DNA of 43,312 nucleotides from the NCBI RefSeq assembly GCF_017315945.1, contig NZ_JAFLWI010000020.1, forward strand, positions 1-43,312, read 5' to 3'. This DNA comes from Candidatus Enterococcus courvalinii. Lineage in GTDB: Bacteria; Bacillota; Bacilli; Lactobacillales; Enterococcaceae. The notes below the pieces were generated by a model, which was given only the letters and a program-made list of their open reading frames with translations, did not search any database and had not been told where the DNA came from. Below are positions 1 to 43,312 of the stretch, piece after piece (positions within the stretch are counted from its first letter, which is position 1; the number at the start of each line of letters is the position of its first letter). The position numbers and the translations under genes are program-made.

Positions 1-25
1 GTAGGTTCAAATCCTGCTCCCGCAA
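1..25 (+). tRNA. 3' end of a tRNA, probably initiator tRNA-fMet (cut by window edge)
   Basis: Only the T arm and the 3' acceptor strand are present. The T stem GTAGG/CCTGC encloses TTCAAAT, followed by TCCCGCA and discriminator A. An A at position 72 would fit the unpaired 1-72 position of initiator tRNA, and an fMet-Asp order is common in Firmicute clusters. The anticodon lies outside the window, so the identity is inferred. Confidence 0.6.
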
Positions 26-45
26 TTAAAAATTTAAAAACTATT

Positions 46-121
46 GGTTCCGTGGTGTAGGGGTTAACATGCCTGCCTGTCACGCAGGAGATCGCGGGTT
101 CGATTCCCGTCGGAACCGCCA
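46..121 (+). tRNA. tRNA-Asp (GTC)
   Basis: A full cloverleaf is visible: acceptor stem GGTTCCG/CGGAACC, anticodon loop CTGTCAC with anticodon GTC, T loop TTCGATT and discriminator G. The next three bases are CCA, so the 3' terminus appears to be encoded, unlike the other complete tRNAs here. The next tRNA starts two bases later. Confidence 0.95.
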
Positions 122-122
122 C

Positions 123-193
123 GCGGGTGTAGTTTAGTGGTAAAACCACAGCCTTCCAAGCTGTTGTCGCGAGTTCGATTCTCGTCACCCGCT
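123..193 (+). tRNA. tRNA-Gly (TCC)
   Basis: 71-nt cloverleaf with acceptor stem GCGGGTG/CACCCGC, anticodon TCC in the loop CTTCCAA, T arm GCGAG-TTCGATT-CTCGT and discriminator T. It is part of the same tRNA cluster. Confidence 0.95.
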
Positions 194-210
194 TAGTTTT
201 AAATTTTTAT

Positions 211-284
<74 letters not shown>

Positions 285-296
285 TTATTTCTTACT

Positions 297-368
297 GGCC
301 CGTTGGTCAAGCGGTTAAGACACCGCCCTTTCACGGCGGTAACACGGGTTCGAATCCCGTACGGGTCA
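297..368 (+). tRNA. tRNA-Glu (TTC)
   Basis: 72-nt cloverleaf: acceptor stem GGCCCGT/ACGGGTC with a G-T pair, anticodon TTC in CTTTCAC, discriminator A. It is the last gene of the cluster and is followed directly by a terminator. Confidence 0.95.
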
Positions 369-370
369 TC

Positions 371-402
371 AAAAGATACTTTGTAAAAGTATCTTTTTTT
401 TC
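371..402 (+). terminator. Rho-independent terminator of the tRNA cluster
   Basis: Arms AAAAGATACTTT and AAAGTATCTTTT around a three-base loop, followed by a run of T. It lies 2 nt after tRNA-Glu. Confidence 0.85.
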
Positions 403-423
403 TTTTTTCGAAAGAATGATTTC

Positions 424-472
424 AAAAAAACTTAGCAGAGTTATCTTACAAGATAGCTGTGCTAAGTTTTTT
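424..472 (+). terminator. second terminator-like hairpin after the tRNA cluster
   Basis: Long hairpin with outer arms AAAAAACTTAGCA/TGCTAAGTTTTTT and inner arms TATCTT/AAGATA, ending in T residues. It is symmetric enough to work on both strands and insulates metK from tRNA transcription. Confidence 0.75.
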
Positions 473-575
473 ATTTATATATGTAGAAAAATGTTTTATT
501 GTTGAGCCATTCTGTATGTAATTATCATTTTTTGATGAAAAATTTTTGAAAAAGCGAGCTAAAATCTACTTTATC

Positions 576-584
576 TGCTATACT
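576..584 (+). promoter_or_regulatory. extended -10 promoter of metK
   Basis: TGC followed by TATACT (579-584) gives an extended -10. No convincing -35 sits at the proper distance. A start a few bases downstream would put the riboswitch at the very 5' end of the mRNA. Confidence 0.55.
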
Positions 585-590
585 GATTTC

Positions 591-656
591 GTTGCAAGTT
601 CCCGAGAGGATCCGTACGAACGGAGATGCCTTGTAACCGAATTTAACTAGGGGGAA
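591..656 (+). promoter_or_regulatory. SMK box (SAM-III) translational riboswitch upstream of metK
   Basis: The leader matches the lactobacillales SMK box. Two mutually exclusive pairings are visible. TTCCC (599-603) can pair with GGGAA (652-656), hiding the Shine-Dalgarno AGGGGG (649-654); this is the SAM-bound off state. GTTGCAAG (591-598) can pair with CTTGTAAC (630-637), freeing the Shine-Dalgarno. The small hairpin TCCG/CGGA (611-624) and the conserved GATGCCTTGTAACC block are present. The ATG follows at 662. Known family members bind S-adenosylmethionine and shut off translation of metK. Confidence 0.93.
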
Positions 657-661
657 TCACC

Positions 662-1855
662 ATGACAGAAAGACATTTATTTACCTCAGAATCCGTTTCT
701 GAAGGGCATCCGGATAAAGTTGCTGACCAAATCAGTGATGCAATTTTAGATGCAATTTTAGCACAAGATCCAATGGCACGTGTTGCTTGCGAAACATCCG
801 TAACAACCGGGTTAGTTTTAGTATTTGGAGAAATTTCGACCACTGCTTATGTAGATATTCAAAAAGTTGTACGAGAAACAATTAAAGAAATTGGTTATAC
901 TCGTGCAAAATTTGGCTTTGATGGAGATACCGTGGCCGTCTTAGCAGCGATTGATGAACAGTCACCAGATATTGCTCAAGGTGTAAATGAAGCGTTAGAA
1001 ATTCGTGAAGAAGATCAAAAAGATTTATTAGATGAAATTGGTGCAGGTGACCAAGGACTTATGTTTGGGTTTGCGGTTGATGAAACACCAGAATTGATGC
1101 CTTTACCAATTGCTTTAAGCCATCGTCTAGTTCGCCGTCTTGCAGAATTACGTAAATCAAATGAATTAACTTATTTACGTCCAGATGCTAAATCACAAGT
1201 TACCGTAGAGTACGGAGAAGATGGACAGCCTGAACGAGTTGACACAATCGTGATTTCGACGCAACATGATGATGCAGTAGATAACGAAACAATTCATAAA
1301 GATGTAATTGAAAAAGTTATTAAGGAAGTTATTCCAGCTGAGTTATTAGATGATAAGACTAAATACTATATCAATCCTACTGGTCGTTTTGTTATCGGGG
1401 GTCCTCAAGGGGATGCCGGTTTAACAGGAAGAAAAATCATCGTTGATACTTATGGTGGTTATGCTCGCCATGGTGGCGGTGCATTTTCTGGGAAAGATGC
1501 AACAAAAGTTGACCGTTCTGCAAGCTATGCTGCACGTTATATTGCAAAGAATATTGTTGCTGCTGGTTTTGCAAGAAAAGTTGAAGTTCAATTAGCTTAT
1601 GCGATTGGTGTTGCACAGCCTGTATCGATTTCAATCAATACTTTCGGTACAGGAACAGTATCAGAAGATGATTTAATTGCAGCAGTACGAGAAAACTTTG
1701 ACCTTCGTCCAGCTGGTATTATCGAGATGCTTGACCTGCGTCGTCCAATTTATAAACAAACAGCTGCCTATGGGCACTTTGGGCGTACGGATGTTGATTT
1801 ACCTTGGGAACGTACAGATAAAGTAGAAGCATTGAAAGCAACTTTAAGTAAGTAA
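662..1855 (+). CDS. metK: S-adenosylmethionine synthetase MetK
   Basis: Cytoplasmic methionine adenosyltransferase (EC 2.5.1.6), which makes S-adenosylmethionine from ATP and methionine. At 397 residues it has the usual family length. The ATP-binding GHPDK is at residues 15-19, [12 protein letters not shown] is near 118, and the glycine-rich stretch around [13 protein letters not shown] is intact, so the enzyme looks functional. The ATG at 662 is fixed by AGGGGG seven bases upstream, which is also the switching element of the SMK box, so its own product feeds back on translation. The gene is monocistronic between a promoter at 576-584 and a terminator at 1862-1905. Confidence 0.98.
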
Positions 1856-1861
1856 TAAAAA

Positions 1862-1905
1862 ATGCTGGAACGATTATCTTTAAGATAGTCGTTCTGCTTT
1901 TTTTT
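1862..1905 (+). terminator. terminator of metK
   Basis: Imperfect hairpin with arms around GAACGATTATCTT and AAGATAGTCGTTC, followed by a run of eight T. Confidence 0.85.
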
Positions 1906-1985
1906 ATGGTCTTATTCACTAAATTATCTGAGATTATTCTTGTTTAAATCGATTTTTTTGACAATTGAATATGGGGAGGAAAAAA

Positions 1986-3461
1986 ATGAAAAAAGAAACA
2001 AACGTAACGTTAGTAACAATAGGCGTATTTATTGCTACATTTATGACGGCGATTGAAGGAACGATTGTAACAACAGCAATGCCAACAATCGTTGGTTCAC
2101 TACATGGAATGGAAATAATGAACTGGGTATTTTCAATTTATTTATTAACAAATGCGATGTTGACACCAATTTATGGAAAATTAGCTGATAAAATTGGCCG
2201 AAAACCAATTTTTATTTTTGGTACGTTACTTTTTATTATTGGTTCTTTGTTCTGTGGGTTATCTCAAACAATGATTGGATTGATTGCAGCCCGTGCACTA
2301 CAAGGGATGGGTGCTGGAGCAATGATGCCTGTGGCTTTGACCATTATAGGTGATTTATATTCAATAGAAAAACGTGCAAAAGTATTAGGATTAAATAGTT
2401 CTGCATGGGGAATCGCTAGTGTGTTTGGTCCCCTGGCTGGTGGTTTTATTGTTGATACGATTAGCTGGCACTGGATTTTCTTCATCAATGTGCCAATTGG
2501 TATCGGACTGATGATATTGATTTGGATTTATTTAAATGAGCCAGCGATTGAACGTGAAGCAAAACCAATGGATATTTTGGGAAGTTTGAGCTTGATGGCA
2601 ACATTAGTTACATTATTACTTGGATTTCAATTATTAGGTGATCAAGGATTTACGACTTTTGTTATTAGTTTATTAATAGTTAGTGTTTTGCTCTTTTTCC
2701 TTTTTATTTGGGCAGAAAAACGTGCAAAAGATCCTGTTATTATGTTGGAATTATTTAAGAATCCATTGTTTGTGATTGTCAATTTAGCAGCAGCTTTAGC
2801 GAGTGGTTTTTTGATGGGAATTGATGTGTATATTCCAATGTGGATGCAAGGTGTTCTTGGACTGAATGCTGCGGTAGGTGGATTAGTTTTAGCACCACTT
2901 TCACTTGTTTGGATGGTAGGATCATTTTTAGCGAGTCGATGGATGTCACAAATGTCGACTCATTGGGTGTTACGAATTGGATTGTTGATTACAACTATTG
3001 GTGGAATGTGGTTATACTTGATGCCTTTTGCAAGCAATTTTTTATGGTTCTTTGCAATTTCAACGATTATCGGTGTCGGATTGGGAATCACGATGACTAC
3101 CTCAACTGTTAGCGCACAAAATAGCGTTCCACATGAGCAATTAGGCGTGGCAACTTCATTTAATACACTAGTGCGAACGATTGGTCAAACAGTGATGGTG
3201 GCAGTATTTGGGTTGCTAATGAATGCAGTTACTCAGAGAGAATTAGCAGCTAAACAACTAACTGATGATGCTGATATTATGAATAAATTAGTGAATCCAC
3301 AGACTGCCAAGCAAATTGATGCTACATTATTAGTTCCATTAAGAGAAATTTTATATGATGGATTACACAGTGTTTACTTTGCTGGTTTGCTTCTAGTCGT
3401 TCTTGCACTAGCTTTAACATTCTTTGTACGCATTAAAAGTGGTAAAATAATAGAAAGTTAA
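1986..3461 (+). CDS. 14-TM MFS drug efflux transporter, DHA2 (EmrB/QacA) family
   Basis: Proton-coupled multidrug exporter of the plasma membrane. The 491-residue protein is almost wholly hydrophobic, consistent with 14 helices. Family motifs are visible: the TM1 motif here reads AIEGTIVTTAMPTIVG, with Glu where Asp is usual. Motif A is GKLADKIGRKP, followed by ARALQGMGAGAMMP, and motif C is GPLAGGFIVD. I chose the ATG at 1986 because GGGGAGG (1973-1979) precedes it at good distance. An upstream in-frame TTG at 1965 would place this ribosome site inside the gene. The next gene begins 18 nt after the stop, so the two are probably co-transcribed. The substrate cannot be read from the sequence. 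Confidence 0.9.
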   Translation: MKKETNVTLVTIGVFIATFMTAIEGTIVTTAMPTIVGSLHGMEIMNWVFSIYLLTNAMLTPIYGKLADKIGRKPIFIFGTLLFIIGSLFCGLSQTMIGLIAARALQGMGAGAMMPVALTIIGDLYSIEKRAKVLGLNSSAWGIASVFGPLAGGFIVDTISWHWIFFINVPIGIGLMILIWIYLNEPAIEREAKPMDILGSLSLMATLVTLLLGFQLLGDQGFTTFVISLLIVSVLLFFLFIWAEKRAKDPVIMLELFKNPLFVIVNLAAALASGFLMGIDVYIPMWMQGVLGLNAAVGGLVLAPLSLVWMVGSFLASRWMSQMSTHWVLRIGLLITTIGGMWLYLMPFASNFLWFFAISTIIGVGLGITMTTSTVSAQNSVPHEQLGVATSFNTLVRTIGQTVMVAVFGLLMNAVTQRELAAKQLTDDADIMNKLVNPQTAKQIDATLLVPLREILYDGLHSVYFAGLLLVVLALALTFFVRIKSGKIIES

Positions 3462-3479
3462 AGAAGGTAGGCGAAAAAG

Positions 3480-4268
3480 TTGGCATTTATCCAAGCAAAT
3501 ATTTATTCCAATATATTAGAAATGGAAGTTAATCTAAATGTTATTCTTCCACAGAAAACGAATAAAGTAATTGGCACAAGCACACAACAAGAGATTACGG
3601 ACGTCCCAATGTTGTATTTATTACATGGGATGGGTGGTAACCATAGTGTCTGGGAGCGTCGATCATCTATTGAACGTTATGCCGCAGATTATGGTTTAGC
3701 TGTGATTATGCCGTCAACAGATTTAGGTTGGTATACAGATACGACATATGACATGAATTATTGGACATTTATTTCAGAAGAACTACCGGCTATTTGTCAC
3801 GAATTATTTCCACAATTGACAACAACAAGAGAGAAAACATATGCTGCCGGGTTATCGATGGGCGGCTATGGCGCATTAAAATTGGGTTTAGCTAAACCCG
3901 AAAATTTTGCAGCAGTGATTTCATTATCTGGAGCTGTTTCTGTTGGCAATCGCATGGATGATTTATTAAAGATTCGAAAGCAGTCTTTTTGGGAAGGGAT
4001 CTTTGGACCAGTAGATCAAATTGAAGGTTCAATAAATGATCCAAGATTTTTACTGGATAATCTAGTTGCTAGTGGTAAACAAGCACCACGAATCTTTTTG
4101 GCTTGTGGGGAATCTGATTTTTTATTTACTGCTAATCAGGAGATGGCTGAGGCAATCAAAGAAAATGGCTTAGCTGTTACATTTGAACATGGACCAGGTG
4201 AGCATAACTGGATTTTTTGGGATGAATGGATCCAACGTGCTTTCGGTTGGCTATTTGAAGGAGAATAA
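3480..4268 (+). CDS. tributyrin esterase / esterase D-family alpha/beta hydrolase
   Basis: Cytoplasmic carboxylesterase of the PF00756 family, which holds S-formylglutathione hydrolase and the lactic-acid-bacterial tributyrin esterase EstA. There is no signal peptide or membrane helix. The catalytic triad is visible: Ser126 in GLSMGGYGA, Asp213 in ESDFLF and His242 in EHNW. The oxyanion motif HGMGG is at 49-53. The 262-residue length is normal for the group. The start is TTG at 3480, downstream of AGAAGG at a somewhat long 12 nt; no better start exists before the conserved N-terminus. It probably forms an operon with the preceding efflux gene and ends at the bidirectional terminator. The natural ester substrate is unknown. 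Confidence 0.85.
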   Translation: MAFIQANIYSNILEMEVNLNVILPQKTNKVIGTSTQQEITDVPMLYLLHGMGGNHSVWERRSSIERYAADYGLAVIMPSTDLGWYTDTTYDMNYWTFISEELPAICHELFPQLTTTREKTYAAGLSMGGYGALKLGLAKPENFAAVISLSGAVSVGNRMDDLLKIRKQSFWEGIFGPVDQIEGSINDPRFLLDNLVASGKQAPRIFLACGESDFLFTANQEMAEAIKENGLAVTFEHGPGEHNWIFWDEWIQRAFGWLFEGE

Positions 4269-4269
4269 A

Positions 4270-4318
4270 AAAGTAAGTTAGCGATGTGATACCCTACATT
4301 GCTGACTTACTTTTTTTT
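4270..4318. terminator. bidirectional terminator between esterase and TetR genes
   Basis: Hairpin arms AAGTAAGTtAGC and GCTgACTTACTT with A-rich and T-rich flanks on both sides. It serves the two converging genes and overlaps the last bases of the tetR-type gene. Confidence 0.8.
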
Positions 4319-4970
4319 ATAAAGTTTTGCTATATTCAAGACCAGTTAGGTAAATGGTCACATTGTTGAGAAATTCTTGTTTATTATCGGCCGTACGATG
4401 AGCATGGATATCATCACTTAATCCAGTTAACTGATGTTCTTGGACATAAGTACGCATATATAAAACAGATTCTTTTAATAGCTCATTACCATTCATTATT
4501 TCATATCGTAGTTTTTGTTCTTGTTGATAGTCCATTAATTGACCAATTAACAAATTATGCAAAGCTGTGATTGCTTGGTGGCTTTGTTGTAATGAAAAGT
4601 TTTGATTGATGAGCAATTGAATCATCGTTTCTAAATGCTCCAGTCGACTAGGAAATGCTGGAACAGTATGAATTTCGATTTCAGCAGCACAAGGAAACTG
4701 AGAATAAAGATCATAATAGTTTTCCATAAATTGTAAAAGCTGTTGTTTCCATGGCATGCAGGTATTGGGAACGACTAACGTATCTTCAATTGTTTCGGCC
4801 ATTTTTTGTAAGAGTTGTTGTTTATTTTTGAAATACCAATAAAGTGCAGGTGCTTGAACGTCCATTTTTTTTGCTAGATTACGCATAGAAAGAGCAGATA
4901 GCTCTTTTTTTTCTGCTAAAATTGCAAAGGCATTTTGGATAATAATTTTTTGGGAAAGCTTAGGTTCCAT
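4317..4970 (-). CDS. TetR-family transcriptional repressor
   Basis: 217-residue DNA-binding regulator. The N-terminal helix-turn-helix lies at about residues 26-50, with LAKKMDVQAPALYWYFKNK typical of the TetR(B/D) subgroup. The rest is a helical ligand-sensing domain. It is transcribed divergently from the ABC exporter genes with 114 nt between the start codons. This is the classical arrangement of a local repressor of an efflux pump that is released when a pump substrate binds. The intergenic region holds an inverted repeat that fits an operator. Inferred target: the ABC exporter and itself. The ligand is unknown. Confidence 0.88.
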   Translation of the reverse strand: MEPKLSQKIIIQNAFAILAEKKELSALSMRNLAKKMDVQAPALYWYFKNKQQLLQKMAETIEDTLVVPNTCMPWKQQLLQFMENYYDLYSQFPCAAEIEIHTVPAFPSRLEHLETMIQLLINQNFSLQQSHQAITALHNLLIGQLMDYQQEQKLRYEIMNGNELLKESVLYMRTYVQEHQLTGLSDDIHAHRTADNKQEFLNNVTIYLTGLEYSKTL

Positions 4971-5000
4971 TTAATCGACCTCTTGTATTGCATTATTTTT

Positions 5001-5045
5001 TTAAACATGGTAAATTGTTATGCGGTCTTATTTTACAGTGTTAAA
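5001..5045. promoter_or_regulatory. divergent promoter region with candidate TetR operator
   Basis: TTAAACATGGTAAA (5001-5014) and TTTACAGTGTTAAA (5032-5045) are inverted copies matching at 11 of 14 positions, separated by 17 nt. A possible promoter for the ABC genes, TTGTTA (5015-5020), 18 nt, TGTTAA (5039-5044), lies between and over them, so a protein bound there would block it. Assignment to the TetR protein is inferred from position. Confidence 0.5.
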
Positions 5046-5084
5046 GAGAGGCTGTCAATTTAACTAAAGGGGTGTAGATAACAC

Positions 5085-6797
5085 ATGAATCTAATTTTAA
5101 GACATGCGAAGAAGTATAAAATGGCTGTCTTTATTTCATTGGTTTCAGTAGGTATTATGGTTGCAGCTACGTTATGGCAACCAAAACTATTACAACAAGT
5201 ACTTGAAGCTATTATTACAGAAGATAACGATGAAATGAAAACAATTGGTGTCTATCTGATTGGTTTAGCTGTATTAGGTTTGCTTGCAGGCGTGACGAAT
5301 ACGATTTTTTCTGCCAGAGTAGCGCAAGGTGTAAGTGCGGATATTCGGGAAGAGGCGTTTCGAAAAATCCAAACATTTTCGTTTGGGAATATTGAACAGT
5401 TTTCTGCAGGAAACTTAGTTGTTCGTTTGACAAATGATATCACGCAAATTCAAAATTTAGTGATGATTTCTTTACAATCACTTTTCAGAATTCCATTTTT
5501 ATTTATTGGTGCATTTATTTTAGCGATGATGACAATGCCTCAATTGTGGTGGATCATTGTTGCATTGATTGTTGCAGTTGTCATCATTACCGGACTTTCT
5601 TTTACAAGAATGGGAAAACACTTTATGATCATTCAACAATTGATCGATAAAGTGAACAGCATTGCGAAGGAAAATCTCATGGGGATTCGTGTAGTTAAAT
5701 CTTTTGTACAGGAAAAGAACCAGCTAAAAACATTTACCAAAGTGAGCGATGAATTAACTGAACACAACATTATTGTAGGAACTTTATTTTCAGTCATGAT
5801 TCCTTCCTTTATGTTAGCAGCTAATTTAGCAGTGGTCGGTGCGATTTTCTTTGTGAGTGATTTGGCGAAAGATGACCCTACTTTAATTGGTGGGATTGCT
5901 TCATTTATGAATTATTTGATGCAAATTATGATGGCAATCATTATTGGCGGTATGATGATGATGATGACTTCAAGAGCTGCTGTTTCACTTAAACGAATCA
6001 AAGAAATCTTGGATACAGAACCTGATTTAACTTATCTGGATGTACCTGAACAAGAATTAACGGGTTCTGTAACGTTTGACCATGTGTCTTTCCGTTACCC
6101 TGGTGATGATGAAGATACCTTAAAAGATATCAGCTTTATGATTGAACCTGGAGAAATGATTGGGATTGTCGGGGCAACGGGGGCAGGTAAGTCAACGTTA
6201 GCACAGTTGATTCCAAGACTATTTGATCCAACAGAAGGAACAGTTGAAGTTGGTGGCGTTGATTTGAAAACGGTGAATGAGAAAAGTTTACGTAAAACAG
6301 TTTCCTTTGTTTTACAAAAAGCCATTCTCTTTTCTGGAACAATTGCCCAAAATTTGCGCCAAGGAAAAGAAGATGCAACAGAAAAAGATATGGAACGTGC
6401 ATCTAAAATTGCGCAAGCACAAGAATTTATCAGTAAATTAGCAGAGAGCTATGAAGCACCTGTTGAGGAGAGAAGTAGCAATTTTTCTGGGGGACAAAAG
6501 CAACGTTTATCTATTGCACGTGGCGTAATTGGTGATCCTAAAATTTTGATTTTGGATGACAGTACTAGTGCCTTGGATGCTCGTTCAGAAAAATTAGTTC
6601 GTGAAGCATTGAATCACGAATTGAAAGAAACGACGACAATCGTTATTGCACAAAAAATTGCCTCTGTAGTTAAGGCGAATCGTATTCTAGTATTAGATGA
6701 AGGTCGTTTAGTGGGGGAAGGTACACATGAAGAATTGGTTGCAACTAATCAAGTGTATCAAGAAATCTTTGAAACACAAAAAGGAATGGAGGAGTAA
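5085..6797 (+). CDS. heterodimeric ABC exporter, subunit 1 (degenerate ATP site half)
   Basis: Type IV ABC half-exporter: six membrane helices (about residues 1-310), then a nucleotide-binding domain. Walker [10 protein letters not shown] is at 364-371 and the signature SGGQ is canonical. After Walker B the catalytic Glu is replaced by Asp492 (ILILDD), and the H-loop His is Gln523 (IVIAQKI). These changes mark the half that supplies the inactive composite site in LmrCD/EfrCD/TM287-288-type heterodimers. The partner starts 3 nt after the stop. Family members extrude lipophilic drugs and dyes. The gene lies divergent from a TetR regulator that probably represses it. I do not assign a symbol, since several paralogous pairs exist in enterococci. 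Confidence 0.92.
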
Positions 6798-6800
6798 TCA

Positions 6801-8570
6801 ATGACTGATTTAATTAAAGCAAGTAAATTTTTCTATCATTATTTGAAACGTTATAAATTCTCCTTTTTCTTTATCTTTGTGACAGTGATTATTGCTACTT
6901 ACTTACAAGTAAAGGCGCCACAATTTGTTGGGGAAGCTTTTCAGGAATTAGCAAATTATGTGACAGGATTAATGCAAGGCGTTGATGATAAGAGTAAATT
7001 CATTGATATTATTTGGAAATTGTTGATTTTCTATGTTTTAGCTAGTGCTGCAAACTTTATTTATAGTATTTTGTTTACGCAAGTAGTTGGAAAATCAACG
7101 AATAGAATGCGTATTGGTTTGTTTAATAAACTTGAAAAATTGACAATTCGCTTCTTTGATTCTCATCAAGATGGTGAAATCTTAAGCCGTTTTACAAGTG
7201 ATTTGGATAATATCCAAAATAGTTTGAACCAAGCACTGCTTCAAGTTATTACGAATGCGGTGTTGATGGTTGGGATTTTAATCATGATGTTTCGTCAAAA
7301 TGTGGAGTTGGCCTGGGCAACGATTGCTTCCACGCCAGTTGCCATCTTGATTGCTGTATTTATCATTCAAAAAGCGCGAAAATATGTCGATTTACAGCAA
7401 GATGAAGTTGGTAAGTTGAATGGTTATATGGATGAGAAAATCAGTGGACAACGAGTAATCATTACCAATGGCTTACAAGAAGAAACAATTGATGGTTTTC
7501 TGGAACATAACCAAACAGTCCGTAAAGCAACCTACAAAGGTCAAGTGTATTCCGGTTTACTATTTCCAATGATGCAAGGAATGTCATTGGTCAACACGGC
7601 AATCGTTATTTTCTTTGGTGGATGGTTAGCTTTGAATGGTGATTTGGAACGTTCTGTTGCATTAGGATTAGTCGTAACTTTTGTTCAATATTCACAACAA
7701 TATTATCAACCATTGATGCAAATTTCTTCTGGTTACAGCATGATCCAATTAGCAATTACTGGTGCGAGAAGATTAAATGAAATGTTTGATGAACCAGAAG
7801 AAGTTAAGCCAGTTGATGGGAAAGCATTTGACGGTGTGGAACAAGAATTAGCCTTAAAACACGTTGATTTTGGCTACAAACCTGATAATTTAGTTTTGAA
7901 AGATGTTTCGATTAAGGTGAACAAAGGCGAAATGGTAGCTCTAGTTGGCCCAACTGGTTCTGGTAAGACAACAATCATGAATTTGTTGAATCGTTTTTAT
8001 GACGTCAATGAAGGTGCTGTCATGATTGATGGTACAGACATTCGTGAGTTTGATTTAGATATGTTACGTAAACATGTAGGGATCGTGTTGCAGGAATCTG
8101 TATTATTTTCTGGAACGATTCGCGATAATATTACGTTTGGTAAACCAGAAGCAACAGATGAAGAAGTCGTCAATGCGGCGAAACAAGCCAACATTCATGA
8201 CTTTATCATGTCACTAGAAAAAGGATACGAAACGGAAGTCTCAGAAGAAAATAATTTGTTTAGTACGGGACAGAAACAATTGATTAGTATTGCACGGACG
8301 ATTATTACGGAACCAAGTTTGTTGATTTTGGATGAAGCAACAAGTAATGTTGATACGGTTACAGAAGCAAGAATCCAAAAAGCGATGGATGAAGCAATCA
8401 AAGGACGGACAAGTTTTGTTATCGCACATCGCCTCAAAACAATTTTGAATGCCGATCGCATTGTTGTTTTACGCGATGGGGTAGTAATTGAAGAAGGAAA
8501 CCACCATGAGTTACTAGCGGAAGATGGCTTCTATGCCGAACTTTACCATAATCAATTTGTATTTGAATAA
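6801..8570 (+). CDS. heterodimeric ABC exporter, subunit 2 (catalytic half)
   Basis: 589-residue half-exporter with a membrane domain to about residue 340 and a C-terminal ATPase. Walker A is GPTGSGKTT. Walker B ILDEATS carries the catalytic Glu, and the H-loop IAHRL is intact. The signature is deviant, FSTGQ at 487-491 instead of LSGGQ. This is the expected complement: its poor signature faces the degenerate Walker motifs of subunit 1, while its own catalytic residues pair with the canonical signature of subunit 1. The start ATG lies 3 nt after the upstream stop, with GGAG inside the end of that gene, which suggests coupled synthesis of equal amounts. The operon ends at a terminator at 8616-8656. 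Confidence 0.92.
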
Positions 8571-8615
8571 AAATTGGTGAAAGGCCGACTATTTTGACAA
8601 CGAGAGATTCTACAA

Positions 8616-8656
8616 AAAGAGAGTCCAGCTATTTTTAGCTGAACTCTCTTTTTTTC
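8616..8656 (+). terminator. terminator of the ABC exporter operon, overlapping the 3' end of mnmM
   Basis: Arms AAAGAGAGTCCAGCT and AGCTGAACTCTCTTT (one mismatch) around a T-rich loop, then a run of T. The downstream arm lies inside the last codons of the convergent minus-strand gene (from 8635), so this DNA serves both as terminator and as coding sequence. Confidence 0.8.
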
Positions 8657-9219
8657 TTCTTTTTCTCAATACAATAAAGGATGGGTGGCTGATTTTTTTG
8701 ATTGATAAATTGATAAGTTAAAACATTGTATTGTTCCTGTGGCAATTGTTGGCAAAATTCTTGAACCATATCCAGCTCATTTTCTCCACCTGCATGTCCG
8801 TAGTAAACAACTAAAATCAATCGACCTTTCGGAACTAGCCGTGCTAAGATTTCTTCCATTGCTTGCTTGGTTGTTTGTGGCAAAGTAATAATTTCTTTGT
8901 CGCTTTGTGGAAGATAACCCAAATTGAAAATTCCTGCTTTGATTGGTTGACCAATTGGAATGACTTGACCAAGCGTTTCATGTCCTTGTAAAAATAAAGT
9001 AGTGCGCTCTGTCAGATTCGTTTCTTTCAATTTTTCTTGGGTGGCATCCATTGCTTTTTGTTGGATGTCGAAGCTATAGACATGCCCTGTTTTACCAATC
9101 AGCTCAGCCATAAAAACAGTATCGTGACCATTTCCCATTGTAGCGTCAACCACTTGATCACCGGGTTGTAAGACTTCTTTTAATAAAGTATGGCTAAAAT
9201 GAAGTGCTGTTTGTAGCAT
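8635..9219 (-). CDS. mnmM: tRNA 5-aminomethyl-(2-thio)uridine methyltransferase MnmM (YtqB family)
   Basis: 194-residue class I SAM-dependent methyltransferase of the PF06962 family, long labelled putative rRNA methylase. Motif I, DATMGNGHDT, is at residues 25-34, and the acidic post-motif SFDIQ lies near 54. Work on B. subtilis YtqB showed that this family methylates nm5(s2)U34 of tRNA to mnm5(s2)U. The ATG directly abuts the TAG of the preceding mnmL-like gene (TAGATG), with AAGGAG inside that gene, so translation is coupled. Its 3' end overlaps the terminator of the convergent ABC operon. Function rests on family and on the conserved ytqA-ytqB pairing. Confidence 0.85.
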   Translation of the reverse strand: MLQTALHFSHTLLKEVLQPGDQVVDATMGNGHDTVFMAELIGKTGHVYSFDIQQKAMDATQEKLKETNLTERTTLFLQGHETLGQVIPIGQPIKAGIFNLGYLPQSDKEIITLPQTTKQAMEEILARLVPKGRLILVVYYGHAGGENELDMVQEFCQQLPQEQYNVLTYQFINQKNQPPILYCIEKKKKKREFS

Positions 9220-10176
9220 CTATATGAGCTCCTTTGTTCGAATGTTGAATTTTCCTTGGTAGCTATCACGACGAATTAATTCTTCATCAATTGCATTCAA
9301 AACTTCCCATTTTTTCAAGCTCCACATTGGTCCAATTAGAGAATCCCACGGCGCATCACCAGTTAAACGATGAATAATGATTTCTTGAGGAATCATTTCC
9401 AATTGATCACAGATCACATGAACATAGTCTTGCTGACTCATTAGTTGAAGTCGACCTTCATGATAATCACGAAGCATACGTGTTTTGCGCATCAAGTGCA
9501 TGAGATGTAGTTTGATTCCTTGAATGTCGGAATCTAGGATTGTTCGGCGAACGTTTTCACGCATCATTTCTAAAGATTCTCCAGGTAAGCCATTGATTAG
9601 GTGAGTGCATACGCGAATGTTGTGTTTACGTAGTTTACTTACGCCATCTAAATAAGTTTGATAGTCGTGTGCGCGATTGATTGAAGTCGAAGTTTCTTCA
9701 AAAGTTGTTTGTAGGCCAAGCTCAACCCAAAGATAGAGCCGAGTATTTAATTCAGCTAGATAGTCCACCACTTCATCTGGCAAACAATCTGGACGTGTAC
9801 CAATTGAAAGTCCAACAACGCCAGGAAGATTGATGACTTGTTCAAAGCGTTCTCGAATCACTTCAACAGGTGCATGTGTATTAGTGAAATTTTGAAAATA
9901 AACGATATATTGTTGTACATGTGGCCATTTTTGATGCATCATATCAATCTCTTTATGAAATTGAATAGGTAGTGGATCTTCAGGCGCAACAATCATGTCT
10001 CCCGATCCAGAAACACTACAAAAAGTACAACCACCATGAGCTACCGTACCGTCACGGTTGGGGCAATCGAAGCCACCGTCGATAGGCACTTTGAAAATTT
10101 TACCACCAAATTCATTACGCAAAGCATAATTCCATGAATGGTAACGTTTATTTCCTTCTGCATAAGGAAATTCCAT
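9220..10176 (-). CDS. mnmL: radical SAM protein YtqA/MnmL family (TIGR01212), tRNA wobble uridine modification
   Basis: 318-residue radical SAM enzyme. Three cysteines of the iron-sulfur cluster are visible: Cys38 in FDCPNRDG, and Cys50 and Cys53 in GGCTFC, so spacing is C-x11-C-x2-C. It is the YtqA family rather than Elp3, having no acetyltransferase domain. In Gram-positive bacteria YtqA (MnmL) has been linked to conversion of cmnm5U34 to nm5U34, the substrate of MnmM, which is encoded immediately downstream here. The start ATG at 10176 follows AAGGAA at suitable distance. It lies 26 nt after a PAP2 phosphatase gene and probably shares its promoter. Some sources still call it a YhcC-like hypothetical protein. 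Confidence 0.82.
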   Translation of the reverse strand: MEFPYAEGNKRYHSWNYALRNEFGGKIFKVPIDGGFDCPNRDGTVAHGGCTFCSVSGSGDMIVAPEDPLPIQFHKEIDMMHQKWPHVQQYIVYFQNFTNTHAPVEVIRERFEQVINLPGVVGLSIGTRPDCLPDEVVDYLAELNTRLYLWVELGLQTTFEETSTSINRAHDYQTYLDGVSKLRKHNIRVCTHLINGLPGESLEMMRENVRRTILDSDIQGIKLHLMHLMRKTRMLRDYHEGRLQLMSQQDYVHVICDQLEMIPQEIIIHRLTGDAPWDSLIGPMWSLKKWEVLNAIDEELIRRDSYQGKFNIRTKELI

Positions 10177-10202
10177 TTAAATTCCTTCTTTCTTTTCCTT
10201 CG

Positions 10203-10835
10203 TTAGGTAATTGATTCCTTATTTTTTAAATAAATCGGATAAGTGTAGCATAACCAAGTTAATCCTAATAAGTAACCACCTAAAACATCACTTGGGAAGT
10301 GTACGCCCAAATAAATTCGACTAATACCAACACTTAAAATAATCAATCCTAAGAGAAATTGCAACAACAATCGTACTGTTTTGTTGTTTATCAAATGAGA
10401 CAATAAGAAAATCAATGTACCATACAGAATCATGCTCCCTGTCGAATGTCCACTAGGAAAGCTGTAACTTGACTCACTAACTAAGTGAGGTAAGGTAGGG
10501 CGATCACGCATAAAAAATAATTTAATCAATGGATTGGTGATTCCGGCAATCAAAATGAAATTAGTTGTTAACCAAATTAGTTCGATATGTTTCTTTTTGA
10601 TCCACAAGAAAAAAATCAAGCAAACAAAAATAGAAATGACAGTTAACGGATTTCCTAATTTTGTCACCATCATTTGATAAGTGTTCCACTGTGGTAAGGG
10701 TGCTCGAATAATTGAAGTAAAAAATTGATCGAAGCCATGAAGCTGCGATAAATGAAATTTTACAAAATAACTAAGAGTCAAGAAAAGTATAAGAAAAATA
10801 CTCGCTGTAACTCGAAATGACGCGTTTTGTTTCAT
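10203..10835 (-). CDS. PAP2-superfamily membrane phosphatase
   Basis: 210-residue integral membrane phosphatase with about six helices. All three PAP2 motifs are intact: K-x6-RP at 105-113 (KLFFMRDRP), PSGH at 127-130, and SR-x5-H-x3-D at 172-183 (SRIYLGVHFPSD), with His130 and His179 as catalytic residues. The active site would face outward. Likely substrates are lipid phosphates or pyrophosphates such as undecaprenyl pyrophosphate or phosphatidylglycerol phosphate (PgpB/BcrC-like); the sequence cannot decide. The start is supported by AAGGAGGAAC, and a TATAAT lies upstream at 10863-10868. It is the first gene of the minus-strand run with mnmL and mnmM. Confidence 0.85.
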   Translation of the reverse strand: MKQNASFRVTASIFLILFLTLSYFVKFHLSQLHGFDQFFTSIIRAPLPQWNTYQMMVTKLGNPLTVISIFVCLIFFLWIKKKHIELIWLTTNFILIAGITNPLIKLFFMRDRPTLPHLVSESSYSFPSGHSTGSMILYGTLIFLLSHLINNKTVRLLLQFLLGLIILSVGISRIYLGVHFPSDVLGGYLLGLTWLCYTYPIYLKNKESIT

Positions 10836-10862
10836 AAAGTTCCTCCTTCGTATACTGAAATC

Positions 10863-10868
10863 ATTATA
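10863..10868 (-). promoter_or_regulatory. -10 element of the PAP2-mnmL-mnmM operon
   Basis: A perfect TATAAT reads on the minus strand 28 nt upstream of the PAP2 start codon. It is preceded by TGC, giving an extended -10. The -35 region is poor. Confidence 0.55.
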
Positions 10869-11007
10869 GCATTTTTTTAATTGCTAGATTTTTTGTTCAA
10901 AGAAATCAAATGAAAAAATGATGAGTTTTCGATGATAACGACCGGCGTAATGTTGACGAAAAGATTTGGTAATATTTCTGAAATAAAAATTGACGTTCTT
11001 CAAAAAT

Positions 11008-11037
11008 CTTGATTTTATGCAATGCATAGCTATCAAG
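11008..11037. promoter_or_regulatory. interrupted palindrome upstream of the autolysin gene
   Basis: Outer arms CTTGAT (11008-11013) and ATCAAG (11032-11037), with inner arms TATGCA and TGCATA around a single A. The whole 30-nt element is nearly symmetric. It sits just upstream of the WalR-like half-sites in the 344-nt divergent intergenic region. The binding protein is unknown. Confidence 0.4.
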
Positions 11038-11063
11038 GCTTTGGCAAAACTAGTTGATTAGGT

Positions 11064-11100
11064 GTTACATAAAATTACATACAGATTACAAAGGATAACA
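11064..11100 (+). promoter_or_regulatory. array of four WalR/VicR-type half-sites
   Basis: Four hexamers fit the reverse complement of the WalR half-site TGTWAH. They are GTTACA (11064-11069), ATTACA (11074-11079), ATTACA (11085-11090) and ATAACA (11095-11100). Spacers are 4, 5 and 4 nt, so they recur every 10-11 bp on one face of the helix. The central pair fits the full TGTWAH-N5-TGTWAH consensus. The array ends upstream of the probable autolysin promoter. WalRK controls autolysin genes in related bacteria; binding here is inferred. Confidence 0.7.
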
Positions 11101-11115
11101 AAGGGTTTAAAGAAC

Positions 11116-11144
11116 TTTTAATGTAGTTTAAGAAAAGTTATACT
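11116..11144 (+). promoter_or_regulatory. probable promoter of the autolysin gene
   Basis: TATACT (11139-11144) is a good -10. The matching -35 at 17 nt, TTTTAA (11116-11121), is weak, as expected for an activator-dependent promoter adjacent to the half-site array. Confidence 0.45.
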
Positions 11145-11179
11145 TATAGTAACTGAAAAATGGATGCGGAGGATAGAAA

Positions 11180-13207
11180 ATGGAGAAGGCAACGATTGGA
11201 AGAAAAGAGCGGAGACGCCAAGAAGAAAAGAAACGTTTTCGAAATGCAAAACGTGGAGTAGCAGCAGTTGGTACGGCAATGGTTGGTTGTTCTGTTGCGG
11301 CACCGTTGATCCAACCAGTTCCTGTAGCAGCAAATGAGCTACCTGCTCAGGTTGGTGCGAGAATCAATACTTCAGCATTTATCGCAGAAATCTCGACTTA
11401 TGCGCAACCTATTGCACAAGCAAATGACTTATATGCTTCGGTTATGATTGCACAAGCAGTTGTTGAGAGTGGCTGGGGAAGTAGTGCGTTGTCACAGTCG
11501 CCTTATCACAATTTATTTGGAATCAAAGGCAGTTACCAAGGGCAAACTGTTTATATGAATACATTAGAATATTTAAACAATAAATGGGTGACAAAAAAAG
11601 AACCTTTCCGTCATTACCCATCTTTTGCAGAATCATTTAGTGATAATGCTTATGTATTGCGCAATACTTCTTTTGGCAATGGCTATTATTATGCTGGTAC
11701 TTGGAAAAGCAATACTAAGTCTTATACGGAAGCAACTTCAGCATTAACTGGTCGTTACGCGACAGATCCAACTTACTCAACAAAATTAAATAATATTATC
11801 GTAACTTATGGATTAACCAAATACGATACGCCTGCAACTGGTAATGCGGGTGGGGGTGCTACAACTGGTTCAGGTGGTGGTTTGAATACAGGAACAGGCT
11901 CGAATAATTCTGTGACGAACCCAACTGATAATGGTTCTACAACAGCAACATATACTGTTAAATCAGGCGATTCTGTCTGGGGTATTGCGAATGCGCATGG
12001 GATTACAATGAATCAATTGATCCAATGGAACAATATTAAAAATAATTTTGTCTACCCAGGTCAACGTTTAACGATCAAAGGGGAACAATCAACTGGCTCA
12101 TCAACCAATAATTCTGGAAGCAATACAAATTCTTCGGGTAATAGTAATCCAACAAATACCCAACCTAGTAATGGTTCGAAATATACCGTTAAATCGGGTG
12201 ATTCTGTTTGGGGCATCGCAAATGCACATGGGATTACAATGAATCAATTGATCCAATGGAACAATATTAAAAATAATTTTGTCTATCCAGGTCAACAATT
12301 AGTTGTTTCTAATAGCGCAACGACAAATCCAGGTTCATCAAACTCAAATACAAATCAAAATCAATCATCTAATACAGGTAATGCAGGTACAGCGACAACT
12401 GGTTCTTATACAGTCAAAGCTGGTGACTCTGTCTGGGGCGTGGCAAATGCCCATGGAATCACAATGGCACAACTTGTTCAATGGAATAAAATCTCGAATA
12501 ACTTCATTTATCCAGGTCAAAAACTGATCGTGAAGAACGGGACATCAAGTAGTGCAACAACTAATAATGCTACTACGAACAATAGTAATTCAGCTAACGC
12601 TTCAACAGGAGCAACTACTTCTTCTACTTACACGGTGAAAGCAGGCGAATCTGTTTGGGGTGTGGCAAATAAAAATAATATTACAATGGCCCAATTGATT
12701 GAATGGAATAATATCCAAAATAACTTCATTTATCCAGGACAAAAATTGATTATCAAGGGCGGTTCTGCTGCATCAACTAATTCAGCAAGTGGGAATACAA
12801 CAGCTACTACTGGAAATAACGCAGCAAATACAACTACTCCTTCAAATAATGCGAAACCAACGACAAGCACAAGTACCAGTGGAGATACGCTGTACACGGT
12901 GAAGGCAGGCGAATCTGTTTGGGGTGTAGCAAATAAAAATAATATTACAATGGAACAATTCATTGAGTGGAACAACATTAAAAACAATTTCATTTATCCG
13001 GGTCAGAAAGTCATTGTGAAAAAAGGGTCAGCACAAACAACAGCACCTACTACTAACTCTGGGACTAAGAAGTACACAGTAAAAGCTGGTGAGTCTGTTT
13101 GGAGCGTTGCCAATGATCACAATCTTTCAATGGCGCAATTCATTGAGTGGAATAATATTAAAGATAATTTCATTTATCCAGGTCAGAGTGTGGTAGTTGC
13201 AAAATAA
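11180..13207 (+). CDS. atlA: secreted N-acetylglucosaminidase autolysin, GH73 plus six LysM (AtlA/muramidase-2 type)
   Basis: Peptidoglycan hydrolase that separates daughter cells. Residues 1-51 are a long signal peptide: a Lys/Arg-rich head, a hydrophobic core near 27-50 and a probable cut after the Ala residues before NEL. The GH73 glucosaminidase domain follows at about 60-213, with the likely catalytic Glu96 in [11 protein letters not shown]. Then come six LysM modules beginning YTVKxG(D/E)SVW, joined by Ser/Thr/Asn/Gly-rich linkers. The 675-residue protein lacks the Thr/Glu-rich N-terminal domain of E. faecalis AtlA and is closer in layout to E. hirae muramidase-2. The start is supported by GGAGGA. 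No clear terminator separates it from the leuS promoter. WalR-like sites lie upstream. Confidence 0.92.
11996..12285 (+). repeat. 59-nt exact direct repeat within LysM modules 1 and 2
   Basis: Bases 11996-12054 are identical to 12227-12285, an offset of 231 nt, inside the first two LysM modules. Modules 4 and 5 are also nearly identical. This points to recent duplication or gene conversion. Confidence 0.8.
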
Positions 13208-13232
13208 ATCTGAAAATTTTGTCAAATACTAT

Positions 13233-13261
13233 TTGAACTTGCTGAAGATATTTGTTACTAT
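13233..13261 (+). promoter_or_regulatory. promoter of leuS
   Basis: TTGAAC (13233-13238), 17 nt spacer, TACTAT (13256-13261). It lies just upstream of the T-box leader. Confidence 0.7.
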
Positions 13262-13295
13262 GAATCTACTTAAATAAACAACACTTGAAAAGGAA

Positions 13296-13517
13296 TTAGT
13301 AAAAAGTTGGAAGTTTTAGAGAGCACATGGTTGGTGAGAATGTGCACGGACGCTTTTGAACTCGCCTTTGAGTTGCCTTTGCTGAACATAAAAGTAAGCA
13401 GTGGCGGTGACGACCGTTACAACGTTTGAGGCCTATTTCCAATGGAAAAGGTAAACATTAGGTGGTACCACGTAGATTACGTCCTATAAAAAGAGCAATC
13501 TTTTTATAGGATTTTTT
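13296..13517 (+). promoter_or_regulatory. T-box leader (tRNA-Leu sensing) with terminator
   Basis: The leader carries the T-box core AGGTGGTACCACG (13460-13472), whose TGGT can pair with the uncharged tRNA 3' end. It is followed by a strong terminator CCTATAAAAAGA/TCTTTTTATAGG with seven T (13483-13517). Stem I elements AGAGAGCA and GGTTGGTGAGAA are visible at 13318-13340. The CTC at 13361-13363 in GAACTC is a plausible leucine specifier codon. In this family uncharged tRNA stabilises the antiterminator and lets leuS be transcribed. Stem boundaries and the specifier are read by eye. Confidence 0.93.
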
Positions 13518-13594
13518 TGTTTTTTATCGGTAGAACGAAAAAACAATGACGAAAGTAACTTGCTTTCAACGAAAAAAATGCAGGGGGACAGAAA

Positions 13595-16009
13595 ATGAGT
13601 TATAACCATAAAGAAATTGAAAAAAAATGGCAAAAATATTGGGCGAAAAATCACACATTTAATACCCAAGATGATCCACAGAAACCAAAATTTTACGCAC
13701 TAGATATGTTTCCGTATCCATCTGGTCAAGGATTACATGTGGGACATCCAGAAGGATACACAGCAACAGATATTCTTTCACGGGTAAAACGTAGTCAAGG
13801 TTTTAATGTGTTACATCCAATGGGGTGGGATGCATTTGGACTTCCAGCAGAGCAATACGCATTAGATACTGGAAATGATCCTGCAGAATTCACGAAGAAA
13901 AATATTGAAACATTCCGTCGTCAAATCAATTCTTTAGGCTTTAGTTATGACTGGAATCGAGAAGTGAATACCACAGATCCAGAGTATTACAAATGGACAC
14001 AATGGATCTTTACGAAATTATATGAAAAAGGGTTAGCTTATGAAGCAGAAGTTGCTGTGAACTGGGTTCCAGAACTAGGAACAGTGATTTCGAACGAAGA
14101 AGTTATTGATGGAAAGAGCGAACGTGGTGGCTTTGATGTTGTACGCAAACCGATGCGTCAATGGATGTTGAAAATTACTGCATATGCGGATCGTTTATTA
14201 GACGATTTGGAAACCGTTGATTGGCCAGAAAGCATTAAAGAAATGCAAAGAAACTGGATTGGTCGCTCAGTTGGGGCGAATGTAGAGTTTAAAGTAGCTG
14301 GAACAGATAAATCTTATACAGTTTTCACTACTCGTCCGGATACATTATTTGGAACAACTTATTCGGTTTTAGCGCCAGAATTAGATTTGGTTCGTGAAAT
14401 CACGACACCAGAACAAAAAGCAGCAGTTGAAGCGTATATTGAAGAAACGGCAAAAAAATCTGATTTGAAGCGAACAGATCTTGCCAAAGAAAAAACAGGA
14501 GTATTTACTGGTGCATATGCGATCAATCCAGTGAACGGAAAAGAAATTCCAATCTGGATTGCCGACTATGTACTTGCTTCTTATGGAACAGGTGCGATTA
14601 TGGCTGTTCCTGCGCATGATGAGCGTGACTATGAATTTGCCAAAGCGTTTGATTTACCAATCCAACCAGTTATTGAAGGTGGCAATCTTTCAAAAGCAGC
14701 ACATACGGAAGATGGTTCACATATCAATTCTGAGTTTTTAGATGGTTTGAATACAGAAGAAGCCATTGCTAAAATGAACAGTTGGCTTGAAGAAAATGGT
14801 TTTGGTAAAAAAGAAGTTAGCTACCGTTTACGTGACTGGTTGTTCTCACGTCAACGCTATTGGGGAGAACCAATTCCAATCATTCATTGGGAAGACGGCA
14901 CAGTAACTGCCTTGCCAGAAGAAGAATTACCATTACGTTTGCCAATCACAGATAATATTAAACCAAGTGGTACTGGGGAATCGCCATTGGCAAATATCAC
15001 GGATTGGGTCAATGTCGTTGACCCAGAAACAGGTAAAAAAGGACGTCGTGAAACAAATACGATGCCACAATGGGCCGGTAGTTCTTGGTATTACCTACGC
15101 TACATTGATCCACATAATAAAAAAGAATTAGCAAACTATGAAAAACTAGAACGCTGGATGCCCGTGGATATCTACGTGGGTGGTGCTGAACATGCAGTAC
15201 TACATTTATTATATGTTCGTTTCTGGCATAAATTCTTGTATGATATTGGCGTTGTTCCAACAAAAGAACCATTCCAAAAATTATATAATCAAGGGATGAT
15301 TTTAGGCGAAAACAATGAGAAAATGTCAAAATCACGCGGCAATGTTGTAAATCCAGATGACGTAGTTGAAGCTTATGGTGCGGATACATTACGTATGTAT
15401 GAAATGTTCATGGGACCTTTAGATGCTTCGATTGCATGGAGCGAAAACGGATTAGAAGGTAGCCGTAAATTCTTGGATCGTGTATGGCGCCTGATTGTGG
15501 ACGAAAACAATAAAATGCGTGATCGTATCACAACCATCAATGACGGTAAGCTTGCAAAAGTTTACAACCAGACAGTGAAAAAAGTAACAGAAGATTATGC
15601 AAGTATGCACTTCAACACAGCTATTTCTCAATTAATGGTTTTTGTGAACGAAGCTTATAAAGCCGATGCATTGCCTTACGAGTATGTTGAAGGATTTGTT
15701 CAATTGTTAGCTCCTGTTGCGCCACACTTGGGCGAAGAACTTTGGTCAATTTTAGGAAACGAAGATGGTATTTCTTACGTACCTTGGCCAACATATGATG
15801 AAGCTGCGTTAGTTGAAGATGAAATCGAAGTTGTTTTCCAAGTCAATGGAAAGGTTCGTTCTAAAGCAAATATTGCACGTGACTTAGGCAAAGATGAACT
15901 TGAAAAAGTAGCTTTGGCAGATGAAGCAATCCAAGAACAAATTGCTGGAAAAACAGTTCGTAAAGTAATTGCTGTCCCAAATAAATTAGTTAACATTGTT
16001 GCAAACTAA
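13595..16009 (+). CDS. leuS: leucyl-tRNA synthetase
   Basis: Class I aminoacyl-tRNA synthetase (EC 6.1.1.4) charging tRNA-Leu in the cytoplasm. The HIGH motif is HVGH at 48-51 and KMSKS is at 576-580. Between them lies the CP1 editing insertion, with TTRPDTLFG and [15 protein letters not shown]. At 804 residues it is the usual bacterial length, and the C-terminal tRNA-binding domain ends in VNIVAN. The ATG at 13595 follows AGGGGGA. Expression is governed by the T-box leader. It is monocistronic, with a terminator at 16089-16139. Confidence 0.98.
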
Positions 16010-16088
16010 GCTTATTATTGAAAACATTAAGAATAAAATCTGGGACAAAAATTAAGATCTAGTTATTCTAAATACAATTTCAATTTAA

Positions 16089-16139
16089 GAACCGTCTAAA
16101 ATCAACGTTTTCAAAAACGAATTTTAGGCGGTTTTTTTT
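16089..16139 (+). terminator. terminator of leuS
   Basis: Arms ACCGTCTAAAAT and ATTTTAGGCGGT with an inner CGTTTT/AAAACG helix, followed by a T run. Confidence 0.88.
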
Positions 16140-16360
16140 ATTTTATCTTCATTTTTTGGACTAACTAATAGATTGACTGAAAAAAATCAGTGTGGATTTA
16201 CCAGTTCAAGTTGGCGAAGACAAAACAATGACCAGCTTCCTGTTTCATTGTTTTATCTCTATATTTAAATTACGTTTTCGAAAAGAAATATCATTGATGC
16301 TAAGAAGAATAACTATCTAAAATAGGTGTTATAGTCATTTTTTATAACGAATGGAAAAAA
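16140..16360. other. non-coding stretch with a long inverted repeat
   Basis: No supported gene. AAAACAATGA (16222-16231) and TCATTGTTTT (16245-16254) form a 10-bp hairpin with a 13-nt loop. A 42-codon frame from GTG at 16192 to TAA at 16320 runs through it but has no ribosome site and no family I recognise. It could be a gene remnant or the site of a small RNA. Confidence 0.35.
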
Positions 16361-16389
16361 TTGTTTCTTTCTTACAAGCAGTGTTAAGA
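16361..16389 (+). promoter_or_regulatory. probable promoter of the SGNH hydrolase gene
   Basis: TTGTTT (16361-16366), 17 nt, TTAAGA (16384-16389), about 35 nt upstream of the start codon. Confidence 0.5.
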
Positions 16390-16423
16390 TTTAAGAAGAA
16401 TAAAATATAAAGGGATGAAAGAT

Positions 16424-17005
16424 ATGAAAAAAATCATCATCTTTGGTGATAGTATTGCTGCAGGACTTTTTCAAGGAGAGGTTGCACAAACCTTAGACCA
16501 CTATCTTTTACGGACACTGGAATTTTCAGGATATTCGGATTTTGTGATCAGTAATTTAGGTCAAAGAGGCGATTCGACAGAAAGTGGCTTAGAACGTCTA
16601 GTAACGATGGATACTCAAACATTGCAATCTGACTATACAGTGATAATTCTTGGTATTAATGATGCGATTAACATTCGAACCAATCAATTGGAGTATCAAA
16701 GAAATCTTGAAAAGATCATCAACTATTTTTCTGGCAGTAAGGTTATTCTAGTAGGGCCTAGCTATGTAGATGAAGCAATCAAACAACAAACCGATCCTAA
16801 AGTATTAGTTGAGTATGTTCAACTGTCACAAGAAATAGCTGAAAGAATGTCGGTCGAATTTATTGATTGTTACCATCAAGAAACCTCTTTTGAGGAACCC
16901 AATTTATTTATACAAGAAGATGGTCTACATCCTTCTAAATTAGGTTATCATTTCTTAAGCTCGTTGATTGCTCAAATCATAATGAGTCAAGAAACGCAGT
17001 TATAA
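16424..17005 (+). CDS. SGNH/GDSL hydrolase (esterase or acylhydrolase)
   Basis: 193-residue cytoplasmic hydrolase of the SGNH fold, without signal peptide. Block I GDSIAAG carries the nucleophile Ser10, block II NLGQRG the oxyanion Gly47, block III GIND the oxyanion Asn79, and block V DGLHP the Asp166/His169 pair. All catalytic positions are present. I chose the ATG at 16424 because AAAGGG (16409-16414) is nine nt away. The ATG at 16415 touches that site and would be unusable. It stands alone between its own promoter and a hairpin terminator at 17045. The substrate is unknown; relatives deacylate lipids, sugars or peptidoglycan fragments. Confidence 0.85.
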   Translation: MKKIIIFGDSIAAGLFQGEVAQTLDHYLLRTLEFSGYSDFVISNLGQRGDSTESGLERLVTMDTQTLQSDYTVIILGINDAINIRTNQLEYQRNLEKIINYFSGSKVILVGPSYVDEAIKQQTDPKVLVEYVQLSQEIAERMSVEFIDCYHQETSFEEPNLFIQEDGLHPSKLGYHFLSSLIAQIIMSQETQL

Positions 17006-17044
17006 TCTCTTTATTCGTTAATCTGATGCATCATTGCTACAAAC

Positions 17045-17074
17045 TGATTGAGACAAGGTTCTCAGTCAATTTTA
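17045..17074 (+). terminator. probable terminator of the SGNH gene
   Basis: TGATTGAGA and TCTCAGTCA pair over nine positions (one G-T) with a six-base loop, followed by ATTTTA. Confidence 0.55.
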
Positions 17075-17104
17075 CAAGTGCGCAAAATAGTTTCAATAAT
17101 AGAG

Positions 17105-17163
17105 CCTCCTTTCATAGACTAAAAGTGGTTAGTACTCATATTTTAGATTGAAAGGAGGTTTTT
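17105..17163 (+). promoter_or_regulatory. hairpin that pairs an anti-Shine-Dalgarno with a Shine-Dalgarno
   Basis: CCTCCTTTC (17105-17113) pairs perfectly with GAAAGGAGG (17150-17158), and CTAAAA (17119-17124) pairs with TTTTAG (17141-17146), giving a two-part stem. The right arm is a perfect ribosome-binding site seven nt before the ATG of a 19-codon frame. Five T follow the stem, so it could also act as a terminator. Confidence 0.55.
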
Positions 17164-17164
17164 C

Positions 17165-17224
17165 ATGCAGTTAAGCAAAAAACTAATGGACATTTATTGG
17201 ATAACTACAGGCTTTTTCAAGTGA
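17165..17224 (+). CDS. possible 19-residue peptide with sequestered ribosome site
   Basis: The ATG at 17165 lies six nt after AAAGGAGG and opens a frame of 19 codons ending in TGA: MQLSKKLMDIYWITTGFFK. The peptide is basic at the N-terminus and aromatic and hydrophobic at the C-terminus. No family is recognised. Support is only the excellent ribosome site and the hairpin that could hide it. Alternatives are a remnant of a longer gene or a terminator that happens to resemble a start region. Confidence 0.3.
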   Translation: MQLSKKLMDIYWITTGFFK

Positions 17225-17267
17225 AGGAAATAGTTAGAAGGAATCACTCCTTGTTAATTGATCGAGA

Positions 17268-17276
17268 TGCTATAAT
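17268..17276 (+). promoter_or_regulatory. extended -10 promoter of the small-ORF pair
   Basis: TGC TATAAT (17268-17276) lies 22 nt upstream of the first small start codon. No clear -35 is visible. Confidence 0.6.
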
Positions 17277-17298
17277 TTAGTAAAAAGGAGTAAATGAT

Positions 17299-17412
17299 AT
17301 GAAATTCACAGAGAATATTGAAGCTTATTTACAAAAGAAACGAGCGGAAAAAAGTGGGAAAATTCGTAAAAGAAATCAAAAAACAAATAGGAGAAAGAAG
17401 CAAGCAGGATAG
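17299..17412 (+). CDS. small basic protein, 37 residues, unknown
   Basis: ATG at 17299 preceded by AAAAAGGAG (17282-17290); the frame ends in TAG at 17410-17412. The product begins MKFTENIEAYLQKKRAEK and continues with a run of Lys, Arg, Asn and Gln, so it is strongly basic and may bind nucleic acid. It has no cysteines and no hydrophobic segment. A promoter (TGCTATAAT) stands just upstream. A second small frame follows six nt after the stop. I do not recognise a family. The promoter, ribosome site and paired arrangement support a real gene. Confidence 0.55.
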   Translation: MKFTENIEAYLQKKRAEKSGKIRKRNQKTNRRKKQAG

Positions 17413-17418
17413 GGGAAA

Positions 17419-17532
17419 ATGGCGGATTCTGGATATGGTGGGCTGAATAAAGTAAATAAAATCGATTTAAAAGATTTTTTAGCCGCTGAACAACAAAATA
17501 TCGAAGAGCGAGTAAAAAAATCTAAAAAATAA
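17419..17532 (+). CDS. small protein, 37 residues, unknown
   Basis: ATG at 17419, with AGGGGA (17411-17416) overlapping the stop of the preceding small frame; ends in TAA at 17530-17532. The product starts MADSGYGGLNKVNKIDLKDF and ends in a charged, probably helical segment with EERVKKSKK. It is the second gene of an apparent two-gene transcript closed by the hairpin at 17547. No homologous family is recognised. Confidence 0.55.
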   Translation: MADSGYGGLNKVNKIDLKDFLAAEQQNIEERVKKSKK

Positions 17533-17546
17533 ATGGACTTACATAA

Positions 17547-17577
17547 AAATGGACTGCGATTTTCTTCGCAGTCCATT
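17547..17577. terminator. terminator between small ORFs and murE, stronger on the minus strand
   Basis: Arms AAATGGACTGCGA and TCGCAGTCCATTT are perfectly complementary. On the minus strand the hairpin is followed by TTTTT, so it mainly ends murE transcription. On the plus strand only TTT follows. Confidence 0.8.
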
Positions 17578-17627
17578 TGCATTATTTTGCAATAATAAAA
17601 TAAATGTGTACAGGCATAAATAAAAAA

Positions 17628-19139
17628 TTAAAGTTGTTTATCTTCGATGAGTCGCTTCACGATAGCATAATCGCCTTCGTAAAGGACATCTTCGCCATTG
17701 ATTTTTTGATAAGGATCAACGCCTTTTCCGGCAATGACTACGGAATCTTCAGCTGTACTTGCAGCCAAAGCCTGCTCAATCGCAGTTGGACGATCCATTT
17801 CATAATGAATAAGCAACGCTTCATTCGTGATTGCCTCAGCAATTTCATCGGCAATTTTTTGAGGATCTTCAAAAGCTGGATCGTCGGCAGTTAAAAAAAC
17901 AACATCTGCTGTTTCTGACAAGACGCTTCCAAAGTCATGACGTCGAGAAATAGCTTTGTTTCCGGGACTGCCTAAGACAACAATGACGCGTCCTTTAGGA
18001 TGTTCGCTTTTGGCAAATTCTAATAAGGTTTTTAAACTTAAATAATTATGGGCATAGTCGACATAGACATGCGCGCCGTTGTGTTGAACTAGCTGATCCA
18101 TTCGCCCAGGAACGCGAGCCGCTTTTAAGCCAGTTTGCGCATCTTCGATTGAAGCACCAGTCAAAGCAGCTGCAATGATTGCACTAGCCGCATTTTCTTG
18201 ATTAAATCCACCAGCCAGTAAAATATCATATTCCGCTTCAATGGGTAAGTGACCTTGATTACTTGTCAAAGTAAATGGATGACCAGAGCCAGCTAGACTG
18301 GTGACTTGATAAGTTGTTTCAGGCGAACGCCCATATACGATTGCAGGTATGTGGTAAAGGTCAGCAGTTTCTTTCAGTAGCTTGAAATAATCACTTTCAT
18401 GATTCAAGACAACTGTTTTAGAGTTTAAAATCAATTGACGTTTACAGTAAAAGTAATCATCAAACGTTGGATGTTCGATTGGGCTAATGTGGTCGGGTGA
18501 AATGTTTAAGAAAATGCCGACATCTAATGTTAGTCCATAGACACGCTGTGTTTTATAAGCCTGAGAAGAAACTTCCATCACTAAATGAGTCATCCCATTC
18601 GTGACTGCTTCAGCCATCATACGATATAAATCCAAAGATTCTGGTGTAGTTAAATGAGATTTGAAATAAGTTTGTCCATCTAACGTTGTATTCATTGTTG
18701 AAAGTAAGGCAGTTTTATTATTTGTCGTGTGGTCTAAAATTGCTTTGGTGAAATAAGCTGCTGTTGTTTTTCCTTTAGTCCCAGTATAACCAATGACCTG
18801 TAGTTTTTGTTGTGGGTAGTCATAGAAGGCCATCGCTAAGATCGCCATCGCTTTACGAATGTCCGTAACAATGATGCCCACAGCAGATACTTCATAAGGT
18901 TGTTCAGCGACATAATAAGCGAGTCCTTGTGAAACAGCAGATTGTAAATACGCTTCTTTAAAGTTCAAACCTTTACAAAAAAACAAAGTTGATTCATCTA
19001 CTTGACGAGAATCATAACTAATATTTTCAAATGAAAAATTAGTTGGCGCAGTTAAATGCCAGCCTTGATCGGAAACAAATTCTTTTAATAAATTTTCTTT
19101 TAGTAACAATTCACGGATATCTTCTAAGGAGAAGCTCAT
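17628..19139 (-). CDS. murE: UDP-MurNAc-tripeptide synthetase MurE, L-lysine-adding type
   Basis: Cytoplasmic Mur ligase that adds the third amino acid of the peptidoglycan stem peptide, using ATP. The 503-residue protein has the three Mur-ligase domains. The P-loop GTKGKTT is at 120-126, and the candidate carbamylated lysine is Lys233 in YFYCKRQL. The amino-acid selector motif is DDPA at 419-422. Diaminopimelate-adding enzymes have DNPR there and Lys-adding enzymes D(D/N)P(A/N), so L-lysine (EC 6.3.2.7) is the expected substrate, as in enterococci. It is transcribed alone and divergent from a MurJ-type lipid II flippase. The start at 19139 has GAGGG upstream, and an extended -10 lies at 19175-19183. 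Confidence 0.95.
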   Translation of the reverse strand: MSFSLEDIRELLLKENLLKEFVSDQGWHLTAPTNFSFENISYDSRQVDESTLFFCKGLNFKEAYLQSAVSQGLAYYVAEQPYEVSAVGIIVTDIRKAMAILAMAFYDYPQQKLQVIGYTGTKGKTTAAYFTKAILDHTTNNKTALLSTMNTTLDGQTYFKSHLTTPESLDLYRMMAEAVTNGMTHLVMEVSSQAYKTQRVYGLTLDVGIFLNISPDHISPIEHPTFDDYFYCKRQLILNSKTVVLNHESDYFKLLKETADLYHIPAIVYGRSPETTYQVTSLAGSGHPFTLTSNQGHLPIEAEYDILLAGGFNQENAASAIIAAALTGASIEDAQTGLKAARVPGRMDQLVQHNGAHVYVDYAHNYLSLKTLLEFAKSEHPKGRVIVVLGSPGNKAISRRHDFGSVLSETADVVFLTADDPAFEDPQKIADEIAEAITNEALLIHYEMDRPTAIEQALAASTAEDSVVIAGKGVDPYQKINGEDVLYEGDYAIVKRLIEDKQL

Positions 19140-19174
19140 TGATCGATCCCTCGCTTCGTTGAAATTTCTAACTA

Positions 19175-19183
19175 ATTATAGCA
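19175..19183 (-). promoter_or_regulatory. extended -10 promoter of murE
   Basis: Read on the minus strand: TGC TATAAT, 36 nt upstream of the murE start. The -35 is weak. Confidence 0.6.
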
Positions 19184-19427
19184 TAGCATGAAATGTTTTT
19201 CTTTAATGCAGGGTTCTTTTTAGGAAAATCACTTAGGTTCAACCCGCCTAAGAAAATTACCCATGTTTTGGTAGTGAGGACAGGAAGGACTAGAAAATTC
19301 ATTTGAAAAAGAAACCGAATTCAAAAAAAGCACATCTTCACAGAAAAACCATAGAAAAGAGATTGCCAGTTTCTTGTTTTACAATTAAAATAATAGTAAT
19401 GTTTTGAAGAAAGTTGGAATAATTGAG

Positions 19428-21074
19428 ATGAATAATCAAAGAGGACCGACAGAAAAAGTTTTAACAGCTCAAGAAAAAATGGCTCGAGGCTCTGCTTGGA
19501 TGACAACAAGTAATATCCTTTCGCGTTTATTGGGTGCAATTTATATTATTCCGTGGTATGCCTGGATGGGTGAAAATGCCAAAGCAGCAAATGGTTTGTT
19601 TAATATGGGCTATAATATTTATGCATTGTTTTTATTGATTTCAACAGCTGGGATTCCAGCGGCGATTGCTAAACAAACAGCTCGTTATAATTCATTGAAT
19701 GAATATGGTACTTCTCGCCGACTTTTCTTCCGTGCGTTACAAATGATGGGGATTTTAGGCATTATTTTTGCAGCATTTATGTATCTTGCCTCACCGTGGC
19801 TTGCTCATGCTTCTGGTGGCGGAGATGAATTGATCCCAACGATGCGTTCATTGAGTATTGCTGTATTAGTATTTCCATGTATGAGTGTGATTCGTGGGTA
19901 TTTCCAAGGAAATCAAGACATGATGCCTTATGCACTTTCACAAATTGTTGAACAAGTTGCACGAATTTTTTACATGTTATTGATGACGTTTATCATCATG
20001 AAGATGACTACAGGCGATTACGTGGCTGCAGTCACTCAGTCAACATTTGCGGCATTTATCGGAATGTTAGTTAGCATTGTCGTTCTACTTTATTATTTAC
20101 GAAAACAACAACCTCTGATGACTCAGCAGATTGAACACAGCAATAATCAAGTGAATGTAGCAACTAGAAAATTATTATTGGATACCATGAAAGAAGCCAT
20201 TCCATTTATCATTGTTGGATCAGGAGTAACGATTTTCAAATTGGTTGACCAGTTTACGTTTATTCGAATCATGTCTGCAACGACGGAATATTCAAAAGCT
20301 CAGTTACTCGATCTATTTTCTATTTTTAGCGCAAATCCAGACAAATTAACGATGGTAGTCATTGCTTTAGCAACATCGATTGCGGCGACAGGCTTACCGT
20401 TGATTACAGAAGCAGTCACATTGAAAGACCGTCCTGGGTTAGCTAAGCTGACTAGTGGGAATCTACAGCTATTTTCTTTTGTCATGTTTCCTGCTACAGC
20501 GGGCGTGATGCTGTTAGCTTATCCACTGAATACACTTTTTTACACGCCAGATGTATTGGGTAGTAAAGTGTTGGTCCAAGCAAGTTTTGTAGGTTTATTT
20601 TTAGGTTTGTATATGTTGATTTCTAATATGTTGCAAGGAATGTTTGAAAATCGCGCAGCTATTCATTATTTGTTGATCGGCTTTATCGTGAAATTAATTT
20701 TACAGTATCCTGCAATTAGAATCTTTCAAGTTTACGGACCGTTACTAGCAACCATGATTGGTTTTGCTGTTTCTTGTATCTTGATTCTCCGAAAAATGCA
20801 CCAAGTTGTACGTTTTCGAGTTGGTTTTGTTTGGCGAAGAACGTTGCTGATTTTTATCATGACGCTATTGATGTTGTTAGCAGCTGGATTAACAAAGCAG
20901 CTTTTAAGTTTATTCTTAAACCAAGATAGTAAATTTGAATCATTGATATTAGTCGTCAGTGTGGCTGGTGTTGGTGCAGTAGTTTATGGCTATTTAGCAT
21001 TAAAAATTCGCTTGGCGGAGAAATTATTGGGCAGCAGTATGGTCCGATTACGTTATCGCTTACGAATCAAATAA
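19428..21074 (+). CDS. murJ: MOP-superfamily lipid II flippase, YtgP/MurJ type
   Basis: 548-residue polytopic membrane protein with about 14 helices, in the polysaccharide transporter/MurJ-SpoVB group. The N-terminus, with GSAWMTTSNILSRLLGAIY, and the helix pattern match YtgP, which flips lipid II across the membrane in B. subtilis and streptococci. Its place next to murE repeats the ytgP-murE neighbourhood of streptococci and supports a peptidoglycan role over capsule export. I use the ATG at 19428; an in-frame TTG at 19404 lacks any ribosome site. The ribosome site of the ATG is also weak. A hairpin and 80 nt separate it from the following pseudouridine synthase gene. Confidence 0.8.
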   Translation: MNNQRGPTEKVLTAQEKMARGSAWMTTSNILSRLLGAIYIIPWYAWMGENAKAANGLFNMGYNIYALFLLISTAGIPAAIAKQTARYNSLNEYGTSRRLFFRALQMMGILGIIFAAFMYLASPWLAHASGGGDELIPTMRSLSIAVLVFPCMSVIRGYFQGNQDMMPYALSQIVEQVARIFYMLLMTFIIMKMTTGDYVAAVTQSTFAAFIGMLVSIVVLLYYLRKQQPLMTQQIEHSNNQVNVATRKLLLDTMKEAIPFIIVGSGVTIFKLVDQFTFIRIMSATTEYSKAQLLDLFSIFSANPDKLTMVVIALATSIAATGLPLITEAVTLKDRPGLAKLTSGNLQLFSFVMFPATAGVMLLAYPLNTLFYTPDVLGSKVLVQASFVGLFLGLYMLISNMLQGMFENRAAIHYLLIGFIVKLILQYPAIRIFQVYGPLLATMIGFAVSCILILRKMHQVVRFRVGFVWRRTLLIFIMTLLMLLAAGLTKQLLSLFLNQDSKFESLILVVSVAGVGAVVYGYLALKIRLAEKLLGSSMVRLRYRLRIK

Positions 21075-21076
21075 AA

Positions 21077-21133
21077 AGAAAGAAGAGGAAGTTGCGACAA
21101 ACGTCAATAGACTGTTGTTGCAAGTTCCTTTCT
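21077..21133 (+). other. intergenic hairpin between the flippase and pseudouridine synthase genes
   Basis: GGAAGTTGCGACAA (21087-21100) pairs with TTGTTGCAAGTTCC (21115-21128), with one mismatch and one G-T. Outer AAAGAAAG/CTTTCTTT extends the stem. No T tract follows, so it is more likely a processing or attenuation element than a full terminator. Confidence 0.45.
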
Positions 21134-21154
21134 TTATAGAAAGTAGGAAAACGC

Positions 21155-21874
21155 GTGCGTTTAGACAAATTTTTAGCAGATGTAGGGCTAGGCAGCCGAA
21201 AGGAAGTCAAAGGGCTAATCAAAAAGGGCCAAGTGACCGTTAATGATAAAGTAATCAAAAGTGATAAGTTTCAGGTAAAAGAACTCACGGATGAAATTGC
21301 TTATTTAGATGAAAAACTTACTTATCAAAAAAACTTTTATTATCTTTTAAATAAACCTGCAGGTGTAGTTTCTGCAACACAAGATAACTATGATGAAACT
21401 GTGTTAGATTTGTTGAATGACTTTGATTATCGTGAAGACCTGTTTCCAGTAGGAAGGCTAGATAAGGATACAGAAGGCTTACTACTCATAACCAATGATG
21501 GTGCTTTAGCCCATCGATTATTGTCGCCAAAGAAACATGTTGAAAAAGAATATTTTGCAAAAGTAGCTGGTGTGATGACAGCAGAAGACATTCAAGCTTT
21601 TTCAAAAGGATTAGTCATCAGTCAAGGGGAAGAAACCTTACCTGCTGTTTTAATGATTGATGCAGTGAATGAAGTAGAACAGACATCAGAAATCCGTCTG
21701 ATTCTTCATGAAGGAAAATTTCATCAGGTAAAACGAATGGTGAAAGCAGTTGGAAAAGAAGTCACTTATCTCAAAAGAATCCGAATGGGAAATGTTGTGT
21801 TGCCTGCAGACTTAGCACTAGGTGAGTATCGAGAATTGACAGTAGAAGAATTAGTAAAAATCCAAGAAAAGTAA
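21155..21874 (+). CDS. RsuA-family 16S rRNA pseudouridine synthase
   Basis: 239-residue RNA-modifying enzyme. Residues 1-45 form an S4 RNA-binding domain (MRLDKFLADVGLGSRKEV). A RsuA/RluB-type catalytic domain follows, with Asp103 in GRLDKDTEGLLL as the catalytic residue. The closest functional match is RsuA, which makes pseudouridine at position 516 of 16S rRNA, but RluB/E/F relatives share this layout. The start is GTG at 21155 with AGTAGG upstream; the S4 domain begins right at this codon. It probably depends partly on the murJ promoter and ends at the hairpins after 21890. Confidence 0.88.
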   Translation: MRLDKFLADVGLGSRKEVKGLIKKGQVTVNDKVIKSDKFQVKELTDEIAYLDEKLTYQKNFYYLLNKPAGVVSATQDNYDETVLDLLNDFDYREDLFPVGRLDKDTEGLLLITNDGALAHRLLSPKKHVEKEYFAKVAGVMTAEDIQAFSKGLVISQGEETLPAVLMIDAVNEVEQTSEIRLILHEGKFHQVKRMVKAVGKEVTYLKRIRMGNVVLPADLALGEYRELTVEELVKIQEK

Positions 21875-21890
21875 ATACTTAAAAATTTAA

Positions 21891-21924
21891 TTGATTTGAC
21901 GACGTAAATACGTAGTCAAATCAA
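21891..21924. terminator. strong hairpin after the pseudouridine synthase gene
   Basis: TTGATTTGAC (21891-21900) and GTCAAATCAA (21915-21924) are perfect inverted copies, enclosing a second palindrome ACGTAAATACGT. The T tract is poor. Confidence 0.55.
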
Positions 21925-21946
21925 CTAAATTATTTAGCACAAACAA

Positions 21947-21982
21947 AGGAAGGAGGAATTTGCTATATTTCTCCTTTTTTTA
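21947..21982 (+). terminator. terminator upstream of the sugar importer operon
   Basis: AAGGAGGAAT and ATTTCTCCTT pair with a bulge and are followed by seven T. It is second in tandem after 21891-21924. Confidence 0.65.
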
Positions 21983-22034
21983 TTGGACAAATTCAAAAAC
22001 AGCCAACAATCAATTAAAAATAGTTCAATGTCAG

Positions 22035-22068
22035 CTATAGTTTGTTTCATTATACCTATAATTTGTTT
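22035..22068 (+). promoter_or_regulatory. 21-bp-phased direct repeat, candidate YesN-type response regulator site
   Basis: CTATAGTTTGTTT (22035-22047) and CTATAATTTGTTT (22056-22068) match at 12 of 13 positions with an offset of exactly 21 nt, two helical turns. They end immediately upstream of the -35 of the importer operon. This is the usual layout for AraC-type activators, and the operon encodes an AraC-type response regulator. The link is inferred. Confidence 0.55.
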
Positions 22069-22069
22069 A

Positions 22070-22098
22070 TTCAATCTTGTTTTTGAAAGCGCTATAAT
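22070..22098 (+). promoter_or_regulatory. promoter of the importer operon with overlapping cre-like box
   Basis: TTCAAT (22070-22075), 17 nt, TATAAT (22093-22098). TTGAAAGCGCTATAAT (22083-22098) fits the CcpA cre consensus WTGNAANCGNWNNCWW except at the C near its 3' end. It covers the -10, so bound CcpA would block polymerase. Confidence 0.65.
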
Positions 22099-22130
22099 AA
22101 CGGTGCGAACAAGTTGAAAGGAGTTTTTAG

Positions 22131-23078
22131 ATGAAAAAAAGAAAGGGGTTAAAACATTTTTTTTCAATGGCTTGGCGTTTTAAAGCCTTGATTTTAATGG
22201 CTGTTCCTGGGATGTTGTGGATGATTTTCTTCTTCTATATTCCGGTGTTAGCAAACGTGGTTGCCTTTAAAAATTTCCATATCTCTGCAGATGGATTTTT
22301 GGCGAGTTTGAGAGAGAGCCCGTGGGTTGGTTGGGAGAACTTCAAATTTTTATTTTCTTCAGATCAAGCATTTTTAATTACTAAGAACACGATTTTGTAT
22401 AATGTAGGATTCATTACACTAAACTTGCTGATTTCGGTTGTTTTTGCCATTATCATGAGTGAATTAAGAAATAAAAAGTTAGTAAAAGTGTATCAAACAA
22501 TGTCATTACTACCTTATTTCTTATCTTGGGTTATCATCAGTTACTTTGTTTATGCGTTTTTGAGCCCGGATAAAGGGATTTTCAACCAATGGCTTTTAGG
22601 TCATGGAAGAGAAGCAATAAATTGGTACAATGAACCGAAATATTGGCCATTTATTCTATTGTTCATTGGGACGTGGAAAGGAATCGGCTATAATAGTATC
22701 ATTTACTTTGCTTCAGTAATGGGAATCGACCCAACTTACTATGAAGCAGCTATGGTTGATGGCGCAAGCAAATGGCAACAAATCAAACATGTGACGATTC
22801 CTCAATTAGTACCGTTGATGTCGATTTTAACGATTTTAGCTGTTGGAAATATCTTCCGAGCTGATTTCGGATTGTTCTATAATATTCCAAGAAATTCAGG
22901 CGCACTGTATGATGTAACTCAAGTTTTAGATACGTATATCTTTAATGGTTTGACTTCTACAGGTGACTTTGGAATGACTGCAGCAGCTGGGTTGTATCAG
23001 TCAGTTGTAGGATTTGTTTTGTTAATGACTACGAATGCGATCGCACGTCGTTTCGACAGCGAATCAGCATTGTTTTAG
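22131..23078 (+). CDS. ABC sugar importer permease, LplB type
   Basis: 315-residue membrane permease of the carbohydrate uptake family 1 (MalF/LplB group) with about six helices. The EAA loop that docks the ATPase reads EAAMVDGASKWQQIKHVTIP in the second half. It is the first gene of the operon, with GAAAGGAG before the ATG. It forms a heterodimer with the following permease. The pair plus the downstream lipoprotein match importers such as pneumococcal NgtS-P1-P2, which take up complex mannose-containing glycans. No ATPase gene is present in the cluster. Substrate specificity is inferred from the neighbouring mannosidase genes. Confidence 0.92.
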   Translation: MKKRKGLKHFFSMAWRFKALILMAVPGMLWMIFFFYIPVLANVVAFKNFHISADGFLASLRESPWVGWENFKFLFSSDQAFLITKNTILYNVGFITLNLLISVVFAIIMSELRNKKLVKVYQTMSLLPYFLSWVIISYFVYAFLSPDKGIFNQWLLGHGREAINWYNEPKYWPFILLFIGTWKGIGYNSIIYFASVMGIDPTYYEAAMVDGASKWQQIKHVTIPQLVPLMSILTILAVGNIFRADFGLFYNIPRNSGALYDVTQVLDTYIFNGLTSTGDFGMTAAAGLYQSVVGFVLLMTTNAIARRFDSESALF

Positions 23079-23090
23079 GAGGAGGATTCG

Positions 23091-24011
23091 ATGAAAAAGA
23101 AAAAAGTAGAGCAGGTTCAAGTGCGAGCTTTCAGCAAACCAATGAATCTCTTTTCTAATTTATTGATCGCGGTTTTTGCCTTCTCCTGTATCTTGCCGTT
23201 CCTATTTGTTATCGCCATTTCTTTGACAGATGAAACAGCGCTAGCAACTAATGGCTATAGTTTCTGGCCAGAAAAATTTAGTACATTTGGTTATACGTAT
23301 CTATTTGGACAAATGCAAGAAAAAATTTTCCAAGCATTATTTGTAACAGTTTTAGTGACGGTTTTAGGAACTTTGATCAATAGCACAGCCACTTCGCTGT
23401 ATGCCTATGCAATCTCTCGTTCTAATTTTCCATTCCGTCGTTTCTTTACCGTTTTTTGTTTAATCACGATGTTGTTTTCACCAGGGATGGTGGCAAACTA
23501 TTTAGTGATGACCAATTTACTTCAATTAAAAGATACGATTTGGGCATTGATTTTACCAATGGCAGTTAGCCCATTTAACATTATCGTGATGCGAACTTTC
23601 TTTAAACGTTCAGTTTCAGATTCGATTATAGAATCTGCTCGAATCGATGGCGCAAGTGAGTTACGAATTTTTATTCAAATCGTATTACCTTTAGCTGTTC
23701 CCGGGATTGCGACAATTAGCTTATTTGCCGCATTAGGTTACTGGAATGATTGGTTTAACGCATTACTTTACATTCAAAATGATAACTTAGTTCCATTACA
23801 ATACTTATTGATGAAAATTCAAAGTAATATCCAATATCTAACACAAAATGCGGGGGCTGGAAGTCAGCTTGCCGGAGGCTTAGCAGCCGTACCGGGAGAG
23901 TCAGCACGGATGGCAATCGTTGTTATCTCAACATTGCCAATTGCGATTAGCTACCCATTTTTCCAAAAACATTTTGTCAAAGGTCTCACTATTGGTGGAG
24001 TCAAGGAATAA
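23091..24011 (+). CDS. ABC sugar importer permease, LplC/YtcP type
   Basis: 306-residue MalG-type permease with six predicted helices. The EAA motif is ESARIDGASELRIFIQIVLP, and the C-terminus ends in FFQKHFVKGLTIGGVKE, as in the LplC/YtcP group. It begins 12 nt after the first permease, with AGGAGGA ahead of the ATG, and is followed after 32 nt by the binding protein gene. It completes the membrane channel of the importer. Confidence 0.92.
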   Translation: MKKKKVEQVQVRAFSKPMNLFSNLLIAVFAFSCILPFLFVIAISLTDETALATNGYSFWPEKFSTFGYTYLFGQMQEKIFQALFVTVLVTVLGTLINSTATSLYAYAISRSNFPFRRFFTVFCLITMLFSPGMVANYLVMTNLLQLKDTIWALILPMAVSPFNIIVMRTFFKRSVSDSIIESARIDGASELRIFIQIVLPLAVPGIATISLFAALGYWNDWFNALLYIQNDNLVPLQYLLMKIQSNIQYLTQNAGAGSQLAGGLAAVPGESARMAIVVISTLPIAISYPFFQKHFVKGLTIGGVKE

Positions 24012-24043
24012 ATAATAAATTATTTTATTTAGGAGGAAGTAAG

Positions 24044-25501
24044 ATGAAGTTATGGAAGAAACTAGCCTTTACAGGAGTTTCAGCGTTGATGGTTGGTACG
24101 TTAGCTGCTTGTGGTGGAGGATCAAGTGCAAGTAGTAATTCAGAAGGATCTGACAGCAAAACGTTGCAGATGTATCAAATTGGTGATAAACCAGACAATT
24201 ATGATGCCTTGATGGAAGTTGCGAATAAACGAATCGAAGACAAAATCGGCGTGAAAGTCAATATCAACTATATTGGTTTTGGGGATTACGAGAAAAAAAT
24301 GAACGTCATCATTTCTTCTGGTGAAAACTATGATATCGCTTATGCAAACAACTATGTTTCTAACGCTCAAAAAGGTGCTTTTGCCGACCTAACTGAGTTA
24401 GCGCCTAAATATGCCAAAGATGCTTATGATGCGTTAGATGAAGCTTACATCAAAGGAAACTTAGTCAATGATAAATTATATGCCCTTCCAGTAAATGGAA
24501 ATGTTTTTGCTCAACAAGTGTTAACTTTTAATAAACCACTACTAGATAAATACAACCTTTCAATTGATGGTATTGAATCTTATGCAGATGCCGAAAAAGT
24601 GTTACAAGAATTCCACAAAAAAGAACCAAATACGGCTGCTTTTGCCATTGGTCAAGGTTTCAAAGTTCAAGGTGACTTTGATTATCCTTTAGGAAATACC
24701 CTACCATTTGCGATTGACTTAAATGGAGACAAAACAAAGATCATCAATCAATATGACAACAAAACTTATGTTGATTTACTTCGTACAATGCACAGTTGGT
24801 ACCAACAAGGATTGATTCCAAGTGATGCGGCAACAAGTAGCAAAGATTATCCTTTAGAAGGAAACACTTGGTTACTACGTGGCGAAACACAAGGACCTTT
24901 CGATTATGGTGACACAATTTTAAGTAATGCAGCCAACCAAGAATTAGTTTCTAAATCAATCACTGTTCCTTTGAAATCAACAGGACAAGCACAAATGGCA
25001 AACTTCGTTGTTTCAAATACTTCAAAAAATAAAGAAAAAGCTGTTGAATTTTTAGGCTTACTTAACAGCGATGCTGAATTATTGAATGGATTAGTTTGGG
25101 GAATTGAAGGCGAGGCTTGGGAAAAAGTAGATGGAACAGACGACAAGATCAAATTGTTAGATGGCTATCAACCAAAAACTCATATGTCTGCTTGGAACAC
25201 AGGAAATAACGCAATCTTATACACACAAGAATCGATTACTGATGAAATGATCGCTACACGCGACAAATCAATTGAAGAAGCTGAAACTTCACCAATCTTA
25301 GGTTTCAGCTTTAATACAGACAGTGTTAAAACAGAAATCAGTAATATCTCAAACGTTATGAATCAGTATATGGATGGATTAAATACCGGAACGGTTGATC
25401 CAGACGAAACATTGCCTAAATTGCTCGAGGCATTAGATAAAGCTGGTTATGAAAAAGTGTTAACTGAGATGCAAAAACAATACGATGAATTTCGAAAATA
25501 A
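24044..25501 (+). CDS. ABC importer substrate-binding lipoprotein, LplA type
   Basis: 485-residue extracellular solute-binding protein anchored by lipid. The signal peptide ends in the lipobox LAAC with Cys23 as the modified residue, followed by a Gly/Ser-rich tether. The mature part is a COG1653-type sugar-binding fold with a C-terminal extension seen in LplA-like oligosaccharide binders. AGGAGG precedes the ATG. It is translated from the same transcript as the permeases, and a strong hairpin after the stop could keep this mRNA segment stable and more abundant. Proposed ligand, from context only: mannose-rich N-glycan fragments or mannooligosaccharides. Confidence 0.9.
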   Translation: MKLWKKLAFTGVSALMVGTLAACGGGSSASSNSEGSDSKTLQMYQIGDKPDNYDALMEVANKRIEDKIGVKVNINYIGFGDYEKKMNVIISSGENYDIAYANNYVSNAQKGAFADLTELAPKYAKDAYDALDEAYIKGNLVNDKLYALPVNGNVFAQQVLTFNKPLLDKYNLSIDGIESYADAEKVLQEFHKKEPNTAAFAIGQGFKVQGDFDYPLGNTLPFAIDLNGDKTKIINQYDNKTYVDLLRTMHSWYQQGLIPSDAATSSKDYPLEGNTWLLRGETQGPFDYGDTILSNAANQELVSKSITVPLKSTGQAQMANFVVSNTSKNKEKAVEFLGLLNSDAELLNGLVWGIEGEAWEKVDGTDDKIKLLDGYQPKTHMSAWNTGNNAILYTQESITDEMIATRDKSIEEAETSPILGFSFNTDSVKTEISNISNVMNQYMDGLNTGTVDPDETLPKLLEALDKAGYEKVLTEMQKQYDEFRK

Positions 25502-25510
25502 ATAAGTCTG

Positions 25511-25550
25511 ACAGCGAGCGGTTCCATCTGCTCGCTGTTCTTTATATAAT
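25511..25550 (+). promoter_or_regulatory. hairpin after the binding protein gene, possible attenuator, with a TATAAT
   Basis: ACAGCGAGC (25511-25519) and GCTCGCTGT (25530-25538) form a GC-rich stem extended by two inner pairs, followed by TTCTTTATAT. It may partly terminate or protect the upstream mRNA. TATAAT at 25545-25550 could be a weak secondary -10 for the two-component genes. Confidence 0.55.
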
Positions 25551-25586
25551 AAGAGAGAAAAGATTATGTTTTGAAAAGGAGATATT

Positions 25587-26201
25587 ATGTTAGGAAAAGC
25601 TTTGGAGACATTGTTCATTCGCGTGTGGGTCGTAGTTAAACTAACACTTTTTTTCTGGTTGTTTAGTTTAGCCGGAGGAATTATTTTAGGGATTGGACCA
25701 GCGTTGAAAACAATCAATGAATTATTTTATCATTATGAGTTTGAGTACAAAGACATCACACTCAAGCAAGGTTGGTACTGTTTCAAGAAATATTTTAAGC
25801 GAGGAAATTATTTGTTTTTCTTCTTTTTCGCAGGATTAGCTATTTTAAGTTATAATCTTTACCTTTCCGTTCAAATACAGGGACTCTTATTTTTGGGAAT
25901 TGATTTTATTTTGTTATTTGGATTACTTTATTTGTTTGCAACGTATCAATGGAGTTTGATTTTAGATAGTGAATATGAAATGACATTCGGCAATGTGATC
26001 AAGTTAAGTTTTATTTCAAGTTTATCAAGTTTTTCTACGTTGTTGAAGATGATTATTGGCAGTGGTGTTATCCTTGCGTTGACGTGGCATTTCAAAGGTC
26101 TATTGTTATTTGGTTTACTGGGTTTATTGACTGTATGGAATGTGTTGGCAACAAAAAAATGGCGCGAAGAATTAGCAATCCGAATGGAAAACTATGAATA
26201 A
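25587..26201 (+). CDS. DUF624 (YesL-family) membrane protein
   Basis: 204-residue membrane protein with four to five hydrophobic helices, typical of DUF624/YesL. These genes sit beside LplABC importers and YesMN two-component systems in many Firmicutes, as here. Their role is unknown; an accessory part in sensing or transport is assumed. AAAGGAG precedes the ATG. The stop overlaps the kinase start by eight bases, so translation is coupled to that gene. Confidence 0.82.
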   Translation: MLGKALETLFIRVWVVVKLTLFFWLFSLAGGIILGIGPALKTINELFYHYEFEYKDITLKQGWYCFKKYFKRGNYLFFFFFAGLAILSYNLYLSVQIQGLLFLGIDFILLFGLLYLFATYQWSLILDSEYEMTFGNVIKLSFISSLSSFSTLLKMIIGSGVILALTWHFKGLLLFGLLGLLTVWNVLATKKWREELAIRMENYE

Positions 26202-27936
26202 TCCATTCAAAGTTTTATTTTCAAAAGGAACGCTACTCAACCGCTTGTTACGTAAGTACGCAGTAGTAATGACTGTACTCACAATCGGTGCAACAATTAT
26301 TTTTAGTATCCATACTTGGAGTCAAAATAAAAATCAAGCAGAAAATGTTACCAATGAAGCACTGCAAACGACAAATCGAATGTTAAATGACAAAACAACA
26401 TTAAGCAAAATTATCAAAGATCAACTTCTTGGAAGCCCAGAAAAAATCGAAAATGCGACAACCTATCTGACTCAACCAATTGACCAGTATTTAATGTATG
26501 CGTACACGCAACAAAGCAAAACGAATGAATTATTATCTTTCCCCAATGAGATGTTAGATCTTTACGTCAACTATGAAGAGATAAGTTCTCTTTACATTGT
26601 TTTTAGTCAATTGCCAGAGTATTTTGAATCTACCAGAGATCATAAGGCTGGTATTGTCAAAACGGGAACACCGACACTAAAAAATGCTTTTTATATCAAA
26701 ATGCCGATTACTCAAGGTGGCACGGAGTTAGGAAGCATCTTTGTTGGGTTCCAAAAGAAAGAGCTAGAATCCAGTTTAGAAAGTTTGAATGCTTTTAACG
26801 GCCTGTCTTTATATATGATTTCTGGCTCTGCTAATCGCCTGTATACTTTTCATAGCGCAGGGCTTGCACCAGAAAGTCGAAAAAAACAAGAAGCGCTGAT
26901 TACACAAGAATTGGATAAGAATTCTGGACTACCTTTGTCGAATTTGGAAGAACATAATTTTGTTTCCTATCAGGAATTATCAGGTGAATACCGTATACTA
27001 GCAACGTTAGATCAACAAAATGTGTATCGAGAAACGGCAAGAAGCCTGGCTCCATTAATTATTGGTGTGATCCTTTTAGTTAGTATTCTATTAGTCTTCT
27101 TATACAAAACATTTAAGCGTTATTCTCAGCAAATCGACGTAGTGATGCGTGCAATGAATGAAGCGGCAAATGGTAATCTAGACACACGAATCGCCCAGGA
27201 ACAAACGGAGTACGAGCTGAAAGATCTAGCACAAGGTATCAATACAATGTTGGATAGTATCAACCAATATGTTGAAGATATCTATAAATTAGAAATCAAA
27301 CAAAAAGATGCCCATATGCGCGCACTACAAGCACAAATCAACCCTCATTTTCTTTATAACACCTTGGAATACATTCGGATGTATGCGTTGAGCGAGGGAA
27401 GTGAAGAACTTGCAGAAGTGGTCTATGCTTTTTCTGCATTATTAAGAAATAACACGAATCAAGAAACGAAAATCAGCCTTAAAGAAGAACTGAATTTTTG
27501 TGAAAAGTATGTATTTCTTTACCAAATGCGTTATCCTAATCGTGTAGCCTATCATTTTTCGATTGAGGAATCACTAGAACAAATTGAGGTACCAAAATTT
27601 GTGATTCAACCATTAGTTGAAAACTATTTTAAACATGGCATTGATTTTACTCGTTATGACAACGCGTTGAGTGTAAAAGTTTTTCAACAAGGATCGTTTG
27701 TACAAATTCAAGTGAAAGATAACGGTAAAGGAGTTACTCCAGAGCGATTAGTGGCAATTGAAAATCGATTGGTACACCCAAAGGTTGAGCTGCATGAGTC
27801 AATTGGTTTGCAAAATGTAAATGAACGTTTACGCGCTAATTTCGGGAGTACTTACCGGATGCGCTTATTTGCAAACGAAGAAGGTGGCTTGACGATCAAA
27901 ATTACATTTAAGAAGAAGGAGTCTGAAAATGTATAA
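26194..27936 (+). CDS. YesM-type sensor histidine kinase
   Basis: 580-residue membrane kinase. TM1 lies at about 18-38, an extracellular sensor region spans 39-284, and TM2 is at about 285-305. A HAMP segment follows, then a His_kinase (PF06580) domain with phosphoacceptor His385 in QINPHFLYNTLEY. The ATPase has the N box VENYFKHG, the G1 box DNGKGV and the G2 box GLQNVNERL. It overlaps both neighbours by eight nt (ATGAATAA upstream, ATGTATAA downstream). By analogy with YesMN/TCS07 it should sense the imported glycan or its binding protein and phosphorylate the next gene product. Confidence 0.93.
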   Translation: MNNPFKVLFSKGTLLNRLLRKYAVVMTVLTIGATIIFSIHTWSQNKNQAENVTNEALQTTNRMLNDKTTLSKIIKDQLLGSPEKIENATTYLTQPIDQYLMYAYTQQSKTNELLSFPNEMLDLYVNYEEISSLYIVFSQLPEYFESTRDHKAGIVKTGTPTLKNAFYIKMPITQGGTELGSIFVGFQKKELESSLESLNAFNGLSLYMISGSANRLYTFHSAGLAPESRKKQEALITQELDKNSGLPLSNLEEHNFVSYQELSGEYRILATLDQQNVYRETARSLAPLIIGVILLVSILLVFLYKTFKRYSQQIDVVMRAMNEAANGNLDTRIAQEQTEYELKDLAQGINTMLDSINQYVEDIYKLEIKQKDAHMRALQAQINPHFLYNTLEYIRMYALSEGSEELAEVVYAFSALLRNNTNQETKISLKEELNFCEKYVFLYQMRYPNRVAYHFSIEESLEQIEVPKFVIQPLVENYFKHGIDFTRYDNALSVKVFQQGSFVQIQVKDNGKGVTPERLVAIENRLVHPKVELHESIGLQNVNERLRANFGSTYRMRLFANEEGGLTIKITFKKKESENV

Positions 27937-29353
27937 AGTGTTGCTGGTTGATGATGAATACATGATTTTGAATGGATTGAAAAAAATTGTTGATTGGTCC
28001 AGTTTTGGATTTGAAATCGTAGCAACGGCAGAAAATGCGATGGAAGGGTTATTAGTTTTAGAAAAAAAAGGCATTGATTTAGTTATTACAGATGTAACTA
28101 TGCCAGAAATGAATGGTTTAGAGTTTATTGAAGCAGCTCAAAAGGAGCAATACGCTTTTGAATTCATGATTCTTTCTGGCTACCAAGAATTTGAATACCT
28201 TAAAGGCGGTATGCAACTTGGGGCAGTTAATTATCTGATGAAACCTGTAAATAAAATCGAGTTGATTGAAAGCTTAAAGAAAGTCAAGGAACGGTTAGAT
28301 CAGCAAAACGAACAGAAAAACCAACAAGAAATTTACCAAGAACTTTTATTTAGTCAATGGTTGAATGAAGAACTAGATGAAACTAGCGAAGAAGAATTTT
28401 TGAATGGATTACCTCAAGGAACACAACAAATTTTACTGATTCAGCTAGAAAGAATCTATGAATCTGCTATTATTCAATGGTTAAAGGAGCACCAAGTAAC
28501 TACTTATTATCAACGAAGTTTTGGGAATCTGACTTGCTTTACCATCTTGCTTAGTCCTCAGAAAGGCAACGATTTTTGTCACTATTTTCAAATGAAGTAT
28601 CCAAAGCAAGATTGGTTGATTAGCATGGGTGATGAAATAGGAGAAGTGGATGATATTCCCGAAAGCTTTCGTCGAGCAAAAGACCAGTTACAGCTTCAAC
28701 AGTTTTACGGTGAAACTAGACATGAGATCATTCGGTCGATTCCAGCAGAGAATCAAGATCAGTTAATTGATTTTTCAACGTTTAGTCGTGCACTTCAAAG
28801 TAATCAGTTGGATTTAGTTCAACAAATGATTCGCGAGTTTTTTGAACAATTCCAGTCAGCAGTCATGACTCCCGAGGACATTCGACATTTTACTTTCTTA
28901 TTATTTATGGATATTCAACGAGAGCTGATTACACTAGAAGATGATGAATACTTAAAAGGCATTCAACAAATTAATCAGGCGAAAAACGTAAATGATCTTC
29001 AAGAATTGTTGCTCTCCTTAATTCGTAAGCAACAAAAGCAAAAAAACTATAGTGAAAATATCAAACAAGTGCTACAAATCTTGCACGAAAATTACCGAGA
29101 ACCATTAACGTTAAAAGAAGTGTCTGAAAGTTTACACCTAAACGTGATGTATCTTGGACAACTGTTTAAAAAAGAAACGAAAAAAAGCTTTTCTACCTAT
29201 TTGAATCATTTGCGAATGGAGCAAGCAAAATGGTTGCTTCTGCACAGTGAACAAAATATCAATGAAATTTCAAACGAGATTGGCTACAACAATACCACTT
29301 ACTTCTCTAAATTATTCAAGAAAATTGTGGGGCAATCGCCAAAGGAGTACTGA
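27929..29353 (+). CDS. YesN-type response regulator with AraC DNA-binding domain
   Basis: 474-residue regulator. The N-terminal receiver domain has the acidic pair Asp8-Asp9, phosphorylation site Asp55 (ITDVTMPEMNG), a Ser in ILSGYQEF and Lys105. A long central linker follows, and a C-terminal pair of AraC helix-turn-helix motifs begins near residue 372 (LKEVSESLHLNVMYLGQLFKKE; GYNNTTYFSKLFKK). Its start overlaps the kinase stop. It probably activates the importer operon, and the direct repeat at 22035-22068 is the obvious candidate site. The operon ends at a bidirectional terminator. Confidence 0.93.
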   Translation: MYKVLLVDDEYMILNGLKKIVDWSSFGFEIVATAENAMEGLLVLEKKGIDLVITDVTMPEMNGLEFIEAAQKEQYAFEFMILSGYQEFEYLKGGMQLGAVNYLMKPVNKIELIESLKKVKERLDQQNEQKNQQEIYQELLFSQWLNEELDETSEEEFLNGLPQGTQQILLIQLERIYESAIIQWLKEHQVTTYYQRSFGNLTCFTILLSPQKGNDFCHYFQMKYPKQDWLISMGDEIGEVDDIPESFRRAKDQLQLQQFYGETRHEIIRSIPAENQDQLIDFSTFSRALQSNQLDLVQQMIREFFEQFQSAVMTPEDIRHFTFLLFMDIQRELITLEDDEYLKGIQQINQAKNVNDLQELLLSLIRKQQKQKNYSENIKQVLQILHENYREPLTLKEVSESLHLNVMYLGQLFKKETKKSFSTYLNHLRMEQAKWLLLHSEQNINEISNEIGYNNTTYFSKLFKKIVGQSPKEY

Positions 29354-29479
29354 GAAAAACCACTTACGTAGAATAGTTTAAAGAAAAAAGTAGGGAGAAC
29401 AGTGCTTAGATGCAGATACTTTTGTTTAGGTTGGAATTTCTGCTTCTGAAATGTTAGTGACCAAGCAAAAAAGATAATC

Positions 29480-29527
29480 AAAAAGACTGGACCTAAGCGA
29501 AAATACGCTTTGGTTCAGTCTTTTTTT
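29480..29527. terminator. bidirectional terminator between response regulator and GH92 genes
   Basis: AAAAAGACTG-A-CC and GGTTCAGTCTTTTT arms with inner AAGCG/CGCTT, with A and T runs on either side. The rest of the 227-nt gap holds nothing else recognisable. Confidence 0.88.
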
Positions 29528-29580
29528 ATGAAAATAAAAATCAAATTTTATTTTTGCACGTAGTTAATTGTGAAGGCTCA

Positions 29581-31722
29581 TTAGGTTAAAGAAAACGGTA
29601 AAGCATCTGCCGTGTATTTTTTGGGATGAGGAACAGTACCTAAGTGATAACGAATTGTTCCACCTGTGAGTAAGTCTTCGTGTGTAAAGAATAACTTAGA
29701 ATAGCTTTGTTCATTACGATCAATTTGATGAACAAACTGTTGTTGCGGTCGATTTGGCGAACTTTCAATCGTAAGTGTCTGACCGTTTGAGAGTTTTAGT
29801 TGAACTTGATCGAATAATGGCAGACCAATAACATATTCTCCTGAACCAGGCGTGACTGGATAAAATCCTAAACTACTAAAGATATACCAACCCGACATGC
29901 TACCATTGTCTTCATCGCCGGGATACCCTGTTGGTGAGTCATTAAATGTTTGAGTAAGTAATTGTTTAATTAATGGCTGAGCCATCTCTGGTTTGCCAAG
30001 ATAACTGAATAAATAAGGGTAATGGAAGCTAGGCTGATTTGAGATAGCTAGTTGTCCAAATTCAATCGCAGCCATTTCACTCATTTCATGGATTTCAAAA
30101 CCGTATCCACCAACTTCAAAGGAAGGAGACTGGTTACAAAGCTCGATTAATTTTTCTTGAAAAACGGCTTCTCCGCCATGTTCACGAATCAAGCCATTAA
30201 AATCTTGGTAGACGGCGAAGCTGCTTTGCCATGCACTACCTTCTGCATAATCTTGGCCCCAGCGAGTCGCTAGGAAATTTTCTCTGAATTCTTGATTAGT
30301 ATCTTTTGCACGCATGAATCCGACAGTAGAATCAAAAATATTGCGATAGTTCAAGGACTGTCTTTGATAAAAAGCACTGGTTTCTTCATCGCCTAATATA
30401 GCGGCTACTTGACTGATACAAAAATCACTATAAGCATAATCTAAAGTATGATTGACTGATTCATGGTAGGTACTAGGAACATAGCCGTATGTTAAATAAT
30501 CAAGTGTTCCTTGACGTCCGTAATTAGGCAGTTCGCTTTGAACAGTAGCACTTTTTTTCATTGCCGTTAAAAATTCAGACATCAAGTCAGTACGAATTCC
30601 TTTGACAGCAGCGTCAGCAATTACTGCATCAATCAATGTTCCAGGCATTAAGCCACGTTCATCAGGTGATAGCCATTTTGGCAAAAAGCCAGTTTCTCGA
30701 TAACTTGTAAGGAATCCCTCAAGCATTTCCTCATATTTTTCAGTGGCTATCAATGAATAAAGTGGATAAACTGTTTTATACGTATCCCAAAATCCATTAT
30801 TGGTATAGAGAACACCAGGGCGAACAGTTTTGCTGAAGGTATCATAGTGAATTTTTTTCCCATCATTAGTTACTTCATAGAATGTTTGAGGAAAGAGAAA
30901 TACGCGATACAAGTTATGATAAAAAGTACTTACTTGTTGTTTATCATGATGGTTGATTTTGATTTTATCGAAATATTCTTGCCAAATTTGGCGATTTTTT
31001 TCCAGATATTCCGCAGGTGACTGCGCAGACTCTCTCGATAAATTCACTTGTGCTTGCGCTTCACTAATAAAAGAAGTACCAAAGCGAATCGTTTGCTGTT
31101 TGATTGAACCAAACGGCAGTAAAATAGAAGAATCATTCTCTGGAATTATTAACTCAGTGTCAACTAATGGTTTTTCAAAGGAAAGAATAAAATAAAAGCG
31201 AAAATCAGGATCTTCACATCCAGAAAAGTTGATAAAAGAACCCGTGATTGTATGCGAATCTACAATGTTTAACTGATATCGTTCAGGAAAAGTCAAAAGT
31301 AAACCGCTATCATTTTTCTGGTAGTTAATAGTAAGTACTCCGCCATACATACTAGGAATCAACGTGGATGAAATAGCATATCGTAGTTGATTGATTGACA
31401 GATGTGTAGGACAAAATGTACTTTCTTCTGGTCGATAAGAACTCTGTGCATGAAAAAGACTGTTTTCAGGTAAAGTACCACTAACAGGTGTCATTAGGAA
31501 ATGACTGAAATCACCCATCCAAGGACTTGGTTGATGTGTTAAACGATACCCTTGAAAGACACGGTCTTCTGGGTGGAACCACCAACTTCCCTTTTGATCA
31601 GTTGTTTGTGGGGCAAAATAATTCATTCCAAACGGAACGCCTGTGTAAGGCAGGCAATTCCCGTTTGAATAGTTGGACTGGTTAGCAGTTCCGTGGCGAG
31701 TATCAATTTGTTGAATGTTCAT
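29581..31722 (-). CDS. GH92 alpha-mannosidase
   Basis: 713-residue calcium-dependent inverting exo-mannosidase of family GH92, mostly alpha-1,2-specific. N-terminal TRHGTANQSNYSNGN opens the beta-sandwich. EGSAWQSSFAVYQDFNGLI and PGDEDNGSMSGW (601-612) are family hallmarks and carry active-site acidic residues. There is no signal peptide, so it acts in the cytoplasm on imported glycans, as does pneumococcal SpGH92. Its start is set by AAAGGAG and overlaps the end of the regulator gene by 20 nt, so the two form one operon. It would trim the alpha-1,2 mannoses that cap high-mannose N-glycans before GH38 and GH125 act. Confidence 0.92.
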   Translation of the reverse strand: MNIQQIDTRHGTANQSNYSNGNCLPYTGVPFGMNYFAPQTTDQKGSWWFHPEDRVFQGYRLTHQPSPWMGDFSHFLMTPVSGTLPENSLFHAQSSYRPEESTFCPTHLSINQLRYAISSTLIPSMYGGVLTINYQKNDSGLLLTFPERYQLNIVDSHTITGSFINFSGCEDPDFRFYFILSFEKPLVDTELIIPENDSSILLPFGSIKQQTIRFGTSFISEAQAQVNLSRESAQSPAEYLEKNRQIWQEYFDKIKINHHDKQQVSTFYHNLYRVFLFPQTFYEVTNDGKKIHYDTFSKTVRPGVLYTNNGFWDTYKTVYPLYSLIATEKYEEMLEGFLTSYRETGFLPKWLSPDERGLMPGTLIDAVIADAAVKGIRTDLMSEFLTAMKKSATVQSELPNYGRQGTLDYLTYGYVPSTYHESVNHTLDYAYSDFCISQVAAILGDEETSAFYQRQSLNYRNIFDSTVGFMRAKDTNQEFRENFLATRWGQDYAEGSAWQSSFAVYQDFNGLIREHGGEAVFQEKLIELCNQSPSFEVGGYGFEIHEMSEMAAIEFGQLAISNQPSFHYPYLFSYLGKPEMAQPLIKQLLTQTFNDSPTGYPGDEDNGSMSGWYIFSSLGFYPVTPGSGEYVIGLPLFDQVQLKLSNGQTLTIESSPNRPQQQFVHQIDRNEQSYSKLFFTHEDLLTGGTIRYHLGTVPHPKKYTADALPFSLT

Positions 31723-32770
31723 TGTTAAGCTCCTTTGTTGAGTGTCTTGTTATTAATGTAACTGGGTATTTGGTATCTGTTGGCGTTTCTTTGGTTTCAA
31801 GCCAATGAATCAACTTTTCTCCAGCTGATTTTCCAAGTTCTTTAAAATTTTGGGCGATAGTTGTCAAAGGTGGATCAACTAAAGATGCAGCTTGAATATC
31901 ATCGAAACCAATAATCGAAAAGTCGGCAGGAACTGAAAATCCAGCCTGTTTTAGTTGGTTCATTGTTTGAATGGCAACAAGATCGTTTTCGCAGACAAAC
32001 GCAGTAAGCTGGTGTTCTTGAATATAGTTTAATAACTCTTTATTCGTGGCTTTTTGGTCGTCAAGCGCAGTATGGAAAGCTAAATTAGCTTTATCAAGAG
32101 CTTCAAGATAGCCTAAGTAGCGTTGACGCACAGATTGTGGATGAGTTGGCTCACCAAATAAGAAACCAATTTTTTGATGACCATCAGCAATCAATTGATT
32201 TGTGGCTAGCGATCCACCTGCAAAGTTGTCCGAAAGAACGGTTGGAAATGGCAGTTCATAAATTTTCTTATCCAAAATAACGACAGGAAATTCTTTCAGC
32301 GAAAGTTCAAATAATAAATCTAAGTGTTGCTCAGTATCAATAGCGTAGTAAATCAATCCATCGAATTCATCCATCACTTCTTGCGCCGTTTTTGTTTGGA
32401 GAAAATCAAGAGAAGTCATTAATACTTCAAATTGATTCTCTTGCATGATTGGATTCAATCCTTCAGTGAAATCACCGACAGACAAATCAGTTAAGAAAGG
32501 GAATAAAAATAGAATTCGCTTTGTTTTTTGAATAGAGACAGTCAATGTCTCTGGTTTGTCCGCTTTGACAAAGCTGCCTTTTCCACGAATCCGATAAATC
32601 AAACCAAGTTGCTCCAATTCTGTTAATGCCCGTTTGGACGTGATTCGACTTACTTGATATTTTTGAGAAAGTTCTTTTTCAGTAGGAACTTGGCTGTCAA
32701 TGGCTAACGTTCCATCAAGGATTGCATTGTGTAGATCAATAAATATTTTCTTATATAATGGTTGCTCCAT
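31703..32770 (-). CDS. GntR-type regulator with LacI-like sugar-sensing domain (AraR-type architecture)
   Basis: 355-residue regulator. A winged helix of the GntR family lies at residues 1-70 (PTEKELSQKYQVSRITSKRALTE; IYRIRGKGSFV). A periplasmic-binding-protein-like effector domain of the LacI/GalR type follows, with IIGFDDIQAASLVDPPLTT. I start it at 32770, where AAGAGGTG precedes the ATG; an upstream extension would add 21 hydrophobic residues lacking a ribosome site. It is co-transcribed with GH92 and divergent from GH125-GH38-ROK. Two GATATATC palindromes flank the two promoters, so it likely represses both units until a mannose-derived sugar binds. Confidence 0.9.
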   Translation of the reverse strand: MEQPLYKKIFIDLHNAILDGTLAIDSQVPTEKELSQKYQVSRITSKRALTELEQLGLIYRIRGKGSFVKADKPETLTVSIQKTKRILFLFPFLTDLSVGDFTEGLNPIMQENQFEVLMTSLDFLQTKTAQEVMDEFDGLIYYAIDTEQHLDLLFELSLKEFPVVILDKKIYELPFPTVLSDNFAGGSLATNQLIADGHQKIGFLFGEPTHPQSVRQRYLGYLEALDKANLAFHTALDDQKATNKELLNYIQEHQLTAFVCENDLVAIQTMNQLKQAGFSVPADFSIIGFDDIQAASLVDPPLTTIAQNFKELGKSAGEKLIHWLETKETPTDTKYPVTLITRHSTKELNNEHSTN

Positions 32771-32784
32771 AATAACACCTCTTA

Positions 32785-32796
32785 ATGATATATCAT
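32785..32796. promoter_or_regulatory. operator-like palindrome 1 (regulator side)
   Basis: ATGATATATCAT is a perfect 12-nt palindrome between the regulator start codon and its probable -10 (TATTAT on the minus strand near 32804-32809). It shares the GATATATC core with the site at 32890. This position suits autorepression. Confidence 0.55.
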
Positions 32797-32844
32797 GTAT
32801 AAATAATAGCATAAATAGAGTAAAAGTAAACAATAAAAAATATT

Positions 32845-32860
32845 ATGAAAGCGTAGACAA
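32845..32860 (+). promoter_or_regulatory. consensus cre box (CcpA site)
   Basis: ATGAAAGCGTAGACAA fits WTGNAANCGNWNNCWW at every position. It overlaps the -35 of the GH125 promoter, so CcpA would repress the mannosidase operon when preferred sugars are present. It also lies upstream of the divergent regulator promoter. Confidence 0.8.
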
Positions 32861-32882
32861 AAGACGAGCCAAGAAGTATAAT
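32854..32882 (+). promoter_or_regulatory. promoter of the GH125-GH38-ROK operon
   Basis: TAGACA (32854-32859), 17 nt, TATAAT (32877-32882); close to the vegetative consensus. Confidence 0.75.
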
Positions 32883-32889
32883 CTACTAA

Positions 32890-32897
32890 GATATATC
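32890..32897. promoter_or_regulatory. operator-like palindrome 2 (GH125 side)
   Basis: GATATATC within AAGATATATCAA starts eight nt after the -10, at the expected transcription start. It repeats the core of the palindrome at 32785-32796. A repressor bound here would block initiation. Confidence 0.55.
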
Positions 32898-32914
32898 AAA
32901 TAGAAAAGAGGATA

Positions 32915-34210
32915 TTGAAGATGCCATATAAAGATATACCAAAATCAGTTAAAGAATTCATGGGGAAAATTGAACAGAAATGTGGAAGTGAGCATGCAGA
33001 TTGGGCTAAAAATTTTTCTACTGCCTTTGCTAATACATTGTTAACCACAGTAAAACGACATTCTGATGGAACAACTTTCTTGTTAACCGGTGATATACCA
33101 GCTATGTGGTTAAGAGACTCCGCTGCACAAGTACGTCCTTACTTAGTGATTGCCAAAGAAGATAAAGACTTGGCAGCAATGATCAGTGGATTGGTAAAAA
33201 AACAATTCTTTTATATCAATATTGATCCGTATGCAAATGCGTTCAACGAAGAAGCAAACGGGGCAGGACATCAGAGTGACCATACCGAAATGAATGATTG
33301 GATCTGGGAAAGAAAATATGAAATTGACTCATTATGTTACCCTGTTCAACTTGCCTATCTTTTATATAAAAATACAGGACAAATAGATCAATTTGACGAC
33401 TCATTTGTTTCAGGAATCAAAAAAATTCTAAACGTTTTTCAAACAGAACAAGACCATACTAAATCACCTTATCAATTCGAACGTGATACTACTCGTCTGG
33501 AAGACACGCTTGTTAATGGTGGGAAAGGTACAAAAGTGGTGCCTACAGGAATGACTTGGTCAGGTTTTCGGCCAAGTGATGACGCTTGTCGATATGGGTA
33601 TCTAGTCCCATCGAACATGTTTGCAGTAGTTGTTTTAGGATATATTGAAGAAATTTTTCGAACAGTGTTATCAAATAATCAAATCGTAGCAAAAGCCACC
33701 GCGTTAAGAGAAGAGATCCAACAAGGGATTGAAGCGCACGGTAAAACTAAAAATCAAGCACAAGAAACTATTTTCGCATACGAAGTAGATGGTCAAGGAA
33801 ATTCATCAATAATGGATGACAGCAATGTACCGAACTTAATGGCTGCACCTTATCTAGGCTACTGTTCTTCTGAAGATGAAACATATTTACAAACAAGAAA
33901 AACTTTGCTGAGCTCAGAAAATCCTTACTTTTATGAAGGAAAGTATGCGAAAGGTATCGGTTCTTCTCATACACCTGAAAATTATGTTTGGCCAATTGCT
34001 TTAGCAATGGAAGGTATGACTACTAACAATCGAAAAGAGAAAGAACGAATTTTAGATTTGTTAGTAACTACAGATGCTGGAACAAACTTGATGCACGAAG
34101 GTTTTGATGTAGATAATCCTAACAATTACACAAGAGAATGGTTTTCTTGGGCAAATATGATGTTTTGTGAATTAGTAATGGATTACTTTGATATTCGAGT
34201 AGAAAAATAG
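32915..34210 (+). CDS. GH125 exo-alpha-1,6-mannosidase
   Basis: 431-residue cytoplasmic glycosidase of family GH125 (inverting alpha-1,6-mannosidase, as in pneumococcal SpGH125). The family stretch AMWLRDSAAQVRPY is near residue 66, GMTWSGFRPSDDAC follows mid-protein, and TPENYVWPIAL and NYTREWFSWANMMF close the (alpha/alpha)6 barrel. There is no signal peptide. The ATG at 32915 stands first, since no stop intervenes; the second Met (32921) is equally placed behind AGAGGATA. It is the first gene of the operon driven by the promoter at 32854. GH38 starts 10 nt after the stop. Confidence 0.92.
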   Translation: MKMPYKDIPKSVKEFMGKIEQKCGSEHADWAKNFSTAFANTLLTTVKRHSDGTTFLLTGDIPAMWLRDSAAQVRPYLVIAKEDKDLAAMISGLVKKQFFYINIDPYANAFNEEANGAGHQSDHTEMNDWIWERKYEIDSLCYPVQLAYLLYKNTGQIDQFDDSFVSGIKKILNVFQTEQDHTKSPYQFERDTTRLEDTLVNGGKGTKVVPTGMTWSGFRPSDDACRYGYLVPSNMFAVVVLGYIEEIFRTVLSNNQIVAKATALREEIQQGIEAHGKTKNQAQETIFAYEVDGQGNSSIMDDSNVPNLMAAPYLGYCSSEDETYLQTRKTLLSSENPYFYEGKYAKGIGSSHTPENYVWPIALAMEGMTTNNRKEKERILDLLVTTDAGTNLMHEGFDVDNPNNYTREWFSWANMMFCELVMDYFDIRVEK

Positions 34211-34220
34211 GAGTGATTAG

Positions 34221-36905
34221 ATGAAAAAGAAAGTATATATTATTTCCCACAGTCATTGGGATCGAGAATGGTACATGGCTTATGAACAACATCATATGCG
34301 TTTAGTTGAATTAATGGATGATTTGTTAGAACTTTTTGAGAATGACCCTGAATTCAATAGTTTTCACTTAGATGGTCAAACAATTATTTTAGATGACTAT
34401 TTGCAAGTAAGACCGGAGAAAAGAGCATTAGTTCAACAAGCAATTGATGCGGGTAAGCTACGCATTGGACCATTTTATATTTTGCAAGATGACTTTTTGA
34501 TTAGCTCAGAATCCAACGTGCGTAATATGTTGATTGGCATGGAAGAAACACAAAAATGGGGTGTACCAGTAATGCTTGGCTACTTCCCAGATACATTTGG
34601 AAATATGGGTCAAACTCCTCAAATGATGAAGCAAGTTGGAATTGAAGCAGCAGCATTTGGTCGAGGAGTAAAACCGATAGGCTTTGATAATCAAGTGCTT
34701 GAAGCAGAAAATTATTCCTCCCAATATTCTGAAATGAAATGGAAAGGTCCTGATAGCTCTGAAATTTTCGGCTTATTATTTGCGAATTGGTATAGTAATG
34801 GGAATGAAATACCAGTTGAAGAACAAGAAGCTAAGATATTTTGGGACCAAAAATTGGCTGATGCAGAGCAATATGCTTCAACCGAACATTTATTGATGAT
34901 GAATGGTGTTGATCATCAACCTGTTCAAAAAGATATATCAAAGGCAATTACGTTAGCCAATCGTTTGTATCCAGATTACGAATTCATTCATTCTAATTTT
35001 ACAGACTACTTAGCAGCAGTAACAAATGATTTACCTGAAGATTTGGGAACAGTAGAAGGTGAATTAACGAGTCAAGAAACAGATGGCTGGTATACCTTGG
35101 CAAATACTGCATCTGCACGTGTTTATTTAAAACAATGGAATACAAAAGTTCAAAGACAATTAGAAAATATTGCTGAACCATTAGCAACGATGGCATATGA
35201 AGTTTCGGGAAGTTATCCTCATGATCAATTAGATTATGCTTGGAAAACGTTAATGCAGAATCACCCACATGATAGCATTTGTGGTTGCTCAGTGGACTCT
35301 GTTCATCGAGAAATGATTACACGATTTGAAAAAGCAGATGAAGTTGGGAAATTTGTGGCAGAAGAAGCAATGAGACAATTAGCACAAGTTATCGATACAA
35401 GTGAATTCCCTGAAGATACGTATCCTTTTGTTGTGATCAATACAGCTGGAACAGCAAAAACGGGTGAAGCGGTTATTGAAATCGAACTGGAACGCAAAAA
35501 GTTTGCTGAAGGATTACCAGAAACGTTGTTTAAAGAGTTGGAAGATGCTCCTGCTAAGAGTTATCATGTTGAGAATGCGCAAGGAGAAATCATCCCTGCA
35601 ACTGTTTCTGAAGCAATTGTTCGTTTTGACTATGACTTGCCAAAAGATCGATTCCGGATACCTTATATGGAAAAAGTAGTGACTGTAACTATTCCGCTTG
35701 AAGAAATGGCTGCTTTTTCATGGGAGACATTTACGTTAGCTGAAGGAGAAGCACCGATTACTACTGATTCGATGGTCAGCGACCAAGGACGAGTAATCGA
35801 AAATGAATGGCTCAAAATCAAAATTGAAGAGAATGGTTCGTTAACAGTAATGGACAAAAAAATGGCTCGTCAATTTGAAAATATTCTTGTTTTTGAAGAT
35901 ACGGGTGACGTCGGAAATGAGTATATCTATAAACAACCAATTGATACAGTGCCAATTCTTTCGAACCAACAGGAGGACTCTCAAGTAGAAATCTTGGTTG
36001 ATACACCAGAGATCGCTCAAATCCAACTCACTCAGACGATGATGATTCCAGTTTCTGCCGACGAGCTTTTAGAAAGAGAACAACAAATGGTAGTTGAATT
36101 TCGTTACCGTAAAGCAAAACGAGCGAACGAATTAAAACCACTATTAATAGAAACAAAAATTACTTTAAGAAAAAATAGTCGGAAAATCGACTTTGAAACG
36201 ACGATTGATAATCAAATGAAAGATCATCGATTACGTGCGCTATTTCCAACGAAGTTACATGTGGAACACCATGAAGCAGATAGTATATTTGAAGTCGTTA
36301 CGCGTCCAAATAAAGTTTCTGCAGGCTGGGAGAATCCAACGAATCCGCAACATCAACACGCATTTGTTAATCTTCATGATAAAAATTATGGTGTCACAAT
36401 TGGAAACTACGGTTTGAATGAATACGAAATTGTAGAGGAAGGAAAAATTGCATTGACATTATTGCGCTGTGTTGGTGAGCTAGGGGACTGGGGATACTTC
36501 CCAACTCCTGAGGCACAGTGTTTAGGACAACAACACTTCCAATATAGTATGGAAATTCATGAACCAAATGAAAAGTTTGAATCTTATCAACATGCGTATG
36601 CTGCGCAAGTTCCGTTTACGACGCAACAATTAACTAATCAGCAAGGTGAATTAAGCAGCAAAAATAATTATTTGGAAGTAAATGCTAAAACGTTTGCAAT
36701 TACTGCTTTGAAGCGAAGCAAGTTTAATGATAAAGTAGTACTGAGAGGATTCAATCTGTCAGAAAAAGAAGAAGAAATCGTTGTTCAAAAAACAGGAACA
36801 ACTAGCAGATTGTTGAATCTTTTAGAAAAAGACAGTAAGCAAACGATTGAGCCGACATTGATGCCTTATGAAATTCGGACAATCGGATTCGAGGAGGAAA
36901 AGTAA
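34221..36905 (+). CDS. GH38 alpha-mannosidase
   Basis: 894-residue zinc-dependent retaining alpha-mannosidase of family GH38. The metal-binding start motif SHSHWDREW is at residues 9-17 (His12 and Asp14 as ligands). The probable nucleophile is Asp124 in GYFPDTFGNMGQ. A further His ligand lies in HPHDSICGCSVDSVHREM. A long beta-rich C-terminal region follows, ending in PYEIRTIGFEEE. The length is normal for bacterial MngB/SpGH38-type enzymes, which cut alpha-1,3 and related mannose linkages inside the cell. AGGAGTG precedes the ATG. The last codons hold the ribosome site of the next gene, whose ATG abuts the stop. Confidence 0.93.
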   Translation: MKKKVYIISHSHWDREWYMAYEQHHMRLVELMDDLLELFENDPEFNSFHLDGQTIILDDYLQVRPEKRALVQQAIDAGKLRIGPFYILQDDFLISSESNVRNMLIGMEETQKWGVPVMLGYFPDTFGNMGQTPQMMKQVGIEAAAFGRGVKPIGFDNQVLEAENYSSQYSEMKWKGPDSSEIFGLLFANWYSNGNEIPVEEQEAKIFWDQKLADAEQYASTEHLLMMNGVDHQPVQKDISKAITLANRLYPDYEFIHSNFTDYLAAVTNDLPEDLGTVEGELTSQETDGWYTLANTASARVYLKQWNTKVQRQLENIAEPLATMAYEVSGSYPHDQLDYAWKTLMQNHPHDSICGCSVDSVHREMITRFEKADEVGKFVAEEAMRQLAQVIDTSEFPEDTYPFVVINTAGTAKTGEAVIEIELERKKFAEGLPETLFKELEDAPAKSYHVENAQGEIIPATVSEAIVRFDYDLPKDRFRIPYMEKVVTVTIPLEEMAAFSWETFTLAEGEAPITTDSMVSDQGRVIENEWLKIKIEENGSLTVMDKKMARQFENILVFEDTGDVGNEYIYKQPIDTVPILSNQQEDSQVEILVDTPEIAQIQLTQTMMIPVSADELLEREQQMVVEFRYRKAKRANELKPLLIETKITLRKNSRKIDFETTIDNQMKDHRLRALFPTKLHVEHHEADSIFEVVTRPNKVSAGWENPTNPQHQHAFVNLHDKNYGVTIGNYGLNEYEIVEEGKIALTLLRCVGELGDWGYFPTPEAQCLGQQHFQYSMEIHEPNEKFESYQHAYAAQVPFTTQQLTNQQGELSSKNNYLEVNAKTFAITALKRSKFNDKVVLRGFNLSEKEEEIVVQKTGTTSRLLNLLEKDSKQTIEPTLMPYEIRTIGFEEEK

Positions 36906-37769
36906 ATGTACGGCGGAATAGAAGCGGGTGGCACAAAGTTTGTTTGTGCGGTGGCAAATGATCAACATAAAATTATGGAGAAAGTAAGTATTCCTACAAC
37001 AACTCCAATAGAAACGTTGCAACAAGTGTTTGCTTTTTTTGACAAGTTTGACTTATCTGCTATGGGGATTGGGTCATTTGGTCCGATTGGCATTGACCAA
37101 ACAAAAGATAATTATGGATATGTTTTAGCGACACCTAAAAAAGGTTGGGCTGATTTTGACTTTTTAGGGAGTGTTAAAGCACGTTATCAAATTCCAATTG
37201 CGTGGACAACAGATGTTAATGCTGCAGCCTATGGCGAATTAAAAAAAGGTGCAGCACAGGGAAAGGATAGCTGTATCTATCTAACTGTTGGTACCGGGAT
37301 TGGTGCAGGTGTCGTCTTGAATCAAGACATTTTTTCAGGGATAGCTCATCCGGAGATGGGACATATTTGGGTGAAACGTCATCCAGATGACACGTACGCT
37401 GGCACTTGTCCTTATCATGGAGATTGTTTGGAAGGTTTGGCGGCAGGACCTTCATTAGAAGCAAGAACAGGAATCAAAGGTCAAGATTTACCGGTAGACC
37501 ATCCTGTGTGGGATATCCAAGCATTTTATATTGCACAAGCTTTAATCAACTACACATTAACTTTAGCGCCAGAAAAAATTATCCTTGGTGGCGGCGTAAT
37601 GAATCAAGATCATTTACTGCAAAAAATTCGTCAACAATTTGTCGAATTAATGGCAGGATACATGGAAGTTCCGGAAGCTAGCGAATATATTGTTCGTTGG
37701 GGCTTGCCGAATGAAAGTGGGATTATTGGTAGTTTGTTATTGGCAGAAAAAGAGCATCGACAAAAATAG
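36906..37769 (+). CDS. ROK-family sugar kinase (fructokinase/mannokinase type)
   Basis: 287-residue sugar kinase. The phosphate motif GGIEAGGTKFVCAV is at the N-terminus, TDVNAAAYGE carries the catalytic Asp region, and GTGIGAGVV binds substrate. A zinc motif with GHIWVKRHPDD and GTCPYHGDCLEG is typical of the ScrK-like branch. The ATG directly follows the GH38 stop (TAAATG) with GAGGAGG inside GH38, so production is coupled. In this operon the natural substrate is probably free mannose released by the three mannosidases, giving mannose-6-phosphate. Fructose remains possible from family alone. Confidence 0.88.
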   Translation: MYGGIEAGGTKFVCAVANDQHKIMEKVSIPTTTPIETLQQVFAFFDKFDLSAMGIGSFGPIGIDQTKDNYGYVLATPKKGWADFDFLGSVKARYQIPIAWTTDVNAAAYGELKKGAAQGKDSCIYLTVGTGIGAGVVLNQDIFSGIAHPEMGHIWVKRHPDDTYAGTCPYHGDCLEGLAAGPSLEARTGIKGQDLPVDHPVWDIQAFYIAQALINYTLTLAPEKIILGGGVMNQDHLLQKIRQQFVELMAGYMEVPEASEYIVRWGLPNESGIIGSLLLAEKEHRQK

Positions 37770-37811
37770 ATTAAAAAAAGAAAATGATACAAAAATATCC
37801 TCAAAAAAATA

Positions 37812-37863
37812 AAAAAGGATTTCACGAAACATTTCTTATGAATGTTCGCGAAATCTTTTTTTT
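37812..37863. terminator. bidirectional terminator between ROK and RluA-type genes
   Basis: Arms AAAAGGATTTC-CGAA and TTCGCGAAATCTTTT with CATT/AATG inside, flanked by A and T runs. Confidence 0.88.
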
Positions 37864-37876
37864 ATTTGCGCCAGAA

Positions 37877-38731
37877 CTACCATAATCCAGGGGCTGCTCT
37901 GACAAGGATTCTTTCTTGTGTGAATGGATGTGTCAAATGAAGTTCGATTGCATGAAGCATCATTCGCTTCGCCGGCCGTGACTGATAAAGTGGGTCGCCT
38001 ACAATTGGATGACCTAAACTTTCGAGATGAACTCGGATTTGATGTGTTCTTCCAGTTGATAAAACACAATAGATTTGTGTTTGTGTCGGTAGACTCTTCG
38101 CAATGGATACGTGGGTGATTGCTGTTTTTCCATTACGCTCATCTATGACTTGTTTTCGGCGATTGTGTCGGTCGCGTCCAATTTTTTTAGTAATAGTGAG
38201 GTCTTTAGTTAACTTGCCCCAGACGACAGCTTGATAGCGACGATAAATTTTCTTTTGTTCAATCAATTGGCTCAAAATAGGCAGAATAAAAGGATTCTTA
38301 GCAAATAAAATAGCGCCACTTGTTTCTTGATCTAAGCGATGCACGACATACGGTTTTTGTTTTTTAGAGGCTAAATAGGCAGCTAAATCATTTAACAAAG
38401 TGCCGGTTTCTTTGACGTCATTGGGATGAGTTTTCAAACCAGCTGGCTTATTTACAATCACTAGCTGTTCATCTTCATAGAGAACTTGGATCTTTTTGGC
38501 GTTGCCTAAGATGATTTCTTGATGACTGTAGTCCTCTTTTTCAAAATGCAAAGTAATTGTGTCGCCTCCGCGAATTTCTGAATGAAAAGGAGCAAGTTGA
38601 GCATTTACCCAAACGTTTTTTCGGGTACGTAAAAAATGACGAACTTTTCTTGGCACTAGCCATTCCTTTTCTAATAATTCTTGAATAGTGGTTGCCGAGT
38701 GGTCAGCAGGTAAGGTAATTGTGATTTCCAT
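37877..38731 (-). CDS. RluA/RluD-family pseudouridine synthase
   Basis: 284-residue RNA pseudouridine synthase. The N-terminal part (about 10-70) resembles the S4-like domain of the YjbO/YlyB branch, with VRHFLRTRKNVWVN. The catalytic domain has VNKPAGLKTHP and HRLDQETSG, with Asp134 as the catalytic residue, then GRTHQIRVH. The RNA target cannot be fixed from the sequence; 23S rRNA is likely. The start at 38731 has AAAGGAG inside a perfect 14-nt palindrome that could mask it. It is monocistronic and convergent with the mannosidase operon. Confidence 0.87.
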   Translation of the reverse strand: MEITITLPADHSATTIQELLEKEWLVPRKVRHFLRTRKNVWVNAQLAPFHSEIRGGDTITLHFEKEDYSHQEIILGNAKKIQVLYEDEQLVIVNKPAGLKTHPNDVKETGTLLNDLAAYLASKKQKPYVVHRLDQETSGAILFAKNPFILPILSQLIEQKKIYRRYQAVVWGKLTKDLTITKKIGRDRHNRRKQVIDERNGKTAITHVSIAKSLPTQTQIYCVLSTGRTHQIRVHLESLGHPIVGDPLYQSRPAKRMMLHAIELHLTHPFTQERILVRAAPGLW

Positions 38732-38745
38732 AAAGGAGCTCCTTT
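38732..38745 (-). promoter_or_regulatory. palindromic ribosome-binding site of the RluA-type gene
   Basis: AAAGGAGCTCCTTT is perfectly self-complementary and lies directly before the ATG. The AAAGG and CCTTT arms can form a five-pair hairpin with loop AGCT, hiding the Shine-Dalgarno. Confidence 0.5.
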
Positions 38746-38927
38746 CGTCGAAGTCAGCTTTATTTTACCATTTTTAAAATATATTTAAGAAAAAGATTAA
38801 ATCAATCTGCTATTTATTATGCTAAACTACCGTCATTAACTACAAAACTTACATCTTAAGCAGGAAGAAAGGCGCAGTTAGTTGTGGTAAACTGACCGTG
38901 TGAATAAAAAGATAGGAGAACATGCAA

Positions 38928-41099
38928 ATGGATTTTCAACGCGTTTGGGAAAAAATAAAAGCTTCTTTGATTAGCTTTTGGCGCTGGATCAAGCCATATT
39001 TAAGCCGATTTCATAAATGGCGAAGGCGAATTTGGAAAAAATATCATATCAATAAAGTTATTCTTTTATTGGGACTGATTTTTATTTTGGTAACGAGTGT
39101 TTATTTATTTATTTTGGCAAAACAAGCAAATGTGGAGACCTTAAAATCTGGATTAAGTCAATCAACTGTTATTTACGATAAAGACAATGAAGAAGCGGGC
39201 ACGCTTTATGCTCAAAAAGGAACCTACGTAGAACTAGATGCAATCTCTCCATATATTCAGGATGCAGTTATTTCTACAGAAGATCGGAATTTTTATAACC
39301 ATCACGGATTCGATGTGAAGGGGATTGCCCGAGCGGCAGTGCGTATGCTTACTTCAGGGAGTACGGCTGGTGGCGGGGGTAGCACGATTACGCAACAATT
39401 GGCTAAAAATGCGTATTTAACACTGGATCAAACCTTTGATAGAAAAGCAAAAGAGTTATTTCTGGCGATAGAAATAGAAAAGAAATACAGTAAAGAAGAA
39501 ATTTTAACTATGTATTTGAACAACGCTTATTTTGGTAATGGCGTTTGGGGTGTTCAAGATGCTGCAAGAAGATATTTTGGTGTCAACGCAAGTGAGGTAA
39601 CATTGTCAGAAGCGGCAACGATTGCAGGTATGCTGAAAGGACCAGGTATTTATAATCCAATTGATAACCCAGAAAACGCTAATAACCGAAAAAATACTGT
39701 GTTGAGTGTGATGAAAGAAAACGAAAAAATCACAGCCGATCAAGCTAATACAGAGAGTCAAACGAATATTGCGGATTATTTAAATGACACTTATACGGAT
39801 TCGGAATCAGGTTATCGCTATCCTTATTATTTTGATGCGGTAATTGATGAAGCTGTGGAAGCGTACGGACTGGACGAATCAGATGTAATGAACAAGGGAT
39901 ATAAGATTTACACTGCTTTAGATCAAAATTACCAAAAACAGCTAGAAGCGACTTATCAAAATGGACAACTATTTCCGATAGATGCTTCCGACGGCGCAAT
40001 GGTCCAGTCTGCTTCTGTTGCATTAAATCCGAAAAATGGCGGTGTACAAGCCTTGGTAGGTAGACGTGGTGAACATGTTTTCCGAGGATTTAGTTTTGCA
40101 ACACAAATGAAGCGGTCACCAGGTTCGACAATCAAGCCGCTAAGTGTGTACTCTGCTGCTTTAGAGTCTGGCTACTTACCTTCTAGCACCTTACAAGATA
40201 CACCACAAAGTTATTATGATGCTCAAAATTATGATGGTACATACCAAGGGGAAGTGCCAATGTATCAAGCAGTAGCTCAAAGTTTGAACCTACCTGCTGT
40301 CTGGTTACTTCATGAGATTGGTCTTCAAAAAGGTTACGATAAGGCAGAAGAATTCGGTTTAAGTTTATCGAAATCTGATAAATATTATGGCTTAGCATTA
40401 GGAGGCTTGGAAAAAGGCGTATCACCGTTGACGATGGCTGGAGCTTATAGTGCTTTTGCGAATGATGGTCAGATGTATTCACCACATTTGATTACAAAAA
40501 TCGTTGATTCTACAGGTGCAGTTATTGTAGACAATACGGACAAAAAACCTAAACAAGTGATTTCAAAAGAAACAGCAGAACAAATGACAAGTATGTTACT
40601 CGGCACATTTTCTAATGGAACAGCAGTTGCTGCCAATCCAGCTGGTTATACGGTTGCTGGTAAAACTGGTACTACAGAAACGAATTTTGATGCCACGAAA
40701 GCAAATGATCAGTGGATTGTTGGTTATACACCAGACGTGGTTATTTCAACTTGGATGGGTTACGAAGAGTCCAGCGAACTTCATTACTTAGAAGGAACGA
40801 GTGGGAATGTTGTGGGCCGAGTCTTCAAGTCTGCTGCAGAGGGAATTCTTCCTTATACTTCAAATACAAGTTTTAGTGTTGCGGATGCCTATGCAACAGG
40901 TGGAGAGGTCGTTCCAGCAGATCAAGTGAATAATCCATCAGGAACAGAGGGTGACTCTGAAAAATGGAAAGAAAGCTTAGATCAGTATGGTGAGAAAGCG
41001 AAAGAAGGGTTGAAGAACTTTGGCGACTTTGTGAAAGACGGTGTGCAAGGAATTGGTGATGCAGCCAAAGATTTGTGGCAAAAATATCAAAGTGAGTAG
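38928..41099 (+). CDS. pbp2A: class A penicillin-binding protein, PBP2a type (GT51 plus transpeptidase)
   Basis: Bifunctional peptidoglycan synthase anchored by one helix. Counting from the Met at 38922, a basic cytoplasmic head is followed by a TM helix at about 45-66. The glycosyltransferase domain has Glu120 in STEDRNFYNHHG and GGGGSTITQQLAKN. The transpeptidase has SxxK Ser402 in SPGSTIKP, SLN at 454-456 and KTGT at 581-584. Overall order and tail match pneumococcal PBP2a, including the final helical extension. AGGAG (38914-38918) is nine nt from the ATG at 38928 and three from that at 38922, so I prefer 38928. A YlbF-type gene follows after 65 nt. Confidence 0.93.
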   Translation: MDFQRVWEKIKASLISFWRWIKPYLSRFHKWRRRIWKKYHINKVILLLGLIFILVTSVYLFILAKQANVETLKSGLSQSTVIYDKDNEEAGTLYAQKGTYVELDAISPYIQDAVISTEDRNFYNHHGFDVKGIARAAVRMLTSGSTAGGGGSTITQQLAKNAYLTLDQTFDRKAKELFLAIEIEKKYSKEEILTMYLNNAYFGNGVWGVQDAARRYFGVNASEVTLSEAATIAGMLKGPGIYNPIDNPENANNRKNTVLSVMKENEKITADQANTESQTNIADYLNDTYTDSESGYRYPYYFDAVIDEAVEAYGLDESDVMNKGYKIYTALDQNYQKQLEATYQNGQLFPIDASDGAMVQSASVALNPKNGGVQALVGRRGEHVFRGFSFATQMKRSPGSTIKPLSVYSAALESGYLPSSTLQDTPQSYYDAQNYDGTYQGEVPMYQAVAQSLNLPAVWLLHEIGLQKGYDKAEEFGLSLSKSDKYYGLALGGLEKGVSPLTMAGAYSAFANDGQMYSPHLITKIVDSTGAVIVDNTDKKPKQVISKETAEQMTSMLLGTFSNGTAVAANPAGYTVAGKTGTTETNFDATKANDQWIVGYTPDVVISTWMGYEESSELHYLEGTSGNVVGRVFKSAAEGILPYTSNTSFSVADAYATGGEVVPADQVNNPSGTEGDSEKWKESLDQYGEKAKEGLKNFGDFVKDGVQGIGDAAKDLWQKYQSE

Positions 41100-41164
41100 T
41101 TCTTTGAAAACGGATAGCTGCATGTTACAATGAATTCAACTACTGAAAGAAAAGAGGCAATATT

Positions 41165-41506
41165 ATGTCAAATATCTATGATAGCGCGAATCAAATCGAA
41201 CGCGAAATTCGTGAACTTCCTGAATTTAAAGCTTTACAAGAAGCATACGGTAAAGTAAAAGAGAATAAAGAAGCGCATGAACTATTCAAAAACTTCCAAG
41301 CAATGCAAATTGAATTACAAGAAAAACAAATGCGTGGCGAAGAATTCTCTGATGAGGATGCAATGAAAGCACAAGAGATGGCTATGAAAATTCAATCCGA
41401 GTCAGTTATCAATGATTTAATGGAAAAAGAACAAGGGTTTAGTACAATCATCAATGATTTGAATCGAATCATTATGACACCAGTACGTGACTTATATAGC
41501 GAATAA
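41165..41506 (+). CDS. YlbF/YheA-family (UPF0342) protein
   Basis: 113-residue soluble helical protein of the YlbF/YmcA superfamily, closest in layout to YheA/UPF0342. The helices contain [25 protein letters not shown] and a Gln/Glu-rich middle. Family members YlbF and YmcA act in RNA processing and developmental control in B. subtilis; the role of the YheA branch is unknown. AAAGAGG precedes the ATG. It lies 65 nt after the penicillin-binding protein gene with no terminator between, so co-transcription is likely. A symmetric terminator closes it. Confidence 0.87.
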
Positions 41507-41512
41507 TCACAG

Positions 41513-41559
41513 CAAATAAAAAAGAGCAGGGCTAATGCAGCCTTGCTCTTTTTTATTTG
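41513..41559. terminator. terminator after the YlbF/YheA gene
   Basis: CAAATAAAAAAGAGCA and TGCTCTTTTTTATTTG are perfect arms with inner GGCT/AGCC. Both strands have suitable T runs. Confidence 0.9.
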
Positions 41560-41650
41560 TAATCAAATGACTCTTTCCCTTAGTTTTTATCAACCAAGAT
41601 AATGCAAGAAAATAACAACATTGTGAATATAAAAATAAAAAAATGGGGGT

Positions 41651-41673
41651 TATAATTTTGAAAACGTTTACTA
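41651..41673 (+). promoter_or_regulatory. -10 element and consensus cre box of the sugar symporter gene
   Basis: TATAAT (41651-41656) is followed at once by TTGAAAACGTTTACTA (41658-41673), which fits the cre consensus at every position and covers the expected transcription start. The -35 is weak. Confidence 0.78.
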
Positions 41674-41692
41674 AAAAGGAGGAGTGATTAAA

Positions 41693-43108
41693 ATGCTTTT
41701 TCAACAAGCAGTTTCAGAGGAGAAAATCAGTAAGACAACAAACGAATTTGGCTTAAAGGACAAAATGGGCTACATGTTTGGTGATTTAGGAAATTGTTTT
41801 ATTTTAGGATTGGTTAATAGCTTTTTAATGATTTATTACACAAATGCCCTTGGAGTTTCTGGAGCAATAGTAGGTACGCTTTTTCTAGTTTCGAGAATTT
41901 TAGATGCATTTGCGGATGTTTTTGTTGGACGTCTATGTGATGTTTCAAAGCTAACAAAGGTTGGACGATTCATTCCATGGATTCGCCGAATGAAGTATCC
42001 ATTTTGTACCATAACGATTCTAATGTTTTTGCCTATTATTCAGCATTTACCAATGATCGCCAGAATGATTTATATTTTTGTTTCATACATTGTGTATGGT
42101 ATTTTTCTTTCAACAATTAATATCCCTTACGGAGCAATGGCGGCAGCAATCAGTTCGAATCCAGATGATCGGTCCTCATTGTCGACTTTCAGAAGTATTG
42201 GATCAGCAATCGGAGGATCAACGACAGGTTTCTTTATTCCAATATTAATGTATACGCAAAATAAAAATGGTCAACAGGTTGTCTCAAGCGAGCGATTTTT
42301 CTGGATTGCCATTGGCTGTGCATCGATAGCGTTCATAGCTTATACATTAACGTGTAAACTATCTACAGAGCGAGTAAGAGTAGAGAAAAAAGAAGAGATT
42401 CAAGCAACTAAATTGGTCAAAGGATTAGTTTCAAATCGTGCGCTAGTAGTGCTAGTTATAGTGGACATTTTTATTGTGATTAACCAGATTTTAGCAGGGA
42501 CAAATATGACCTATCTCTTTAATGATTACTTCCATAATAAAGAAGCAATGTCGATTGCCTTGTTATTTACGTATGGAACAGTTATTGTGTTGGCTCCTTT
42601 TGCAACGGCGTTGACAAGGTGGTTTGGTAAGAAAGAGGCGAGTGTCGTCGCTCTGATATTCTCCTCTGTTATGTACCTACTGATGTATTTTCTGCATATT
42701 ACTAATGCATGGGTTTATTTGTTCCTTCTATTTATTGCGACATTGGGATCGGGCTTATTCAATTTGATGGTTTGGGCCTTTATTACAGATGTAATTGATT
42801 ATCATCAATACACAACAGGATTACGAGAAGACGGAACAGTTTACGGTGTTAATTCTTTTGCTAGAAAGCTGGGACAAGCATGTGCAGGAGCGATTGGTGG
42901 GTTTATGTTAACAATGATTGGTTATCAGTCATCTTCAGTAGGTGGGACAATTCAATCGGCTTTAGTGCAAGAACGTATTTATACGGTTGCTAATTTATTG
43001 CCAACAGTTTGTTTGTTAGTATCTGCGGTGATTTTATTTTTTGGTTATCCACTTAATAAGAAAGAAACGATTAAAATGGGTGAAGAATTAAAACAAATCA
43101 ATCGTTAA
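41693..43108 (+). CDS. GPH-family (MelB-type) sugar:cation symporter
   Basis: 471-residue membrane transporter with 12 predicted helices, of the glycoside-pentoside-hexuronide family. The N-terminal KDKMGYMFGDLGNCF and the stretch SRILDAFADVFVGRLCD match the MelB sodium and sugar site region; GRFIPWIRR forms the following loop. It lacks the C-terminal IIA domain of LacS. I choose the ATG at 41693, ten nt after AAGGAGG; a GTG at 41684 lies only one nt from that site. The consensus cre box shows that it responds to carbon source. It is isolated from the mannosidase operon, and a terminator follows. The substrate is unknown. Confidence 0.87.
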   Translation: MLFQQAVSEEKISKTTNEFGLKDKMGYMFGDLGNCFILGLVNSFLMIYYTNALGVSGAIVGTLFLVSRILDAFADVFVGRLCDVSKLTKVGRFIPWIRRMKYPFCTITILMFLPIIQHLPMIARMIYIFVSYIVYGIFLSTINIPYGAMAAAISSNPDDRSSLSTFRSIGSAIGGSTTGFFIPILMYTQNKNGQQVVSSERFFWIAIGCASIAFIAYTLTCKLSTERVRVEKKEEIQATKLVKGLVSNRALVVLVIVDIFIVINQILAGTNMTYLFNDYFHNKEAMSIALLFTYGTVIVLAPFATALTRWFGKKEASVVALIFSSVMYLLMYFLHITNAWVYLFLLFIATLGSGLFNLMVWAFITDVIDYHQYTTGLREDGTVYGVNSFARKLGQACAGAIGGFMLTMIGYQSSSVGGTIQSALVQERIYTVANLLPTVCLLVSAVILFFGYPLNKKETIKMGEELKQINR

Positions 43109-43135
43109 GTTGTGAAGAGATAGAAATTGAAATTA

Positions 43136-43180
43136 GGTCAAGCAAAATCTAAAATTTTGCTTGACCATTTTTTTTTTTAA
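43136..43180 (+). terminator. terminator of the symporter gene
   Basis: GGTCAAGCAAAAT and ATTTTGCTTGACC are perfect arms with a five-base loop, followed by a long T run. Confidence 0.92.
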
Positions 43181-43243
43181 TGATAAAGTAAATGAGTTGT
43201 TGAAAAACAACTGGAAATTAAAAAAATAAATTTAAAAAAGTTG

Positions 43244-43272
43244 TTGACGTGTGAGGTATCACATGATAAGAT
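43244..43272 (+). promoter_or_regulatory. strong promoter at the window end with palindrome in the spacer
   Basis: TTGACG (43244-43249), 17 nt, TAAGAT (43267-43272). The spacer contains TGTGA-GGTA-TCACA (43250-43263), a perfect inverted repeat suited to a repressor. The gene it drives is beyond the window. Confidence 0.65.
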
Positions 43273-43312
43273 AACTAAGTCGTTTGAAAAAAACTACTCA
43301 TGAAGCTTGATC

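Follow-up and report, generated by a model that had tools for sequence, protein, structure and literature searches.

Enterococci and streptococci use host N-glycans as a nutrient. The closest described system is NgtS-P1-P2/CPL/TCS07 of Streptococcus pneumoniae, whose binding protein NgtS was solved with Man5GlcNAc and has no room past one reducing-end GlcNAc; its Trp386 stacks on Man-GlcNAc and its Trp81 contacts the terminal alpha-1,6 mannose (PMC5215778, PMC7075642). Overexpression of RR07 in S. pneumoniae raises ngtP1-P2-S, endoD, GH92, GH125 and GH38, and a published EMSA detected no RR07 binding at the strH and gh125 promoters. For RR07, an initial report (2020) found no binding site; a loose 10-base candidate, [CTWWWWWWAG]-N39-60-TSS, was put forward later (2024, PMC11034029).

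The E. faecalis counterpart is the EF2223-EF2217 cluster with EfMan-I, an enzyme that, in the excerpts available from this work, trims Man5-9 to Man5; published work links EF2223-21 to glucose and NagY (PMC8262876, PMC12502629, PMC10051842). NagY antitermination is reported for EF2223-21 and EF2219-18, which respond together with the endoglycosidase genes in published E. faecalis data. In S. suis, an ABC transporter, GH20, ROK, GH38, GH125, GH92 and the endoglycosidase EndoSS share one region, as far as the available excerpt describes it, and no regulator is named there (PMC7281376). Our literature search found no paper joining Enterococcus, NgtS and a two-component system, no regulon paper linking GntR and alpha-mannosidase and, on GH85 with GH92, none that includes GntR; the accessible part of a regulon paper on lactic acid bacteria contained no 'mannosid' (PMC3616900).

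Gene content and neighbourhood of the Enterococcus block

The window analysed here is a stretch of 43,312 nucleotides from Candidatus Enterococcus courvalinii, in which a first-pass annotation had described a complete block for mannoside breakdown. The genes it claimed were all found where it had placed them, with an E-value for the best domain of each protein between 8.6e-9 (DUF624) and 4.4e-156 (GH125), so the gene content is not due to chance: a gene set that would serve uptake and digestion of high-mannose N-glycans is present in this Enterococcus block (Table 1). "Complete" was too strong a word. Neither an ATPase nor an endoglycosidase lies inside the block, which is thus not self-sufficient, and GH20 is absent from it; a GH85 and an EndoE-like GH18 are encoded elsewhere in the same genome. 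This GH85 has the appearance of a lipoprotein, whereas EndoSS, from another genus, is LPXTG-anchored in the excerpt cited above.

Table 1. Genes and predicted control elements of the block, in window coordinates.
Feature	Position	Strand	Remarks
Predicted response-regulator site, direct repeat CTATAGTTTGTTT-N8-CTATAATTTGTTT	22035-22068	+	21-bp period
cre-like TTGAAAGCGCTATAA	22083-22097	+	overlaps importer -10
Importer -10 TATAAT	22093-22098	+	starts 36 bp after start of second TATAATTTGT
ABC permease 1, NgtP1-like	22131-23078	+	Pfam BPD_transp_1 2e-13
ABC permease 2, NgtP2-like	23091-24011	+	Pfam BPD_transp_1 7.5e-14
Substrate-binding lipoprotein (SBP), NgtS-like, DUF3502	24044-25501	+	5swa E 2.6e-161
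DUF624 (YesL-like) membrane protein	25587-26201	+	Pfam domain
YesM-type histidine kinase	26194-27936	+	His_kinase/HAMP domains
YesN-type response regulator, AraC-type DNA-binding domain	27929-29353	+	
GH92 exo-alpha-mannosidase, predicted alpha-1,2	29581-31722	-	Pfam 2e-139
GntR/LacI-type regulator (REG)	31703-32770	-	start corrected to ATG 32770
Predicted REG operator 1 TGATATATCA, REG-proximal	32786-32795	none	palindrome
cre-like TGAAAGCGTAGACA	32846-32859	+	overlaps GH125 -35 (TAGACA); by eye
GH125 -10 TATAAT	32877-32882	+	
Predicted REG operator 2 AGATATATCA	32889-32898	none	6 bases downstream of GH125 -10
GH125 exo-alpha-1,6-mannosidase	32921-34210	+	Pfam 4.4e-156; start corrected to ATG 32921
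GH38 alpha-mannosidase	34221-36905	+	GH38-type Pfam domains; PDB 3lvt, 2wyh
ROK sugar kinase	36906-37769	+	1xc3/3lm9 E 2.2e-98

The importer type, GH92, GH125, GH38, ROK, a YesMN-type two-component system (TCS) and a GH85 endoglycosidase are all shared with S. pneumoniae. The SBP is homologous to NgtS over its full length (residues 32-485 of the match to 5swa). Its W384, the equivalent of the core-stacking W386 of NgtS, is kept, and this column is Trp in 30/30 enterococcal-type and 7/7 streptococcal SBPs compared. At the W81 position the window has F79; among the 30 SBPs, 27 have Trp there and three Phe, the latter in the present genome and the two most closely related to it.

GH92 is homologous over its full length to alpha-1,2-mannosidase of the EfMan-I type, with 7fe1, 6dwo and 7fe2 as its best PDB matches. 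It keeps the Glu that is Gln in 7fe2, as well as the GDEDNG and HEMSEM stretches, and its E494, D603, D605 and H545-E546 align. We assume the customary roles for these residues and take EF2217 to be EfMan-I. GH125 scored 520 bits against a curated Pfam cut-off of 23.4 and matched 3qpf at E 1.2e-171; its start fits ATG 32921. In GH38, the N, middle and C domains were found, with five GH38-type Pfam domains; assignment as a mannosylglycerate hydrolase (NF007331) was rejected at 500.8 bits, below half of the cut-off of 1138. The nearest solved relative of the ROK protein is named a fructokinase. From this gene content, homology and synteny we infer enzyme specificities and substrate, and homology lends good support to N-glycan oligosaccharides being imported and trimmed inside the cell. 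The suggestion that this Enterococcus imports and trims mannose-rich glycans stands as far as the kinship of GH92 with EfMan-I, SBP with NgtS and GH125 with 3qpf goes, and is opposed by the published glucose phenotype of the orthologous importer.

REG-GH92 is divergent from GH125-GH38 in 54/80 named loci. The arrangement is not special to this genome, being the common form in Enterococcus loci and found in other Bacilli too. What differs from Streptococcus is the presence of REG in the GH92 operon: in fetched Streptococcus stretches with both genes, GH92 is likewise divergent from GH125-GH38, and the regulator gene is missing. Pneumococcal-type wiring, in which GH92|GH125 would carry a TCS repeat and lack a GntR/LacI gene, was not what we found here, as REG is present. 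An E. faecalis-like genome has the P1-P2-SBP-DUF624-HK-RR order of the EF2223-EF2217 cluster and of the window, next to GH92, and differs in carrying REG|GH125-GH38 about 440 kb away, each part keeping its own motif.

A palindrome at the mannosidase promoters

REG combines an N-terminal GntR domain (PF00392) with a LacI-type effector domain (PF13377), an architecture that we take to be of the GntR/LacI chimeric, AraR-like family. It is not fused to GH92; the two are separate reading frames overlapping by 20 bases (31703-31722), not one protein. The mechanical ORF start of REG (TTG 32833) is too early, and we place the start at ATG 32770, because a stop codon interrupts the stretch upstream in 5/9 close relatives compared, and 9/9 have Met at that position.

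The palindrome GATATATC occurred in 55/59 extracted REG|GH125 intergenic regions, 46 of them with two or more copies (21/80 loci yielded no such region). These 11,030 bases held 101 copies, whereas the remaining 1.67 Mb of the loci had 65, a 235-fold lower density; among 64 palindromes of equal G+C, GATATATC included, the runner-up had 4 copies. When GH92 is separated from REG, or the stretch does not include REG, GATATATC was within 200 bases upstream of GH92 in 5/6 loci, and it is also upstream of GH92 in the E. faecalis-like genome. It was found ahead of GH92 in 0/4 loci without a clear REG there (L075, L082, L106, L113; L072 was cut off). GATATATC tracks REG-linked genes across Enterococcus, Listeria, Vagococcus, Niallia and Paenibacillus. 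This conserved, operator-like element lends support to the earlier idea of the first trimming step being under the local regulator.

In Streptococcus, GATATATC was absent from 13/13 GH92|GH125 regions, and those stretches gave no REG match. One Streptococcus-labelled genome (G330, f3 g19) carries, some 7 kb away from its SBP, a match to REG at 40% identity, so some streptococci may possess REG. Two kinds of copy were set aside as operators: the GATATATC inside GH38 (34930-34941), which is coding sequence common to only some relatives, and two of the four exact TGATATATCA sites of the genome, which sit within longer palindromes near unrelated genes.

A 21-bp direct repeat at the importer promoters

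A YesM-type kinase and an AraC-type regulator follow DUF624 and the NgtS-type importer, which is a TCS07-like order, and two Streptococcus stretches (L219, L220) have the same one. The direct repeat was found at importer promoters in 28/33 regions (control 0.7%), a count that is partly circular since the half-site was picked by eye from importer promoters of the window and its relatives, and in 15/20 Streptococcus regions (control 0.5%). The Streptococcus, GH85 and E. faecalis-like sites are more independent of motif choice. In either set the commonest spacing was 21 bp (28, with 6 for the runner-up, and, in Streptococcus, 15 with 12), and the -10 lay at +36 from the repeat in 30/31 and, in Streptococcus, 20/20. 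Of ten permuted half-sites, nine gave 0-2 sites with a -10; the tenth, ATTAATTTGT, which resembles the real half-site closely, gave 13.

The window's genome has two repeat sites, at the importer and at GH85, the latter being the only other near match; across the loci, 12/12 GH85 genes have the repeat, although 9 of these 12 belong to a single group of close species. Streptococcus stretches that lack REG show a weaker repeat between GH92 and GH125, which reached 16 of 20 in 3/13 cases (3/16 loci yielded no such gap); the enzyme promoter here has the GATATATC palindrome in its place. When 8 Streptococcus genomes were scanned, the exact repeat stood ahead of ngtP1 in 8/8, and there were 8 further matches with 2 mismatches, close to the 4 of a reversed-pattern control. 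We discarded these further matches as RR07 sites after inspecting six loci, none of which preceded a recognisable RR07 target. The streptococcal half-site CTATAATTAG fits the published RR07 candidate motif; unlike that motif, the element described here has two half-sites 21 bp apart at a fixed 36 bp from the -10 and is conserved outside Streptococcus (PMC11034029).

Predicted control of capture and digestion

Intake, through the TCS, and digestion, through REG, appear to be separately controlled, because the two motifs mark different promoters (importer and GH85 versus REG|GH125). We consider it probable that this enterococcal locus serves N-glycan utilisation under two tiers of control, inferring DNA binding and inducers from the positions, spacing and conservation of the motifs. 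The YesMN-type TCS would sense an outside signal, and its response regulator would bind the 21-bp-spaced repeat adjoining the -35, switching on the NgtS-like importer operon, two-component genes included, and the surface GH85 endo-beta-N-acetylglucosaminidase. This endoglycosidase would free Man(n)GlcNAc for uptake by the importer, with a putative ATPase encoded elsewhere. REG would occupy the GATATATC operators that closely follow the -10 boxes of REG-GH92 and GH125-GH38-ROK until a sugar from the imported glycan bound its LacI-type domain and released it. Inside the cell, GH92 would then remove alpha-1,2, GH38 alpha-1,3 and GH125 alpha-1,6 mannose, and ROK may phosphorylate a released hexose. 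Given the NagY antitermination reported, the TCS would not act alone.

A single regulator for everything, with the TCS also driving GH92, GH125 and GH38 or REG also controlling the importer, seems unlikely to us. RR07 overexpression in S. pneumoniae and the presence of GATATATC upstream of P1 in 4/33 regions (L052, L055, L073, L077) would fit it, but the repeat is near background in REG|GH125 regions (2/59, 3.4%, versus 0.9% in the control), the window's importer promoter lacks GATATATC, and in both the window and the E. faecalis-like genome each motif has a promoter of its own. GATATATC might also be the site of another GntR protein, such as a hexuronate regulator, with REG binding elsewhere: CTGATATATCAG lies ahead of the uxuB-like gene of a uxu-like operon in this genome and two close relatives, and of 30 loci another four have the GATATATC core there, so REG is not alone in having this core. 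Against this very improbable reading stand the association with REG-linked genes across five genera, the streptococcal absence, and the flanks, which two bases outside the uxu core are C and G and at REG|GH125 sites only A/T.

As for the substrate, a mannoside from fungi or plants (yeast mannan fragments, alpha-mannan) in place of N-glycans would suit the many carriers of such loci that are Paenibacillus and other Bacilli, and the available portion of a review places GH92 and GH125 in mannan-degrading loci too. We regard it as quite unlikely in a genome with GH85 and an EndoE-like GH18, families that cut the chitobiose core, with one promoter motif common to GH85 and the importer, and with NgtS closed beyond one reducing-end GlcNAc. 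Distinctly improbable, too, is a mainly non-PTS glucose or general hexose importer beside mannosidases of separate purpose. In E. faecalis, an rpoN mutant grew less well on glucose once EF2223-21 was deleted, and the authors name it a glucose importer; F79 could also be cited in favour of this reading. However, the single deletion had no growth defect on glucose, the SBP has NgtS as its closest match and retains the Trp responsible for stacking on Man-GlcNAc, and the motif at GH85 again speaks for N-glycans.

What is new, as the motif positions suggest, is the predicted wiring: two motifs and two regulators, where the pneumococcus is reported with one for both. We lean slightly towards a regulator swap having split one regulon in two, with the 21-bp repeat as the site of the whole TCS07-type regulator family, in Streptococcus as well as in Enterococcus, Listeria and Niallia. 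Streptococcal TCS07 would cover capture and digestion, whereas in enterococci and other Bacilli REG would hold digestion and the TCS the importer and GH85; this takes REG as a repressor with GATATATC as its operator, and the swap could have run in either direction. The comparison of enterococci with streptococci yields a sharper, position-fixed candidate motif for an RR07-type regulator and a predicted second regulator with its predicted operator, and control split into capture and digestion makes clear, opposite predictions for E. faecalis deletions.

CcpA may act on both promoters through the cre-like sites. Judged by eye, TGAAAGCGTAGACA has one mismatch to the cre consensus. A cre string published for E. 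faecalis EF2223 lies at a similar place in L227.

Mannoside genes and their distribution

The mannoside gene set proposed in the first-pass annotation (importer, YesMN-type two-component system (TCS), regulator, GH92, GH125, GH38 and ROK kinase) is present as judged by reading frames and Pfam, but the block is not 'complete', as had been claimed, because neither an ATPase nor an endoglycosidase lies within it. The genome comprises 2.62 Mb in 29 contigs, the window being contig 13. Compared by GH92, the window is closest, among named relatives, to Enterococcus sp. DIV0660C (97%) and E. thailandicus (94%).

Features of the locus and the basis on which each was called
Feature	Position	Strand	Basis or remark
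Importer and TCS genes: two permeases, lipoprotein substrate-binding protein (SBP) with DUF3502, DUF624 protein, YesM-type kinase, YesN-type regulator	22131-29353	+	Reading frames and Pfam
REG (GntR/LacI-type regulator), then GH92		-	Reading frames and Pfam; 20-base overlap between the two
GH125, GH38, ROK		+	Reading frames and Pfam
GATATATC, two copies	32786-32795 and 32889-32898		Second copy 6 bases downstream of GH125 -10

GH92 matches structures 7fe1, 6dwo and 7fe2, which we take to be E. faecalis EfMan-I, and in the alignment it keeps Glu where 7fe2 has Gln, as well as the GDEDNG and HEMSEM stretches, whose roles we assume. GH125 matches 3qpf, presumably the pneumococcal GH125 enzyme, GH38 matches 3lvt and 2wyh, and the closest solved structure to the ROK kinase is a fructokinase. 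By eye, no secretion signal is apparent at the N-termini of GH92, GH125, GH38 or ROK, and the SBP N-terminus has a lipobox. EfMan-I is reported to trim Man5-9GlcNAc2 on RNase B to Man5 (PMC10051842). The SBP (24044-25501) matches NgtS, 5swa, in which Trp386 is described as stacking on the Man-GlcNAc core (PMC5215778); Trp occupies this position in 30/30 enterococcal-type and 7/7 streptococcal SBPs compared, and the Trp81 position is Phe in three of the 30, including the SBP of the window. Judged from these protein likenesses, N-glycans are the likely substrate.

GH92 is present in 15/15 genomes of the genus and 69/105 of the family, and NgtS-type SBPs in 138/395 genomes of the order. We scored synteny in 80 named loci, and those truncated at a contig or flank end counted as lacking. 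Among these best 80 of 175 relatives, REG lies immediately before GH92 in 69, with divergent GH125 and GH38 in 54 and also ROK in 35, and the whole set with ROK plus an opposite-strand response regulator behind GH92 is found in 18. Given these counts, the REG-GH92/GH125-GH38 arrangement, earlier taken for a local difference, is typical for the lineage, and the locus is of a known kind, widespread there.

A palindrome at the enzyme genes

From the 80 loci (best 80 of 175 relatives) we could extract 59 intergenic regions between divergent REG and GH125, and the palindrome GATATATC, a predicted REG operator for the enzyme genes, occurs in 55 of them, with at least two copies in 46. Its density is 235-fold higher in these gaps (101 copies in 11,030 bases vs 65 in the remaining 1.67 Mb), and the next best among 64 palindromes of equal G+C, GATATATC itself included, has 4 copies. 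Some of the four regions without it contain near variants, e.g. GATATACC, by eye. Genome-wide, WWGATATATCWW has six sites. Three belong to the locus, a pair in the promoter region and one within GH38 coding sequence; the GH38 site, at 34930-34941, is common to several relatives and may be a coding coincidence.

A more independent test is offered by loci in which GH92 is not behind REG. In 5/6 of these (L050, L089, L104, L108 and L111, the last with REG not on its stretch), the 200 bases upstream of GH92 contain GATATATC, the exception being L112. Loci without a clear REG at GH92 (L075, L082, L106 and L113; in L082 a match of 26%) have it before GH92 in 0/4, L072 being cut off. Where REG lacks a divergent GH125 (15 loci, 13 from Paenibacillus), 14 carry GATATATC within 700 bases upstream of REG.

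The locus is split in one genome, G015, which on sequence grounds is E. faecalis-like: its GH92 differs from 6dwo, by eye, at one position in an alignment of all 709 residues, and the published EF2223 cre string is found at the published distance, 38 bases ahead of the permease start. Here GH92, TCS and importer (L227) are ~440 kb from REG, GH125 and GH38 (L228), and each part keeps its motif. The sole GATATATC in the 19-kb L227 stretch, at L227:5996, is 32 bases upstream of the GH92 start, and L228 has three copies, two of them between REG and GH125 and the third inside the REG reading frame.

Elsewhere in the window's own genome, CTGATATATCAG at L121:6986 (contig 6:11985) immediately follows the promoter of an operon resembling, as judged by its sequences, uxuB-uxuA-uxaC-MFS. 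It also precedes uxuB in the two nearest relatives, and the GATATATC core is there in four more of 30 loci. A long palindrome around TTGAAATTTGATATATCAAATTTCAA at L123:6901 (contig 29:108900) adjoins small helix-turn-helix-like genes.

A direct repeat at importer and GH85 promoters

The importer promoter of the window carries CTATAGTTTGTTT-N8-CTATAATTTGTTT, a direct repeat of 21-bp period and the predicted site of the TCS. Scored as two TATAATTTGT halves (maximum 20, threshold 16, with resampled sequences as controls), the repeat reaches at least 16 in 28/33 importer promoters (32 loci plus the window; controls 0.7%) and in 15/20 Streptococcus ngtP1 promoters (controls 0.5%). When spacings of 10-33 were tested, 21 led in both sets, the next best giving 6/33 and 12/20 (spacing 12). 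A TAnnnT box begins exactly 36 bases after the second-half start in 30/31 enterococcal-type promoters (L069 and L080 left out) and 20/20 Streptococcus promoters scoring at least 15. The response regulator's DNA-binding domain is more conserved than the rest of the protein (e.g. 58% vs 43% in L064, 42% vs 26% in a Streptococcus).

Allowing up to three mismatches, the window's own genome has two repeat sites, at the importer and on contig 11, and the reversed control none. The contig 11 site, with a TATCAT box at +36, is ~100 bases before the start of a GH85 endo-beta-N-acetylglucosaminidase, which carries an F5/8 domain and whose N-terminus is lipobox-like. Across both strands of the 80 loci and the window, 63 sites score at least 16 and 43 of these have the +36 box: 28 at importers, 12 at GH85, one at an SBP (Listeria), one at the GH92 of Lactococcus hodotermopsidis, in a locus without REG, and one, in L110, unassigned. 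One resample gave 12 sites, 0 with a box. Every GH85 found in the loci has repeat and box (12/12, nine from one close species group). A second alpha-mannosidase cluster, on contig 27 (L116:2115-9520), encodes GntR-UTRA, PTS EIIC, GH38, GH125 and a GH18 whose start resembles a signal peptide and which is closest to the EndoE GH18, 7puj (PMC8894350); no repeat in L116 scores 16 or more.

Enzyme control in Streptococcus and earlier reports

Genomes with label f3 g19 were treated as Streptococcus; the SBP of one, G127, scores 948 bits against pneumococcal NgtS, and that of the window 541. Where a fetched Streptococcus stretch contains GH92 as well as GH125, GH92 points away from GH125-GH38; REG has no match in these stretches, and GATATATC occurs in 0/13 GH92|GH125 gaps (from 16 loci). 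The best repeat in these gaps scores 13-16 of 20, with 3/13 reaching 16 (control 0.9%), and the best or tied-best has TATACT exactly at +36 in 11/13 and one base nearer in the other two; between REG and GH125 in the enterococcal-type loci, the repeat is close to the background level (2/59). Overexpression of RR07, the pneumococcal response regulator, is reported to raise ngtP1-P2-S, endoD, GH92, GH125, GH38 and ROK (PMC7075642). From these distributions and the overexpression data, the enzyme genes appear to be under TCS control in streptococci and REG control here. Against such a swap, G330 (also f3 g19) has a REG-like match (40%; contig 4:223779-224807) ~7 kb from an NgtS-like SBP (215115-216542), and a genome-wide repeat scan of eight Streptococcus genomes recovered ngtP1 in 8/8 and nothing else recognisable as an RR07 target.

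In E. faecalis, EF2223 is reported to have a cre site and to be strongly up in rpoN and ccpA mutants, with endoglycosidase genes likewise up, and deleting EF2223-21 in the rpoN mutant to lower growth on glucose (PMC8262876). NagY reportedly acts on EF2223-21, EF2219-18 and endoglycosidase genes (PMC12502629). The literature searched, mostly without subscription papers, yielded no regulator or operator for enterococcal mannosidase genes, and what we add is a specific, testable predicted wiring with two conserved motifs. For RR07, a 2020 report describes its site as not found (PMC7075642), and another report describes binding at strH and gh125 as undetected by EMSA (PMC9603416). CTWWWWWWAG was put forward in 2024 as a candidate site from endoD promoters (PMC11034029), and the streptococcal half-site CTATAATTAG fits it.
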